Shown: piece after piece, positions 1 to 64,000 of the stretch
Position numbering within the stretch: the first letter of the stretch is position 1
How the letters are laid out: every line of letters begins with the position of its first letter
Assembly: GCF_021353235.1 (NCBI RefSeq)
Contig: NZ_JAJTWT010000010.1
Coordinates: forward strand, 124,001-188,000
DNA length: 64,000 nucleotides
From: Pelomonas caseinilytica
GTDB lineage: Bacteria > Pseudomonadota > Gammaproteobacteria > Burkholderiales > Burkholderiaceae_C
Direction: 5' to 3'
The notes under the pieces: model-generated
Told to the model about the DNA's origin: nothing
Seen by the model: only the letters and a program-made list of their open reading frames with translations
Database searches by the model: none
Position numbers and translations under genes: made by a program

Positions 1-2
1 GC

Positions 3-1748
3 CGGCGCATCTACTTCAAGCACGCCAAGAAGGGCCTGCTGGACGTGGGCGTGGATGCGCTGTGGATGGACGGCACCGAGGTGGAGGTCGGCGGCGCCGC
101 CCACGACCCGCGCGAGGTCGAGGCCGACATCAAGCGCCTGGGCCGCAACGCCCTGGGCGACTTCACGCGCTACCTCAACGTCTACAGCCTCGTGACCACC
201 CGGGGCGTCTATGAAGGCCAGCGCGCCGCCGGCCCTGGGGGCAGGCGCGTGCTGACCCTCACGCGCTCGGCCTGGGCCGGCCAGCAGCGCTACGCCGCCC
301 TGCCCTGGTCGGGCGACACCACGGCCTCCTGGCCGGTGCTGCGCCAGCAGATCGCCGGGGGGCTGAACGTCGCCATGGCGGGCCTGCCCTACTGGTCGCA
401 GGACACGGGCGGCTTCTTCGTCAACTACGCCGGCGGCGAGCGCAACCCCGCCTGGCGCGAGCTGTACGCGCGCTGGAACCAGTTCGGCATCTTCAACCCC
501 GTCTACCGCATCCACGGCACCAGCGTCGAGCGCGAGCCCTACCTCTTCAAGTCACTGGACCCGGAGGTCTATCGCTCGCTGCTGGCCGCCGCCCGGCTGC
601 GCTACCGGCTGCTGCCCTACGTCTACAGCCTGGCCTGGCGCAGCACGCAGGAGGGCTACATCCTGATGCGCGGCCTGGCCATGGACTTCCCCGACCAGGC
701 CGCCCTGCGCAAGGTCGACGACACCTACATGTTCGGCCCCGCCCTGCTGGTGCAGCCGATCACGCGGGCGATGTTCCACGCCGAGCTGCCGCCGCCGGCC
801 ACCGTGCCGCCGGCCCAACTGCGCACGCCCGACGGCCAGCCCGGCCTGGTGCTGGAATACTTCTCGGGCATGGCCTTCGAGAAACCTGCCAGCCGCACCG
901 TCGACACCGTCATCGACCACCGCTGGCCCGACCCGCCGCTGGGCAGCATCCCGCCCGGTCTGTCCAGCCTGAACCGCTTTTCGGCGCGCTGGACCGGCCA
1001 GCTCGTCGCCCCGGAGAGCGGCGAGTACGAGATCGGCGTCGAGGGCGACGATGGCTTTCGCCTGTGGCTGGACGACCAGCTCGTCGTGGACGACTGGGCC
1101 GTCGGCGGGGCGCGTTTCGGCGGCCACCGCGTGACCCTGCGCGAGGGCCAGGCGCTGAAGCTGCGCATCGACTTCTTCCAGGACGGCGGCGGACGCGTGC
1201 TGCGCCTGGCCTGGCGCACGCCCAGCCAGCTGCGCGAGCTGGCCGCCACCCAGCCCAAGCTCGACCAGAGCCAGGCCACGCGGCTGCCCGCCGGCTGCGA
1301 CTGGTTCGACTTCTGGACCGGCCAGCGCCATGCCGGCGGCCAGGCCGTCACCCGCGACTACGCGCTGGACGAGTTCCCCCTGTTCGTGCGCGCCGGGGCC
1401 CTGCTGCCGCTGGGCCCGGCCGTGGAGTACACCGGCCAAAGCCCCGATGCCCCCTGGGAGATCCGCATCTACCCCGGCGCGGACGGCCGCTTCACCCTCT
1501 ACGAGGACGACGGCGAGACCTACCGCTACGAGCGCGGCGAGCACGCCACCACCACCCTGCGCTGGGACGATGCCCGCCGCCAGCTGCACATCGACGCGCG
1601 CCAGGGCCGCTACCCCGGCCTGGTGGCGCGGCGCGAACTGCGCGTGCGCCTGATGGCCGCGCCGGGCCAGGCCGAGCAGGCCCGGACCGCGCACTACGAA
1701 GGCCGCTCCCTCACCCTGAATTTCGACTCATTGCCCACGAGCCCATGA
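3..1748 (+). CDS. GH31 glycoside hydrolase (alpha-xylosidase/alpha-glucosidase type) with inserted PA14 domain, 5'-truncated by window
   Basis: The reading frame is already open at base 3, so the N-terminal half lies outside the window. What remains is the second half of the GH31 barrel. The nucleophile motif is WMDGTE (Asp codon 69-71) and the acid/base motif is WSGDTTASW (Asp codon 315-317), followed by the conserved PYWSQDTGGF segment. A PA14 domain (about 850-1215) interrupts the C-terminal beta-sandwich. After it come the conserved FPLFVRAGALLPLGP strand and a DUF5110-like domain with YEDDGETYRYERG. GH31 enzymes cleave terminal alpha-linked xylose or glucose from oligosaccharides. A PA14 insert is known from the Cellvibrio xyloglucan alpha-xylosidase, although its position in the chain may differ. 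The gene overlaps the next one by ATGA, so the two are co-translated. Exact substrate is not decidable from this part; alpha-xyloside is favoured by the esterase next door. Confidence 0.9.
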   Translation, partial: RRIYFKHAKKGLLDVGVDALWMDGTEVEVGGAAHDPREVEADIKRLGRNALGDFTRYLNVYSLVTTRGVYEGQRAAGPGGRRVLTLTRSAWAGQQRYAALPWSGDTTASWPVLRQQIAGGLNVAMAGLPYWSQDTGGFFVNYAGGERNPAWRELYARWNQFGIFNPVYRIHGTSVEREPYLFKSLDPEVYRSLLAAARLRYRLLPYVYSLAWRSTQEGYILMRGLAMDFPDQAALRKVDDTYMFGPALLVQPITRAMFHAELPPPATVPPAQLRTPDGQPGLVLEYFSGMAFEKPASRTVDTVIDHRWPDPPLGSIPPGLSSLNRFSARWTGQLVAPESGEYEIGVEGDDGFRLWLDDQLVVDDWAVGGARFGGHRVTLREGQALKLRIDFFQDGGGRVLRLAWRTPSQLRELAATQPKLDQSQATRLPAGCDWFDFWTGQRHAGGQAVTRDYALDEFPLFVRAGALLPLGPAVEYTGQSPDAPWEIRIYPGADGRFTLYEDDGETYRYERGEHATTTLRWDDARRQLHIDARQGRYPGLVARRELRVRLMAAPGQAEQARTAHYEGRSLTLNFDSLPTSP

Positions 1749-3697
1749 AGAAGACTTCCCTTTCCCTGCTGCTGTCCCTGCTTGCCGTCACCGCCCATGC
1801 CGAAGTGCGGCTGGCCGAGGTCTTCGGCGACCACATGGTGCTGCAGCGCGACCGGCCGCTGCGCCTGTGGGGCCAGGCCACGCCCGGCAAGACGCTGACC
1901 GTCGAGTTCGCCGGCCGCCAGGCCACGGCCCGTGCCGGGGCCGATGGCCGCTGGCGCGTGCAGATGGCGCCGCTGCCAGCCGGCGGGCCTCACCGCCTGA
2001 TCGTCACGGGCGACGGCACGGCCACCCTCGGCGACGTGCTCATCGGCGACGTCTGGCTGCTCGGCGGCCAGTCCAACATGGAGTGGCCGCTCGCGCAGAC
2101 CGACACCGGCCCGCAGGAGGTGGCCTCGCCGCAGAACCAGCAGCTGCGCCATTTGCGCGTGCCGCTGCGCGCCAGCGTGAAGCCCGAAGCCGAGATCGCC
2201 CCCGCGCCCTGGGTCGTGGCCGAGCCCGGCAGCGTCGGCGCGTTCAGCGCCGTCGGCTACCACTTCGCCAGGCAGATCCAGGCCGTGCAGGGCGTGCCCA
2301 TCGGCCTCATCAACACCGCCTGGGGCGGCTCCATGCTGGAGACCTGGATGAGCCGCGATGCGGCGCTGCGCGACCCCGACCTCGCGCCGGCCGTGCGCGC
2401 CCTGCCGGCCGACAACGCCGCCTTCGGCCAGGCCCTGGCCCAGCGCGTGCTGCCGCGCATCGTCGCCTGGCAGAAGGGCCTGCCGCTGGAGGGCGTGGAC
2501 ACGTCGGGCTGGTCGGCGGCCAGCGACCTCGACGCCGACTGGCCCACGCTCAAGGCCCCCGGCAACTGGGAAGGCCAGGGCCTGCCCGACGTGGATGGCG
2601 TGGTCTGGATGCGCAAGCGCGTCGAGCTGAGCGCCGCGCAGGCCGCCGGCGCGGCCGAACTGCACCTGGCCAAGGTGGACGACTGCGACGAGGTCTGGGT
2701 CAATGGCCGCAAGGTCGGCGGCCAGTGTGGCTGGGAGGCGCCGCGCCACTACGCCCTGCCCGCGGGGCTGCTGCGCGAAGGCGGCAACTGGATCGCCGTG
2801 CGCGTGACCGACACCGGCGGCGGCGGCGGCATCTATGGCGAGGCCGCCGACCTGCGCCTGGACACGGCGGCCGGCACGGTGTCCCTCGTCGGTGCCTGGA
2901 AGGCCCGCGTCGAGAAGGTGCAGATGGCGAGCGGCCCCGTCGCCAACAACGCCCCGGCCCTGGGCCACAACGGCCTCATCGCCCCGCTGCAGGGGCTGTC
3001 TGTGCGCGGCGTGCTCTGGTACCAGGGCGAGGAAAACTCCGGGCGCGCGGCGGCCTATGCCGAGGGCTTCAAGCGGCTGATCCAGGACTGGCGTGCCGAG
3101 TTCGCCGACCCCAACCTGCCCTTCTTCTTCGTGCAGCTGGCGTCGTGGTTCCCGCTGGCCGACAACCGGCCCGACGGCAACGGCTGGGCCGAGCTGCGCG
3201 CCAGCCAGGCCGCGGCCCTGGCCCTGCCCCACACCGGCATGGCCACGGCCATCGACGTGGGCGACGCGGTCGACATCCATCCCCGCAACAAGCGCACCGT
3301 CGGCCAGCGGCTGGCCGCGCTGGCCATGCACGAGCTGGGCCTGCGCGCCGCGCCGGCCACCGGGCCGAGGCTGGTCGGCCACGCGGCCAAGGGGGGCGAG
3401 TTCGAGCTGCGCTTCGACACCACGGTCGGTGGCCTGCGCACGGCACGGGCAAACGAGGCCGTCCGCGGCTTCTACCTGGCCGGCGCCGACCGCCGCTGGG
3501 TGCCGGCGCAAGCCCGCCTCGATGGCGACCGCATCGTGCTGAGCAGCCCCGCGGTGGCCGCGCCGGTCGCGGCGCGCTACGCCTGGGTCAACAACGCCAG
3601 CGAAGCCAACGTCGTCGGCGGCGACGGCCTGCCCCTGACACCGCTGCGCACCGACGACTGGCCGCTGGAATCCGCCGGCCGCCGCTACGGCCGTTGA
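1745..3697 (+). CDS. Sialate O-acetylesterase-like SGNH esterase, CE20-type (probable xyloglucan/hemicellulose acetylesterase)
   Basis: This is a 650-residue exported esterase. The start at 1745 gives MKKTSLSLLLSLLAVTAHA, a clean signal peptide, and overlaps the GH31 stop codon. The SGNH block I motif GQSNMEW holds the nucleophile Ser110. WYQGEEN forms a middle block, and GDAVDIHPRNK near residues 507-515 supplies the catalytic Asp/His (His512). A jelly-roll, galactose-binding-like domain (about residues 262-375) is inserted between the halves of the catalytic fold, with the GH2-like features VNGRKVGG and NWIAVRV. That interrupted layout is known for CE20 xyloglucan acetylesterases, whereas ordinary sialate esterases are named only by homology. 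Its role is probably to remove O-acetyl groups so that the neighbouring exo-glycosidases can act. The family call is firm and the substrate is inferred. Confidence 0.87.
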   Translation: MKKTSLSLLLSLLAVTAHAEVRLAEVFGDHMVLQRDRPLRLWGQATPGKTLTVEFAGRQATARAGADGRWRVQMAPLPAGGPHRLIVTGDGTATLGDVLIGDVWLLGGQSNMEWPLAQTDTGPQEVASPQNQQLRHLRVPLRASVKPEAEIAPAPWVVAEPGSVGAFSAVGYHFARQIQAVQGVPIGLINTAWGGSMLETWMSRDAALRDPDLAPAVRALPADNAAFGQALAQRVLPRIVAWQKGLPLEGVDTSGWSAASDLDADWPTLKAPGNWEGQGLPDVDGVVWMRKRVELSAAQAAGAAELHLAKVDDCDEVWVNGRKVGGQCGWEAPRHYALPAGLLREGGNWIAVRVTDTGGGGGIYGEAADLRLDTAAGTVSLVGAWKARVEKVQMASGPVANNAPALGHNGLIAPLQGLSVRGVLWYQGEENSGRAAAYAEGFKRLIQDWRAEFADPNLPFFFVQLASWFPLADNRPDGNGWAELRASQAAALALPHTGMATAIDVGDAVDIHPRNKRTVGQRLAALAMHELGLRAAPATGPRLVGHAAKGGEFELRFDTTVGGLRTARANEAVRGFYLAGADRRWVPAQARLDGDRIVLSSPAVAAPVAARYAWVNNASEANVVGGDGLPLTPLRTDDWPLESAGRRYGR

Positions 3698-3729
3698 AGC
3701 CCCTGATCGGAACCTACGAGAGACTCACC

Positions 3730-4938
3730 ATGCATCCCCTGATCCAACGCATCGCCCACACCCTGGCCTTGGCCAGCCTGCTGGCCGCCCTGCCCGCCCA
3801 CGCCCACGAGACGCTCAAGCTCGACGCGCCCAAGCCCAACATCGCGCCCACGCCGCCGATGGGCTGGAACTCCTGGAACAAGTTCGCCTGCAACGTCAGC
3901 GAAAAGCTGATCCGCGAGCAGGCCGACGCCATGGCCGCCTCCGGCATGAAGGACGCCGGCTACCGCTACATCGTCATCGACGATTGCTGGCAGAAGAGCC
4001 GCGACGCCGACGGCAACATCCAGGCCGACCCCGAGCGCTTTCCCAGCGGCATCAAGGCGCTGGCCGACTACGTGCACGGCAAGGGCCTGAAGTTCGGGCT
4101 CTACTCCGATGCCGGCTCGCTGACCTGCGGTGGCCGCCCGGGCAGCGCCGGCCACGAGTTCCAGGACGCCCGCCAGTACGCCAAATGGGGCGTGGACTAC
4201 CTGAAATACGACTGGTGCAACACCGGCACCCGCAACGCCGAGGCGGCCTACACCATCATGGCCAAGGCCCTGCGCGAGTCGGGCCGCGACATCGTGCTGT
4301 CGATCTGCGAATGGGGCAACAACCAGCCCGAACGCTGGGCGGCGCCCATCGGCCACCTCTGGCGCACCACGGGCGACATCTACGACGCCTGGGAAGGCCA
4401 GAAGGACTGGTCGAGCGGCATGACCAACATCCTCGACATGCAGGTCGAGCGCTCGGCCCATGCCAGCCCCAATGCCTGGAACGACCCCGACATGCTCGAA
4501 GTGGGCAACGGCGGCATGACGACCACCGAGTACGAGTCGCACTTCTCGCTGTGGGCCATGCTGGCCGCGCCGCTGATCGCCGGCAACGACCTGTCCAGGA
4601 TGGACGCCGACACCCTGCGCATCCTGACCAACAAGGACGTCATCGCCGTCGACCAGGACCCGCTGGGCAAGCAGGGCACCCGCAAGCTGAAGGAAGGCGA
4701 TCTGGAGATCTGGGTGCGCCCGCTGCAGGGTGGCGAGTTCGCGGCCGTGCTGTTCAACCGCGGCAAGACGCCGGCCGACATGAAGCTGAAGTGGGACCGC
4801 CTCGGCCTGCCCGAAGACCGCAAGGCCGACGTGAAGGACCTGTGGAGCAAGAAGGTCACCAAGGGTGTCCACGGCAGCTACGGCGGCAAGGTGGCGCCGC
4901 ACGGCGTGCTGATGGTCCGCGTCACGCCGACGCCGTGA
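3730..4938 (+). CDS. GH27 alpha-galactosidase, secreted/periplasmic
   Basis: This is a 402-residue GH27 enzyme that releases terminal alpha-D-galactose (some members act on beta-L-arabinopyranose). The ATG at 3730 is followed by a hydrophobic signal peptide ending near LPAHAHA. The mature enzyme starts with the family hallmark PPMGWNSWNKF. YLKYDWCN carries the nucleophile Asp161, and WNDPDMLEVGN carries the acid/base Asp254. IDDCWQ and LYSDAGSLTCGGRPGS line the active site as in other clan GH-D enzymes. The C-terminal beta-sandwich ends at HGVLMVRV, so length and architecture match a minimal GH27. It starts 32 bp after the esterase stop and probably shares its transcript. Xyloglucan carries beta-galactose, so this enzyme implies that the cluster also handles alpha-galactosides such as galactomannan side chains. 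Confidence 0.95.
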   Translation: MHPLIQRIAHTLALASLLAALPAHAHETLKLDAPKPNIAPTPPMGWNSWNKFACNVSEKLIREQADAMAASGMKDAGYRYIVIDDCWQKSRDADGNIQADPERFPSGIKALADYVHGKGLKFGLYSDAGSLTCGGRPGSAGHEFQDARQYAKWGVDYLKYDWCNTGTRNAEAAYTIMAKALRESGRDIVLSICEWGNNQPERWAAPIGHLWRTTGDIYDAWEGQKDWSSGMTNILDMQVERSAHASPNAWNDPDMLEVGNGGMTTTEYESHFSLWAMLAAPLIAGNDLSRMDADTLRILTNKDVIAVDQDPLGKQGTRKLKEGDLEIWVRPLQGGEFAAVLFNRGKTPADMKLKWDRLGLPEDRKADVKDLWSKKVTKGVHGSYGGKVAPHGVLMVRVTPTP

Positions 4939-4994
4939 CGCCGCCGTCGGCGTAACGGTTCATTGCAACGGTGGAATACTTCACGGCCGACCAG

Positions 4995-5039
4995 ATTGGT
5001 CGGACCAATTCAATAAACTCGTCTATTGGTCAGACTACG
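4995..5039. promoter_or_regulatory. Candidate GntR/FadR-type operator: one palindrome plus one half-conserved copy
   Basis: Positions 4995-5009 read ATTGGTCGGACCAAT, a palindrome with 7-bp arms around one central base. A second copy at 5025-5039 keeps ATTGGTC and GAC but loses symmetry in the last four bases. The two centres are exactly 30 bp apart, about three helical turns. TTGGTCNGACCAA resembles operators of the FadR subfamily of GntR regulators, which often respond to uronates, lactate or fatty acids. The site sits in the only sizeable gap of the CAZyme cluster (4939-5074), directly before the lyase-like lipoprotein. No matching regulator gene is in the window, and I could not assign a convincing -10/-35 pair. 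Confidence 0.6.
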
Positions 5040-5074
5040 GTAGGGCATCTCCACCGACCCGCAAGGACATGAAG

Positions 5075-7318
5075 ATGCCCAAGACCGTCCCGAACTCCAC
5101 CGCCCCCGGCAGGCTTCCCGACGCGCAGCGGCGCGCCCTCTCCTTCGGCCTGGGCCTGCTGCCCCTGCTGCCCGCCTGTGGTGGCGGCCAGGGCGGGGCC
5201 GCGCCGGCCCTACCGGCGCCTGCGGGAGACACCGGCGCCAACCCCGCCGGCACCACGACACCCGGCGTGTCGTCGCCCTCGGCCGCGCCGGCTCCGGCCG
5301 TGCAAGCCGGCCCGGTGCCGGCGCCTACCGTGCAGGGCCTCGTCCACCCTGGGCTGCTCCACACCGCCGCTGACCTGCAGCGCATGCACGACAAGGTGGC
5401 CGCCGCCCAGCAGCCCTGGCTCGGCGGCTGGAACCAGCTGCTGGCCGCGCGCCGTTCCAACCTCGACGCGACGCCCTACCCGCTGGAGGTCGTCAAGCGG
5501 GGCGTGGCCGGCGACGAGAACTACAACCAGATGATCGTCGACATGATGCGCGCCTATCACCTGGCGCTGCGCTGGAAGGTCACGGCGGACGAGGCCTACG
5601 CCCGGGACGCCGTGCGCTTCCTCAACGCCTGGTCGTCGACGCTGAAGGAGCTGGGCGGCAACTCCAACCTCTTCCTCTCCTCCGGCCTGTACGGCAACCA
5701 GTGGGCCAATGCCGCGGAGCTGATGCGCACCTACCCTGGCTGGGCCAGGGAGGACGTCGCCCGCTTCCAGAAGATGCTGCTCGACGTGTTCTACACGCGC
5801 TGCCACGATTTCCTGGCCAACCACAACGGCACCGAGACCCGCAAGGTGACCCACTACTGGGCCAACTGGGACCTGGCCAACGTCTGTGGCATGTACGCCA
5901 TCGGCGTGTTCTGCGACCGGCCGGACATCACGGCCGAGGCAAGCAGCTACTACCGCACGGGCCGCGGCAACGGCACCCACGACCACAGCGTCTACTACCT
6001 GCATCCCGGTTACCTCGGCCAATGGCAGGAAAGCCACCGCGACCAGGGCCACTCGACGCTGGGCATTGCCCTGGCCGGCATGCTGTGCGAGATGGCCTGG
6101 AACCAGGGCGAGGACCTCTACGGCCTCTGGAACAACCGCCTGCTGGCCGGTGCCGAATACGTCGCCAAGGCCAACGCCCTGGCCGCGCCGGCGCCCGACT
6201 ACACGCCCTACCCCATGCCCTTCACGCCCTATGACGGCGTGCAGGGGCCCGGCACGGCGGTGGCGGGAGTCTTCAACCCCCGCCCCTGCTGGGAGCTGAT
6301 CTACCACCACTACGTCGGCCGCAAGGGCCTGTCGGCGCCGTGGTCCCAGGCCATGGCGGAGAAGCAGCGCCCCGAGCGGGTCGACGGCGGCGACTCGCCG
6401 GGCCTGGGCACGCTGTTCTTCACGCGCGATCCGGTGCCGCCGGCCCGGCCCAGCGGCCTGAGCGCCGTGCTCAGCGGCGGCAAGGTGCTGCTGTCGTGGT
6501 GGGGCAGCGCGGACGCGACGCACTACCTCGTCCAGCGCGCCGCGTCGCCCGGCGGTCCCTTCACCGACGTCGCCCAGGTCACCGACCCGCGCACCTTCAC
6601 CGATGCGCCGGCCCCGGGCAGCTGGCACTACCGCATCAGCGCCGTCACACCCCAGGGCGAGCGGCCGGGCGCCGATACCCTGCGCGTGGCGGTGCCCGGC
6701 GAGCTGTGGCTGCACCTGCCGCTGGCCGGCGACGCGCAGGACGCCAGCGGCCACGGCCGGCACGGTGCGCTGCAGGGCGGTGCCAGTTGGGGCGCCGCGG
6801 GACACGATGGCGGCGCCTGCCTGGTGCTGGACGGCAGCACCGGCCACCTGCGCCTGCCCGACGGCGCCGTGTCGGCGCTCGGCGACTTCACGGTCGCCGT
6901 CTGGGTGCACTGGGACCAGTCCGTCGTCAACACGCGCATCTTCGACTTCGGCTCCACCGACGTGGCCTACATGGCCCTGAGCCCGCGAGACGGCCTGGAC
7001 AAGATCCGCTTCATGGCCTCGCGCAACCAGTTCTGGGCCGAGGAGAAGGTCTCCGCGCCGTCGGCCCTGCCCACCGGCCGCTGGGTGCACGTGGCCGTCA
7101 CCCTGTCCGGCACCGTGGGCACGCTCTTCATCGACGGCGCGCCCGTCGCCAGCGCGGACGGCCTGTGGATGGCGCCCTACCAGTTCGGCCAGACCACGCG
7201 CACCTGGGTGGGCCGTTCGCAGTACGGCGGCGATCCCTTTTTCAAGGGCCGGATGCAGGACCTGCGCATCTACAGCGGCGCCCTGGGCGCAGCGGCCATC
7301 GCCGACCTGGCCCGCTGA
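5075..7318 (+). CDS. Alginate-lyase-family lipoprotein with FN3 and C-terminal LamG domain
   Basis: The ATG at 5075 lies 7 bases after AAGGA (5063-5067). An in-frame ATG at 5069 is only one base from it and is less likely. The 747-residue product begins with QRRALSFGLGLLPLLPAC, a lipoprotein signal with lipidation at Cys35; the twin arginine hints at Tat export. An Ala/Pro/Gly-rich linker (35-85) leads to an alpha-helical alginate_lyase-type domain (about 90-440), with THYWANWDLANVCGMYA and the His-rich stretch QESHRDQGHSTLG typical of this fold. An FN3 module (about 450-540) and a concanavalin-like LamG module (about 542-747, ending MQDLRIYSGAL) follow. Related domains occur in PL5 and PL38 lyases that cleave alginate or glucuronan. 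The product is probably an outer-membrane- or periplasm-anchored uronan lyase; catalytic residues are not assigned and substrate is inferred. The palindromic operator upstream fits uronate control. Confidence 0.72.
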   Translation: MPKTVPNSTAPGRLPDAQRRALSFGLGLLPLLPACGGGQGGAAPALPAPAGDTGANPAGTTTPGVSSPSAAPAPAVQAGPVPAPTVQGLVHPGLLHTAADLQRMHDKVAAAQQPWLGGWNQLLAARRSNLDATPYPLEVVKRGVAGDENYNQMIVDMMRAYHLALRWKVTADEAYARDAVRFLNAWSSTLKELGGNSNLFLSSGLYGNQWANAAELMRTYPGWAREDVARFQKMLLDVFYTRCHDFLANHNGTETRKVTHYWANWDLANVCGMYAIGVFCDRPDITAEASSYYRTGRGNGTHDHSVYYLHPGYLGQWQESHRDQGHSTLGIALAGMLCEMAWNQGEDLYGLWNNRLLAGAEYVAKANALAAPAPDYTPYPMPFTPYDGVQGPGTAVAGVFNPRPCWELIYHHYVGRKGLSAPWSQAMAEKQRPERVDGGDSPGLGTLFFTRDPVPPARPSGLSAVLSGGKVLLSWWGSADATHYLVQRAASPGGPFTDVAQVTDPRTFTDAPAPGSWHYRISAVTPQGERPGADTLRVAVPGELWLHLPLAGDAQDASGHGRHGALQGGASWGAAGHDGGACLVLDGSTGHLRLPDGAVSALGDFTVAVWVHWDQSVVNTRIFDFGSTDVAYMALSPRDGLDKIRFMASRNQFWAEEKVSAPSALPTGRWVHVAVTLSGTVGTLFIDGAPVASADGLWMAPYQFGQTTRTWVGRSQYGGDPFFKGRMQDLRIYSGALGAAAIADLAR

Positions 7319-7352
7319 GGCCGGCGCCCGCCTTCGAGACCCCACCGCATCG

Positions 7353-8630
7353 ATGCACGCCCAGCAACCGGCACCGTCCCATCCGGCCGCGCCTCCCGCA
7401 CCGGCCACGGCACCGCGGGCCTCCGAGCGCCTGGAAATCATCGATGCGCTGCGGGGCTCGGCGCTGTTCGGCATCCTGCTGCTGCACGCCGTCGAGCACT
7501 GGGACTTCATGCGCATGCCCGAGGGCCGCGCGCCCTGGCTGCAGCGCCTGGACGACGCCACGGTCAGCTGGGCTTTCTTCCTGTTCGGAGGCAAGGCCTA
7601 CGCCGTCTTCGCCCTGCTCTTCGGCGTGAGCTTCTTCATCACGCTGCAGGCGTGGAAGCAGGACGGGCGCGGTGCCTCGGGCCGCTTCCTGTGGCGCCTG
7701 GCCGTGCTGGCGGCCATCGGCTACGTGCACGGCCTGCTCTACTGCGGCGACATCCTCATGGTCATCGCCGTCCTGGGCGTGCCGCTGGTGCTGCTGAACC
7801 GCCTGCCCTCGCGCGCCCTGGCTGCGGTGGCGGTGCTGCTGCTCCTGCAACTCCCCCAGTGGGTCGAGGTGTGGCGCGTGGCCGCCGACCCGGGCTTCCA
7901 GCCGGCGGCGCGGCGCTTCTGGAGCCTCTACGCGCAGACCGACCCGGTCTTCGCCACCGGCAGCCTGGCCGACGTCATCCACCTGAACGCCTGGACCGGC
8001 CAGTTGGCGAAGTGGTGGTGGATGGTCGAGACCTTCCGCTACCCGCAGATGCTCGGCCTGTTCGTCTGCGGCCTGTTGATGGGCCGCAGCGGCGTGTGGC
8101 ATGACGCGGTGCGCCTGCGCCGCCTCGCCTGGCGCGCGCTCGCCGCCGGCGCTGCGGGCTTCAGCCTGACCTGGCTGGCGCAGCGCGGCGTGGCCACGCT
8201 GGACCTGGCCGGCATGCGCCGGCATGTCGTCGACGAGCTGATCGGCATGTACGGCAATCTCGCGCAGATGGCCATCTGGGCCGGCGGCTTCGTGCTGCTC
8301 TACCCGTCGGCCAAGGCCCGCGCGGCGCTGCGCCTGTTCGCGCCCTACGGACGCATGAGCCTGACCGGCTACACGACGCAGGCCCTGTTCGGCGTGCCCT
8401 TCTTCTATGGCTTCGGCCTGGGCATGTACCGCATCGCCGGCCCCTTCCCCGCGGTGCTCTTCGGGTTGGCCGTCTTCATCGTGCAGTGCGCCCTGGCGCA
8501 TGCATGGCTGAGGCGCTTCCGCTACGGCCCGCTCGAATGGCTGTGGCGCGCCCTGACCCTCGGAACCATGGCCATCCCCATGCGCCGACGCCCCCGCTCA
8601 CCCGAACCCGAAACAGCACTCACGAAATGA
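7353..8630 (+). CDS. DUF418 family integral membrane protein
   Basis: This 425-residue multi-pass protein has a Pro/Ala-rich cytoplasmic N-terminus, then ERLEIIDALRGSALFGILLLHA. That is the typical opening of DUF418/YeiB-like proteins, which are distant relatives of membrane acyltransferases. Several hydrophobic segments follow. The C-terminal DUF418 signature is present as YGRMSLTGYTTQ, followed by FGVPFFYGFGLGMY. Function is unknown across the family; roles in transport or modification of envelope molecules have been proposed but not shown. It begins 34 bp after the lyase-like gene, with no clear Shine-Dalgarno, and its stop overlaps the next start by ATGA, so it belongs to the same transcript. 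Whether it helps move or acylate sugars in this cluster is unknown. Confidence 0.82.
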   Translation: MHAQQPAPSHPAAPPAPATAPRASERLEIIDALRGSALFGILLLHAVEHWDFMRMPEGRAPWLQRLDDATVSWAFFLFGGKAYAVFALLFGVSFFITLQAWKQDGRGASGRFLWRLAVLAAIGYVHGLLYCGDILMVIAVLGVPLVLLNRLPSRALAAVAVLLLLQLPQWVEVWRVAADPGFQPAARRFWSLYAQTDPVFATGSLADVIHLNAWTGQLAKWWWMVETFRYPQMLGLFVCGLLMGRSGVWHDAVRLRRLAWRALAAGAAGFSLTWLAQRGVATLDLAGMRRHVVDELIGMYGNLAQMAIWAGGFVLLYPSAKARAALRLFAPYGRMSLTGYTTQALFGVPFFYGFGLGMYRIAGPFPAVLFGLAVFIVQCALAHAWLRRFRYGPLEWLWRALTLGTMAIPMRRRPRSPEPETALTK

Positions 8631-11215
8631 GAACTCTCATCTGCCTGATGACGGCCCTGTGCCTCGGCTGGCTCCCCAACACCGCCTCGGCCGCCGAGCG
8701 CAGCAGCGAGGTCATCAACCGCGACTGGACCTTCACCCTCGGCGACGCACCCGATGGCCAGGCCGTCGGGCGCGACACCCGTGGCTGGCAGCGCGTGGAC
8801 CTGCCCCACTCCTTCTCCCAGCCCTATTTCCTCGGCACGGGCTTCTACGTCGGCCACGGCTGGTATCGCAAGACGCTGGAGCTGCCCGCCGCCGCCCGGG
8901 GGCGGCGCATCTCGCTGGAGTTCGACGGCGTCTTCCAGGACGCGGAAGTCTGGGTCAACGGCCAGAAGGCGGGCCGACACGTCGGCGGGTATACCGGCTT
9001 CAGCATCGACATCACGGCGCTGGTGAAGCCGGGCCGCAACCTGCTGGCCGTGCACGTGAACAACGAGTGGAAGGCCCGCGTGGCGCCGCGCGCCGGCGAG
9101 CACGTGTTCTCTGGCGGCATCTACCGCAACGTGCGCCTGGTCATGACCGACCCCGTCCACGTGGCCTGGTACGGCACCTTCGTGACGACGCCCCAGGTGT
9201 CCGACGACAAGGCCTCGGTGCGCGTGCAGACCGAAGTGCGCAACGACCGCGCCGCGCCGGCCCGGGTCGCGCTGGAGTCCGAAGTGCTGGATGCCGACGG
9301 CAGGCGCGTGGCCCGCCATCGCAGCGAGCTGACGGTGCCCGCCGCGGGCAAGTCCGACTACGACCAGGCGCTGCCCGACATCGCCTCGCCGCGCCTGTGG
9401 TCGCCCGACCAGCCTTACCTCTACAAGCTGGTGAGCCGGCTCTACGTGAACGGCCGGGCCGTCGACCGCTTCGAGACACCCTTCGGCATCCGCACCGTCA
9501 GGTTCACCGCCGACCAGGGCTTCTTCCTCAACGGCAGGCACCTCTACCTGATCGGCGCCAACGTGCACCAGGACCAGGCCGGCTGGGGCGACGGCGTGAC
9601 CGACGGCGCCGCCCGGCGCGACGTGCAGATGGTCAAGGACGCCGGCTTCAACTTCATCCGCGGCTCCCACTACCCGCACTCGCCGGCCTTCACGAAGGCG
9701 ACCGACGAGCTCGGCATCCTGTTCTGGTCGGAAGCGCCCTTCTGGGGCATCGGCGGCTTCGGCGCCGACGGCAGCTGGCTGTCCAGCGCCTACCCGCCCG
9801 ACCCGGCGGACCGCCCCGACTTCGAGGCCAGCGTGCTGCAGCAGGTCCAGGAGATGGTGCGCATCCACCGCAACCGGCCGTCCGTCTTCGTCTGGAGCGC
9901 CAGCAACGAGCCCTTCTTCACCCAGGGCGAGGCGATGGACGCGATGCGCGACTTCCTCAAGCGCGAGGTGGCCTTCTTCCACCGCATCGACCCGACGCGG
10001 CCGGTGGCCATCGGCGGTGCCCAGCGCGGCGAGATCGACAAGCTGGGCGACGTGGCCGGCTACAACGGCGACGGCGCCACCCTCTTCCTCAACCCCGGCG
10101 TGCCGTCGGTGGTGTCGGAGTACGGCTCGACCATGGTCGACCGCCCCGGCGCCTTCGAGCCCGGCTTCGGCCTGATGCCCGAGACGCCCGACCAGCAGGC
10201 CGACCCCAAGCCCTATGCCTGGCGCTACCCCTGGCGCGCCGGCGAGGCGCTGTGGTGCGCCTTCGACCACGGCTCCATCGCCTCGATCGAGTTCGGGTCC
10301 ATGGGCTTCATCGACTACTTCCGCCTGCCCAAGCGCCAGTACCACTGGTACCGCAAGACCTATCGAGGTGTCGAGCCGCCCGCCTGGCCCGTGGACGGCA
10401 AGCCCGCCCAGCTGCAGCTGACGGCCAGCCAGACCGTCATCCACGGCACCCAGGGGCTGGACGACTCGCAGCTCGTTGTCACCGTGCAGGACGAGGCCGG
10501 CCGGGCCCTGAGCAATTCGCCGGACGTGACCCTCGCCATCGTCAGCGGTCCGGGCAAGTTCCCCACCGGCCGCAGCATCCACTTCAGCCACAAGTCCCTG
10601 GTCGCCATCCGCGACGGCCAGGCCGCGATCAGCCTGCGGGCCTACGAGGCGGGAGAGACCGTGGTCGAGGCCACCTCGCCCGGGCTGAAGCCCGCGCGCC
10701 TGACCATCACGACCACCGGGCCCGACAAGTTCGTCCCCGGTCGCACGCCGCTGGCGCCCGACCTGCCCGTCGTCACCTACCCGCCCTTCACGCGCATCGC
10801 CTTCCCGGGCGACCCCATCAACGTCACCATCAACCGGCCGACGTCGACCAGCGGCGCCGTGCCCGGCCACGAGGCGCCCCTGGCCAACGACGACCAGGAG
10901 AAGACCTGGTGGCAGGCCAGCGCCAAGCAAGGCCCCGCCTTCTGGCTCGTCCACCTCGAGAACCTCTACACCCTGCACTGGCTGAGCATGGCCATGCCCG
11001 AGGACGGCGGCCCCGACTTCGTCGTCGAGATCAGCAAGGACGGCAACGACTGGCAGCCGGTCGCCGAGGGCAAGGGCGGACGCAAGCACCACGACTTCGC
11101 GCTGTTCGACAAACCCCTCACCGCGGCCTTCCTTCGCATCCGCTTCCCCGCCGTGACTGCCGCACACCCGGCCGCGCTCAGCGAAGTGAGGGTCATCGCC
11201 AAGCCGGCGCATTGA
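8627..11215 (+). CDS. GH2 glycoside hydrolase (beta-galactosidase-like) with C-terminal F5/8-type-C-like domain
   Basis: The chosen start overlaps the DUF418 stop (ATGA) and gives a signal peptide, MRTLICLMTALCLGWLPNTASA; the longer open frame upstream lies inside DUF418. The product has 862 residues. The N-terminal GH2 jelly roll contains GTGFYVGHGWYRK and FDGVFQDAEVWVNG, an Ig-like domain follows, and then the TIM barrel. The acid/base is Glu428 in WSASNEP and the nucleophile is Glu498 in VVSEYGS. After the barrel come an Ig-like domain (about residues 590-705) and a discoidin-like, galactose-binding C-terminal domain (about 725-862) with WLVHLENLYTLHWLSM and ISKDGNDW. GH2 members include beta-galactosidase, beta-glucuronidase and beta-mannosidase. 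Exo-beta-galactosidase is the likeliest activity here, but the sequence does not settle it. Confidence 0.87.
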   Translation: MRTLICLMTALCLGWLPNTASAAERSSEVINRDWTFTLGDAPDGQAVGRDTRGWQRVDLPHSFSQPYFLGTGFYVGHGWYRKTLELPAAARGRRISLEFDGVFQDAEVWVNGQKAGRHVGGYTGFSIDITALVKPGRNLLAVHVNNEWKARVAPRAGEHVFSGGIYRNVRLVMTDPVHVAWYGTFVTTPQVSDDKASVRVQTEVRNDRAAPARVALESEVLDADGRRVARHRSELTVPAAGKSDYDQALPDIASPRLWSPDQPYLYKLVSRLYVNGRAVDRFETPFGIRTVRFTADQGFFLNGRHLYLIGANVHQDQAGWGDGVTDGAARRDVQMVKDAGFNFIRGSHYPHSPAFTKATDELGILFWSEAPFWGIGGFGADGSWLSSAYPPDPADRPDFEASVLQQVQEMVRIHRNRPSVFVWSASNEPFFTQGEAMDAMRDFLKREVAFFHRIDPTRPVAIGGAQRGEIDKLGDVAGYNGDGATLFLNPGVPSVVSEYGSTMVDRPGAFEPGFGLMPETPDQQADPKPYAWRYPWRAGEALWCAFDHGSIASIEFGSMGFIDYFRLPKRQYHWYRKTYRGVEPPAWPVDGKPAQLQLTASQTVIHGTQGLDDSQLVVTVQDEAGRALSNSPDVTLAIVSGPGKFPTGRSIHFSHKSLVAIRDGQAAISLRAYEAGETVVEATSPGLKPARLTITTTGPDKFVPGRTPLAPDLPVVTYPPFTRIAFPGDPINVTINRPTSTSGAVPGHEAPLANDDQEKTWWQASAKQGPAFWLVHLENLYTLHWLSMAMPEDGGPDFVVEISKDGNDWQPVAEGKGGRKHHDFALFDKPLTAAFLRIRFPAVTAAHPAALSEVRVIAKPAH

Positions 11216-11228
11216 ATCGTTGCTCGCC

Positions 11229-14081
11229 ATGAAACCACTTCGATTCCTCGCCGGTCTCCTTGCGCTGGCCTTGACCCTCGGCAGTGCGACCGGGGCCACC
11301 CCACCGCGCGAGCGCACCCGCATCGACGATGGCTGGCGCTTCGCCCTCGGCCATGCCACCGATCCCGCCAAGGACTTCGACCACGGCCTGCGGCCCTTCT
11401 TCTTCGGCAAGGCGGGCTACGGCGACGGTCCGGCGGCGGCCGACTTCGAGGACCGGCCCTGGCGCCGCGTCGACTTGCCGCACGACTGGGCGGTGGAGCT
11501 GCCGTTCAGCGAGCGCGGCAGTTCGCAGCACGGCATGAAGGCCGTCGGCCGCGGCTTCCCGGAGAACAGCGTCGGCTGGTATCGGCGCGAGCTCGCCGTC
11601 CCGGCGTCGGCCCGCGGCCGGCGCTTCGTGCTGGAGTTCGACGGCGTCTTCCGCGACAGCGTCGTCTGGGTCAATGGCCACTACCTGCACCACGAGGCCA
11701 GCGGCTACTCCAGCTTCCAGGTCGACATCACCGACTACCTGAACTTCGGCGGACGCAACGTCGTCGCCGTGCGCGTCGACGCGACGACGCAGGAGGGCTG
11801 GTGGTACGAAGGCGCCGGCATCTACCGCCACGTCTGGCTGACGCAGACGGGGCCGCTGCATGTGGCGCCCTGGGGGAGCTTCGCCAGCGCCAGCGTCGAT
11901 GGGGACCGCGCTGACGTGGCGGTCGGCACGACCGTCCGCAACGACGGCAAGGAGGCCGAGAGCTTCACCATGGAGCACGAGCTGAGAGATCCCGCCGGCC
12001 GCGTCGTCGCCCGCGCCAAGCTGCCGGTGCGCCAGGTTCAGGCCGACGCGAGCGTGGACATCGCCGCACGCCTGCGCGTCGACGCGCCGAAGCTGTGGTC
12101 GCTCGAGACGCCACAGCGCTACACCCTCACCACCTACGTCAGGCGCGCCGGCCAGGTCGTCGACCGCGTCGACACGCCCTTCGGCATCCGCACCATCCGC
12201 TTCGATGCCGACCGGGGCTTCTTCCTCAACGGCCGGCACGTCAAGCTGCACGGCGTCAACAACCATCAGGACCATGCCGGCCTCGGCGTCGCGCTGCCCG
12301 ACGGCATGCACGAGGCACGGTTGAAGATGCTCAAGGCCATGGGCGTCAACGCGATCCGCTCGGCGCACCACCCGGCCACGCCCGAACTGCTGGACGCCTG
12401 CGACCGCCTCGGCATCCTCGTCATCGACGAACACCGCATGATGGGCACGGCGCCGCAGATCCGCGACGAGCTGGAGCGCATGGTGCGCCGCGACCGCAAC
12501 CATCCGTCGGTCATCCTCTGGTCGGTAGGCAACGAGGAATGGGCCATCGAGAACAGCGAGATCGGCACCCGGCTCGCTCGCGAGATGCAGGCCATCGTGC
12601 ATCGCCTGGACCCCACCCGCCCCGCCACGCTGGCCGTCTCCAGCTCCGGCTACGCCGAAGGCACCTCGGTCGGGTCCGAGGTCATCGGCTTCAACTACAG
12701 GGCCCAGCACGACATCGACGCGATGCACCGCCGCTTCCCCGGGCGGCCCCTGGTGGTCACCGAGGAAGGCGCCACCCACGCCACGCGCGGCATCTACCTC
12801 GACGATCCGGCGCAGGTGCACGTCGCGGCCTACGACAGGCGCACGGGCGGCGACTCGACCTCGTCCATCGAAGACGCCTGGCGCTTCAATGCCGAGCGTT
12901 CCTACCTCGCCGGCATGTTCGTTTGGACCGGTTTCGACTATCGCGGCGAGACCACGCCTTTCGGCTGGCCGGCCATCTCGTCGCAGTTCGGCATGCTGGA
13001 CACGACCGGCGCGATGAAGGACAGCGGCTACTACCTGAAGGCCGCGTGGACGGCCGAGCCCATGGTGCACCTGCTGCCGCACTGGAACTGGCCCGGCCGC
13101 GAAGGCCAAGCCATCGAGGTGCGGGTCTACGCCAACACGGACGAGGTCGAGCTGCGGCTCAGCGGGCGCTCGCTCGGACGCAAGGCGCGCAAGCCTTACG
13201 GCCACCTGCAATGGAGCGTGCCCTACGAGGCCGGCAGCCTGGCGGCCCTGGGCTACTCCGGCGGCCAGCTCGTCGCGCAGGAGACCGTGGCCACCACCGG
13301 CGACGGCCAGGCCGTGCGCCTGACCGCCGATCGCATGCGCCTGCGGGCCGGCAGCGACGAGGTGACCCTGGTCACGGTGAACATCGTCGACCGCGAGGGC
13401 CGCGCCGTACCGACCGCCGGCCAGCGCGTCTCTTTCGAGACGAGCGGGCCGCTGCGGCTCATCGGCATGGGCAACGGCGACCCCGGCTCCCACGAGGCCG
13501 ACAAGCCGGCCGAGCTGCACCGCTACGCCGCCGCCACGCATTGGCGCCACCGCGGCATCGCGCACGCCGAGGACGCGGCCGCGCTGATGGGCGACGCAGC
13601 CGGCGCCGGCTGGCGCGATCCCTTCGCCTGGGTGCCGCCCGACCAGCAACCCGCGGACCGGGCCTGGAACCTCGTGCAGGCCGACCTCCCGCCCGCGGCC
13701 GAGACCGGCGCTCGCCGGGTGCTGTTCCTCGGCGACGTCGCACCGGGAACGCGCTTCTTCCTGGACGGCCGCGCCCTCACCCCGCGCCGGGAGGCCGGCA
13801 TGCTGGCCGTCGACATCGATTCGGCGGCCGGAGCCCCGGCCACGCTCACCGCCGTCTTCCCGACGCCGGCCGGCGGCACGCGCGCCTTGTTCGACGGCGC
13901 CCAGGGCGGTCGCCGCTGGGCCACGCTGCGCACAACGACGCCCGCCGCGCCCTGGCAGCGCAGCCTGTTCAGCGGCCATGCGCAATTGATCCTGCAGCCG
14001 GGCAGCGAAGCCGGCCGCGCGACGCTGCGCGCCAGCGGCCCCGGCCTCGAAGCCGCCTCGCTCGCGATCGAGGTCTTCTGA
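11229..14081 (+). CDS. GH2 beta-galactosidase-type enzyme with DUF4982-like domain
   Basis: The ATG at 11229 gives MKPLRFLAGLLALALTLGSATGA, a signal peptide; a TTG three codons earlier is less likely. The 950-residue product has the sugar-binding jelly roll (VDLPHDWAVELPFSE, GVFRDSVVWVNGHYL, GWWYEGAGIYRHVWL) typical of the beta-galactosidase branch of GH2, then the Ig-like domain and the barrel. The acid/base is Glu436 in WSVGNEEW. The nucleophile is probably Glu512 in VVTEEGA, where two adjacent Glu residues make the register slightly uncertain. A DUF4982-type domain (about residues 610-690, with HWNWPGREGQ and VYANTDEVELRLSG) and an Ig-like domain follow. The last 200 residues look like another beta-sandwich. 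It starts 13 bp after the preceding GH2. The two GH2 enzymes differ strongly outside the catalytic motifs, so they probably act on different linkages rather than being a recent duplication. Confidence 0.9.
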   Translation: MKPLRFLAGLLALALTLGSATGATPPRERTRIDDGWRFALGHATDPAKDFDHGLRPFFFGKAGYGDGPAAADFEDRPWRRVDLPHDWAVELPFSERGSSQHGMKAVGRGFPENSVGWYRRELAVPASARGRRFVLEFDGVFRDSVVWVNGHYLHHEASGYSSFQVDITDYLNFGGRNVVAVRVDATTQEGWWYEGAGIYRHVWLTQTGPLHVAPWGSFASASVDGDRADVAVGTTVRNDGKEAESFTMEHELRDPAGRVVARAKLPVRQVQADASVDIAARLRVDAPKLWSLETPQRYTLTTYVRRAGQVVDRVDTPFGIRTIRFDADRGFFLNGRHVKLHGVNNHQDHAGLGVALPDGMHEARLKMLKAMGVNAIRSAHHPATPELLDACDRLGILVIDEHRMMGTAPQIRDELERMVRRDRNHPSVILWSVGNEEWAIENSEIGTRLAREMQAIVHRLDPTRPATLAVSSSGYAEGTSVGSEVIGFNYRAQHDIDAMHRRFPGRPLVVTEEGATHATRGIYLDDPAQVHVAAYDRRTGGDSTSSIEDAWRFNAERSYLAGMFVWTGFDYRGETTPFGWPAISSQFGMLDTTGAMKDSGYYLKAAWTAEPMVHLLPHWNWPGREGQAIEVRVYANTDEVELRLSGRSLGRKARKPYGHLQWSVPYEAGSLAALGYSGGQLVAQETVATTGDGQAVRLTADRMRLRAGSDEVTLVTVNIVDREGRAVPTAGQRVSFETSGPLRLIGMGNGDPGSHEADKPAELHRYAAATHWRHRGIAHAEDAAALMGDAAGAGWRDPFAWVPPDQQPADRAWNLVQADLPPAAETGARRVLFLGDVAPGTRFFLDGRALTPRREAGMLAVDIDSAAGAPATLTAVFPTPAGGTRALFDGAQGGRRWATLRTTTPAAPWQRSLFSGHAQLILQPGSEAGRATLRASGPGLEAASLAIEVF

Positions 14082-14098
14082 AACGCCAGGCGCTCGTC

Positions 14099-14129
14099 GC
14101 CGCCCGGGCTGGCTGGTCGGCCGGGCGGC
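14099..14129. repeat. GC-rich inverted repeat between the CAZyme cluster and the sensory operon
   Basis: The arms GCCGCCCGG (14099-14107) and CCGGGCGGC (14121-14129) are perfectly complementary around a 13-base loop. The hairpin lies 18 bases after the GH2 stop and could slow or end transcription, but no T-run follows. It is recorded as a structural element rather than a proven terminator. Confidence 0.35.
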
Positions 14130-14207
14130 TGGCCCGTCGCAAGGCCCGGGCGGGAGCCGGCGCGGCGGCGCAGAGTGCATGCACCCCACTCCCGAAAGGA
14201 CGAAAGC

Positions 14208-14876
14208 ATGGACTACCGATCCCTCGTGGCCATTCCCCTGGCCGCCCTGGCGCTGACCGCCAGCGGCGCCGACAAGCTGCGCCAGCCTGATGGCTGGATG
14301 TTCCAGGCCTCCTACGCCTGGCCTCAAGGCGCCACCCATGAAGGCGGCGTGGCCCCCGAAACCGAGAACAGCGGGCAGCGCGCGCTGACGGTCAAGTCGC
14401 TGGGGCAGCGCCAGCCGCACGAGATCGGCGGCGTCAGCCAGTACGTCTTCGGCTATGCCGGCCGGCGCATCCGCCTGACGGCCCAGGTGAAGACGGCCGG
14501 CGTCGACGGCTGGGCCGGCCTGGTGGTGAGCCCGGGCTACACGCCCCTGGCCTACCTGCCGTTCTCTCCCAACTACGCCACCACGCCCCCTCTGGGCGCG
14601 GCCGGCTGCGCCGACTGGTGCGAGGTGAGCGTGGTGGCCGACATCCCCGGCGGCGATGACCTGGGCGCCGGTGTCGCCAACGTCGGCCTCGCCCTCGTCG
14701 GCAGCGGCCAGGCCTGGGCGCGCAGCCTGCGGGTGGAAGCCGTGGGCCAGGACGTGCCGCCGACCACCGAGGTCTTCGCGGCCAAGGCGGCCGAGACGGC
14801 GCGCGCCATGACGCTGCAAGGCCAGCAGTGGCGTGCGGCCCGCAAGACGCCGCCGAACAACCTGGCGCTGCGCTGA
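14208..14876 (+). CDS. Small exported protein, first of two tandem paralogues; function unknown
   Basis: The ATG at 14208 follows a good Shine-Dalgarno (GAAAGGA, 14194-14200). The 222-residue product starts with a hydrophobic stretch, YRSLVAIPLAALALTASGA, that looks like a signal peptide. The mature part is beta-rich and matches the next gene segment by segment: DGWM near the mature start, FGYAGRRIRLTAQVKTAG, DGWAGL, EVSVVADIP, then GSGQAWARSLRVEAVG and PPTTE. WAGL plus VWV/VDIP patterns recall beta-sandwich, carbohydrate-binding-like modules sometimes joined to regulators; that is a resemblance, not an assignment. It sits at the head of the probable operon with the LytS/LytTR pair, so a periplasmic sensing role is possible. 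Confidence 0.75.
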   Translation: MDYRSLVAIPLAALALTASGADKLRQPDGWMFQASYAWPQGATHEGGVAPETENSGQRALTVKSLGQRQPHEIGGVSQYVFGYAGRRIRLTAQVKTAGVDGWAGLVVSPGYTPLAYLPFSPNYATTPPLGAAGCADWCEVSVVADIPGGDDLGAGVANVGLALVGSGQAWARSLRVEAVGQDVPPTTEVFAAKAAETARAMTLQGQQWRAARKTPPNNLALR

Positions 14877-14916
14877 ACGCCGGCAGCCCGATCAACGAAC
14901 TCCGAGGAACCTCGAC

Positions 14917-15600
14917 ATGGACTTCCGCGCCCTCCTGATCATTCCCCTTGCCGCCCTGGTGCTGAGCGCCGGCGCGGCCGGCCTGCCCATGCCCGAAGGC
15001 TGGATGGCGAGCCGGCATGCCATGCTGCTCGACGGCACGGCAGGATTCGATGGCTACGAGATCGGCATCGACACCGCCGTCGCCGGCAGCTCGCCCAGCC
15101 TCACGCTGCACGCCATCGCCGCCCAGCGCAAGGACGCGCCCAGCGTCGGCCACGCCTTCCAGACCGTGACCGGCTATGCCGGCCAGCGGGTGCGCTTCAG
15201 CGGCCAGCTGCGCGCCGAAGCCGCCGGCGGCTGGGCGGGCCTCTACCTGGGGCTTGGAGAGAACGACGTGTTGGCGCCGCTCACCCTGGGCCAGCCCGGC
15301 GTGGAGAAGAAGCTGCCCGCCGGCGTCCCCCTGCCCGCCGCGGACGGCGTGTGGCGCGAAGTCAGCGTCGTCATGGACGTGCCGGCCGACGAGCCCTTCC
15401 TCACCCTGGGCGTGGCCCAGGTGGGCGAAGGCCAGGTCTGGGTGCGCGAGCTGAAGTTCGAAGTCGTCGGGCCGGAGGTGCAGCCCACCACGACCCCGGT
15501 CGGCATCGATTGGGCCGGGGCCCGGCGCTTCCACGCAGCGGCACGCGCCAACATGGCCAAGATGCCGCCCCAGCCGCTGCGCAACGCCGCGCTGGACTGA
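14917..15600 (+). CDS. Small exported protein, second tandem paralogue; function unknown
   Basis: The ATG at 14917 is preceded by GAGGA (14904-14908) at good spacing. The 227-residue product begins FRALLIIPLAALVLSAGAAG, a likely signal peptide, followed by MPEGWM. It is homologous to the preceding gene product: VTGYAGQRVRFSGQLRAEA and GGWAGLYLG align with that protein, as do EVSVVMDVP, GEGQVWVRELKFEVVG and QPTTT. Both end in an Ala/Arg-rich helix-like tail. The pair therefore arose by tandem duplication and has since diverged. The histidine kinase starts only 11 bp downstream, which makes co-transcription very likely and suggests a link between these exported proteins and the sensor. Confidence 0.75.
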   Translation: MDFRALLIIPLAALVLSAGAAGLPMPEGWMASRHAMLLDGTAGFDGYEIGIDTAVAGSSPSLTLHAIAAQRKDAPSVGHAFQTVTGYAGQRVRFSGQLRAEAAGGWAGLYLGLGENDVLAPLTLGQPGVEKKLPAGVPLPAADGVWREVSVVMDVPADEPFLTLGVAQVGEGQVWVRELKFEVVGPEVQPTTTPVGIDWAGARRFHAAARANMAKMPPQPLRNAALD

Positions 15601-15611
15601 GTCCGCACGCC

Positions 15612-16682
15612 ATGGCCGCCGCGACATCCAACCCGGCGAGCGCAGCCCGGCGCTGGCCGCTGCGCGGCGCCCTCTGGCCCGCCCTGACGTTCTGGGCCGC
15701 CTGGGCGCTGCTGCGCTGGCAATGGCCGCATGCGCGCTGGATCGCCATCTCGGCCCAGCTGTGGCTGGCCTACAGCGCTGCCTGGTTGGTCCTGCGCTCG
15801 CGGTGGTGGGGGCTGGCGGTGCCGCTGGCGGCGGCGGCCGGCGCGCTGCTGGGTGCCGGCCTCTCGCCCGACGTGACGCTGGCCTCCTGGCTGCCGCCGC
15901 TCGGGCCCCTGCCCGTCCTGCGTGCGGCCCTGCCCGCCTTCGCCTTCGCGCTGCTGATGCATCTGCCCCTGCGCTGGTGGCATTGGCGCGAGGAGCAGAA
16001 GCTGCGCTGGCAGCTCGCGCGGGCCGAGCAGAGCGCCGCCATGGCCGAGCTGTCGCGACAAGTCAGCGTGGCCGAGCTCAAGGCCCTGCAGGCCCAGGTC
16101 GAGCCGCACTTCCTGTTCAACGCGCTGGCCAGCCTGCAGCAGCTCATCCGCAGCCAGCCCGCCACCGCCGAGCGCTTCCTCGGCGAACTGCACGACTACC
16201 TGCGCCTGGCCCTGCCGTCCATGCGCGAGCCCCTGTCCACGGTCGAGCGCGAGCTGGCGCTGGCACGGGCCTATCTCACCGTGATGGCGACGCGCCTGGG
16301 CGCCCGGCTGCGCGTGGAGGTGCGCGCCCAGCCCGGCTGCGAAGCCGCCGCCATGCCGCCGATGATGCTGCTGACGCTGGTGGAGAACGCGGTGCGCCAT
16401 GGCATCGAACCCCTGCCCCAGGGCGGGCGCATCGAGGTCGAAGCGCGCCGCGAGGGCGCCCGCCTGGTGCTGGAGGTGCGCGACAGCGGCGCCGGCCTGC
16501 ATGTCCCGGCGGGCGCGCCGACCGGAGCGCCGACGCAAGGCCAGGGCCTGGGCCTGGCCAATGTGCGCGACCGCCTGGCCAGCCTGTACGGCCAGGACGC
16601 GAGGCTCGCCCTGGAACAGCGCGAGGCCGGGGGCGTCAGCGCCCGCATCGAGCTGCCCCTGCCCTCGGGGGAAAACCCATGA
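15612..16682 (+). CDS. LytS/YehU-type sensor histidine kinase
   Basis: This 356-residue membrane kinase has four hydrophobic segments in the first 125 residues (such as LWPALTFWAAWALL and LAVPLAAAAGALLGAG). A short coiled coil follows, and then the His_kinase domain with EPHFLFNALASLQQLI, whose His166 is the expected autophosphorylation site. The ATP-binding domain shows ENAVRHGIEP (N box), DSGAGL and GLGLANVRDRL (G boxes). There is no separate extracellular sensor domain, so signals are probably read in or near the membrane or through partner proteins. It ends by overlapping the response-regulator gene (ATGA), the usual pairing for this family. Confidence 0.92.
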   Translation: MAAATSNPASAARRWPLRGALWPALTFWAAWALLRWQWPHARWIAISAQLWLAYSAAWLVLRSRWWGLAVPLAAAAGALLGAGLSPDVTLASWLPPLGPLPVLRAALPAFAFALLMHLPLRWWHWREEQKLRWQLARAEQSAAMAELSRQVSVAELKALQAQVEPHFLFNALASLQQLIRSQPATAERFLGELHDYLRLALPSMREPLSTVERELALARAYLTVMATRLGARLRVEVRAQPGCEAAAMPPMMLLTLVENAVRHGIEPLPQGGRIEVEARREGARLVLEVRDSGAGLHVPAGAPTGAPTQGQGLGLANVRDRLASLYGQDARLALEQREAGGVSARIELPLPSGENP

Positions 16683-17440
16683 CTCGCCCCACCGCCATCC
16701 TCATCGAAGACGAGGAACTGCCTCGCCAGCGGCTGCGCGACGGCCTGGCCGAACTCTGGCCGGAGCTGCTGGTCCTGGCCGAAGCCGCGGACGGCGACCA
16801 CGGCCTGGCCCTGGTGCTGGAGCAGCGCCCCGACATCGTCTTCGTCGACATCCGCCTGCCCGGGCTGGACGGCCTGCAGCTCGCCCGGCGCATCAAGGGC
16901 TTGTGCCTCGTGGTCTTCGTCACCGCCTACGACGCCCACGCGGTGAGCGCATTCGACCAGGGCGCCGTGGACTATCTGCTCAAGCCGCTGTCCACCGAAC
17001 GCCTGCACGAGACCCTGATGCGGCTCAAGCAGCGCCTGCAATGGCCGCCGCAGCAGCTGGCGCGCTGGCTGGAGCACTGGGCTCCGCCGAACCTGGCCGC
17101 GGCGCCCGCGGCGGCGGCGCCCCTGCGCTGGCTCCAGGCCTCCCAGGGCGAGCGCCTGCATCTCGTCATGGTGGCCGACGTCAGCCACTTTCGCAGCGAC
17201 AACAAATACACCTGCGCCATCACGGCGGAAGGCGAGTTCCTGCTGCGGCTGTCGCTTCGCGAGCTGCTCGCCCAGCTCGATCCCGAGCAGTTCTGGCAGA
17301 TCCATCGCGCCGTGGTCGTCAACCTCGCCAGCGTCGCCCGGGTCGACCGCCGCCTGGGCGGCATGGACGTGGTGCTGCGGGACGGAAAGACCCGGCTCGC
17401 GGTCAGCCAGAGCTTTCAGGCCCGGTTCAAGCCGATGTGA
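16679..17440 (+). CDS. LytTR-family response regulator
   Basis: This 253-residue DNA-binding regulator has a receiver domain at residues 1-120. The acidic pair is Glu10/Asp11, the phospho-acceptor is Asp57 (FVDIRLPG), a Thr/Ala lies in FVTAYDAHAV, and Lys is in DYLLKPLS. A Pro/Ala-rich linker leads to a C-terminal LytTR domain (about 150-250) with FRSDNKYTCAI, SLRELLAQLDPEQFWQIHRAVVVNL and the closing LAVSQSFQARFK. It is translationally coupled to the kinase. LytTR regulators commonly control extracellular polymers, adhesion or autolysis. The next gene downstream encodes a giant surface-type protein, which makes it an attractive but unproven target. Confidence 0.93.
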   Translation: MTRPTAILIEDEELPRQRLRDGLAELWPELLVLAEAADGDHGLALVLEQRPDIVFVDIRLPGLDGLQLARRIKGLCLVVFVTAYDAHAVSAFDQGAVDYLLKPLSTERLHETLMRLKQRLQWPPQQLARWLEHWAPPNLAAAPAAAAPLRWLQASQGERLHLVMVADVSHFRSDNKYTCAITAEGEFLLRLSLRELLAQLDPEQFWQIHRAVVVNLASVARVDRRLGGMDVVLRDGKTRLAVSQSFQARFKPM

Positions 17441-17717
17441 CGGGGCCGGCATCCCATTCCAAAAAGGACTGGGGCCATTACCTGCGTCGCCGGCATTCCC
17501 AGCAGGCGCCGCATTCCCGAAAAACCGGACATCCCAACCCACCTGTTCAGGGGGGTAAGAGGCTCGCCCGTTCTGGGGACGAGTGACTGAAGCCTAAACC
17601 CACCCTCGGTGGCAACATTTCTTTGCCAGGGTCACAGGCGGGCTGACGCTTTCTCGTTTGAGTAACCGTTTCCGACGTGCGCTGACACACAACGAACGAC
17701 GGATACGGGGCGAGTTC
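17441..17717. promoter_or_regulatory. Intergenic leader before the giant gene with direct and inverted repeats
   Basis: This 277-base gap is the largest gene-free stretch in the window and is visibly less GC-rich near 17590-17660. It contains two exact direct repeats of GCATTCCC (17493-17500 and 17511-17518, 18 bp apart). It also contains an inverted repeat, TGGCAA/TTGCCA, at 17610-17628 with a 7-base loop, flanked outside by ACCCT and AGGGT. A regulated promoter for the giant gene is expected here, but no standard -35/-10 pair is convincing. An in-frame TTG at 17658 has no ribosome-binding site. Confidence 0.45.
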
Positions 17718-20700
17718 ATGCGAAAGCTGTTCGGGGACAAGAAGAACACGGGTGCCATTTCCAAGCCGGCGCAGGCGGCGGGAGTGCGCAAGCCGCGGCT
17801 CAAGACACTGGCCCAAGGACTGCGCCAGGCCCTGGCCGGCAACGATCTCCCGCAGGCCGCGCGGCTGCAGTTCGACTCCTTCGAGCCCCGCGTGCTGATG
17901 TCCGGCGACGGCGTGGCGCCCCAGGTGAGCGGCCGCATCGACGTGCCCGGCGAGGTCGACCGTTATGTCTTCACCCTGCCCAGCGACACCCAGCTGGTGT
18001 TCGACTCCCTGACCGCCGATGCCGACCTGAAGTGGTCGCTGCAAGGGCCGCAGGGCCAGGTGATCACGGCGCCGCGCGCGCTGGACGCCAGCGACGCCAA
18101 CGCCAGGAGCGGCGACGTCGCCCTCAGCCTCAAGGCCGGCACCTACACCCTGCAGGTGGACGGCATGGGCGACCACGTCGGCGACTACAACTTCCGCATC
18201 ATCGACCTGGGCCGGGCCCAGGCCATCACCCCGGGCCAGGTCGTCAAGGGCACGCTCACGCCCGGCAACCAGACCCAGGCCTACAGCTTCGGCGCCATCG
18301 CCGGCCAGACCTTCTACTTCGACGCCCTCTCCAACCCCGCGTCCACCGACTGGCGCCTGATCGGCCCCGACGGCAAGACGGTGGTGGGCCCGACCTCGGC
18401 CGGCACCGACCTCGAAAACCAGCTGCTCACCCAGACCGGCACCTACACCCTGCTGGTGGAAGGCCGCGTCGGCAACACCGCCGCCACCACCAACTACGCC
18501 TTCAACGTCCAGCCCGTGCAGGACGTGCTGGCCGACCTTCAGCTGGGCCAGGCCCTGGACGCGGGCCCGGGCTGGGTGCCCAGCCCCGAAGGCGGCGCCC
18601 TCGAGCTGGGCGGCCTGCGCTCGGTGCAGGCGCCGGCCTCGCCGGCCCTGGACCTCGGCCGCACCGTCACGATGGAGGCCTGGGTGACCGTCGACCGGTT
18701 CACCAACTCCTACATGCCGGTCGTCTACAAGGGCGGCAACGACAGCAGCTTCGGCAGCCACCGCACCTACGCCCTCTTCATCACCAGCGGCGGCGACCTG
18801 CTGCTCAGCACGGGCGACGGCGGCGAGCAAGCCCTCTACAGCTCGGGTGGGCGCATCAAGCTGGGCGAACGCACCCACGTGGCGGCGACCATCGACCGCG
18901 ACGCCGGCGTGATGAAGCTCTTCGTCAACGGCGCCGAGGTGGCCAGCGGCGCCGTGCGCACCGCCGGCAACGCCTTCTCCGCCGCCACGCAGCCGCTGCT
19001 CATCGGCCGCACCGACGAGCCCTACGGCGGCTTCAGCCCCTTCGCCGGCACCATCGACGACCTGCGCATCTGGAAGAGCGCCCGCAGCGGCGCCGACATC
19101 GCGGCCGACATGGGCGCCCAGATCACCACCGCGCGGCCGGACCTGGTGCTCAACTACCGCTTCGACGCCGCCAGCGGCAGCCTCGTGGCCGACAGCGGCC
19201 CGCTCGGACTGGCGGGCAGCGTCGTCAACCCCGTGGCCGCCGTCGCGGGTGCGGTCAGCGGACGCATCGCCACGCCGGGCCAGCGCGCCATCTACAGCCT
19301 CGACCTGACCGACACCCGGCGCATCGTCTTCGATTCGCTGCGCAGCAGCCCGATGAACTGGACCCTCACCGGCCCGGGCGGCGTGCTCGTCAATGCGCGC
19401 AATCTCGACAGCAGCGACTCGCGCGACCGCGACGGCACCGACGGCGTGCTCGCAGACCCGGCCGCCACCGGCCGCGTGGTCTACGACCTCGGCCCCGGCC
19501 ACTACACCCTCACCATCGACGCGCCGGGCGACACCACGGGCGAGTACGCCTTCCGGCTGCTCGACCTGGGCGCCACCGCCCTGCCGCTCACCCTCGATGC
19601 CACGACCACCCAGGTGCTGCCGGTGGGCAGCATGACCCAGGCCTGGTCCTTCGCCGTGGCGGCCGGCGACCGCCTGGCCTTCACCCACCTCGGCGCCACC
19701 AATGCCGACCTCCAATGGCGCCTCATCTCGCCCACCGGTGAGCAGGTGTGGAGCAGCTACTTCGGCACCGATCCCGGCGAGCGCACCTACACCCAGGCCG
19801 GCACCTACACCCTGCTGGTCGAGGGCCGCAACTATTCGATGACGGCCAACACCGTCAGCTTCAAGGTCGCCAAGACGGGCAACACCCTGGCCGAACGCGT
19901 CACGGGCTTCGACCAGGACTTCGCCGGCCCCGGCCTCGACCCGCTCTGGCAGGTGGGCGGCGTGCCCACCACGCTGACCTCGGCGGGCGCCCCCAGCTAC
20001 AGCTTCGGCACGCTGGACGGCGCGAGCGTCATCCGCCTGAACTCGGCCATTGCCGGCCAGTCCCGCGGTGCCGGCTGGACGACGGCCACCAACGCCGTCG
20101 GCCAGGGCTTCAACTACGAGGTGCGCTTCAACACGCTGGTGCAGTCGGGCGCCACCGGCTTCGACGAGCTCATCGGCCTGTCCCTGACCGACGTGGCCGA
20201 CCCCAGCCGCTGGGTCGCCACGGCCCTGCGCAGCAACACCACCGGCGGCGCCCGCTCGATGGGCGTCGACAACCGCGGCGTCGGCGGCGGCAACTACTAC
20301 CAGTCGCAGGCCTTCAACTTCAGCGACAACACCTGGTACCGGCTGCGCCTGTGGGCCGCGCCCGACAGCAGCATCAAGGCGACGCTGCTCAGCGATGCCG
20401 GCGCCGAGCTGATGACGCTGGACCTGGGCGTCACGACGGATGCCTTCGCCGGCGGCGCCCGCTTCGGCATCTACCAGTCCAACACCACGACGAGCGGCAC
20501 GGCCATCCACGACGTCGCCATCGACTGGGCCCGCCTGACCACCACGCCGGCGGCCCCGCAGGCCCTGACCCTCGGCCAGTTCGTCACCGGCACCCGCCCC
20601 GTGACGACGCAGCGTGACCTCTACACCTTCACGCTGGCCCAGCCCACGCTGGTGATGATGGACACGCGCGAGAACAGCGGCAACCTGCGCTGGACCCTGA

Positions 20701-23700
20701 CCGACGAGCGCGGCACCGTCTCCACGGGCAACTGGTCCGACTGGGGCGCCACGCCCCTGAAGGCCGGCACCTACACCCTCAAGATCGACGGCAACCTGAC
20801 GGGCGCCTACGGCTTCCGGCTGGTCGACCTCGGCGCCAGCCCCGCCCTGCCCATGGGGCAGGTGGTGTCGGGCACGCTGAACCCCGGCTACGGCGTGCAG
20901 TCCTGGCGGTTCGACGGCACGGCCGGCCAGCACCTGTACTTCCAGGGCCTGGCCGGCATCAATGCCGACTGGCGGCTCTTCGACCCCAACGGCCAGCAGG
21001 TGTTCTGGAATTACACCGGCAGCGACCAGGAACTCAACCTCGTCCAGTCCGGCCGCTACACGCTGACGCTCAACGGCTACAACAGCAACCCGGCGGCGCA
21101 GAACTTCGCCTTCCGCGTCGGCGACACGGGCGACCGCAGCCTCGACATCGACCTCGCCCAGGGCACCGACAGCAGCCCGGTCTGGGTGCCGGGCGCGCCG
21201 GCCCTGGGTGGCGGCGCGCTGGAGCTCGATGCGCGGCGCGAGATCGCCGTGCCCGACGGCGCCGCCACCGACCTGCGCAACGACGTCACCTTCGAAGCCT
21301 GGATCCACCCCGACCGCTTCGGCGCCACCTGGCAGCCCATCGCCGTCAAGGGCGATGCCGCCGGCCAGCGCAGTTATTCGCTCTGGCTCAACAGCAGCGG
21401 CTACCTGCGCCTGTCCACCTACGACGCCACCGGCGAGCAGGCGGTGGACAGCGCCGCCGGCTCCATCCAGGCCGGCGCGTGGAGCCACGTCGCGGCCGTC
21501 ATCGACAAGACCAGCCACCAGCTGCGCCTCTACATCAACGGCGTGCTGGCCGCGCAGAAGGACAACATCCGCACGGCGCCCGCCGTCGGCACGCCGGCGC
21601 CGCTGCGCATCGGCACCACCGCCGAGTACAACGCCAGCTTCGGCTCCTTCGACGGCGCCGTCGACGAGGTCCGGCTCTGGAGCACGGCCCGCACCGGCCA
21701 GCAGATCGCCGACAACTTCAACAAGGCGCTGCCCGGCGCCCAGCCGGGCCTGGCCCTGCGCCTGGGGCTGGACGAAGGCAGTGGCACGGGCGTGGCCGAC
21801 AGCGGCCCGCAGTCCCTGAGCCTGACAGTCGGCAAGCTCTTCGGCGGCATCCCGGGCGCCATCCAGGGCACGCTGGCCAACCCCGGCCAGATCGACCGTT
21901 ACCGCTTCACCGTCAGCCAGCCCATGACGGTGGTCGTCGACACCCTGCTGGGCGCCAGCGGCCTGAGCTGGACACTGTCCAACGCCTCGGGCACCGTCGA
22001 CAGCGCCGGCCTCAACGCCACCGACGCCAACGACGCCTTCCACCTCGTCCAGCTCCAGCCGGGCGAGTACACCCTGACGCTCAACGCCAGCAACGCCACG
22101 ACGGCGCCCTATGCCCTGCGGCTGCTGGACCTGGCCGGCGCCACGCCCGTGTCCATGGGCAGCGTCGTCAGCGGCACCCTCGCCCCCGCCACCCAGACGG
22201 TCGCCTACCGCTTCCAGGGCACGGCCGGCCTCAAGCTCTACTTCGACGAACTCTCCACCGGCGGGGGCGGCGGCGTGTACCGCCTCGTCGGGCCTGACGG
22301 CCAGTCCCTGTGGACCTCGGCGCTGGACACCGACGTCGACACCTTCGCCCTGCCGCTGACCGGCACCTACACCCTGCTCGTCGAGGGCCACCGCGACGCC
22401 AGGCAGAGCAATGCCTACAGCTTCCGCCTGCTGCAGGAGCCGGACACGACCACGCAGGTCACGCTCGGTACCTCGCTGGGCAACCAGCCCCAGCTCGCGC
22501 CGGGCCGCTTCGGCAACGCCCTGCTGGGCAACGGTGTGAACTCGGTCGAGGTGCCCGACGGCCCGGCCACCGACCTGGCCGGCGACATCACGGTCGAGGC
22601 CTGGATCAACCCGACGCGCAGCACGACGACCTGGATGCCCATCGTCGCCAAGGACGACGCCAACAACCAGCGCGCCTACACGCTCTGGCTGAACGCCGAC
22701 GGCTCGCTCTGGGGCGACACCCGCGACGCCAGCGGCCTGCAAAGCGCCCAGACCGTCGCCGGCCTGGTGCCGGACGGCAGCTGGAGCCACGTCGCCCTGG
22801 TCATCGACCGCAGCGCGGCCACGCCACGCATCCGCCTCTTCGTCAACGGCGTCGAGGCCGCCCTGCGCAGCGGCGGCGGCCTCAGGCCCGCTGCCGCCAT
22901 CGACACGGCCGGCAGCCTGCGCGTGGGCAGCGCCTGGTTCGACAACACCGACAAGCAGCGCTTCGACGGCCTCATCGACGAGGTGCGGGTCTGGTCCGTC
23001 GCCCGCACCGCGGCGCAGCTGCAGGCCGGCATGAACGCGCCGCTGGCCGGCAACGAATCCGGCCTGGCCGTCTACCTGCCGCTGGACACCCTCGGCGCCG
23101 ACGGCAGCACCGCCGCACTCGGCCTGGCCACCCAGGCCACGGTGAGGAACAGCTTCGCCGGCCTGGACGGCGTCATCGCCGGCACGCTGGCCCAGCCCGG
23201 CCAGACCGACACCTACCAGTTCACCCTGGGCCAGCGCACCCAGGTGTTGATGGACAGCCTCTACAACGCCTACGGCAAAGTGACCTGGCGCCTCACCGGC
23301 CCCGGCGGCTTCGACCTGACGCGCAACATGGCGGCGACGGACGCCAACGACGCCTTCCCGCTGCTGGACCTGCAGGCCGGCACCTACACCCTGCGCATCG
23401 ACGCCAGCGGCGAGAACACCTCGGCCTACGCCCTGCGCATGGTGGCGACCTCGGCCCTGCCGGTGATGACCCCCGGCACGCAGGTGACCGGCACTCTCAA
23501 CCCTGGCAGCCGCACCGCCGGCTGGCGCTTCCAGGGCACGGCGGGCAGCAGCTACTACTTCGACGCCGCCGCCTTCGGCATGACCGACGGCCGCGTGCGC
23601 CTGGTCTCGCCCTATGGCGCCGAAGTCTGGTACGCCACGCCCGGCAACGACGTCGACACCTTCACCCTGCCGGCCACGGGCGAATACCTGCTGCTCGTCG

Positions 23701-26700
23701 AGGGCCGCCGCGACGACACCGACCTGCCCGGCAACTACAGCTTCAACCTGCGCCCGGTCACCGACGCGCAGCAGCCCCTGGTGCTCGGCCAGGGCCAGCC
23801 CAAGGCGCCCGATTGGCAGGGCAGCGCCCTCGGTTTCGACGGCACGCAATGGCTGCAGGCAGGCGCCGACCCGGCCCTCAACCTGAGCCACAACGTCACG
23901 ATGGAGGCCTGGATCAACCCGGTCCAGCCCGACACCAACTGGACCTCGCTGCTCTACAAGGGCGACGGCAACGGCAGCCAGCGCACCTTCAGCCTCTGGC
24001 TCAACCGCAACGGCTCGCTGCACGTCTCTACCGGCGACGGCAGCAACCGCACCCTCGGCACCGCCGCCGGCCTCATCCAGTGGGGCCAATGGCAGCACGT
24101 GGCCGCCGTCATCGACCGCGACAGCCACCAACTGCGCCTGCTGGTCAACGGCGTCGAGGTGGCCAAGACCACGCTCTCGGGCAACGACGCCACCGCCTCC
24201 AGCTCGCCCCTGTTCATCGGCCAGGCGCGCGCCGAGCAGAACGGCGACTTCTCGAACTACCGGGGCGCCCTGCGCGACGTGCGCGTGTGGAACCAGGCGC
24301 GCAGCAACGCCGACATCGCCGCCGGCACCCAGGCCGTGCCGACCGGCCAGGAGGCCGGCCTGGTGCTCAGCTACCTGCTGAACCAGCCCGGCGGAACCGC
24401 CGTGACCAACACCGTCGCCGGCGCACCGGCCGGCAGCCTCGTCGGCCTGTACGACGGCCTGCCCGACACCGTGCGCGGCCACATCGCCTCGCCGGGGCAG
24501 AAGTCCGTCTACACCCTGCAGGTCGACAGCCTCAAGCGCGTCGTCTTCGACAGCCTCAGCGACAGCAACTTCACCTGGACCCTGGCCGGCCCCGACGGCA
24601 CCCTGGTCAATGCCCGCCAGTTCAACGCCAGCGACTCCGTCGACCGCAGCGGCAGCGACGGCCACCTGTCCAACCCCGCCGACAACAACCGCGTCGTCTA
24701 CGAACTGCGCCCCGGCACCTACACCCTCAGCGTCGACGCGCCCGGCGACGCCACCGGCGACTTCGCCTTCCGCCTGCTCGACCTGGCCGCCGCGCCGCCG
24801 CTGGCCGTGGGCAGCGCCGTCAACACCACCCTGGCCGCGGGCAATTCGACCCAGGCCTACCGCTTCGACGTGACGGCGGGCGACCGCCTCTTCTTCGACT
24901 TCCTGTCCGCCAGCAACACGGACATGCGCTGGCGGCTGATCTCGCCCACCGGCGAGCAGCTCTGGACCAGCAACTTCAATGGCGACGTCGCCACCCGCAC
25001 CTACCTGCAGGGCGGCAGCTACACCCTGCTGCTCGAGGGCCGGCGCAACAGCCCCAATCCCAACAACCTCGCCTTCCAGGTCGTCCGCCAGGGCAACACC
25101 CTGGCCGAACGCGTCAGCGGTTTCGACGACAGCTTCGACGGCCCGGCCCTGCCCGGTGCCGCCGGCTCCGGCTGGACGCAATCGGGCGGCAACCTCAGCG
25201 TCAGTGCCGACGCCGTCGGCGGCGCCTCGGTCGTGCGCCTGCACACCCAGCAGACCAGCTACCAGACCGGCAATGCGCTGACCACCACCGCCACCGCGGC
25301 CGGCCAGGGCCTGAGCTACGAAGTCCGCTTCAACACCCTCGTGCAGGGCGTGGCCGGCGTCAGCACCGACGAGTTCATCGGCATCAACGTGCAGAGCGCG
25401 GCCGACCCCAACCGCAACGCCTGGGTCAACCTCTTCAGCGACGCCAGCAACAACCGCCAGTGGCGCAGCGGAACGACCAACGTCGGCGGCGCGGGCTACA
25501 GCAGCACGGCATTCGCCTTCGCCGACAACACCTGGTATCGCCTGCGCATCGAGGCGCCGGCCGACGGCAACCTGCGCGCCGTCGTGCTGGCCGACGACGG
25601 CACCACCGTCCTCGCCTCGCGGGACCTGGGCGTGACGACCGACGCCTTCGCCGACGGCTTCCGCTTCGCCGTCTACCAGTACGACACCCTCGGCGGCGCC
25701 CCGCATCCCTCGGAGGTGGCGGTCGACTGGGCCCGCGTCACGACCACGCCGCCGGCCAACCAGCCCATCAGCCTGGGCCAGCTCGTCAGCGGCGACCACA
25801 AGTCCGCCACCCAGCGCGACACCTACAGCTTCACCGTCACCCAGCCCACCCAGGTCGTCATGGACCCGCGGGCCGACAACGGCAGCCTGCAATGGACGCT
25901 CAGCAGCGTCCAGGGGCAGTTCGGCAGCCTCAACTTCCAGCAGCGCAGCTCCGACTACACGGCCAACCCCGTCATGACCCTGCCGCCGGGCAGCTACACG
26001 CTGACCGTCTCCGGCAGCGGCACGGGGCTGTACGCCTTCCGGCTGCTGGACCTGGCCTCGGCCACGGCCATCACGCCGGGCACCGCCGTGACCGGCGCCC
26101 TCAACCCGGGCAACGAGACCGACCTCTACAAGTTCGACGCCACGGCCGGCCAGCGCTTCTACTTCGACATGCAGCAGGTCGGCACCGCCGACAGCAGCTG
26201 GCGCCTCATCGCCCCCAACGGCCAGCAGCGCTGGTTCAGCAACCTCAGCGACGTCGACACCCAGGTGCTGGACCAGACCGGCACCTGGACGCTGGTCGTC
26301 GAAGGCCGGCGCTACCAGGCGAGCGGCAGCAATGCCTACCAGTTCAACGTCCGGCGCCTGACCGACATCGCCGGCAGCCTGACGCTGGGCCAGCGCGTCG
26401 AGGCCACCCTCACGCAGCCCGGCCAGGAGGCGAACTACCAGTTCGCGCTGACCCAGCGCAGCCGCCTGCTGTTCGACACCCTCAACAACGCCGGCTTCCG
26501 CTGGACGCTGACCGGCCCGCAGGGCGTGGTCGTCAACGCCCGCACCCTGACCAGCTCCGACGCCCAGGACTTCTACTTCTACAACCCGCTGCTGGACCTG
26601 CCGGCCGGCAACTACACCCTCAAAATCGACGGCGTCGACGACGCCACCGGCACCTTCGCCTTCCGGCTGCTGGACCTGGCCTCCGCCCCGCCCATCACCA

Positions 26701-29700
26701 CGGGCACGCCCTTCACCACCACGCTGCCCAGCGGCACCGAGACCCAGCTCTACAGCTTCACCGCCAACGCGGGCGACAAGTTCTTCTTCGACGTCCAGCA
26801 GTTCACCAGCAGCAACGGCGCCTGGCGCCTCTTCGGCCCGGCGGGCAACCAGGTCGCCTACGTCGGCAACTTCGCCGACCTCGACGTGCAGACCCTGGCC
26901 GACGCCGGCAGCTACGTGCTGGCCTTCGAAGGCCGCTACAACGCCGGCGCCAGCAATGCCGTGCGCATGCTGGTGCAGCCCCTGCCCGACGTGGCGCCCA
27001 CGCGCATCACCGGCCTGGAGTACCAGCCCTCGCCCGACCTGATGGCGCAGGGCCTGCAAGTCACCGCCGCGGGCGGCGCCATCGAGTCCGGCAGCACCGT
27101 GACCGTGGCCTGGACCGACCACAACGGCGGCGAGCGCCCGGCCAACCTCAGCTGGCACGACCGCATCGTCGTCAGCCGCGCCGACACGGGCGAAGTGCTG
27201 GCCACCCGCGTGCTGCCCTACGACGTGGGCAGCCTCGGCCCGCTGGCCGCGGGCGCCGACGTCGCCCGCTCCGTACAGCTCAACCTGCCCGAGGGCATGC
27301 GCGGCGCCGGCCTGCTCCGCGTGGCCGTCACCGTCGACGTCGACAACGTGCTCGACGAGCGCAACACCACCGGCACCGGCGAGAGCAACAACACCACCGT
27401 CACCCAGGTCACGGCCACGCTGCCGGCCTACGCCGACCTGCTGCCCGAGCAACTGAGCGTGCAGCCGGCCGGCGGCTGGCTGCCGGGCAGCAACGTCACC
27501 GTCGGCTGGACCACCCGCAACGCCGGCACCCGCGACACCAGCGGCGCCTGGCAGGAGACCCTGGTGGTGCGCAACCTCATCACCAACCAGGTCGTCTACA
27601 CCACCACCGTCGACCACGACGGCAGCGTGCTCGCCGCCGGCAACGGCACGGCCGCCCGCAGCGTGGCCATCGCCTGGCCGGCCGGCGCGAGCAGCGAGGG
27701 CCGTTTCTCCTTCACCGTCACGGTGGACGCCGGCGGCGTCGTCCCCGAAGTCAACCCGGCGGGCACCGGCGAGACCAACAACACCGCCAGCGTCACCCGC
27801 GTCTCGGCGCCCGACCTCGTTCCCGCCAGCCTCGCACTGGACCCCGGCCCCGTGCAGAGCGGCGCCACGCTCACGCTGCGCTGGACGCTGTCCAACGCCG
27901 GCAATGCACCGGTCACGACCGGCCTGGCCGAGCGCATCACCGTCTACAACGCCACCACCCACCAGACGGTGGTGACCAAGTCCGTCATCTACGACCCCGT
28001 GGCCGACGGCCCCATCGAGGCCGGCGAACAACGCCAGCGCCAGGCCAGCTTCAAGCTGCCCGACGGCGTCGCTGGCGCGGGCGACCTCGTCATCACCGTC
28101 ACGGCCGACGCCAACAACAGCGTCGTCGAAGACAACGCCGGCGCCACCGCCGAGTCGAACAACGCCGCCACGCTGGCGGCCACGTCCGTCGTCGCGGCCT
28201 ACCCCAACCTCAAGGTCAGCGCCCCGACGGCGCCGGCCAGCGCACGCGGCGGCGACACCGTCACCGTCAGCTGGACGGTCACCAATATCGGCAGCGCCGC
28301 CGCCACCGGCAGCTGGACCGACCACCTGGAGCTCTCGGGCAACACCCTCTACGGCGACGGCGACAACCGCGCCACCGCCGACGTCGTCCACCAGGGCCCG
28401 CTGGCGGCCGGCGCCTCCTACACCGCCACGGCCCAGGTCACGCTGCCGCTGCAATACGACGGCACGCTGAACTGGATCGTCCGCACCGACGCCGGCAACG
28501 CCGGCCCCGAACCCGACACCCGCGCCGACAACACCTCCTCCGCGACCCCCATCGACGTGACGGCGCCCTACGCCGACTTCAACGTCGAACTCGTCACCGC
28601 GCCGCCTTCGGCCGTGGCCGGCACCCAGGTCGAGATCGCCTGGCGCGTGCGCAACCTCGGCGACACGGCCGCCACCGGCAGCTGGAAGGACCGCGTCGTG
28701 CTGTCGCAGGACGGCGTGTTCGGCAACGGCGACGACATCGTGCTGGATACGGTGCTGCACAACGGCCCGCTGGCCGCGCAGGACGCCTACGGCGAGCGCC
28801 GCACCGTGACCCTGCCGCAGGACCTGCCGGGCACCTGGCGCGTGCTCGTGAAGAGCGACCTCGACGGCAGCGTCTACGAAGGCGCGCGCCTGGGCAACAA
28901 CCTCGGCACCGCCGCGGCGCCCCTGGTGGTGGCACCGGCGCCCTCCGCGGACCTCGCCGTCAGCGACATCGCCGCCCCGGCCGAAGCCCTCGCGGGCAGC
29001 CAGGTCACCGTGACCTGGACGGTCGGCAACAGCGGCGAGGCCGACGCCACCGGTCCGTGGACCGACTACGTCTACTTCAGTCTCGACGGCCAGCTGGCCG
29101 GCGCCACGCTGCTCGGTACCCGCACGCGCACCGAGGCGCTCACCGTCGGCGGCCACTACGACGCCTCGCTGAAGGTGACGCTGCCGGACGGCGCGGACAC
29201 CAGCACCGCGCGCATCCTCGTCGTCACCGACGCCGCCCACCAGGTCTACGAGTCGCAGCGCGAGGCCAACAACCAGGGCGCCTCGGCGGGCGCCGTCGCC
29301 CTGCGCCACGTCAACCTGCTGGCCACCAGCATCGACGCGCCCGACACCGCCACCTCCGGCGGCAGCCTGCACGTCGTGTTCAACGTCTCCCAGGCCGGCA
29401 GCGCCGTGCTCAGCGGCAGCTGGACCGACCGCCTCTACCTCTCGGCCACGCCGACGCTCGGCAGCGGCGCCCGCCTGCTCGACACCCAGGCCGTGAGCCG
29501 CACCGTCGCGGCCGGCGGCAGCTATGCCACCACCTTCGACGTCACCGTGCCGGTGGACGTGCAGGGGCCCTGGTACCTCATCGCCGTCACCGACGCGGGC
29601 GGCGGCATCAAGGAGGTCGGCGGCGAGGCCGACAACGCCGTCTCGCGCGCCATCACCGTCAACCTGGCGCCCTACGCCGACCTCGCGGTCAGCAACGTCA

Positions 29701-32700
29701 CGGCGCCCACCCAGGTCATCGCCGACCCGGCCCGCGTGACCGTCGGCTGGACCGTCAACAACCATGGCACCGGCGCCGGCTACACCGGCAGCTGGACGGA
29801 CCGCGTGGTGCTGTCCACCGACGACGTCATCGGCAACGCCGACGACCTCGTCCTCGGCAACTTCCTGCACGAAGGCGGCCTCGCCAAGGACGGCAGCTAC
29901 AGCCGCACCGAGACCATCTTCGCCCCCGCCAGCTACCGACCGGACCGCTACAAGGTCTTCGTCGTCGCCGACGCCCTCGGCCAGGTCTTCGAGAACGGTT
30001 CCGAGGCCGACAACCGCGCCGCCGCCGCCGCGCCGCTGGACCTCATGCCCCAGCCCTACGCCGACCTCGTGCTGACCGACGTCAGCGCGCCGGCCACCGC
30101 CCAGTCGGGCGGCAAGCTGGCGGTGACCTGGTCGGTGAGCAACCAGGGCATCGCCGTCACCAACAGCACCAGCTGGTACGACGTCGTCATCGTCTCGGCC
30201 AACCCGGACGGCAGCAACCCCATCGTCCAGCAGGCCTTCGACCACTTCGGCGCCCTCGGCACCGGCCTGGGCTACACCCGCACGGGCGAGATCACCCTGC
30301 CCCAGGGCTTCTCCGGCCCGGTCTACGTGACCGTCAAGGCCAACGCCGGCAACCAGGTCTTCGAGTTCATCAAGAACGACGTCCACAACGTCCGCAGCAC
30401 CGGCCCCGTGCAGGTGGCGCTGTCGCCGGCGCCCGACCTGCGCGTCTCGGCCATCAGCGCGCCCACGGGCGCCTTCGAAGGCGACACCGTCGACATCACC
30501 TGGACCGTCAGGAACGACGGCCAGGCCGCGGCCAATGGCAGCTGGACCGACGTGGTCTCGCTGCGCAAGGCCGGCGCCGACCCGAGCGACCCGACCAGCC
30601 CGCGGCCCATCGTGCTGGGCAGCTACACCACCAGCGGCCCGCTGGGCGCCGGCCTCACCTACACGCGTACCGAGCGCATCAAGCTGCCCGCGCGCATCGA
30701 GGGCGGCTGGCAGGTCGTCGTCGCCACCGACACCGGCAACACGGTCTTCGAGGGCAACCCGGAGATCGACAACAACACCCGCGTCAGCAGCGTCAACACC
30801 GTGCTGTCCCTGCTGCCCCGCCCGGACCTGCAGGTCGAGAACATCACCGCGCCCGACACCGTTCAGGCCGGCAGCAGCGCCTCGGTCAGCTTCGACGTGG
30901 TCAACCGCGGCACGGTGGGCACCTCCACCAAGTGGGTCGACCGCGTCTACTTCTCCTACGACGACCAGCCCGGCGCCGACGACATCCTGCTGGCCACCGT
31001 GCCCAACGGCTCGGCCCTGGACCCGCTGACCGGCCAGTACCGCAGCACCACGCCCAGCTTCGTGCTGCCCGAACGGCTGCGCGGACCCGGCTACTTCCTC
31101 GTCTACGCCGATGCCGGCGGCGCGGTGGACGAATACCCGTCCACACAGGAGAGGAACAACTGGACGGCCAAGGCCGTCACCATCACGGCCCAGCCGCTGG
31201 CCGACCTGGTCATGTCCGCCGTCGTCGCGCCGTCTCAAGGCGTCTACGGCGGCGAGGTCACGGTCACCTACACCGTCACCAACAAGGGCTCGGCGGCCAC
31301 CAGCGTCTCCGGCTGGACCGACACCCTGTGGCTGACCAAGGACAAGACCCGCCCCAGCCCCGGCTCGCGCTCGGTGCTCTCCTCCGACGGCACGCCCATC
31401 GTCATTCCCGGCAACGACGCCGTGCAGCTGGGCAGCTTCGCCCACGCCGGCGTGCTGGCCGTGGGCGAGAGCTACACGCAAACGGTCAAGGTGCGCCTGC
31501 CCCAGCAGATCGCCTCGGGCACCTACTACATCACGCCCTGGGCCGACGCCTACGACGCCGTCTACGAGGACCAGCTCGCCACCAACGTCAACCCCGACGA
31601 CCCCCGCGAGGCCGACAGCAGCAACTACAAGGCCCGGGCCATCGACGTCATCGGCACGCCCACGCCCCCGCTGCCCGACCTCATCGTCACCGACGTGTCG
31701 ACCAACGCCAGCGCCGCCCAGCCGGGCTCGGTGGACGGCCCGCTGACCGTCACCTGGACCGTGCGCAACATCGGCGAGGGCCAGGCCGTCGGCGTCGGCG
31801 GGACCTGGTACGACTACGTCTTCGCCCACGACACGGCGGACATCTCCGCCCCCAACGCCAAGATCTGGTTCCTCGGCGCGTTCGAACGCAGCAACTCGCT
31901 GGACCCGCTGCAGAGCTACACCCAGACCAAGAGCTTCGACCTCTCGCCGGCCCTCATGGGCATGTATGTCTCGGTCATCGCCGACAACAACCCCCAGGCG
32001 CCCTTCGTCATCGAGAGCAACGAGCACAACAACACCAAGACGGCCGAGGCGCCCGTCGTCGCCCGCCCGGCCGACCTCAAGGTCACGTCCATCACGACCC
32101 AGCCCGTCAACTACTCGGGCGAGAAAACCCAGGTCACCTGGACCGTCGTCAACGACGGCGCCGACGTCTGGAGCGGCACGCATTTCTGGACGGACCGCGT
32201 CTACCTGTCGCCCGACCCGGTCTTCGGCAACCGGGCCATCCAGGTCGGCAGCTTCGTGCACGCGGCCGGCGGCGGCCTGGCCCACGGCCAGAGCTACACC
32301 ACCACCGGCGAGATCACCGTGCCGGCGGGTTGGGACGGCCCCTACTACGTCTACGTCGCCACCGACGTGGTGCACAACCCCAACGACGCCGAGGCCCAGG
32401 CGGGGCTGAACGCCGACTCGCGCGCCTTCTACGGCAGCTCGGTCTACGAGGGCGCCGCCGCCACAAACAACCTCAGCCGCGGCGAGCTCGTCGTCACCTA
32501 CCGCGAGCCCGACCTCAAGATCACCCACATCGACGTGCCGGCCGGCCTGACCTCGGGCCAGTCGGTGCCGCTGAGCTTCACCGTCAGCAACCTCGGCACC
32601 CGCGACGTGCGCCAGTGGAGCTGGGCCGACCGCGTCTACCTGTCCCGCGACCCCTCGCTGGACACGACCGACTTGCAGCTGGCGAGCTTCACCCACTACG

Positions 32701-35700
32701 GCGGCCTGGCCAAGGACGGCAGCTACACCGTCAACACCAACCTGCAGATCCCGGCGGATGCCGACGGGCCCTTCTATCTCATCGTCGTGACCGACGCCGA
32801 CGTCGTCGGCCAGGAGCCCAGCGGCGCCGCCAACGTCGGCCTCAAGCAGGTCTACCAGAACCGCGACTCGGTGCCCGAGTTCCGCGACGAGGGCAACAAC
32901 GCCGTCGTCGTGCCCGTGCAGGTCACGCTCTCGCCGGCACCCGACCTGAAGGTCACGACGGTCGGTGCGCCCGACCACGCCGTGCGCGGACAGGACGTCA
33001 CGGTCACCTACACCGTCGTCAACCAGGGCAGCGTGGCCACGCCGGCCAACGCCACCTGGCGCGACCAGGTCTACCTCTCGGTCGACCCCGTCTTCGACCC
33101 GCGCACCGACCGCTACCTCGGCGACGTCGAGCACAAGGGCTCGGTCGCCGCCGGCGGCCACTACGACGGCACCGGCACCTTCAAGCTGCCCGCCGGGCTG
33201 ACCGGCTCTTTCTACGTCTTCGTCGTCACTGACCCCGTCATCAACGCCGGCGGCGAGCCGCGTGGCAAGGTCTACGAAGGCACCCACGAGGACAACAACG
33301 CCACCGCGCGGGGCACGCCCATGCTCATCGAGCTGCCGCCGCCGTCCGACCTCGCCGTCACCGACATCGCCGTGCCCACCACGGCCGCGACGGGCGACGA
33401 CGTCAAGATCAAGTTCTGGGTGACGAACCAGGCTGGCGCCGTGGCCGAGGGCTCGTGGACGGACGCCGTCTACCTCTCGGTCGACAGCGAATGGGGCCTG
33501 CAGGACATCCTGCTCGGCAAGGTGCAGCACAACGGCAGCCTGGCCGTGGGCGATACCTACGTGTCCGAGCTGACCGCCAAGCTGCCGCCGGCCAAGGCGG
33601 GCAGCTACCGCATCATCGTCCGCACCGACATCTACAACGAGGTCAACGAAGGCGCCAGCGCCAGCATCGGCGAGCGCAACAACATCGCCTCCAGCGCCTC
33701 GGCGCTGGCCGTCACGGTGCCGACCCTGGCGCTGGGCGTGCCGCTGCAGACGACGCTCGCGCCCGGCGAGCAGCGGCTGTACCGCGTCACGGTCGGCGCC
33801 GGCGAGACCCTGCAGGTCCTGCTCGACGCCGCCAACAACCTCAATGCCAACGAGCTCTACGTCCGCTACGGCGACGCGGCCAGCCCCTCGGCCTTCGACT
33901 TCGGCGCCCAGCAGGTCCTCTCGGCCGACCCCAGCACCGTCGTCCCGACGACGCAGGCGGGGGATTACTACGTCCTCATCCAGGGCCGCTCCGGCGCCTC
34001 GACGCCGGTCACGCTGACCGCCAGGACCCTGCCCTTCAGCATCACCAACATCACGCAGGACCAGGGCGGCGACAGCAAGTGGGTCTCGGCCACCATCACC
34101 GGCGCCGGCTTCAAGCCCGGCGCCGTGGTCAAGCTCGTGCGTCCCGGCATCCTGGAGGTGACGCCCGTCCGCTACGAGGTCATCGACGCGACGACGATCA
34201 AGGCCATCTTCGACCTGACCAACGTCCCGCACGGCCTCTACGACGTGGCCGTCATCAACCCGAACGGCGCCGTCGCCACCCTGCCCTACCGCTACCTCGT
34301 CGAGACGGCCCTGCCCATCGACGTGACCATCGGCCTGGGTGGCCCGCGCGTCGTGCCCTCGGGCCAGACGGGCCTGTACAGCATCTCGCTGCAAAGCCTG
34401 ACCAACGTCGACACGCCCTACGTCCACTTCAGCTTCGGCGTGACGGAGCTGGGCGACAACGCCAAGGTCTACGGCCTGCCCTACACCAGCTTCTCGTCCA
34501 ACGTCGCCGGCTCGCCGGACGGCAACCGCCGCAGCGACGTGGCCTGGGCCAGCCTGGACAGCGAGGTCAACACCTTCGGCACCATGCTGGCGCCGGGTTA
34601 TGCGCTGGACGTGGAGTCGGGCGGCTACGTGGGGATGAACTTCTCCGTCACGACCTACCCGGGCCTGCAGGCCATCTTCGACCGTGACTTCGAGGCCTAC
34701 AAGCGCGCCGTCTACGCGGCGAGGCCCGACCTCGCCAAGGCCGACGTCCTCAAGGACGGCGTCGGCTCACTCGGCAGCGAGCTGGCCGAGTGGTTCAGCA
34801 ACCCGAACGCCAAGATCGACGACTGCATCGGCCTGTTCGCGCCCTTCCTGTTCAACGTCAACGCCGCCGCCACGCCGCTGACCCGGGACGAGTTCGTGAC
34901 CCTGCAGACCCAGGAAGCCGAACGCCTGCGCACGGCGGTCCTCGCCGACACCCACGCCAATGCCGCCCTGGTCAACCTCGCGGGCGACCGCGACACCTGG
35001 GTCAAGGCCTACCTCGGCGCGCTGGAGGAAAGCGGCCTGCTGCGCCCGGCCGACCAGGCGCCGCCCATCCGCACCGACGAGAAGGTCATCAGCCTGATGG
35101 CCACGCTGGCCAGCGGCATCCTCGTCGGCCCCGTCGGCCAGCAGATTTCCGGCCCGGCCACACTCAGCGCCTTCTTCGACCAACTGCACAGGTGGTACGG
35201 CGACGCGCCCGGCACCTTGACGCAGATGATCGGCAGCGACCATCGCGAGTCGCTGGAGTGCGGCGAGTACAACATCCCCGTGCCCGTGTCGGGCAACTAC
35301 GCCAACTACAACCTGGGGCTGTCGCACTCGACCTACTACCAGTCGATCAACATCTTCTCGCCCTTCAGCAGCAGCTCGGCGGTCAACTCCACCGACCCGG
35401 GCTTCTCGTCACTGGCCAGCAGCAACACGCTGACGGCGCTGGACCTGCAGCGCATCTTCAACCAGATCGCGCAGAACACCGCCAACGGCGCCTCCATGGT
35501 CGGGCCCAACGGCTTCGGCAGCGAGCAATACCTGCCCGCCAACACGCCGCTGCCCTACACCATCAAGTTCGCCAACCCGGCCGGCTCCGGCAGCAGCGCC
35601 GAGCAGGTGCGCGTCTCGACCGTGCTGGACGCCAACGTCTCGCTGCGCAGCTTCCGCCTCGGCGACATCAAGGTCGGCGGCGTGACCATCCACGTGCCGC

Positions 35701-38700
35701 AGGACCGCGCCAACTTCCAGGGCGACTTCGACCTGCGCAACTCGCTGGGCTTCATCGTGCGCGTCAGCGCCGGCGTCGACCCCGAGACGCGCACCGCCAC
35801 CTGGCTGCTGCAGGCCATCGACCCCGACACCGGCGAAGTGCTGCAGGACGCCACCCGCGGCCTGCTCCAGCCCGACGACTCCCAGGGCCGCGGCCAGGGC
35901 TTCGTCAGCTACACGGTGCAGTCCGACTTCAATGCGCAGGACGGCGCCACCGTCACCGCCCAGGCCCGTGTCGAGCTCGACAACCGCGCGCCCATGGAGA
36001 CCGGCAAGGTCACCAGCACCCTGGACGTCACCCCGCCCAAGACCACCCTCACCGCCACGCCGGTGGCCGGCAGCGCCGCCGACTACAAGGTCAGCTGGCA
36101 GGCCGCCGACGGCAGCGCCGGCTCGGGCGTGCGCAGCACCACGGTCTACGTCCGCGAAGACGGCGGCGCGTGGACGATCTGGCAGCGCCAGACCACCGAC
36201 AACAACGGGGTCTACACCGGCCGGGCCGGCCACAGCTACCAGTTCCTGGCCCTGTCCATCGACAACGCCGGCAACCGCGAGTTGGCGCCCAGCGGCGACC
36301 TGCCGAGCGACGGCACCGTCGTCGACGTGGGCGGCACGCCCCAGGTCGGCCGCACCACGCAGGACGTGGCGCCGCCCCCGGCGCCCAGCAACGCCACCAG
36401 CACCAACGAACTCTTCCTGAAGGCCCTGCAGAACCTGCCGGGCGCGGTGTCCTCGCGGCCGTCCAACTTCACGACCGTGCTGGCGCCCTTCAGCGGCGAA
36501 GCCTTCGGCACCGGCATCACGCAAAGCTTCTCGGGCATCGGCCCGCTGGCCATCCTCGAGCGCCCCGACGGCCGCTTCATCGTCAGCGGCGGCGGCAACC
36601 GCGGCGCCCTCTACCTGTTCGACCCGACGGGGGGCAAGGCGCTGGCGCCGGCCGTGCAGCTCGACAGCCCCGTCTACGACCTGGCCTACGACGCCAGCGG
36701 CGGCCTGTGGGCCACCAGCGGCGGTGGCCAGTTGCTGGAGCTGGACCCGCAGACGCTGGACATCATCAACCGCTACGGCGACAGCATCACCCAGAGCCTG
36801 GCCTTCGACCGCGCCAAGGGCGTGTTCTACGTGTCCTCGGGCAACGGTGTGGAAGTGTTCGACCCGGTCAAGCGCAGCTTCACCCACTTCAGCAACATCC
36901 GCGTCGACGACCTCGCCGTCGCGCCGGACGGCAGCCTCTGGGCCACCACCTGGCCCACGCGCGGCCAGGTCATCCGCTTCGACGCCCAGGGCAAGGCCCA
37001 GGCCCAGCTCGAGATCGACGCCGAGCTCGACTCCCTCGCCTTCGGCCAGGCCGGCACGGCCCTGCAGGGCCTGCTCTTCGTCTCCGCCCGCATCCCCTCG
37101 GGCAGCACGGACAAGGCCAGCCTCTACATGGTGGACCTCGCCACCATGGACTGGCTGGCGGTCGCCCAGGGCGGGCCGAGCGCCGAGCAGCTGATCGCCA
37201 CCAGCGACGGCCGCCTGCTCGTCTCCAACGGCAGCCAGGTCGACGTGCTGGCGCCCCTGGTCGCGCCCTCGGTGCTGCGCACCAGCCCGGCGGCCGGCGC
37301 CATCGTGGCCCTGCCGATGAGCAGCATCACCGTCACCTTCGACCACGACATGCGCGTGGGCGAGGCGGGCGACCTGAGCTCCGTCACGAACGTCGCCAAC
37401 TACCACCTCGTCGACGCCACGGGCAAGGCCGTGGCGCTCAGCGCCCTGAGCTACGACGCCGCGACCCGCACCGTCACCCTGCGCTTCGAGTCGCCCGATG
37501 GCGGCAACTACACCCTCACCGTCGACAAGCGCATCCGATCCAGCGTCGGCCTGCAGCTGACCGCGGCCTACACCGTCGCCTTCACGGCGGTGTCGGACTT
37601 CTCCTCGCTGCTGGACATCCAGTTCGTCGCCACCCGCTCGGACCGCGCCACCGGCACCCTGTCCTTCGACGTCAAGGTCACGAACAAGAGCGGCTACGAC
37701 CTCAAGGTGCCGCTGCTGCTGGTGCTCGACCCCTCGCGCTACTTCCAGGGCTCGGCGGCCGGTGCCTCCGTCAACAGCGACGGCCTGTGGCTGCTCGACC
37801 TCGGCGCCGGCATCCCCGGCGGCGTGTTCGCCCGTGGCGCCTCCACCCAGTTGACCACCGTCAGGCTCAACAACCCGCTCGGCCAGCGCGTCGAGATCGG
37901 CGCGGGCGTCTACGCCCTGCCCTACCCCAACCAGACGCCCGTCTTCAGCCAGCCCCCGGTGACCCGGGCCCAGGCCGGCACACCCTACGTCTACCAGGCC
38001 AAGGCCGAGGACCCCGAGCACAGCACCCTCACCTGGGTGATGCTGCAGGGCCCGGCCGGTGCGACGCTGGACGCCGCGACCGGCCTGCTGAGCTGGACGC
38101 CCACGCCGGACAGCGCCGAGAAGACCTCGGTCGTGCTGCGCGTCTACGACACGCGCGGCGCCTACGCGACCCAGGCCTTCGTCATCGAGACGGCCGGCGC
38201 CAACCGCGCGCCGCTGCTGGACCTGCCGCCGTCGGTGCGCCTGCGCGAGGGCCAGGCCTTCACCCTGCCCGTCATCGCGAGCGATCCCGAGGGCCAGACC
38301 CTCAGCTACGCCGCCAACGGCCTGCCGCCGGGGGCGCGCTTCGACGCCCAGCACGGCGTCTTCGAATGGACGCCCGGCTACGACGCCGCGGGCGAGTACC
38401 GCAACCTCAGCTTCACCGTCAGCGACGGCATCAACACCGTCACGCAGTCCGTCACCGTCATCGTCGACCAGGTCAACGCACCGCCGGTGCTGCAGGGCAT
38501 CCCCGACCGCACCGTACGCCAGGGCGACCCCGTGCAGTTCACCCTGCGCGCCACCGACGTCGACAGCCAGACGCTGACCTACTCCGCCGAGCTGCTGCCG
38601 CCCGGCGCGACGCTGGACCCCAACACCGGCGTCTTCAACTGGGTGCCGCCGCTGAACAGCGCGCCGGCCTACACGCTGCGCTTCCGTGCCTCCGACGGCG

Positions 38701-41700
38701 AGACCACGGTGGAGCGCGAGGTGCATTTCACGGTGCTCAACGTCAACGCCGCGCCGGTGTTCGCGCCGGTGCTCAATGCCGCGGTGCTGGAGGGCCAGAC
38801 ACTGACCCTGCTGCTCAACGCCATCGACCCCGACAACCCGACCTACGTGCCGCAGGTGCGCCTGGCCGACGGCACCCTCTCCGCGCCCGAGACCACCCAG
38901 CCGACCGTCACCTACAGCGTCACCGGCCTGCCCACCGGCGCCAGCTTCGACACCGCCACCGGCACCCTGCGCTGGACGCCGGGCTACACCCAGGCCGGCA
39001 GCTACCAGATCGTCGTCACGGCCACCGACACCGGCGACGGCACCGGCACGCCGCTGTCCACCAGCGTCACGGTGCCCATCCAGGTGCTCAACGCCAACCG
39101 CGCGCCCGAGGTGCCGGCCCAGACCAACCTCGAGGTGGCCAAGGGCCATCCCATCGACGTGCCGGTTACCGTGACCGACGCCGACGGCGACCCCGTGGCC
39201 GTGAACTTCACCGTCACGCTCAAGGGCCTGCCCTATGCCGTCTCGGTCAACGGCCAGCCCACGCGGGCCGACGGCGGCACGCCGCTGTTCAACTTCATCC
39301 CCACCGGCAACGGCACGGGCATCCTGCGCATCACGCCGGGAGACCGCGACCGTGGTGACTACGTCGTCAAGCTGACCGCCACGGACGACGGCGACGGTGG
39401 TGGCGCCAAGGCCGCGCTGTCGGCCTCCACCACGTTCATCGTCAAGGTCACGTCGACCTCGGAGCCGCCGCTGCTGGCGCCGATCGGGCCTAAGGTGGCC
39501 GTCATCGGCCAGCCGCTGCAGTTCACCGTCCGCGCGAGCGACCTCGACCAGGACGCCCTCGACTTCTCCATCGACCACCTGCCCGGCAACGCCACGCTGG
39601 TGTCCGGCGCCCAGTACGGCAGCGCCGTCTTCACCTGGACGCCGACCGCGGCCGAGGCCGGCACCACGTCCCTGACCTTCACCGTCAAGGACAGCGCCGG
39701 CAACACCGACACCCAGACCATCGCGGTGGTCGTGCGCGCCAGCAACGCCGCGCCGGTGCTGCAACCCATCGGTAACCGCACCATCGCCGAAGGCCAGGTG
39801 CTGGACCTGCAGTTCGCCGCCACTGACGCCGACGGCGACCCGCTGACCTACACCGTCAGCAACGCGCCGCCGGGCGCCGTGCTGGACCCGCTCACCGGCC
39901 GCCTGCAATGGGCCACGGACTTCATCTCCGCCGGCGTCTACAAGGACATCCTCGTCACCGTCTCCGACGGTGCGGGCAGCAGCAGCGAGAAGTTCAGCGT
40001 CACGGTGACCAACACCAACCAGGCCCCGCGCCTGGCGACCATTCCGCCGCTGGGCACGCAGGAGCAGCGCGTGCTGAGCTTCTCGCTGATCGGCACCGAC
40101 CCTGACGGCGACGTGCTGACCTACGCGCCGCTCGCGACCCTGCCGCGCGGCGCCGAGTTCGACCGCGCCACGGGCACCTTCACCTGGCGGCCCGACTACG
40201 ACCAGGCCGGCAGCTACGACCTGCAGTTCGCCGTCACCGACCCGCAGGGCCTGCAGGACACCACCACCATCCACGTCAGCGTCGCCGACGTCAACCGCGC
40301 GCCGGTGCTGAGCTTCACCAACCACCAGGTCGCCCTCGGCGACACGATGCAGTTCAAGCTGGCCGCGACCGACGCCGACACCGGCGCCCAGCTCGTCTTC
40401 AGCGCCCGCGACCTTCCCGCCGGCGCGAGCCTGGACGCGGCCACCGGCCAGATCACCTGGACGCCCACGGCCGGCCAGGTCGGCGACTACCTCGCCGTCG
40501 TCGGCGTGAGCGACGGCATCACCACCGTCGAGCACGGCCTGGCCCTGCGCGTCACGGCCCAGCCGGCCGGCCCGGTGCCCACCATCGTGCTGACCCCCAG
40601 CTTCCCGGCCGTGCCGGGCCAGCCCGTGGCCCTCAACGTGCTGGCTGACGCCTACTCCGCCATCGCCGGTCGCACGCTGGCCATCAACGGCGCGCCGCTG
40701 GCCCTGGACGCCAATGGCCATGCCGTCTTCACCGCGCCGGCCAGCGGCATCTACCAGCTGACCGCCACGGCCACCGACCTCGACGGCTACACCGCCACCA
40801 GCACCACCCTGCTGCGCGTGCGCGACCCGCTGGACCACAGCGCGCCCGTCGTGTCGCTGGACAGCGCCCTCGGCGGCGCCCGCATCACCGGCCCGCTGTC
40901 CATCACCGGCAGCGTCGCCGACAGCAACCTGGAGCGCTGGACGCTGGAGATCGCCCGCACGGGCAGCACCCACTTCACGACCCTGGCCAGCGGCACGGGG
41001 CCCCTCGCCGGCGCCCTCGCCAGCCTGGACCCGGCCCGCTACGGCCGCGGCTTCTACCAGCTGCGCCTGACCGCCACCGACATCGCCGGCCGCAGCGCCG
41101 AGGCGACGACCGCCTTCGAGCTCGACGCCGCCAGCGACGCCGGCCGCTACACCCGCAGCAACACGGACTTCAGCGTCACCCTCTCCGGCCACACGCTGGA
41201 CTTCACGCGCCGCTACGACTCCTTCGCCGCCGACGAGGCCGGCAGCTTCGGCAACGGCTGGAAGCTGGCCTGGCGCGACCTCGGCGTCACCACCGACGTG
41301 CCCGACACGGGCTCGGAAGCCAGCGGCGTCTACAACCCGCTGCGCTGGGGCACGCGCGTCTTCGTGGACACCCCCGACGGCGGCCGTGTCGGCTTCACCT
41401 TCCAGCCCGTGGCCGTCGTCGGCCAGGGCTTCACCTACTACGAGCCGCGCTGGATGCCCGACGCCGGCGTGACCTGGCAGCTGCAGTCCGCCAGCCAGCC
41501 GCTGCAGCAGGCCTCCGGCAAGTTCTATTCGCTGGACGACGGCGGCGCCTACAACCCGGCCTCGCTCGCCGGCAACCGCGCCCAGTACACCCTGGTCGAT
41601 GCGGCCGGCACGCGCTACGAGCTCAAGGTCGGCACCGGCGTCACCGGCATCACCTATGCCGACGGCGTGCACCTCGACGTGAACGGCAGCGGCGTGACCG

Positions 41701-44700
41701 GCCCCGGCGGCGACGCCGTGGTCTTCACCAACGACGCCCAGGGCCGCCTCACGCGGCTGACCACGCCCGACGGCCGTGTCCACGACTATGCCTACGACGC
41801 CGCGGGTAACCTCGTGTCTGCCCGCGACCTCTCGCAGGGCACGTCCCAGCGCTACGGCTATGCCGACCCGGCGAGCCACCTGCTGACCCTGGCCACCGTG
41901 CCCGGTGGTGCCCAGACCGGCCAGGGCGGCGAGTCCATCGGCTACGGCGCGACGGTCTCCGTCCAGCCGCTGACCGCCGACCTCGGCGCGGCGCTGAGCT
42001 ACCTCGCCCACGACGTGACGGGCAGCCTGTCCGCCGGGCAGCAGGCCCTGTACTCCCTGGCCGTGCGTCCGAGCGAAGTGCAGCTGCCCCAGGGCGGCGC
42101 CTTCCTGCTCGGCGTGCGCCTGCAGGCCACCGGCGGCTCGCTGGCGCCGGCCCTGCCCGTCATCGACGGGGCCGTCCCAGTCGTCACCGGCACGGATGCC
42201 GAAGGCAGCTTCGCCATCTTCCGCATCACGGCCGACGGCCTGAAGACGCTGCGCGTCACCGGCAGCGGCGCCGGCGACTACAAGCTGCATTTCTTCGCCG
42301 CGGGCGACGTCAACGGCGACGCCCGCGTCGACGGCAGCGACGCCGCCGCCCTGATGGCCTCGCGTGGCAGCAGCGCGGGCCAGTCCGCCTTCCTCGCGGC
42401 GGCCGACATCAACCGCGACGGCGTGGTCAACGCCGCCGACGCCCAGCTGCTGTTCGCCAACCTCGGCTTCGCGCCCAACCAGGGCCCCACCGTCGGGGCC
42501 GGCTCCGGCTTCACCCACGTCGACCTGACGACGCAGGTGCCGGTCGCCTCCTTCCTGAGCGACCCCGAGGGCGACGCCCTCACCTACCGCATCGTCTCGA
42601 CGGCGCACGGCGTGGCCACGCTGTCGGGCGACGGCACCCGCGTGCTGTTCAGCCCCGAGGCCGGCTTTGCCGGCGACGCCAGCTTCACCGTCATCGCCGA
42701 CGACGGCTTCACCCAGTCCGCCGCGGGCACGATCACCGTCCACGTCAGCGACGCCGCGCTGCTGCACCTCGACTTCGCCCAGCGCAACCCGACGCTGGCC
42801 CTGGGTGCGCGCTACCTGCCCACGGTGATCGGCGACTTCGCCGACCAGCAGGGCGTGGTGCTGGACAGCCGCTACGTCACCCTGTCCGTCAGCAACCCCG
42901 CGACCACCCGCCTGGTCGGCAACCAGGCCGTCATCTCCACGGCCCAGGGCTTCTCGATGCTGACCGCCCAGCGCGGTGGCATCGCTGCCGCCACGGCCCT
43001 GGTGCTCGGCCAGCCCAACCCCTTCGAGAACCTGCAGGTCTTCAGCGGGCTGGACGTCTATCCCCACGCCGTCACCCTGGTGCCCGGCACCGGCTACAAG
43101 CCGCTGACCGTCAGCGTCCAGGGCGGCGACAACGTCACGGCCGCCACGGCCTACGTGGCGGGCAACAACCAGGTCGTCAGCGTCGACGCCGCCGGCGTCA
43201 TCCACGGCCTGGCGGTGGGTGACACCGAGGTCACGGTGGTCTACAACGGCGCCGAGTTCCGCGTGCCGGTGCGCGTGCGCGCGCCCGACATCGGCAGCAC
43301 CACGATGGGCACCCTCGGCGGCGCGGTCGCCACGGCCGACGGCATCGTCATGGCCGTGGCGCCCAATGCCATGGACACGCCCCGCACCGTCTCCATCGCC
43401 CGCGTGGAGCAGTCCGCCCTGCCCATGCAGGTGCCGCAGGACTTCAACTTCCTGAGCGCCTTCAAGATCGACATGGGCGGAGAAACCCTCGCCACGCCGG
43501 CGCAGCTCGCCATCCCCGTGCCCGAGAGCGTGCCGGTGGGCACGCGGCTCTACCTCTTCCGTGCCGCCGCCCTGCCCAACGAGCAGGGCGACATGGAGGG
43601 CAAGTGGTTCGAGGACGAGGTGGCCGTCGTCGGCGCCGACCACATCGCCCGCACCAGCTCGCCGCCGTGGCCGGGCGTCACCAACTCCGGCGTGTGGATG
43701 CTGGGCATGGCCGGCCCCGGCGTCAGCCTGGCACACGGCGTGCTGACCGTGAACGTGCCCATCGGCATGATCCCCTTCATCGCCGCGCCCGGCATCGGCG
43801 GCGTGGCCACCTACGCCCCGACGCTGGCGGTGAGTTTCAACGTCAGCCAGCTCCACATCGTCGCCATCCCGGCTCAGGGGCTGCCCATCGTCACCCAGGT
43901 GGGCGTGAGCCTCAACCCGGGCGCCGTCACCACCTTCAACGTCGCCATCAACCAGCCGACGGCGGCGGTGCCGCAGTCGCCGGTCATCCTCGGCGAGGGC
44001 TTCGAGTTCCGCAACGTCAACGGGCAGATGGCGCCGGTGATGGTGCTGACGGGCAAGCACTTTGCGAGCAGCCCCAGCGCCAGCCTGGGCTCGCAGGTCA
44101 AGGTGATGTTCCAGCTCAACGGCCAGACCGAGATCGGCCAGGTCGTCGGCAGCGTGACGACCGACGCCAATGGCCTGGAGCACGTCGCCGTGCAGGTGCC
44201 CCAGTCCGTCATCCTCGGCCTGGCCAAGATCACCGTGGCCCGCGTCGACCAGGTGCCGCAGTGGGACGAGTGCACCGGCACCATCAAGCCGCTGGAGCGT
44301 GCCTACCTCAGCGCGCCGGTGCAGATGCCGGCGCCGGGCAGCTACGTGGTCTCGGCCCTGCGCACGGCCGGCCAGGTGGCCCTCTTCACCCAGGGCGACC
44401 CGAGCGCGGCCAACCCGGCCGCAGCGCTGCAGCTGGTCTCCACCATCCCGGTGGGCTACTACCCGCGCGACACGGCGCTGACCTCCGACCACACCCGCGC
44501 CTACGTCACCGTCTCCGGCAACCCGAACGGCCGCAACGGCCTGGCCCTGGTCGACCTGGTGGCGATGCAGCAGGTCAAGATCAAGGACGCCGCCGACCCG
44601 GCCAGCAACATCATCAAGCTGCCCAGCGGCTCGCGCCCCTACTGGGTGGCGCTCGACCCGAGCAACCACTACGCCTACGTCACCGAGGAAGACCCGCAGG

Positions 44701-47700
44701 GCGGCGGCCCCATCGGCCACGGCCTGATCTACGTCGTCGACATCAACCCGGCGTCGCCGACCTTCAACCAGTTCGTCCGCACCATCGACGTCGGCCCCGC
44801 CCCCTTCGGCCTGCGCGAACTCGTCGTCAGCGAGGATGGCAAGCGCCTGTACGTCGCCGCGCCCAACCGCTCCGGCTACGGCCAGCCCCAGGCCGTCCCC
44901 GGTTCGGACGCCAGTGCCGTCTACGTCATCAACGTGGACGAGGCCGACAAGCCGGAGAACCCGAGCGGCCCCAACCCCAAGAAGTACTGGGAGGTGCTGG
45001 GCCTCATCCCGACCGGCCAGGAGACCTATGCCCTGCGCAACTCGGGCGACCCCGACCGCATCCTCTTCACCAACCGCTACTTCGACAACAACGACGCCGT
45101 CAGCGTCATCGACGTCAAGGACCTGAGCGGCTCGCCGCTGGGCACGGCCCACGCCCTGCTGCAGGGCAACGGCCTGACCCTGGGCAGCACAAGCGACAGC
45201 TTCGACGTCAACAACGCCAGCGACGTCATCGTCATCCCCGCCGACACCTTCAAGAGCGTGCTCGGCCACTCCCACCCCGAGTACATGCTGGTGGCCGGCT
45301 ACGACCGCTACCAGCAGGGCATCCCCTCGTCCGACCCGGACTACGCCCTGACCTCGCCCGGCAGCGGCCAGCCCAGCGGCAGCAACATCGGCATCGTGCG
45401 CGACGGCCAGCTGCTGGCCGCGACCACGCCCATCCCGCTGGGCGTGCTCGACAACCTCGCCCTGGCCTCGGGCTACAACTACCTCTTCGCCGCCTACCGC
45501 GGCGTGGACGTGACCGTGGCCGACCCCAACGCCCCGGGCGGCGTGCGCCGCACCACCGGCGCCGTCATGGCCTACAACCTCGTCAACCTGATCGGCCAGG
45601 TCGAGGACATCTACAACAACAGCGCGCTCAGCCAGGCCCAGAAGGACCGCATGGCGCGCTTCCCCATCGAGCAGTTGACGACCAACGCCGAGATCCTCCC
45701 GCTGCAGGAGGATCTCCAGGGCTTCAACACCAACATGGACATCAAGGCCGACTACCGCGTCATCGGCGCGAACACGGCCCGCGGCGAATACACCTTCGGC
45801 GTGCCCTACGTGATGGACGGCTACGGCCACTACATCGACGCCCAGAACAACGTCCTGCCCTACTGGCGCGACGCCAAGGGCAACTGGTACATCGTCACCT
45901 GGGACGCCAACAACAACATCACCGCCCGGGTGCCCTACACCAATGGCGTGCCGCCGGGCGTGCAGCTCTCGCCCAACGCGCCCTTCGCCACCGGCGGCTC
46001 GGCCCAAGGCCTGTCGGCCCACCCGACCGAGGTGGCGCCCGGCCCCCGCGTGGTCAACCAGTTCGACTTCGGCCGCAGCAGCGCCCTGAACGACCGCAAC
46101 GACATGGGCGTGAAGGACCTGCTCGACAAGATCGTCGGCGACCCGCAGAACTGCCCGCCCGACCAGGTCGGCTCCACGGTGCAGATGGACAGCGGCGTCG
46201 TCAACGAGACGCATGCCCTGGTGTCCTACCAGTCGCTCGGCCAGACCCAGCAGCTCACCCTCAGCTACGACTCGCTCGCCGCCGACCCGCGCCACATCCT
46301 CAACTTCAGCTTCGAGGACCTGGGGGCCGAGCTGGCGGCCTACAAGCCGCACGCCGCCCCCGAGGAACTCGCCGCCGACGGCAGCCTCATCATGGCGGTG
46401 CACGTCGTCGCCACGGGCGAGGACGGCAGCAGCATCACGACGCCAACGCAGTACTGGAAGGTCCCGGCTGGCCAGAACACCATCACGGCGGCCATGCTGG
46501 TGGACTTCAGCGGCCTGCCCGCGGGCAACGTGCAGTACCAGGTCGTTGCCCACGTGGGCGGCAAGGACCGCGTCACCGGCGGCACACGGCTCAACACCAA
46601 CGGCGTGGACAGCGCCTTCGGCCGCGGCTGGAGCCTGCAAGGCCTGCAGACCCTCACGCTCGACGCCGAGGGCGGTGTCACCGTCCTCGACGGCAACGGC
46701 AACGGCCAGCACTTCAACCACGCGCGCACGCCCGAGCTGCAGACCTCGACCTGCGTGCTCGCCGCCGAGGACGTCTACATCGGCGCCGACGACAACTTCA
46801 CGACGCTGAAGAAGAATGCGGCCGGCGAGTTCGAGCGCACCCTGCAGGACGGCACGGTCTACACCTACACCACGCCCACCCAGGACGCCGCCACCGGCAA
46901 GACGCAGCCCGGCCACCTCGTCAAGGTGACCGACCGCTACGGCAACGCCACCCAATACGACTACGACAGCCAGGGCAACCTGGTGAAGATCACCGATCCG
47001 GTCGGCCTGGCCACCCAGTTCGGCTACAGCGGCAAGCACGTCACCAGCATCACCGACCCCGCCGGCCGCGTGACCAAGCTGATCTACAGCGGCAACGACC
47101 TCGTCAAGGTCGTCGACCCCGACGCCTCCTTCAACAGCTACGGCTACGACGCCCAGGGCCACCTGACCACGTCCACCAGCAAGCTGGGGGCGACCGACGT
47201 GCACGTCTACGACACGGTCAGCGGCCGCCTCGTGGAGGTGGACCGCGCCGACGGCACGGTCACCCACGTCAAGCCCTGGCAGCTCAACGGCCTGACCGAC
47301 CCGGCGCTGACGCTGGACAAGGCCCACACCGTGCAGGCCTCGACCGCCAGGATCGAGACCTTCAAGGCCACGCTGGAGATGCCCAACGGCAACGTGCGCA
47401 CCCAGACCATGGACGAGCACGGCCGGGTGCTGAAGGAAGAGGACTCGCTCGGCGCGCGCGAGACCTTCGTCCGCGACGAGCACGGCAACGTCACCAAGAC
47501 CATCGACGACGACGGCGGCGAGGTGACCTCGACCTACGACGCCCAGGGCAACCGCCTGACGATGACCGACGCCATCGGCACGACGAGCTTCACCTACGAC
47601 GGCAAGTTCCACCGGGTGACCAGCACGACCGACGCCCTCGGCCACAGCACCCACTACCAGATCGACGCCAAGGGCAACAACCTCGGCACCACCAACGCCG

Positions 47701-50700
47701 ACGGCACCCAGACCCTCTACGCCTACCTGCCGCAGGGCATGCTGCGCACCTCCACCGATGCGATGGGGCGGCAGACGGCCTACTTCTACGACAACTTCGG
47801 CCGCCTGGCCAAGGTGCGCAACCCCGACACCTCCTTCCGCACCTACGAGTACGACCTGGCCGGCAACGTGACGGCCATGACCGACGAGAACGGCCACCGC
47901 ACCGAGTACAGCTACGACGCGATGAACCGCGTCGTCGCGACCAAGACGGCCGACCCCGACGGCGGCGGGCCGCTGGAAGCCGGCGAGCGCAGCAGCACCT
48001 ACGACGCGGCGGGCAACATGCTCACGCAGACGGACGAGCTCGGCCAGGTCACGACGATGACCTACGACACGCTCGGCCGGCTGACCAGCACGAAGGACCG
48101 CAACGGCAACACCACCAAGCGCGAATACGACGCCAGCGGCAATCTCAAGACCCTGACCGACGGCCGCGGCAACAAGACCGAGTACGAATACGACCTGCGC
48201 AACCGCATCGTCAAGCAGACCGACGCGCTCGACGGCGAGAAGACCTACGCCTACGACGACGGCGGCAACCTGCCCAGCGACGTCACCGACGAGGCGGGCC
48301 ACACCACCCACTTCGAGTACGACGCGCGCGGCCGCCTGCTCAGCCAGACCAACGCCAACGGAGAGACCACCAGCTACACCTACGACGCCGCCAACAACCG
48401 CACGAGCATCACCGACGCCAACAACCATGTGACGACGTTCACCTACGACTCGATGAACCGCGTCATCGCCGTCGAGGATGCGCTGCACGGCGTCAGCACG
48501 GTGGAGTACGACCCGGTCGGCAACGTCATCGCCCGCACGGACGCCCTGCACCACACCACCAAGACCGAGTTCGACCTGCGCGACCGCCCCGTGCGCCAGA
48601 CCGACGCCCTCGGCGGCGTGACCCAGTGGGCCTACGACGACGTCGGCAACCTGATCTCGTCGACCGACGCGCTCGGCCGCGTGACGAAGTACGGCTACGA
48701 CGCGCTCAACCGCCGCGTCAGCATCACCCGGCCCGATCCGGACGGCAACGGGCCGCTGCTGGCCTCCGTCACGACGATGGCCTACGACGCCGCGAACCGC
48801 CTGGTCGCGACGACGGATGCCAATGGCCACACGACGACCTATGCCTACGACGCCATGGGCCGCCTCGTCTCGACGACGGACGCGCTCAACCACACGACGA
48901 CCCGCAGCTACGACGCCAACGGCAACGTCGTGAAGCTCGTCGACGCCCTGGGCGCCACGACGGTCAACGAGTACGACGAACTCAACCGCCTGGTCACGAC
49001 GACGCTGCCCGACCCGGACGGCACGACCGGCGCCTCCGTGTCGCCGGTGCGGCACTTCAAGTACGACGCCGTCGGCAACCTCATCGAGGTGACTGACGCC
49101 AACAGCCACAAGACGACCTACGAGTACGACAAGGTCGGCCGCCAGGTCAAGATGACCGACGCCGAGAACGGCGTGACCCGGCGCGAGTACGACAAGGTCG
49201 GCAACCTCAAGGCCATCGTCAACCCGCTGGGCTACCGCACCGAGTACCTCTACGACGCGCTCGACCGGCGCGTCAGCGAGAAGCGGCCCGGCTCGGGCGG
49301 CTCGCCCGCCTCGGTGACCGAGACCGGCTACGACGCGGTCGGCAACGTGGTGACCATCGTCGACGCCGAGGGCCACGCCACCGGCTACGGCTATGACGCG
49401 CTGAACCGCCAGATCTCCCGCACCGATGCCCTGCACGGCGTGGCCAGCATGGCCTACGACAAGGTCGGCAACCTCATCGCCTCCACCGACGAGGAAGGCC
49501 GCACGACCCGCTACGTCTACGACGAGCAGGACCGCCGCGTCCAGGTCATCCAGCCCGACCCCAGCGGTGGCAGCGGCGACGGCCCCAAGACCCACTTCGC
49601 CTACGACGCCGGCGGCAACCTGCTGTCCGTCACCGACGCCCTCGGCCACGAGACCCGCTACACCTACGACGCCCTCAACCGCCTCACCAAGACCACCTAC
49701 GCCGACGACACCAGCACGACGCAGAGCTACGACGAGGTCGGCCGCCTGCTGACGACGACCGACGAGACCGGCGCCACGACGACGCGCGCCTACGACTTCC
49801 TCGGCCGCCTGACCCGGCTCACCGAGCCCGACCCCGACGGCGGCGGCCCGCTGACCGCGCCCGTCACGCTGATGAGCTACGACGCCGAGGGCAACCTCGT
49901 CCAGGTCAAGGATGCGCGTGGCAACGTCACCAAGTTCACCTACGACGGCCTGAACCGCCGCGTCGACAAGATCGATGCGCTGAACCACACCTCCAGCCTG
50001 CACTACGACGCCGCCGGCCACGTCATCGAGACCATCGACGCCACGGGCCGCCGCACGCGCTACGACGTCGACGCCCAGGGCCGCACGCTCAAGATCACCG
50101 AGGACGACCCCGACGGCCAGGCCGGCCCGCAGGCCGCACCCGTCACCACCTACACCTACAACGCCCTGGGCCAGGTGCTGACCGTCAAGGACGCCAACGG
50201 CCACGTCACCCGGCACGAGTACGACAAGCTCAACCGCGAGGTGAAGCTGGTCGACGCGCTCAACGGCACGTCCACGCTGGAATACGACAAGGTCGGCAAC
50301 ATCGTGGCCTCGACCGACGCCCTGGGCCGCCGCACCGTGACGACCTACGACGCCCTCGACCGCGCCATCCGCGTCGAGCAGCCGGACCCGGACGGCAGCG
50401 GCGCCCAGCAGGCGCCCGTCTCGACGATGACCTACGACGACGTCGGCAACCTGCTGACGATGACCGACGCCGTCGGCGCCGTCACGACCTACGCCTACGA
50501 CGAGCGCAACCGTGCCGTGAAGATGGTCGACGCCCTGAACGGCGTGATGAAGACGGGCTATGACGCCGCCGGCCGCGTGACCTCCGTCACCGACGCCCTC
50601 GGCCGCGTGACGACGACGGCCTACGACGCCCTCGGCCGCGTCACCAGCATCACCGCGCCCGACCCCGACGGCGCCGGCAGCCAGGCCGCGTCCGTCACGC

Positions 50701-53700
50701 GCTTCGACTACGACGCCATGGGCAACCTGCTGCGCCGCACCGATGCCCTCGGCCGCGTGACCCAGTACGGCTACGACGAGCTCAACCGCCGCATCGAGAC
50801 CATCGACGCGGACGGCCACTCGGCCACCCTGGCCTACGACGAAGTCGGCCGCCTGACCGTCTCGACCGACGTGCTCGGCAACGCCACGCACTACGCCTAC
50901 GACAGGCTCGGCCGCCTGGTGTCCACCACCCGGCCCGACCCCGACGGCGCCGGCCCGCTGGCCGCACCGGTCACGCGCTACAGCTACGACGCCGTCGGCA
51001 ACCTGCTGACCGTGACCGATCCAGCCGGCGGCGTGGCCACCTTCGGCTACGACGAACTCAACCGCCGCGTCACCACCAAGGATGCGCTCAACCAGACGAG
51101 CAGCGTCGGCTACGACGCCGTGGGCAACATCGTGCGCATCACCGATGCCGCCGGCCAGACGACGCTGCGGGAGTTCGATGCGCTCGACCGCCTGGTCAGC
51201 CAGACCGGCCCCGACCCGGACGGCGCCGCCGGCCCGCTCGCCGCGCCGGTGACGCAGTACCGCTACGACGCCAATGGCCGCGAGATCGAGCGCATCGACG
51301 CCAACGGCCACGGCACGAAGACGACCTACGACAAGCTCGGCCGCACGCTCACCGTGACCGATGCGCTCGACGGCGTGTCCAGCTTCGCCTACGACGCCGT
51401 CGGCAACCTCGTCACGGCCACCGACGCCCTCGGCCGCGCCACGCACTACGCCTACGACGGCATGAACCGCCGCGTCGGCGTGCTGCAGCCCGACCCGGAC
51501 GGCAACGGCCCCGATGCCGCGCCGGCCACCGCCATGGTGTACGACGCCGTCGGCAACCTGGTCGCCGTCAGCGACCCGCTCGGCCACGTGACCGAGTACG
51601 GCTACGACGCCCTCAACCGCAACGTCAGCATGAAGGACGCCCTGGGCCAGACCAGCCGGCGCGTCTACGACGCCGCGGGCAACCTGGTGGCCAGCGTCGA
51701 CGCGGCCGGCCAGGCGACGACCTACGCCTACGACAACCTCTACCGCCTCACCCGCGTGACCCAGCCCGACCCGGACGGCGCGGCCGGCCCGCAGGCGGCT
51801 CCCGTCACCCGCTACGGCTACGACATCAAGGGCAACCGCACGAGCGTCACCGACGCGCTCGGTCGCACGACGCTGACCGAGTACGACGCGCTCGACCGCG
51901 TGGTCAAGGTGACCGACGCTCTCAATGGCGTCTCGACCCTCGAGCGCGACGCCTCCGGCAACATCGTCAAGGCCACGGATGCGCTCAACCGCGTCACCCG
52001 CTACGGCTACGACAACCTCAACCGCCTCACCAGCGTCACGGACCCGATGGGCTTCGTGACCCGGACCGCCTACGACGCGGTGGGCAACGTGGTGTCCAAG
52101 ACCGACGCGCTGGGCAAGGAGACCCGCTACGAGCAGGATGCGCTCAACCGCACCGTCAAGGTGACCGACGCCCTCGGCGGCGTCACGCGCATGGCCTACG
52201 ACGCCGTGGGCAACCTGGTGCAGACGACCGACGCCCTCGGCCACGTGCGCACCGATGCCTACGACGGCCTGAACCGCCGCGTGCAGCACACCGAGCCCGA
52301 CCCCGACGGCAGCGGCCCGCAGGCGGCCGCCGTGACGCGCTGGAGCTACGACCTCGACGGCAACCTCGTCGCCACGACCGACCCGCTCGGCAAGGTGACG
52401 ACCCGGACCTACGACGCGCTGAACCGACTGCTGACCAGCACCGACCCGCTCGGCGGCAAGACGCAGTACGGCTACGACGCCCTCGGCAACCTGAAGTTCC
52501 TCGTCGATGCCGACGGCTACCGCACCGACTACGCCTACGACACGCTGTCGCGCCGCGTCGCCGAGATGGACCCCTACGGCGCGGTGACGACCTTCGGCTT
52601 CGACGCCGTCGGCAACCTGCTGAGCCAGAAGGACCGCCTCGGCCGCACCACCACCTACACCTACGACGCGCTGAACCGCCAGACGCAGGAGCAGTGGCAG
52701 GACGCCCAGGGCCAGACGACGCGCACCACCACGCGTGGCTACGACGCCGCCGGCCAGCTGCTGACGGTCACCGACCCCGACGCCAGCTACGCCTACACCT
52801 ACGACGACGATGGCCGCCTGGTCAGCCAGGACAACGCCGGCAGCCCCGGCCAGCCGCACGAGGTGACGCTGTACGCCTACGACAAGGCGGGCCGCCAGAC
52901 CAGCGCCACCCAGCAGGTCAACGGCCAGGCCGTGCTCACCACCACGCGCAGCTACGACGCCCTCGGCCGCCTCACCGACGTGGCCCAGGCCGGCAGCGCC
53001 GCCGGCGCGGGCGCGCACGTGGCCATGGGCTACGACGCCGTAGGCCAGATACTGAGCATCGACCGCTACACCGCAGGCGGCGCCACCGCGGCCGTGACGA
53101 CCCGCTACACCTGGGACGACGCCGGCCGGGTGCTGGAGATCAAGCACGCCAACGCCGGCGGCACGGTCAACGACATCGTCCACCAGTGGGACGTGGCCAG
53201 CCGCCTGGTGGCCACCACCAGCAGTGACGGCAGCACGGCCTACAGCTACGACGCCCGCGGCCAGCTGACTGGCGTGGACTTCAGCTTCCAGGCCGACGAG
53301 TCCTTCGGCTACGACGCCAACGGCAACCCGACCGGCCCGGGCACGACGACGGGCAAGGCCAACCGCGTGCTGAGCGATGCGCGCTACAGCTACACCTACG
53401 ACGCGGAAGGCAACCTGCTCACGCGCACCGAGACGGCCTCCGGCACCGTCACCCGCTACACCTGGGACCAGCGCAACCGCCTCGTCGCCACGACGATCAC
53501 CAATGCGCAGGGCCAGCTGACCGACAGCCAGAGCTTCAAGTACGACGCCTTCGGCCGCCGCATCGAGCAGACCGAGGATGCCGACGGCGCCGGCGCGGGG
53601 GCGGCCGTCACGCAGCACCTGCTGAACGACGGCGCCCAGATCGCCCTCGCGCTGGACGGCGCGGGCGCGGTGCAGCAATCCTTCATGTACGGCGACCGCG

Positions 53701-56700
53701 TCGACCAGGTGCTGATGGAGCGCCACGGCGCGAGCCAGACCTGGTCGCTGGCCGACCACCTGGGCACGGTGCGCGACGTCGTCGACGCCAGCGGCAACCT
53801 CGTCGACCACCTGCGCTACAACGCCTTCGGCCTCGTCACGGGCCAGACCCAGGCCGCCGCAGCGCCGCGCTTCAGCTACACCGGCCGCGAGTACAACGCC
53901 GCCCTCGGCCTGTACGACCTGCGCGCGCGCTGGTACGACCCCGCCTCGGGCCGCTTCATCAGCGAGGACCCGAGCGGCTTTGCCGGCGGCGACGCCAACC
54001 TCTACCGCTATGCCGCGAACGACCCCGTCACGCGCATGGACCCGTGGGGCCTGTCCAGCGAATTCTGGGACGGCGCCAAGGGCGTGGGTGGCGCCGTGGT
54101 CGACACCGTCGGACAGGGGCTGGTGGGCGGCGGCGTGGCCGTGGGCCACTTCCTGACCTCCTTCGTCACCGGCATCGCCGACCTGGCCTGGGGCGCGGCC
54201 GACGTCGCCTACTTCGGCCTCAAGGTGGTGGGCGGCGAGATCAACGCGGGCCTGTACGCCGCCACCGGCAACGAGACCTTCCGGCAGAACGCCGAGCTGC
54301 TCTACAACAACTCCATCGGCCCCATCGTCGACAAGTTCAACGACCCCTGCGGCGACTTCCTGCATTCGCTGGCCAGCATCCCCAGCATGATCTCGCCGGA
54401 CAAGGGCCTGACCACGCGTCTGCACGAATGGGAGGACGGCGTCTTCGACAAGTGGTCGCCGGGCTACCGCGACGCCGCCAAGGCCTCGCGCGACGTGACC
54501 GACATCGCCAGCATCTTCCTGGACCCGCTGGCCGCCGAAGGCATCGTCAGCAAGGCCAAGGGCGTGGGCTCGCTGGGATCGAGCATCGAGAAGCTCGGCT
54601 CCGCCAGCCGCGCGGAGATGGCCGAGCTGCGCCTGCAGCGCGAGGCGTCCAAGTTCGGCCGCGCCGCGACCGAGGCCGAGCTGGCCGCCGTGCGGGCGGC
54701 CGAGCAGTCGGGCCACTCGATGAGCGAGATCGACAAGCTCAGCCACGGCCTGGTGCGCCAGACCCAGGCCGACGCGGCCCTGGGCCGCGCCGAGGCCACG
54801 GCCAACAACGCGATCCGTGCGGCCGACGAGGCGGTGCAGTCGGCCAGGCAGGCCGCCACGACGGTCTCGGCCGACCAGGCCCGTGCCCGCGCCCTCATCA
54901 ACAATCTCCAGGAAACTCGCAAGGCCGCCGAGATGGAGCGGGAGGCCGCCGCGGCGCGCCGCGCAGCCGGCATCGTCGAGAAGGTCGAGAAGGGCAAGGA
55001 TGACAAGACCTGGATCGACACGACCGTCGCCGCGACCAAGAAGTTCCTGAAGCAGTTCGGCTCGGTCAGCGCCGCCTCCGCCAGCGAGAAGGCCGCCATC
55101 GCGGCCGAGATCGAGCGCGCGGCCCGCGACGGCATGTCCATCGCCAACGAGGTGGGCATGGTGCAGGGCAAGCTGCGCGTGGAGGTGCGCTCGGCCGACA
55201 TCCTCACGGCCGCGGGCAACCGCTTCGGTTTCCGCATGGGCCTCGAGGCCAAGCCCGAGGCGCTGAAGGCCAAGTCCTATTTCGGCCTCGTGCCGATGAA
55301 GGACAAGATCGCCAAGGAAGGCGGCTACATCAAGTCCTTCCTCGGCACCGAGGGCGGTTCGCTGGGCGAGAAGTTCCAGAACTGGATGCGCGGCAACTTC
55401 TACCGCGGCGACCAGGACATCGCCCGCGCCACGCTGACCTACGTCACGGCGGACAACCGCGTCGTCACCTACACGCTGAACAACAGCGAGATCCTGGCGA
55501 TGGGCGACCGCATGAACGAGACCCTGGCCCTGCAAGGCCACACGCCCTCCTTCCTGCACGGCGCGCACACGACCATGGATCCCGTCCATGGCGGCTACGT
55601 CGACGCGGCGCTCATCACCAAGATCGACGCGCCGGGATCGGTCACGCAGTTCCGCATGGACTACGGCACCGGCGAGCTGCTGCAGCGCGAGCGCAACGCC
55701 TCGCAGTACTACCACCTCCTCGACAGCACCAACGGCGCCAGCCTCTGGGACAACACCTGGACCCTCGAGAAGGGCGTCTGGAACCCGCGCAACGAGGCGA
55801 TGAAGTGGAGCAATGTCTCCTACGACGGCCGCTCGGCGCTGACCTACCGCGACGCCGTGCAGAACCCGCTGACGGCGACGCGCCTGGCCGAGATCGACCA
55901 GGTGATGGCGAACGCGGACCGCATGCAGAGCGACCGCTTCTTCAGGGCGCTCGACCGGCAGACCGCCGGCGCGGGCTCGCCCATGCTGGATCGCACGGGT
56001 GCCCATTTCTACGACCCCGGCTGGGTGCAGCAGCGCTTCCCCGAGCTGGCCGCCGCCCGCCCCGATCTCGTCACGCCCGCCATGCCGGCCGTGCCGCGCA
56101 CCGAGGCCCAGATGGACGCCCTCTTCGAGGAATTCCGCCGCGCCGGCGTCGTCACCGACGAGATGATCCGCAAGGGCGTGCCGTTCGTTGGCCTGCAGGG
56201 TTCCACGACCCAGCAGTTCGCCGCGCCCGACATGGGCGCCGTGCTCAAGCTGGCCGACGTGGCCCAGTCGCTGTGGCGACTGGCCGGTGCCGGCGCGGGC
56301 ATGCAGCTGCGCGTGTCGTTCGCCGACCTGCCCACCGGAGAACTGGGCGAGGCCTATGTCACCCAGCTCGACGCCAACGGCCTGCCGTCCGAGGGGCGCA
56401 TCGTGCTGGACATCGACGCCGACGGCCACGGCTGGTTCGTCGACGCGACGCCGCTGGACGCCAGCGAGTTCAACGGCAGCGCGACCTCCCCGGCCGCCGG
56501 CCGCTACGACCTCGTCACGGTGCTGGCCCACGAGATCGGCCACACCCTGGGCTTCCTGCGCGGCTTCTCCGGCTTCGACCGCAGCCTCGTCGCCCAGCCC
56601 GACGGCTCCATCCGCCTGCGCACCAACACCTTCAGCGCCGCCCTCAGCGCCGACGGCGAGCACCTCGCCGGCAACGCCACCGCGGGCGACCTGATGAGCG

Positions 56701-59700
56701 CGGGCCTGGGCCTGGGCCAGCGCCGCCTGCCCTCGGTGCTGGACGCGCAGATCGTCGCCGCCGCCCGCAGCGGCGCCACGGCCCTGGGTTCGGTGCAGCA
56801 GGTGAGCCTCGGTGGCTCGCGCGACCTCGCCAACTCGGGCCTGCTGCCCAACGGCGACTTCGGCAACGCGGTCCCCGGCTCGGCCGGCTTCGGCTGGAGC
56901 GTCAGCGGCGCGGCCTCGGTGCAGAACGGCCAGGCCGTGCTCGCCGAGACTTCGACCATCGCCTCGCGCTTCACGCAGACCGTCTCGGCCGTGCCTGCCG
57001 GCGCCACCGTGCTGACCTTCACCGTCGTGCAGACCCACTTCGACCTGCCGGCCGGCGGCCCGCAGGACGCCTTCGAGGTGGCGCTGATCGACCCGGTCAC
57101 GCACGCCTCGCTGCAGGGCGGCATCGGCCTGTCCAACACCGACGCGGCCCTCAACCTGCAGGCCGACGGCTCGGTCTACCGCGCCGCCGGCGTGCGCTTC
57201 AGCACCCTGGATGGCACCCTGCTGGCCGCGCCGCCGGCCAACGGCCCCTTCCAGGTCAGCATCGCCCTGGGCAATGCCGACCTGTCGCACGGCGTGTCGG
57301 TCTATTTCGACCTGCTGGGCTTCGGCGCCCAGGGCAGCCGCGTCGTCGTCGACAACGTGCGCTTCGACGACAAGATGCCGGCGAATGCCGCGCCGGTGGC
57401 CCAGGCCGACGCCGTCGTCACCGCCCAGGACACGCCGCTGACCTTCGACCCCCGCGCCAACGACAGCGACGCCAACGGCGACGCCCTCGTCATCGACATC
57501 ACCGGCCAGCCGGCCCACGGCACGGTGACGCTGCTGCCCGACGGCCGCGTCACCTACACGCCGGCCGCCGGCTTCAGCGGCACCGACGTGTTCGGCTACC
57601 GCGTGGGCGACGGCCTGGCCTGGTCCGAGCCCACGACGGTCAGCATCACCGTCACGCCGGCCGGCGGCCCGGCCAACACGGCGCCGGTGGCCAACCCCGA
57701 CAGCGTCACGACGGGCGCCGGCCAGCCGGTGCAATTCGACGTGCGCGCCAACGACACCGACGCCGAAGGCGACCCGCTGCAGGTGACGGTGCTGACGGCG
57801 CCCCGGCACGGCAGCGTGGCCCTGCAGCCGGACGGCACGCTGCGCTACACGCCGGCAGCCGGCTACGCCGGCAGCGACAGCTTCACCTACCAGGTCAACG
57901 ACGGCCGGGCCAGCTCCCAGCCGGCCCTCGTCAGCATCACGGTGACACCCGCGGCCAACCACGCTCCGCAGGCGGCGGACGACACCGCCACGACGCTGCA
58001 GGGACAGCCGGTCGCCATCGACGTGCTGGCCAACGACAGCGACGAAGACGGCAACGCGCTGACGGCCACCGTCGCCACCGGCCCGGCCCACGGGACGGTG
58101 ACGGTGGGGGCGGACGGCCGCCTGGTCTACACACCCGAGGCGGGCTTTGCCGGCAGCGACAGCTTCACCTACGTCGCCGGCGACGGCCAGGCCGCCTCGG
58201 CACCCGCGACGGTGCGCATCACCGTGACGCCCACCACCCCGGCCCCGGCGCCCGCGCCGGTGGCCGTGGACGATACCCTCACGCTGGCCGAGGACGGCAG
58301 CCTGCGTTTCGACGTGCGGGCCAACGACCAGGCCGCCCCCGGCCGCAGCCTGAGCGTGGAGGTGCTGACGCCGCCGGCCCACGGCGTGCTGGTGGCCCTG
58401 CCCGACGGCAGCTTCAGCTACACCCCGGCGGCCGACTTCTTCGGCAGCGACGGCTTCAGCTACCGCGTCAACGACGGCAGCGCCAACAGCGGCATCGCCC
58501 ACGTGGCCATCACCGTCACGCCGGTGGACGATGCCCCGGTCGTGCAGCCGGTGGCCGACGTGAGCGTGCTCGAAGGCGGCCAGGTCGTCGTCGACCTGCA
58601 GGCCAGCGACATCGACTCCACCGGCCCGCTGACCTACACCCTGCGCGACGCCCCGGCCGGCGCCACCATCGACGCCAACGGCCGCATCCGCTGGCGCGCC
58701 GCCGATGGCCCGGCCGACGTGGCCTTCACCGCCGAGGTGTCGGACGCCCAGGGCGCGAAGACCCAGGCCCGCTTCGTCGTGCACGTCGGCAACGTCGTGC
58801 CGACCGTGAGCTTCGACGGGGCCGCCACCGTGCAGGCCGGCCAGGCCTACACCCTGGGCTTCACCCTGGCCGATCCCGGCCAGGACACGGTCTCCCAACT
58901 GGTGGTGGACTGGGGCGACGGCCAGCTCGAGGCCATCAGCCCGACAGCCACCCAGGCCAGCCACGTCTACCGCACGGCCCAGGCCGGCGTGCAGATCCGC
59001 CTGCTCGTCACCGACGAGGACGGCAGTTATGCCTACGCCGCGCCGCTGCTGACGGTGCTGGCCCAGCCGGCGCCCACCCCGACGCCGGCCCCGGCGCCTC
59101 AACCCCAGCCCGCCACCGGCGTGCCGGGCGGCGTGGCAGGCGGCGGCACGAGCCGGGCACAGCCGGGCAGCCTCGACGGGCTGCGCGTCGGCCTGCCGCA
59201 GGGCGGCACGGCGGCGGCGGACTTCGGCGTGACCAGCTTCGGCCAGTCGGCCCACTGGAACGTGCAGCCGCTGGCGCGGGCCTCGCAGGAGAGCCTGTCG
59301 CCGGCGCTGCAGAACCTGCCGCAGCCGCTGACGCCGGAGGCCATCGCCCAGCTGATCGAGAGCCAGCCGACCTCGGCCGGCCAGCGCCCGGCGCTTTACG
59401 TGAGCGAGCTCTTCGCCACGGCCGGCGGCATCCACCTGCGCTTCAACAAGGCGCTGGACCTGCGCGCCCTGGCGCACGGCGCCCCGCTGGCGGCCGGCCT
59501 CGCCAACCGCGACCTCGTCGTGCTGGTGAACGGCCGCCCCCTGGCCGGCCACCTCGTCGTCGACCTCGACGGCGCGGGCTTCCTCTTCGTGCCCGAGGGC
59601 GGCGTGCTGCCGGACGGCGAGTTCGAGATCCTGATCCGCACCGACGGTGGCAGCTTCGTCAGCGTGGACGGCGAGATCCTCGACGGCAACGACGACGGCC

Positions 59701-60014: not shown

Positions 60015-60061
60015 CGCCGCTCCACCCCATTCCGACGACAAGAAATCCCGAGGACCCCACC

Positions 60062-61402
60062 ATGTTCATTCCCGCCCTGCCCGCCGCCCGCCACCCGTCG
60101 CGCGCCTGCGCCGCCCTGCTGGCCCTGGCCAGCGCCGCGGCTGGCGCAGACACGCTCAGCGAGATCTACCTGCAGGCGCGCGCCAACGACCCCATCTTCG
60201 GCGCCGCCACGGCCACGGCCGCGGCGGGCCGCGAGAAGGAGTTCCAGGCACGCGCCGGGCTGCTGCCCACGGTGACCGCCAGCGCCACCATCCAGCGCGA
60301 CCTGGAGCACTCCAACTACATCGACGGCAAGCGCCGCATCTACAGCAACCGGCCGTGGAACGTGACGCTCAACCAGCCCCTCTTCCGCCTGGCCAACATG
60401 CGCGGCTACGAGCAGGGCGTGCTGCAGTCGCAGCTGGCCGACCAGCAACTGCGCCTGGCCGAGCAGGACCTGCTGCTGCGCGTGGCCAAGGCCTATTTCG
60501 ACGTGCTGCAGGCCCAGGACGCCCTGGCCGCCATGACGGCCCAGCGCGACGCCTTCGCCCAGCAGCTGGCCCAGTCCAAGCGCAGCTTCGACGTCGGCCT
60601 GTCCAGCATCACCGACCTGAACGAGGCCCAGGCCCGCAACGACCTCGGCGTGGCCCAGGAGATCGGGGCGCGCAACGACCTGGAGGTCAAGCGCCGCACG
60701 CTCGAGAAGCTCATCGGCCGCGAGCTGCCGCCTCTCGCCACCGTCGCCCCCGAGGCCGGCGTCAACGTGCTGACCGCGGAACAGGCCGAACGCCTGGTGG
60801 AGCGCGCCCCGAGCGACTCGTTGCAGGTGGCCGCGGGCGAGACCGCCGAGCAGGTCGCCAAGCTGGAAATCGACCGCCAGCACGCCTCGCGCGCGCCCAC
60901 CATCGACCTCGTGCTCAACGCCAACGAGCGCAATTCGACGGCCTACGTCTCGCCCGGCAACTCGCGCAACTACACGGCGGGGCTGGAGATCCAGATCCCG
61001 GTCTTCCAGGGCGGCGCCGTCGACTCGCGCACCCGCGAAGCCGTGGCCAACCTCGAGCGCACCCGCCAGGAGCTGCTCAACGCCCGGGCGCAGGCCCGGC
61101 TCGACGCCCGCCAGGCCTACCTCGGCGTGCAGTCGGGCTCGGCCCTGTACACCTCGCTGCGCCAGGCTCTGGTCTCGGGCGAGACCCAGGTCAAGTCGAC
61201 GACTCGGGGGCTGGAGGTCGGCACGCGCACGCGGGTGGACGTGCTCAATGCCGAGCAGCAGCTCTTCGCCACTCGCAAGGACCTGGCCGCCGCCCGCTAC
61301 CAGACGCTGATGGCCGGCCTGCAGCTCAAGGCCGCCGCCGGCGCGCTGAGTGAAGAGGACTTCCGCGGCCTGGACGCCCTCATGGTGAACCCCAAGCCCT
61401 GA
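60062..61402 (+). CDS. TolC-family outer-membrane efflux/secretion channel
   Basis: This 446-residue protein forms the outer-membrane exit duct of tripartite export systems. GAGGA at 60050-60054 gives a good start at 60062, and a signal peptide ends near AAAGA. The mature part begins DTLSEIYLQARANDPIFGAA, as in TolC/CyaE type channels. It contains two OEP repeats with the helix motifs QAQDALAAMTAQRD, DVGLSSITDLNEAQAR, EVGTRTRVDVLNAEQQLF and RYQTLMAGLQLKAAAG; the VGxxxxTDxxxAQ pattern is diagnostic. It begins 47 bases after the giant gene, with no terminator or promoter evident between them, so both are probably co-transcribed. That placement suggests it is dedicated to exporting the giant protein. 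Confidence 0.95.
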   Translation: MFIPALPAARHPSRACAALLALASAAAGADTLSEIYLQARANDPIFGAATATAAAGREKEFQARAGLLPTVTASATIQRDLEHSNYIDGKRRIYSNRPWNVTLNQPLFRLANMRGYEQGVLQSQLADQQLRLAEQDLLLRVAKAYFDVLQAQDALAAMTAQRDAFAQQLAQSKRSFDVGLSSITDLNEAQARNDLGVAQEIGARNDLEVKRRTLEKLIGRELPPLATVAPEAGVNVLTAEQAERLVERAPSDSLQVAAGETAEQVAKLEIDRQHASRAPTIDLVLNANERNSTAYVSPGNSRNYTAGLEIQIPVFQGGAVDSRTREAVANLERTRQELLNARAQARLDARQAYLGVQSGSALYTSLRQALVSGETQVKSTTRGLEVGTRTRVDVLNAEQQLFATRKDLAAARYQTLMAGLQLKAAAGALSEEDFRGLDALMVNPKP

Positions 61403-61538
61403 CGCCTTCCTCGCGCGCCATCTCGGTTATCCAATCCGCGTTCGCGGCATTCCGCGACTCAACGAATGCGGAAATGGGTGTCACTTCCGCGCCCACCGGG
61501 CGAGCCGCTAACGTGCGGGTCGCCCTTTTGCTGATTCC
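61403..61538. promoter_or_regulatory. Intergenic region with GC-rich inverted repeats before the fusion-protein gene
   Basis: This 136-base gap contains CCGCG-TT-CGCGG, then TTCCGC and GCGGAA arms about 12 bases apart, and a further TTCCGC copy near 61489. The 9-mer CGGCATTCC (61445-61453) also occurs in the leader of the giant gene at 17491-17499. The gap could hold a separate promoter and operator for the downstream export genes. No clear -10/-35 or T-run is visible. Confidence 0.35.
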
Positions 61539-63419
61539 ATGTCCACGCTGACCTCCCCGACCGCCACCGAAGCCAGCCCCCCGGCCGGCGCGACGCTCCA
61601 GGCGCCCCCCGCGCCGGACACGCCGCTGGACGCCTGGCAGGCGCTGGCCCTCGCCCGCACCGGCGACCAGCTCGCCCAGGCCTGGCTGGGCGTGCTCTGC
61701 CATGCGCTGCTGCGGGCGCGTGCCGGCCTGGTGCTGATGGCCCAGCCCGACGGCGCCTTCGCGCCCGTGGCGGCCGTGCCGCCTGGCAAGGAGCTGGGCC
61801 ACCTGGCCGAGGTCGCCACCGAGGCGCTGCGCCAGCGCGCCGGCGTGCTGCGCCACAACGCCGCCGGCGAGGCCCTGCTGGCCTACCCGCTCAGCCAGGC
61901 TGACAGCCTCTCGGGCGTGATCGTCCTCGACCTGGGTCCGGCCGACGCGGCCGACGCCGAGCGCGCCCGCCAGCTGACCCACTGGGGCGCCGGCTGGCTG
62001 CTGGACCTGATGCGCCAGCTCGACCAGGCCCGCATCCACGCCGGCGCCCGCCAGGCGCGGGTGCTGCTGGACACCGTGCTGGCCCTGCAGAACGAGCCGG
62101 GCCTGCGCGAAGCCGGCATCGCCCTCGTCCACGCCGTGGGCCGCGAGTTCGGCTGCCACCAGGTGCAGCTGGCCCTGGCCGAAGGCCGGACGCTGCGCCG
62201 CCAGGCCGTCTCGCATGCCGCCGTGTCCGACGACCGCAGCCAGCAGGCCGCGCTGGCCCTGCAGGCCATGCACGAGGCCTTCGACCAGGAGCAGCGCCTG
62301 CTCTGGCCCGAGCCGCCGCCGGCAGAAGGCGAGGTGGCCGTGCGCATCACCGCCGGCCACGCCCGCTATGCCCACGAGGCCGGCGCCAAGGCCCTGTGCA
62401 GCCTGCCCCTGGTGGCCGGGCATCAGGCCGTCGGCGTGCTGCTGCTGGAACGCGACACGCCCTTCAGCACCGGCGAGGCCGAGCTGCTCGACGCCCTCGG
62501 TCCCGCCGTGGGGCCGCTGCTGGTGCTGCAGCGCGAGGCGGGCCAGGGCGCCGTGGCGCGGCTCGGCCGCTCCCTGCGCTCGGCCCTGGGCGCAGCCACC
62601 GACGGCTCGCGGCCGGCCCTCAAGCTGGGCCTCGCCGTGGCGGCCGTCGTGCTGCTGCTGCTCGCGGTGGTGCCGGTGCCGTATCACGTCAGCGCCTCGG
62701 CCCTCGTCGAGGGGGCCCAGCAGCGCGCCGCGGTCGCGCCCTTCGAGGGCTATGTGCGCGAGGCGCCGGCCCGCGCCGGCGACGCGGTCAAGACCGGCCA
62801 GCTGCTGGCCCGGCTGGAGGACAAGGACCTGCTGCTGGAGAAGACCCGCTGGGAGTCCGAGCTGGACGTGGCCCAGCGCAAGGAGCGCGAGGCCATGGCC
62901 CGCGGCAACCGCGTCGACCAGCGCCTGGCCGCCGCCCAGGCCAACCAGGCCCGCGCCCAGCTCGACCTGGCCACGTCCAAGCTGGAGCGGGTGGCCATCA
63001 CGGCGCCCTTCGACGGCATCGTGGTCAAGGGCGACCTGTCGCAGCAGCTCGGCTCGCCGGTCGAGCAGGGCAAGGTGCTGTTCGAGATCGCGCCCATGAA
63101 CGCCTGGCGCGTCATCCTGAAGGTCGACGAGCGCGACATCGCCGACGTGCGGCCGGGCGCCGGCGGCAGCCTGGTGCTGGCCAGCCTGCCGGGCCAGAGC
63201 TGGCCCTTCACGGTCAAGAAGATCACGCCGGTGTCGGTGCCCGAGGAGGGGCGCAACCAGTTCCGGGTCGAGGCCGAGCTGGCCGGCGCTGCGCCCAAGC
63301 TCAGCCCCAACATGGAGGGCGTGGGCAAGATCGACGCCGGCTCGGCCAGCCTGCTGTGGGCGTGGACGCACCCGCTGCTGGACTGGCTGCGCCTGGCCTG
63401 GTGGAAGCTGCTGCCGTGA
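61539..63419 (+). CDS. Membrane fusion (HlyD-type periplasmic adaptor) protein with N-terminal cytoplasmic GAF-like domains
   Basis: This 626-residue protein has an unusual layout. Residues about 30-180 and 190-335 look like two GAF-type domains (the second contains LCSLPLVAGHQAVGVLLLERD). A single membrane span follows at 361-384 (GLAVAAVVLLLLAVVPV). The periplasmic part has the lipoyl half-motifs VAPFEGYVREAPARAGDAVKTGQLL and VAITAPFDGIVVKGDLS. They flank a short helical hairpin (DLLLEKTRWES to ATSKLERV), and beta-barrel strands with WRVILKVDERDIADVRPG follow. The C-terminus is a Trp-rich hydrophobic tail. Ordinary HlyD/RND adaptors lack the cytoplasmic domains. It would link an inner-membrane component to the TolC channel, with GAF domains perhaps gating export in response to a ligand. 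The next gene starts 10 bases downstream. Confidence 0.87.
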   Translation: MSTLTSPTATEASPPAGATLQAPPAPDTPLDAWQALALARTGDQLAQAWLGVLCHALLRARAGLVLMAQPDGAFAPVAAVPPGKELGHLAEVATEALRQRAGVLRHNAAGEALLAYPLSQADSLSGVIVLDLGPADAADAERARQLTHWGAGWLLDLMRQLDQARIHAGARQARVLLDTVLALQNEPGLREAGIALVHAVGREFGCHQVQLALAEGRTLRRQAVSHAAVSDDRSQQAALALQAMHEAFDQEQRLLWPEPPPAEGEVAVRITAGHARYAHEAGAKALCSLPLVAGHQAVGVLLLERDTPFSTGEAELLDALGPAVGPLLVLQREAGQGAVARLGRSLRSALGAATDGSRPALKLGLAVAAVVLLLLAVVPVPYHVSASALVEGAQQRAAVAPFEGYVREAPARAGDAVKTGQLLARLEDKDLLLEKTRWESELDVAQRKEREAMARGNRVDQRLAAAQANQARAQLDLATSKLERVAITAPFDGIVVKGDLSQQLGSPVEQGKVLFEIAPMNAWRVILKVDERDIADVRPGAGGSLVLASLPGQSWPFTVKKITPVSVPEEGRNQFRVEAELAGAAPKLSPNMEGVGKIDAGSASLLWAWTHPLLDWLRLAWWKLLP

Positions 63420-63429
63420 GGGCCCGCCC

Positions 63430-64000
63430 GTGACCGCCCGCGCCTTGCTGGCCCCGTACTGGTACCGCGTCGCGGCCCTGCGCCCGCGGCTGCGCAGCCA
63501 TGTGCGCCTGCATCGCCACGAGTACCGCGGCGAGGTCTGGCATGTGTTCGAGGACCGCGCCAGCGGACGCCACCACCGCTTCAACGCCCAGGCCTGGCGC
63601 GTCATCGGCCTCTTCGACGGCCGGCGCAGCCTGGAGGAGATCTGGGCCCTGCTCTCGCACGAGGTGACGGACGAGACGCCCACGCAGGCCGACATCGTCA
63701 AGCTGCTGGGCCAGCTGCACGCGGCCGACCTGCTGCTGGCCGACGTGACGCCCGACACCGCCGAGCTGTTCGAGCGGCGCGGCAAGCACGAGCGCCGCCA
63801 GCGCCTGGGCCGCTTCGCCAACCCGATGTCGATGCGCTTCCCCCTCATCGACCCCGACCGCCTGCTGGCTCGCCTGGCCGCGGCGCTGCGCCCCGCCGGT
63901 GGCCGCTGGATGCTGCTGGCCTGGCTGGCCGTCGTGCTGCCGGCCGTGCTGATGCTGCCCTCGCATTGGCGCGAGCTGACGCACAACTTCAGCGACCAGT
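63430..64000 (+). CDS. Membrane protein with PqqD-like N-terminus, probably M50/HlyD-type export component, 3'-truncated by window
   Basis: A GTG start at 63430 lies 10 bases after the fusion-protein stop, and 190 codons are visible before the window ends. Residues about 15-105 resemble a PqqD-like winged-helix domain. It opens HVRLHRHEYRGEVWHVFEDRASGRHHRFN, continues AWRVIGLFDGRRSLEEIW, and closes with ADIVKLLGQLHAADLLLAD. A basic stretch (RRGKHERRQRLGRF) and the first membrane span (WMLLAWLAVVLPAVLML) follow. In related clusters I know, such proteins continue into a site-2-protease-like (M50) membrane domain and sometimes a second HlyD part. That continuation is not visible here and is inference. 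PqqD domains bind peptides in RiPP systems, so a substrate-recognition role in export is plausible. Confidence 0.7.
   Translation, partial: MTARALLAPYWYRVAALRPRLRSHVRLHRHEYRGEVWHVFEDRASGRHHRFNAQAWRVIGLFDGRRSLEEIWALLSHEVTDETPTQADIVKLLGQLHAADLLLADVTPDTAELFERRGKHERRQRLGRFANPMSMRFPLIDPDRLLARLAAALRPAGGRWMLLAWLAVVLPAVLMLPSHWRELTHNFSDQ

What the first reader, a model, noticed from the sequence alone, without database searches (positions are those of the whole stretch)
17718..64000. Candidate dedicated export system for a giant LEPR-XLL/RHS protein, with no ABC ATPase in view
Four consecutive genes form a logical unit: the giant substrate without a Sec signal, a TolC channel, a membrane fusion protein with cytoplasmic GAF-like domains, and a PqqD-like membrane protein. 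Type I secretion would need an ABC transporter beside the adaptor, but here the gene next to the adaptor starts with a PqqD-like domain instead. PqqD recognition, GAF gating and a possible M50 core could make a distinct secretion machine for very large proteins.
Basis: partly seen in the sequence, partly recalled or inferred. Interest (0 to 1): 0.8.

Follow-up and report, generated by a model that had tools for sequence, protein, structure and literature searches.

The report
SecA-motor exporter for giant LEPR proteins
A bacterial protein of about 14,100 amino acids sits in an operon with an outer-membrane channel, adaptor proteins, a leader-binding membrane protease and a cut-down copy of the SecA export motor, and across many bacteria this machine occurs together with giant proteins that carry one particular N-terminal address label.

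Summary
In detail: a ~14.1-kaa LEPR-XLL/RHS protein, TolC, GAF-HlyD and the start of a PqqD-M50 gene lie in a row. Beyond the window the M50 gene is complete (HELGH, then HlyD). The next gene is not an ABC ATPase but a short SecA (NBD1-PPXD-NBD2, no SecA_SW), then a small HlyD. The genome has a second such operon and a separate full-length SecA.

The machinery is already in print: Kamneva et al. 2015 (PMC4452313) described this locus, proposed SecA as ATPase and M50 as pore, and called its role completely unknown. The cargo is what my searches did not find in print. In 150 genomes of the order, 15 of 15 with a strong LEPR-XLL hit carry the short SecA. Of 48 genomes picked by the M50 gene alone, 41 carry strong LEPR-XLL hits.

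There is also a leader code. 'FExLEPRxLLSAD' goes with class A M50 plus short SecA; 'ALEPRxMFDGA' goes with a second M50 class whose examined operons have no ATPase. A prediction from this code held in 15 of 15 genomes tested; one gene is intermediate.

Export, its route and leader cleavage are inferred, not shown.

The parts
17718..60014 (+). Giant protein, 14,098 aa from ATG (14,118 from TTG at 17658): laminin-G/LamG, CARDB, He_PIG, Big_9 and cadherin-like repeats and a long RHS stretch; no RTX nonapeptides by a simple pattern count; probable cargo
17865..17909 (+). LEPR-XLL leader core LQFDSFEPRVLMSGD, after a basic leader of 49 residues from ATG 17718; class A type (S at position 7 after the first L/F of the core)
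   Evidence: NF012209 match; position
53928..54050 (+). End of the RHS stretch (RHS core-like sequence ending DPWG)
   Evidence: the label RHS core is recalled
56529..56564 (+). HEIGHTLGFLRG, a HExxHxxGxxH/xxG-like zinc-protease motif inside the giant
   Evidence: motif label recalled, no family match at E 1e-5
60062..61402 (+). TolC-family outer-membrane channel, 446 aa
   Evidence: PF02321
61539..63419 (+). GAF-HlyD adaptor, 626 aa: two GAF-like folds (residues about 29-132 and 189-305), a membrane helix (about 359-377), a HlyD/MexA-like periplasmic part and a hydrophobic C-terminal helix
   Evidence: Pfam; AlphaFold model mean pLDDT 90.3; Foldseek matches to MacA/MexA/AcrA
63430..64000 (+). 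First 190 aa of the PqqD-M50-HlyD membrane protein (716 aa; continues to L009:6580). Next, outside the window: short SecA L009:6588-8567 and small HlyD L009:8616-9533
   Evidence: AlphaFold model of an orthologue, mean pLDDT 85.6

Best explanation
The operon encodes a dedicated envelope-spanning exporter for giant LEPR-XLL proteins. The basic N-terminal leader with the core FExLEPRxLLSAD is the address label. It is recognised at the inner membrane by the PqqD-like domain of the PqqD-M50-HlyD protein. The short SecA, a bare NBD1-PPXD-NBD2 motor without the wing-scaffold part, drives the unfolded chain by ATP hydrolysis through or along the M50 membrane core, which may also clip the leader. The HlyD parts of the M50 protein, the GAF-HlyD adaptor and the small HlyD connect to TolC, so that the chain reaches the cell surface in one step. 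Shown here: the gene set and its recurrence, the intact motor and HExxH motifs, the link between cargo and machine, and the leader code. Inferred: recognition by PqqD, the route across the inner membrane, cleavage, the use of TolC, and surface location.
For: Operon and no ABC; a simple ABC-signature pattern found an ABC-like ORF in 3 of 102 machine loci. Recurrence: all 20 neighbourhoods fetched around a short SecA plus the two of this genome (22 of 22) hold GAF-HlyD, PqqD-M50-HlyD and short SecA together, 21 of 22 in the same order; HExxH and the NPL..D motif kept in 22 of 22 M50s and the Walker A, DEAD-type and GRGTD motifs in 22 of 22 short SecAs, all ending at the same place. Cargo: order sample of 150, LEPR E<=1e-4 in 15 genomes, all 15 among the 18 with short SecA (Fisher 5e-18, not corrected for kinship). 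Phylum sample of 398: short SecA 35, class A M50 39, both 34; LEPR E<=1e-3 in 41, of which 32 have class A M50, 8 only class B and 1 neither. Genomes picked by M50 alone: LEPR E<=1e-4 in 41 of 48 held. Proximity: 18 of 43 LEPR genes of class A genomes lie within 10 kb of a class A M50 gene, 0.6 expected by random placement. Both LEPR giants of this genome abut one of its two operons. Three giants next to the machine on plasmids that are not annotated as LEPR all begin with the core motif, and one is annotated LEPR-XLL. Leader code. No Sec-like hydrophobic stretch: 12-residue hydropathy reaches 2.0 in 1 of 106 class A leaders, two of which are probably antisense artefacts.
Against: No experiment. 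Class B machines have M50, two HlyD proteins and, in the one class B operon whose channel gene I family-searched, an outer-membrane efflux (OEP) protein, but no short SecA: 11 of 11 class B genomes examined have only full-length SecA, so the short SecA is not needed by every LEPR machine. Two of 39 class A genomes (G377, G515) have no short SecA at all and two others have very divergent ones (G199 207 bits, G207 83 bits). Seven of 48 M50-picked genomes lack a strong LEPR hit, and 7 of 39 class A genomes have none at E 1e-3. G401 has a LEPR-like hit but no M50 (86% complete). TolC was found in only 5 of 22 loci, so the outer-membrane channel is often encoded elsewhere. The short SecA lacks the part that in normal SecA pushes the chain into SecY.
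Confidence: 0.6

Rival explanations
1. SecYEG-coupled route: the short SecA (in class B the normal SecA) hands LEPR proteins to the ordinary SecYEG channel; PqqD-M50 binds and cuts the leader at the membrane, and the HlyD/TolC parts take over in the periplasm.
For: The short SecA keeps NBD1, PPXD and NBD2, 450 bits to solved SecA. Class B machines have no SecA of their own, which would fit use of the housekeeping SecA/SecY. No other inner-membrane channel is encoded.
Against: Leaders lack a hydrophobic signal core. The short SecA lacks SecA_SW, the part with the wing and finger that meets SecY (role of that part from established knowledge). No SecY2 was seen in the neighbourhoods, but SecY was not searched for genome-wide.
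Confidence: 0.22
2. Processing or anchoring module: the giants leave by an ordinary ABC type I exporter encoded elsewhere, and the M50/SecA module only trims, releases or holds them.
For: HlyD and TolC are type I parts; M50 enzymes are proteases; TolC is absent from 17 of 22 loci.
Against: ABC-like ORFs in 3 of 102 loci by a simple pattern. The giant has no RTX nonapeptides by pattern and no hemolysin-type repeat in Pfam. A trimming module does not explain a SecA motor. ABC exporters were not sought genome-wide.
Confidence: 0.12
3. Mere co-inheritance: giants and machine both occur in large, gene-rich genomes and are not functionally linked.
For: Both are patchy and found on plasmids; related genomes inflate the Fisher values.
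Against: 18 of 43 neighbours against 0.6 expected; the leader class follows the M50 class; many genomes of similar size have neither.
Confidence: 0.03

Closest known systems
Secondary SecA_DEAD domain locus (Kamneva, Poudel and Ward 2015, PMC4452313)
   Same: SecA_DEAD protein without the SecA_SW domain, next to Peptidase_M50+HlyD, GAF+HlyD and HlyD proteins, sometimes OEP; no ABC transporter. The paper already proposes the SecA as ATPase and the M50 protein as pore.
   Different: The paper names no cargo and calls the biological role completely unknown; LEPR, giant and PqqD do not occur in its main text. Added here: LEPR-XLL giants as cargo, the PqqD domain, the leader code, a second class without short SecA, DUF3467 as an extra part, and plasmid copies.
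Type I secretion (HlyB/HlyD/TolC)
   Same: Adaptor and TolC-family channel; large repeat-rich cargo; presumed one-step export.
   Different: No ABC transporter; label at the N-terminus instead of the C-terminus; SecA-type motor and M50 membrane core.
Accessory SecA2 systems
   Same: A second SecA beside the housekeeping one; PMC4452313 places it near actinobacterial SecA2.
   Different: Lacks the wing-scaffold domain; no SecY2 in the loci; adaptor and TolC partners.
PqqD/RRE and M50 proteases of ribosomal peptide pathways (NCBIfam daptide NF041824)
   Same: PqqD-like N-terminal domain followed by an M50 core; 152 bits over residues 19-406 (cut-off 300).
   Different: Fused to a HlyD domain and tied to giant proteins, not to small peptides.

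Membership tests
Secondary SecA_DEAD locus (PMC4452313) | SecA_DEAD protein without SecA_SW | tested here: met
   Pfam: SecA_DEAD, SecA_PP_bind, P-loop_SecA and no SecA_SW at E<=1e-3; match to B. subtilis SecA ends near residue 603
Secondary SecA_DEAD locus (PMC4452313) | Neighbours: M50+HlyD, GAF+HlyD, HlyD | tested here: met
   22 of 22 loci for the first two, small HlyD in 16 of 22
Secondary SecA_DEAD locus (PMC4452313) | Same clade of SecA as in the paper | not tested
   The paper's alignment was not available; in my tree the 39 short SecAs are split from 12 full-length SecAs with support 1.0, no SecA2 included
Type I secretion system | ABC transporter with adaptor | tested here: not met
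   none downstream; ABC-like ORF in 3 of 102 machine loci by a simple pattern
Type I secretion system | Adaptor and TolC-family channel | tested here: met
Type I secretion system | RTX repeats in the cargo | tested here: not met
   0 nonapeptides by pattern; no hemolysin-type repeat in Pfam at E 1e-5
LEPR-XLL family (NF012209) | N-terminal match above the cut-off of 17 bits | tested here: met
   18.2 bits, 24.1 bits
Accessory SecA2/SecY2 system | Full SecA2 with wing-scaffold domain | tested here: not met
Accessory SecA2/SecY2 system | SecY2 in the genome | not tested
   not searched genome-wide
Active M50 (site-2) protease | HExxH and third-ligand Asp motif | tested here: met
   22 of 22; Pfam PF02163 slightly under its cut-off (26.7 against 27.2); proteolysis itself not testable here
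Secretion system | Cargo found outside the cell, dependent on the genes | not testable with these tools
   needs a mutant

The most novel reading that the evidence does not exclude
A separate type of bacterial secretion system: a SecA-family motor without SecY-contacting parts, coupled to an S2P-like membrane core with a RiPP-type leader-binding domain and to a HlyD/TolC conduit, exporting the largest known bacterial proteins by an N-terminal LEPR leader. It comes in two matched leader/M50 classes, one of which works without a motor of its own.
Probability: 0.4. Interest if true: 0.92.

Novelty: new variant of a known kind. Interest (0 to 1): 0.78.

Why it matters
How bacteria export proteins of 5,000 to 19,000 residues without a Sec signal is open, and a locus published in 2015 had no assigned role. 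The link made here assigns a cargo family to that locus and turns both questions into simple tests. If right, SecA-type motors work outside the SecYEG pathway, and a leader code lets the cargo of each machine be read from sequence. It would also give names to genes that public records now call 'PqqD family protein', 'DEAD/DEAH box helicase', 'translocase' or 'prepilin peptidase'.

Tried and rejected
Ordinary type I secretion was rejected because no ABC ATPase follows. The idea that any LEPR-XLL hit marks this machine was rejected: weak hits in genomes without short SecA proved to be the other motif class or short and antisense frames. The idea that position 7 alone (S or D) sorts the classes was weakened: G457 has D there, but an acidic residue at -2 as in class A, and lies 11.5 kb from a class A M50. 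DUF4347 as a literature handle led nowhere. A VIA-align search could not be run. Foldseek gave HlyD/MexA-type adaptors in the 50 rows shown for both models, so it did not test the M50 or GAF parts; sequence profile search gave PqqD 3g2b at E 0.0012 and an archaeal S2P only at E 0.78. One artefact of the survey: one search scored only two candidates per genome, so its class B counts are lower bounds; searches scored all candidates. Short SecA was 73 of 80 loci and 74 of 80 under a looser per-domain rule; two of the seven missing loci end right after M50.

Full report
1. What is there. The window is contig C2:124001-188000 of a 5.98-Mb, 40-contig genome. Its organism was not told; the closest named M50 relatives are Rhodoferax (58%) and Roseateles (54%), so Burkholderiales is likely (inference). 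One operon on the + strand holds the giant gene 17718-60014, TolC 60062-61402, GAF-HlyD 61539-63419 and PqqD-M50-HlyD from 63430. Past the window it continues with the end of the M50 gene, a short SecA and a small HlyD (L009 position + 59000 = window position). Gaps are 47, 136, 10, 7 and 48 nt. Pfam and NCBIfam give PqqD, Peptidase_M50 and HlyD for the M50 protein; SecA_DEAD, SecA_PP_bind and P-loop_SecA without SecA_SW for the ATPase; and HlyD plus GAF for the adaptor. The ATPase aligns to solved SecA over residues 87-649 at 450 bits and stops near B. subtilis residue 603, so the wing, finger and tail are missing. This genome also has a full-length SecA (C34, frame 967 aa) and a second operon on C5 with its own 12-kaa LEPR giant.

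2. Recurrence. A search of 150 genomes of the order with the short SecA separates two groups: full-length SecA (match ends near residue 548) and short SecA (match runs to about 657), the latter in 18 genomes (G065, with three matches, was not resolved). All 20 neighbourhoods fetched, plus the two of this genome, hold GAF-HlyD, M50 and short SecA together; 21 of 22 have the same order, and L060 has GAF-HlyD on the far side of SecA. An ORF of at least 1,392 aa abuts the operon in 9 of the 22, several of which are cut by contig ends. Short SecA was found in 73 of these 80 and GAF-HlyD in 77 of 80.

3. Cargo. LEPR-XLL (NF012209) was sought in the same 150 genomes: E<=1e-4 in 15, all of them short-SecA genomes; 0 of 132 others. 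G010, G052 and G114 have short SecA without a hit at that level (G010 has one at 5.6e-4). Weaker hits in genomes without short SecA were the second motif class or very short or antisense frames; one weak hit, G039, was not examined. In 398 genomes of the phylum: short SecA 35, class A M50 39, both 34; LEPR E<=1e-3 in 41 genomes, 32 of them with class A M50, 8 with class B only, 1 (G401) with none; among 309 genomes without any M50 hit, 1 has LEPR. Fisher values are 1e-42 (short SecA with class A M50) and 3e-32 (class A M50 with LEPR), not corrected for kinship. Picked the other way, by M50 only, 41 of 48 genomes have LEPR E<=1e-4; none in five, weak in G172 and G183. 18 of 43 LEPR genes in class A genomes lie within 10 kb of a class A M50, 0.6 expected. 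Plasmids of Pseudosulfitobacter, Methylosinus, Pontibrevibacter and Mesorhizobium carry a giant gene directly upstream of the machine. Three of these giants are annotated as Ig or LamG proteins, yet each starts with the LEPR core; the fourth is annotated LEPR-XLL. Two further plasmid hits examined did not show a giant in the part shown (H5 is at the record's edge; H10 has no gene listed upstream).

4. Leader. 106 class A leaders (two probably antisense artefacts) share a basic stretch (median net charge +7), a median of 45.5 residues from the chosen Met to the core, and the core [FL]ExLEPR[LIV]LLS[AG]D, with E at -2 in 101 and S at position 7 in 96. The set was found with NF012209, so core conservation is partly by selection. 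There is no Sec-like hydrophobic stretch in 105 of 106 by a simple hydropathy scan; no signal-peptide predictor was available.

5. Leader code. M50 profile scores fall into two groups: class A at 500 bits or more and class B at 255-361 bits. Class B operons read LEPR giant, channel-like gene, small HlyD, HlyD, M50, without SecA (15 loci, L270-L284, of which L270 and L271 overlap); in G093 the channel gene is an OEP protein. All seven LEPR frames seen in these class B loci have LE[PQA]Rx[ML][FL]D[GA]A. From this I predicted the M50 class of genomes by motif alone. One search agreed in 15 of 15: five genomes with only the class B motif have only class B M50; two with both motifs have both classes, the class B M50 gene lying 8-12 kb from the class B LEPR hit; and eight with artefact hits have none. 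Three other genomes in that call, which have short SecA, have class A. Classifying all 55 phylum hits: 11 of 11 hits in class-B-only genomes are class B; in class A genomes 39 are class A and 4 are class B by position 7; the G401 hit fits neither. All four genomes of the latter also have a class B M50. In three of them it lies near the class B gene. In the fourth, G457, the LEPR gene is 11.5 kb from a class A M50 and has an intermediate motif (FDPLEPRVLLDGT). Eleven of 11 class B genomes checked have only full-length SecA. Of the five class A genomes without a strong short SecA, G265 has one cut by a contig end, G199 and G207 have divergent ones next to M50, and G377 and G515 have none. So the M50 protein is the constant core, the short SecA belongs to class A, and the leader follows the M50 class. 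This is what one expects if the PqqD-M50 protein reads the leader.

6. Folds. The M50 orthologue L094 is predicted (mean pLDDT 85.6, pTM 0.67) with an N-terminal PqqD-like domain, a bundle of membrane helices, and a HlyD part with a coiled hairpin; Foldseek matches the HlyD part to MexA/MacA/AcrA, and PqqD 3g2b matches by profile at E 0.0012. The window's GAF-HlyD is predicted (90.3) with two GAF-like domains before the membrane helix, and its HlyD part matches MacA/MexA. Which side of the membrane each part faces is inferred.

7. Prior work. PMC4452313 (I read the main text from the abstract to the start of the Conclusions, parts 1-4 of 7, and searched the rest for six terms; [quoted passage not shown] That the cargo link and leader code are not in print rests on full-text searches and 108 of an open-access library without preprints; only listings were seen for the other papers.

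8. Verdict. The finding is real and functionally coherent. The machinery is known but unexplained; the cargo assignment and the leader code are, as far as I could search, new. Step by step: operon and recurrence shown; cargo link strong statistically; leader recognition by PqqD-M50 supported indirectly; SecA as motor, M50 as channel or protease, and TolC exit inferred.

Noticed in passing
L270-L284 (e.g. L270:2356-19999, L271:2406-4625): A second LEPR machine: giant with ALEPRxMFDGA motif, channel-like gene, small HlyD, HlyD and class B M50, with no short SecA and no ABC ATPase in the operon; its energy source is unknown.
   Followed up: partly
L042:7241-7540, L044, L053, L054, L060 and 20 of the 80 loci L092-L171; plasmids: A small DUF3467 protein between the giant and the adaptor genes in 25 of 102 class A loci; a possible extra part, absent from the window operon's gaps.
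   Followed up: partly
L287:12666-14690 (G207) and G199:C86:4306-5700: Very divergent SecA-like proteins of about 670 aa in the short-SecA position; the first gives no Pfam match at E 1e-5.
   Followed up: no
G257:C115:112865 (-): A LEPR-XLL open frame of 19,427 codons, the longest seen in these surveys.
   Followed up: no
L010:6349-7089: A small protein ending VPEPDGAALAAVAIVSAWLASRRRRQA, PEP-CTERM-like (label recalled), between the second giant and its TolC.
   Followed up: no
window 59811-59861: Near its C-terminus the giant has a short hydrophobic stretch followed by an arginine cluster (GGLGGAAVLAFGHWRRR), like a surface-anchor tail; not shared by the second giant.
   Followed up: no
window 1-15600: Upstream lie carbohydrate genes: GH31, alginate lyase with LamG, DUF418 and two GH2 enzymes.
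   Followed up: partly
plasmids NZ_AP022333.1, NZ_CP049813.1, NZ_CP085155.1, NZ_CP088148.1: The machine with its giant gene travels on plasmids; the short SecA is annotated as prepilin peptidase, DEAD/DEAH box helicase or translocase.
   Followed up: partly
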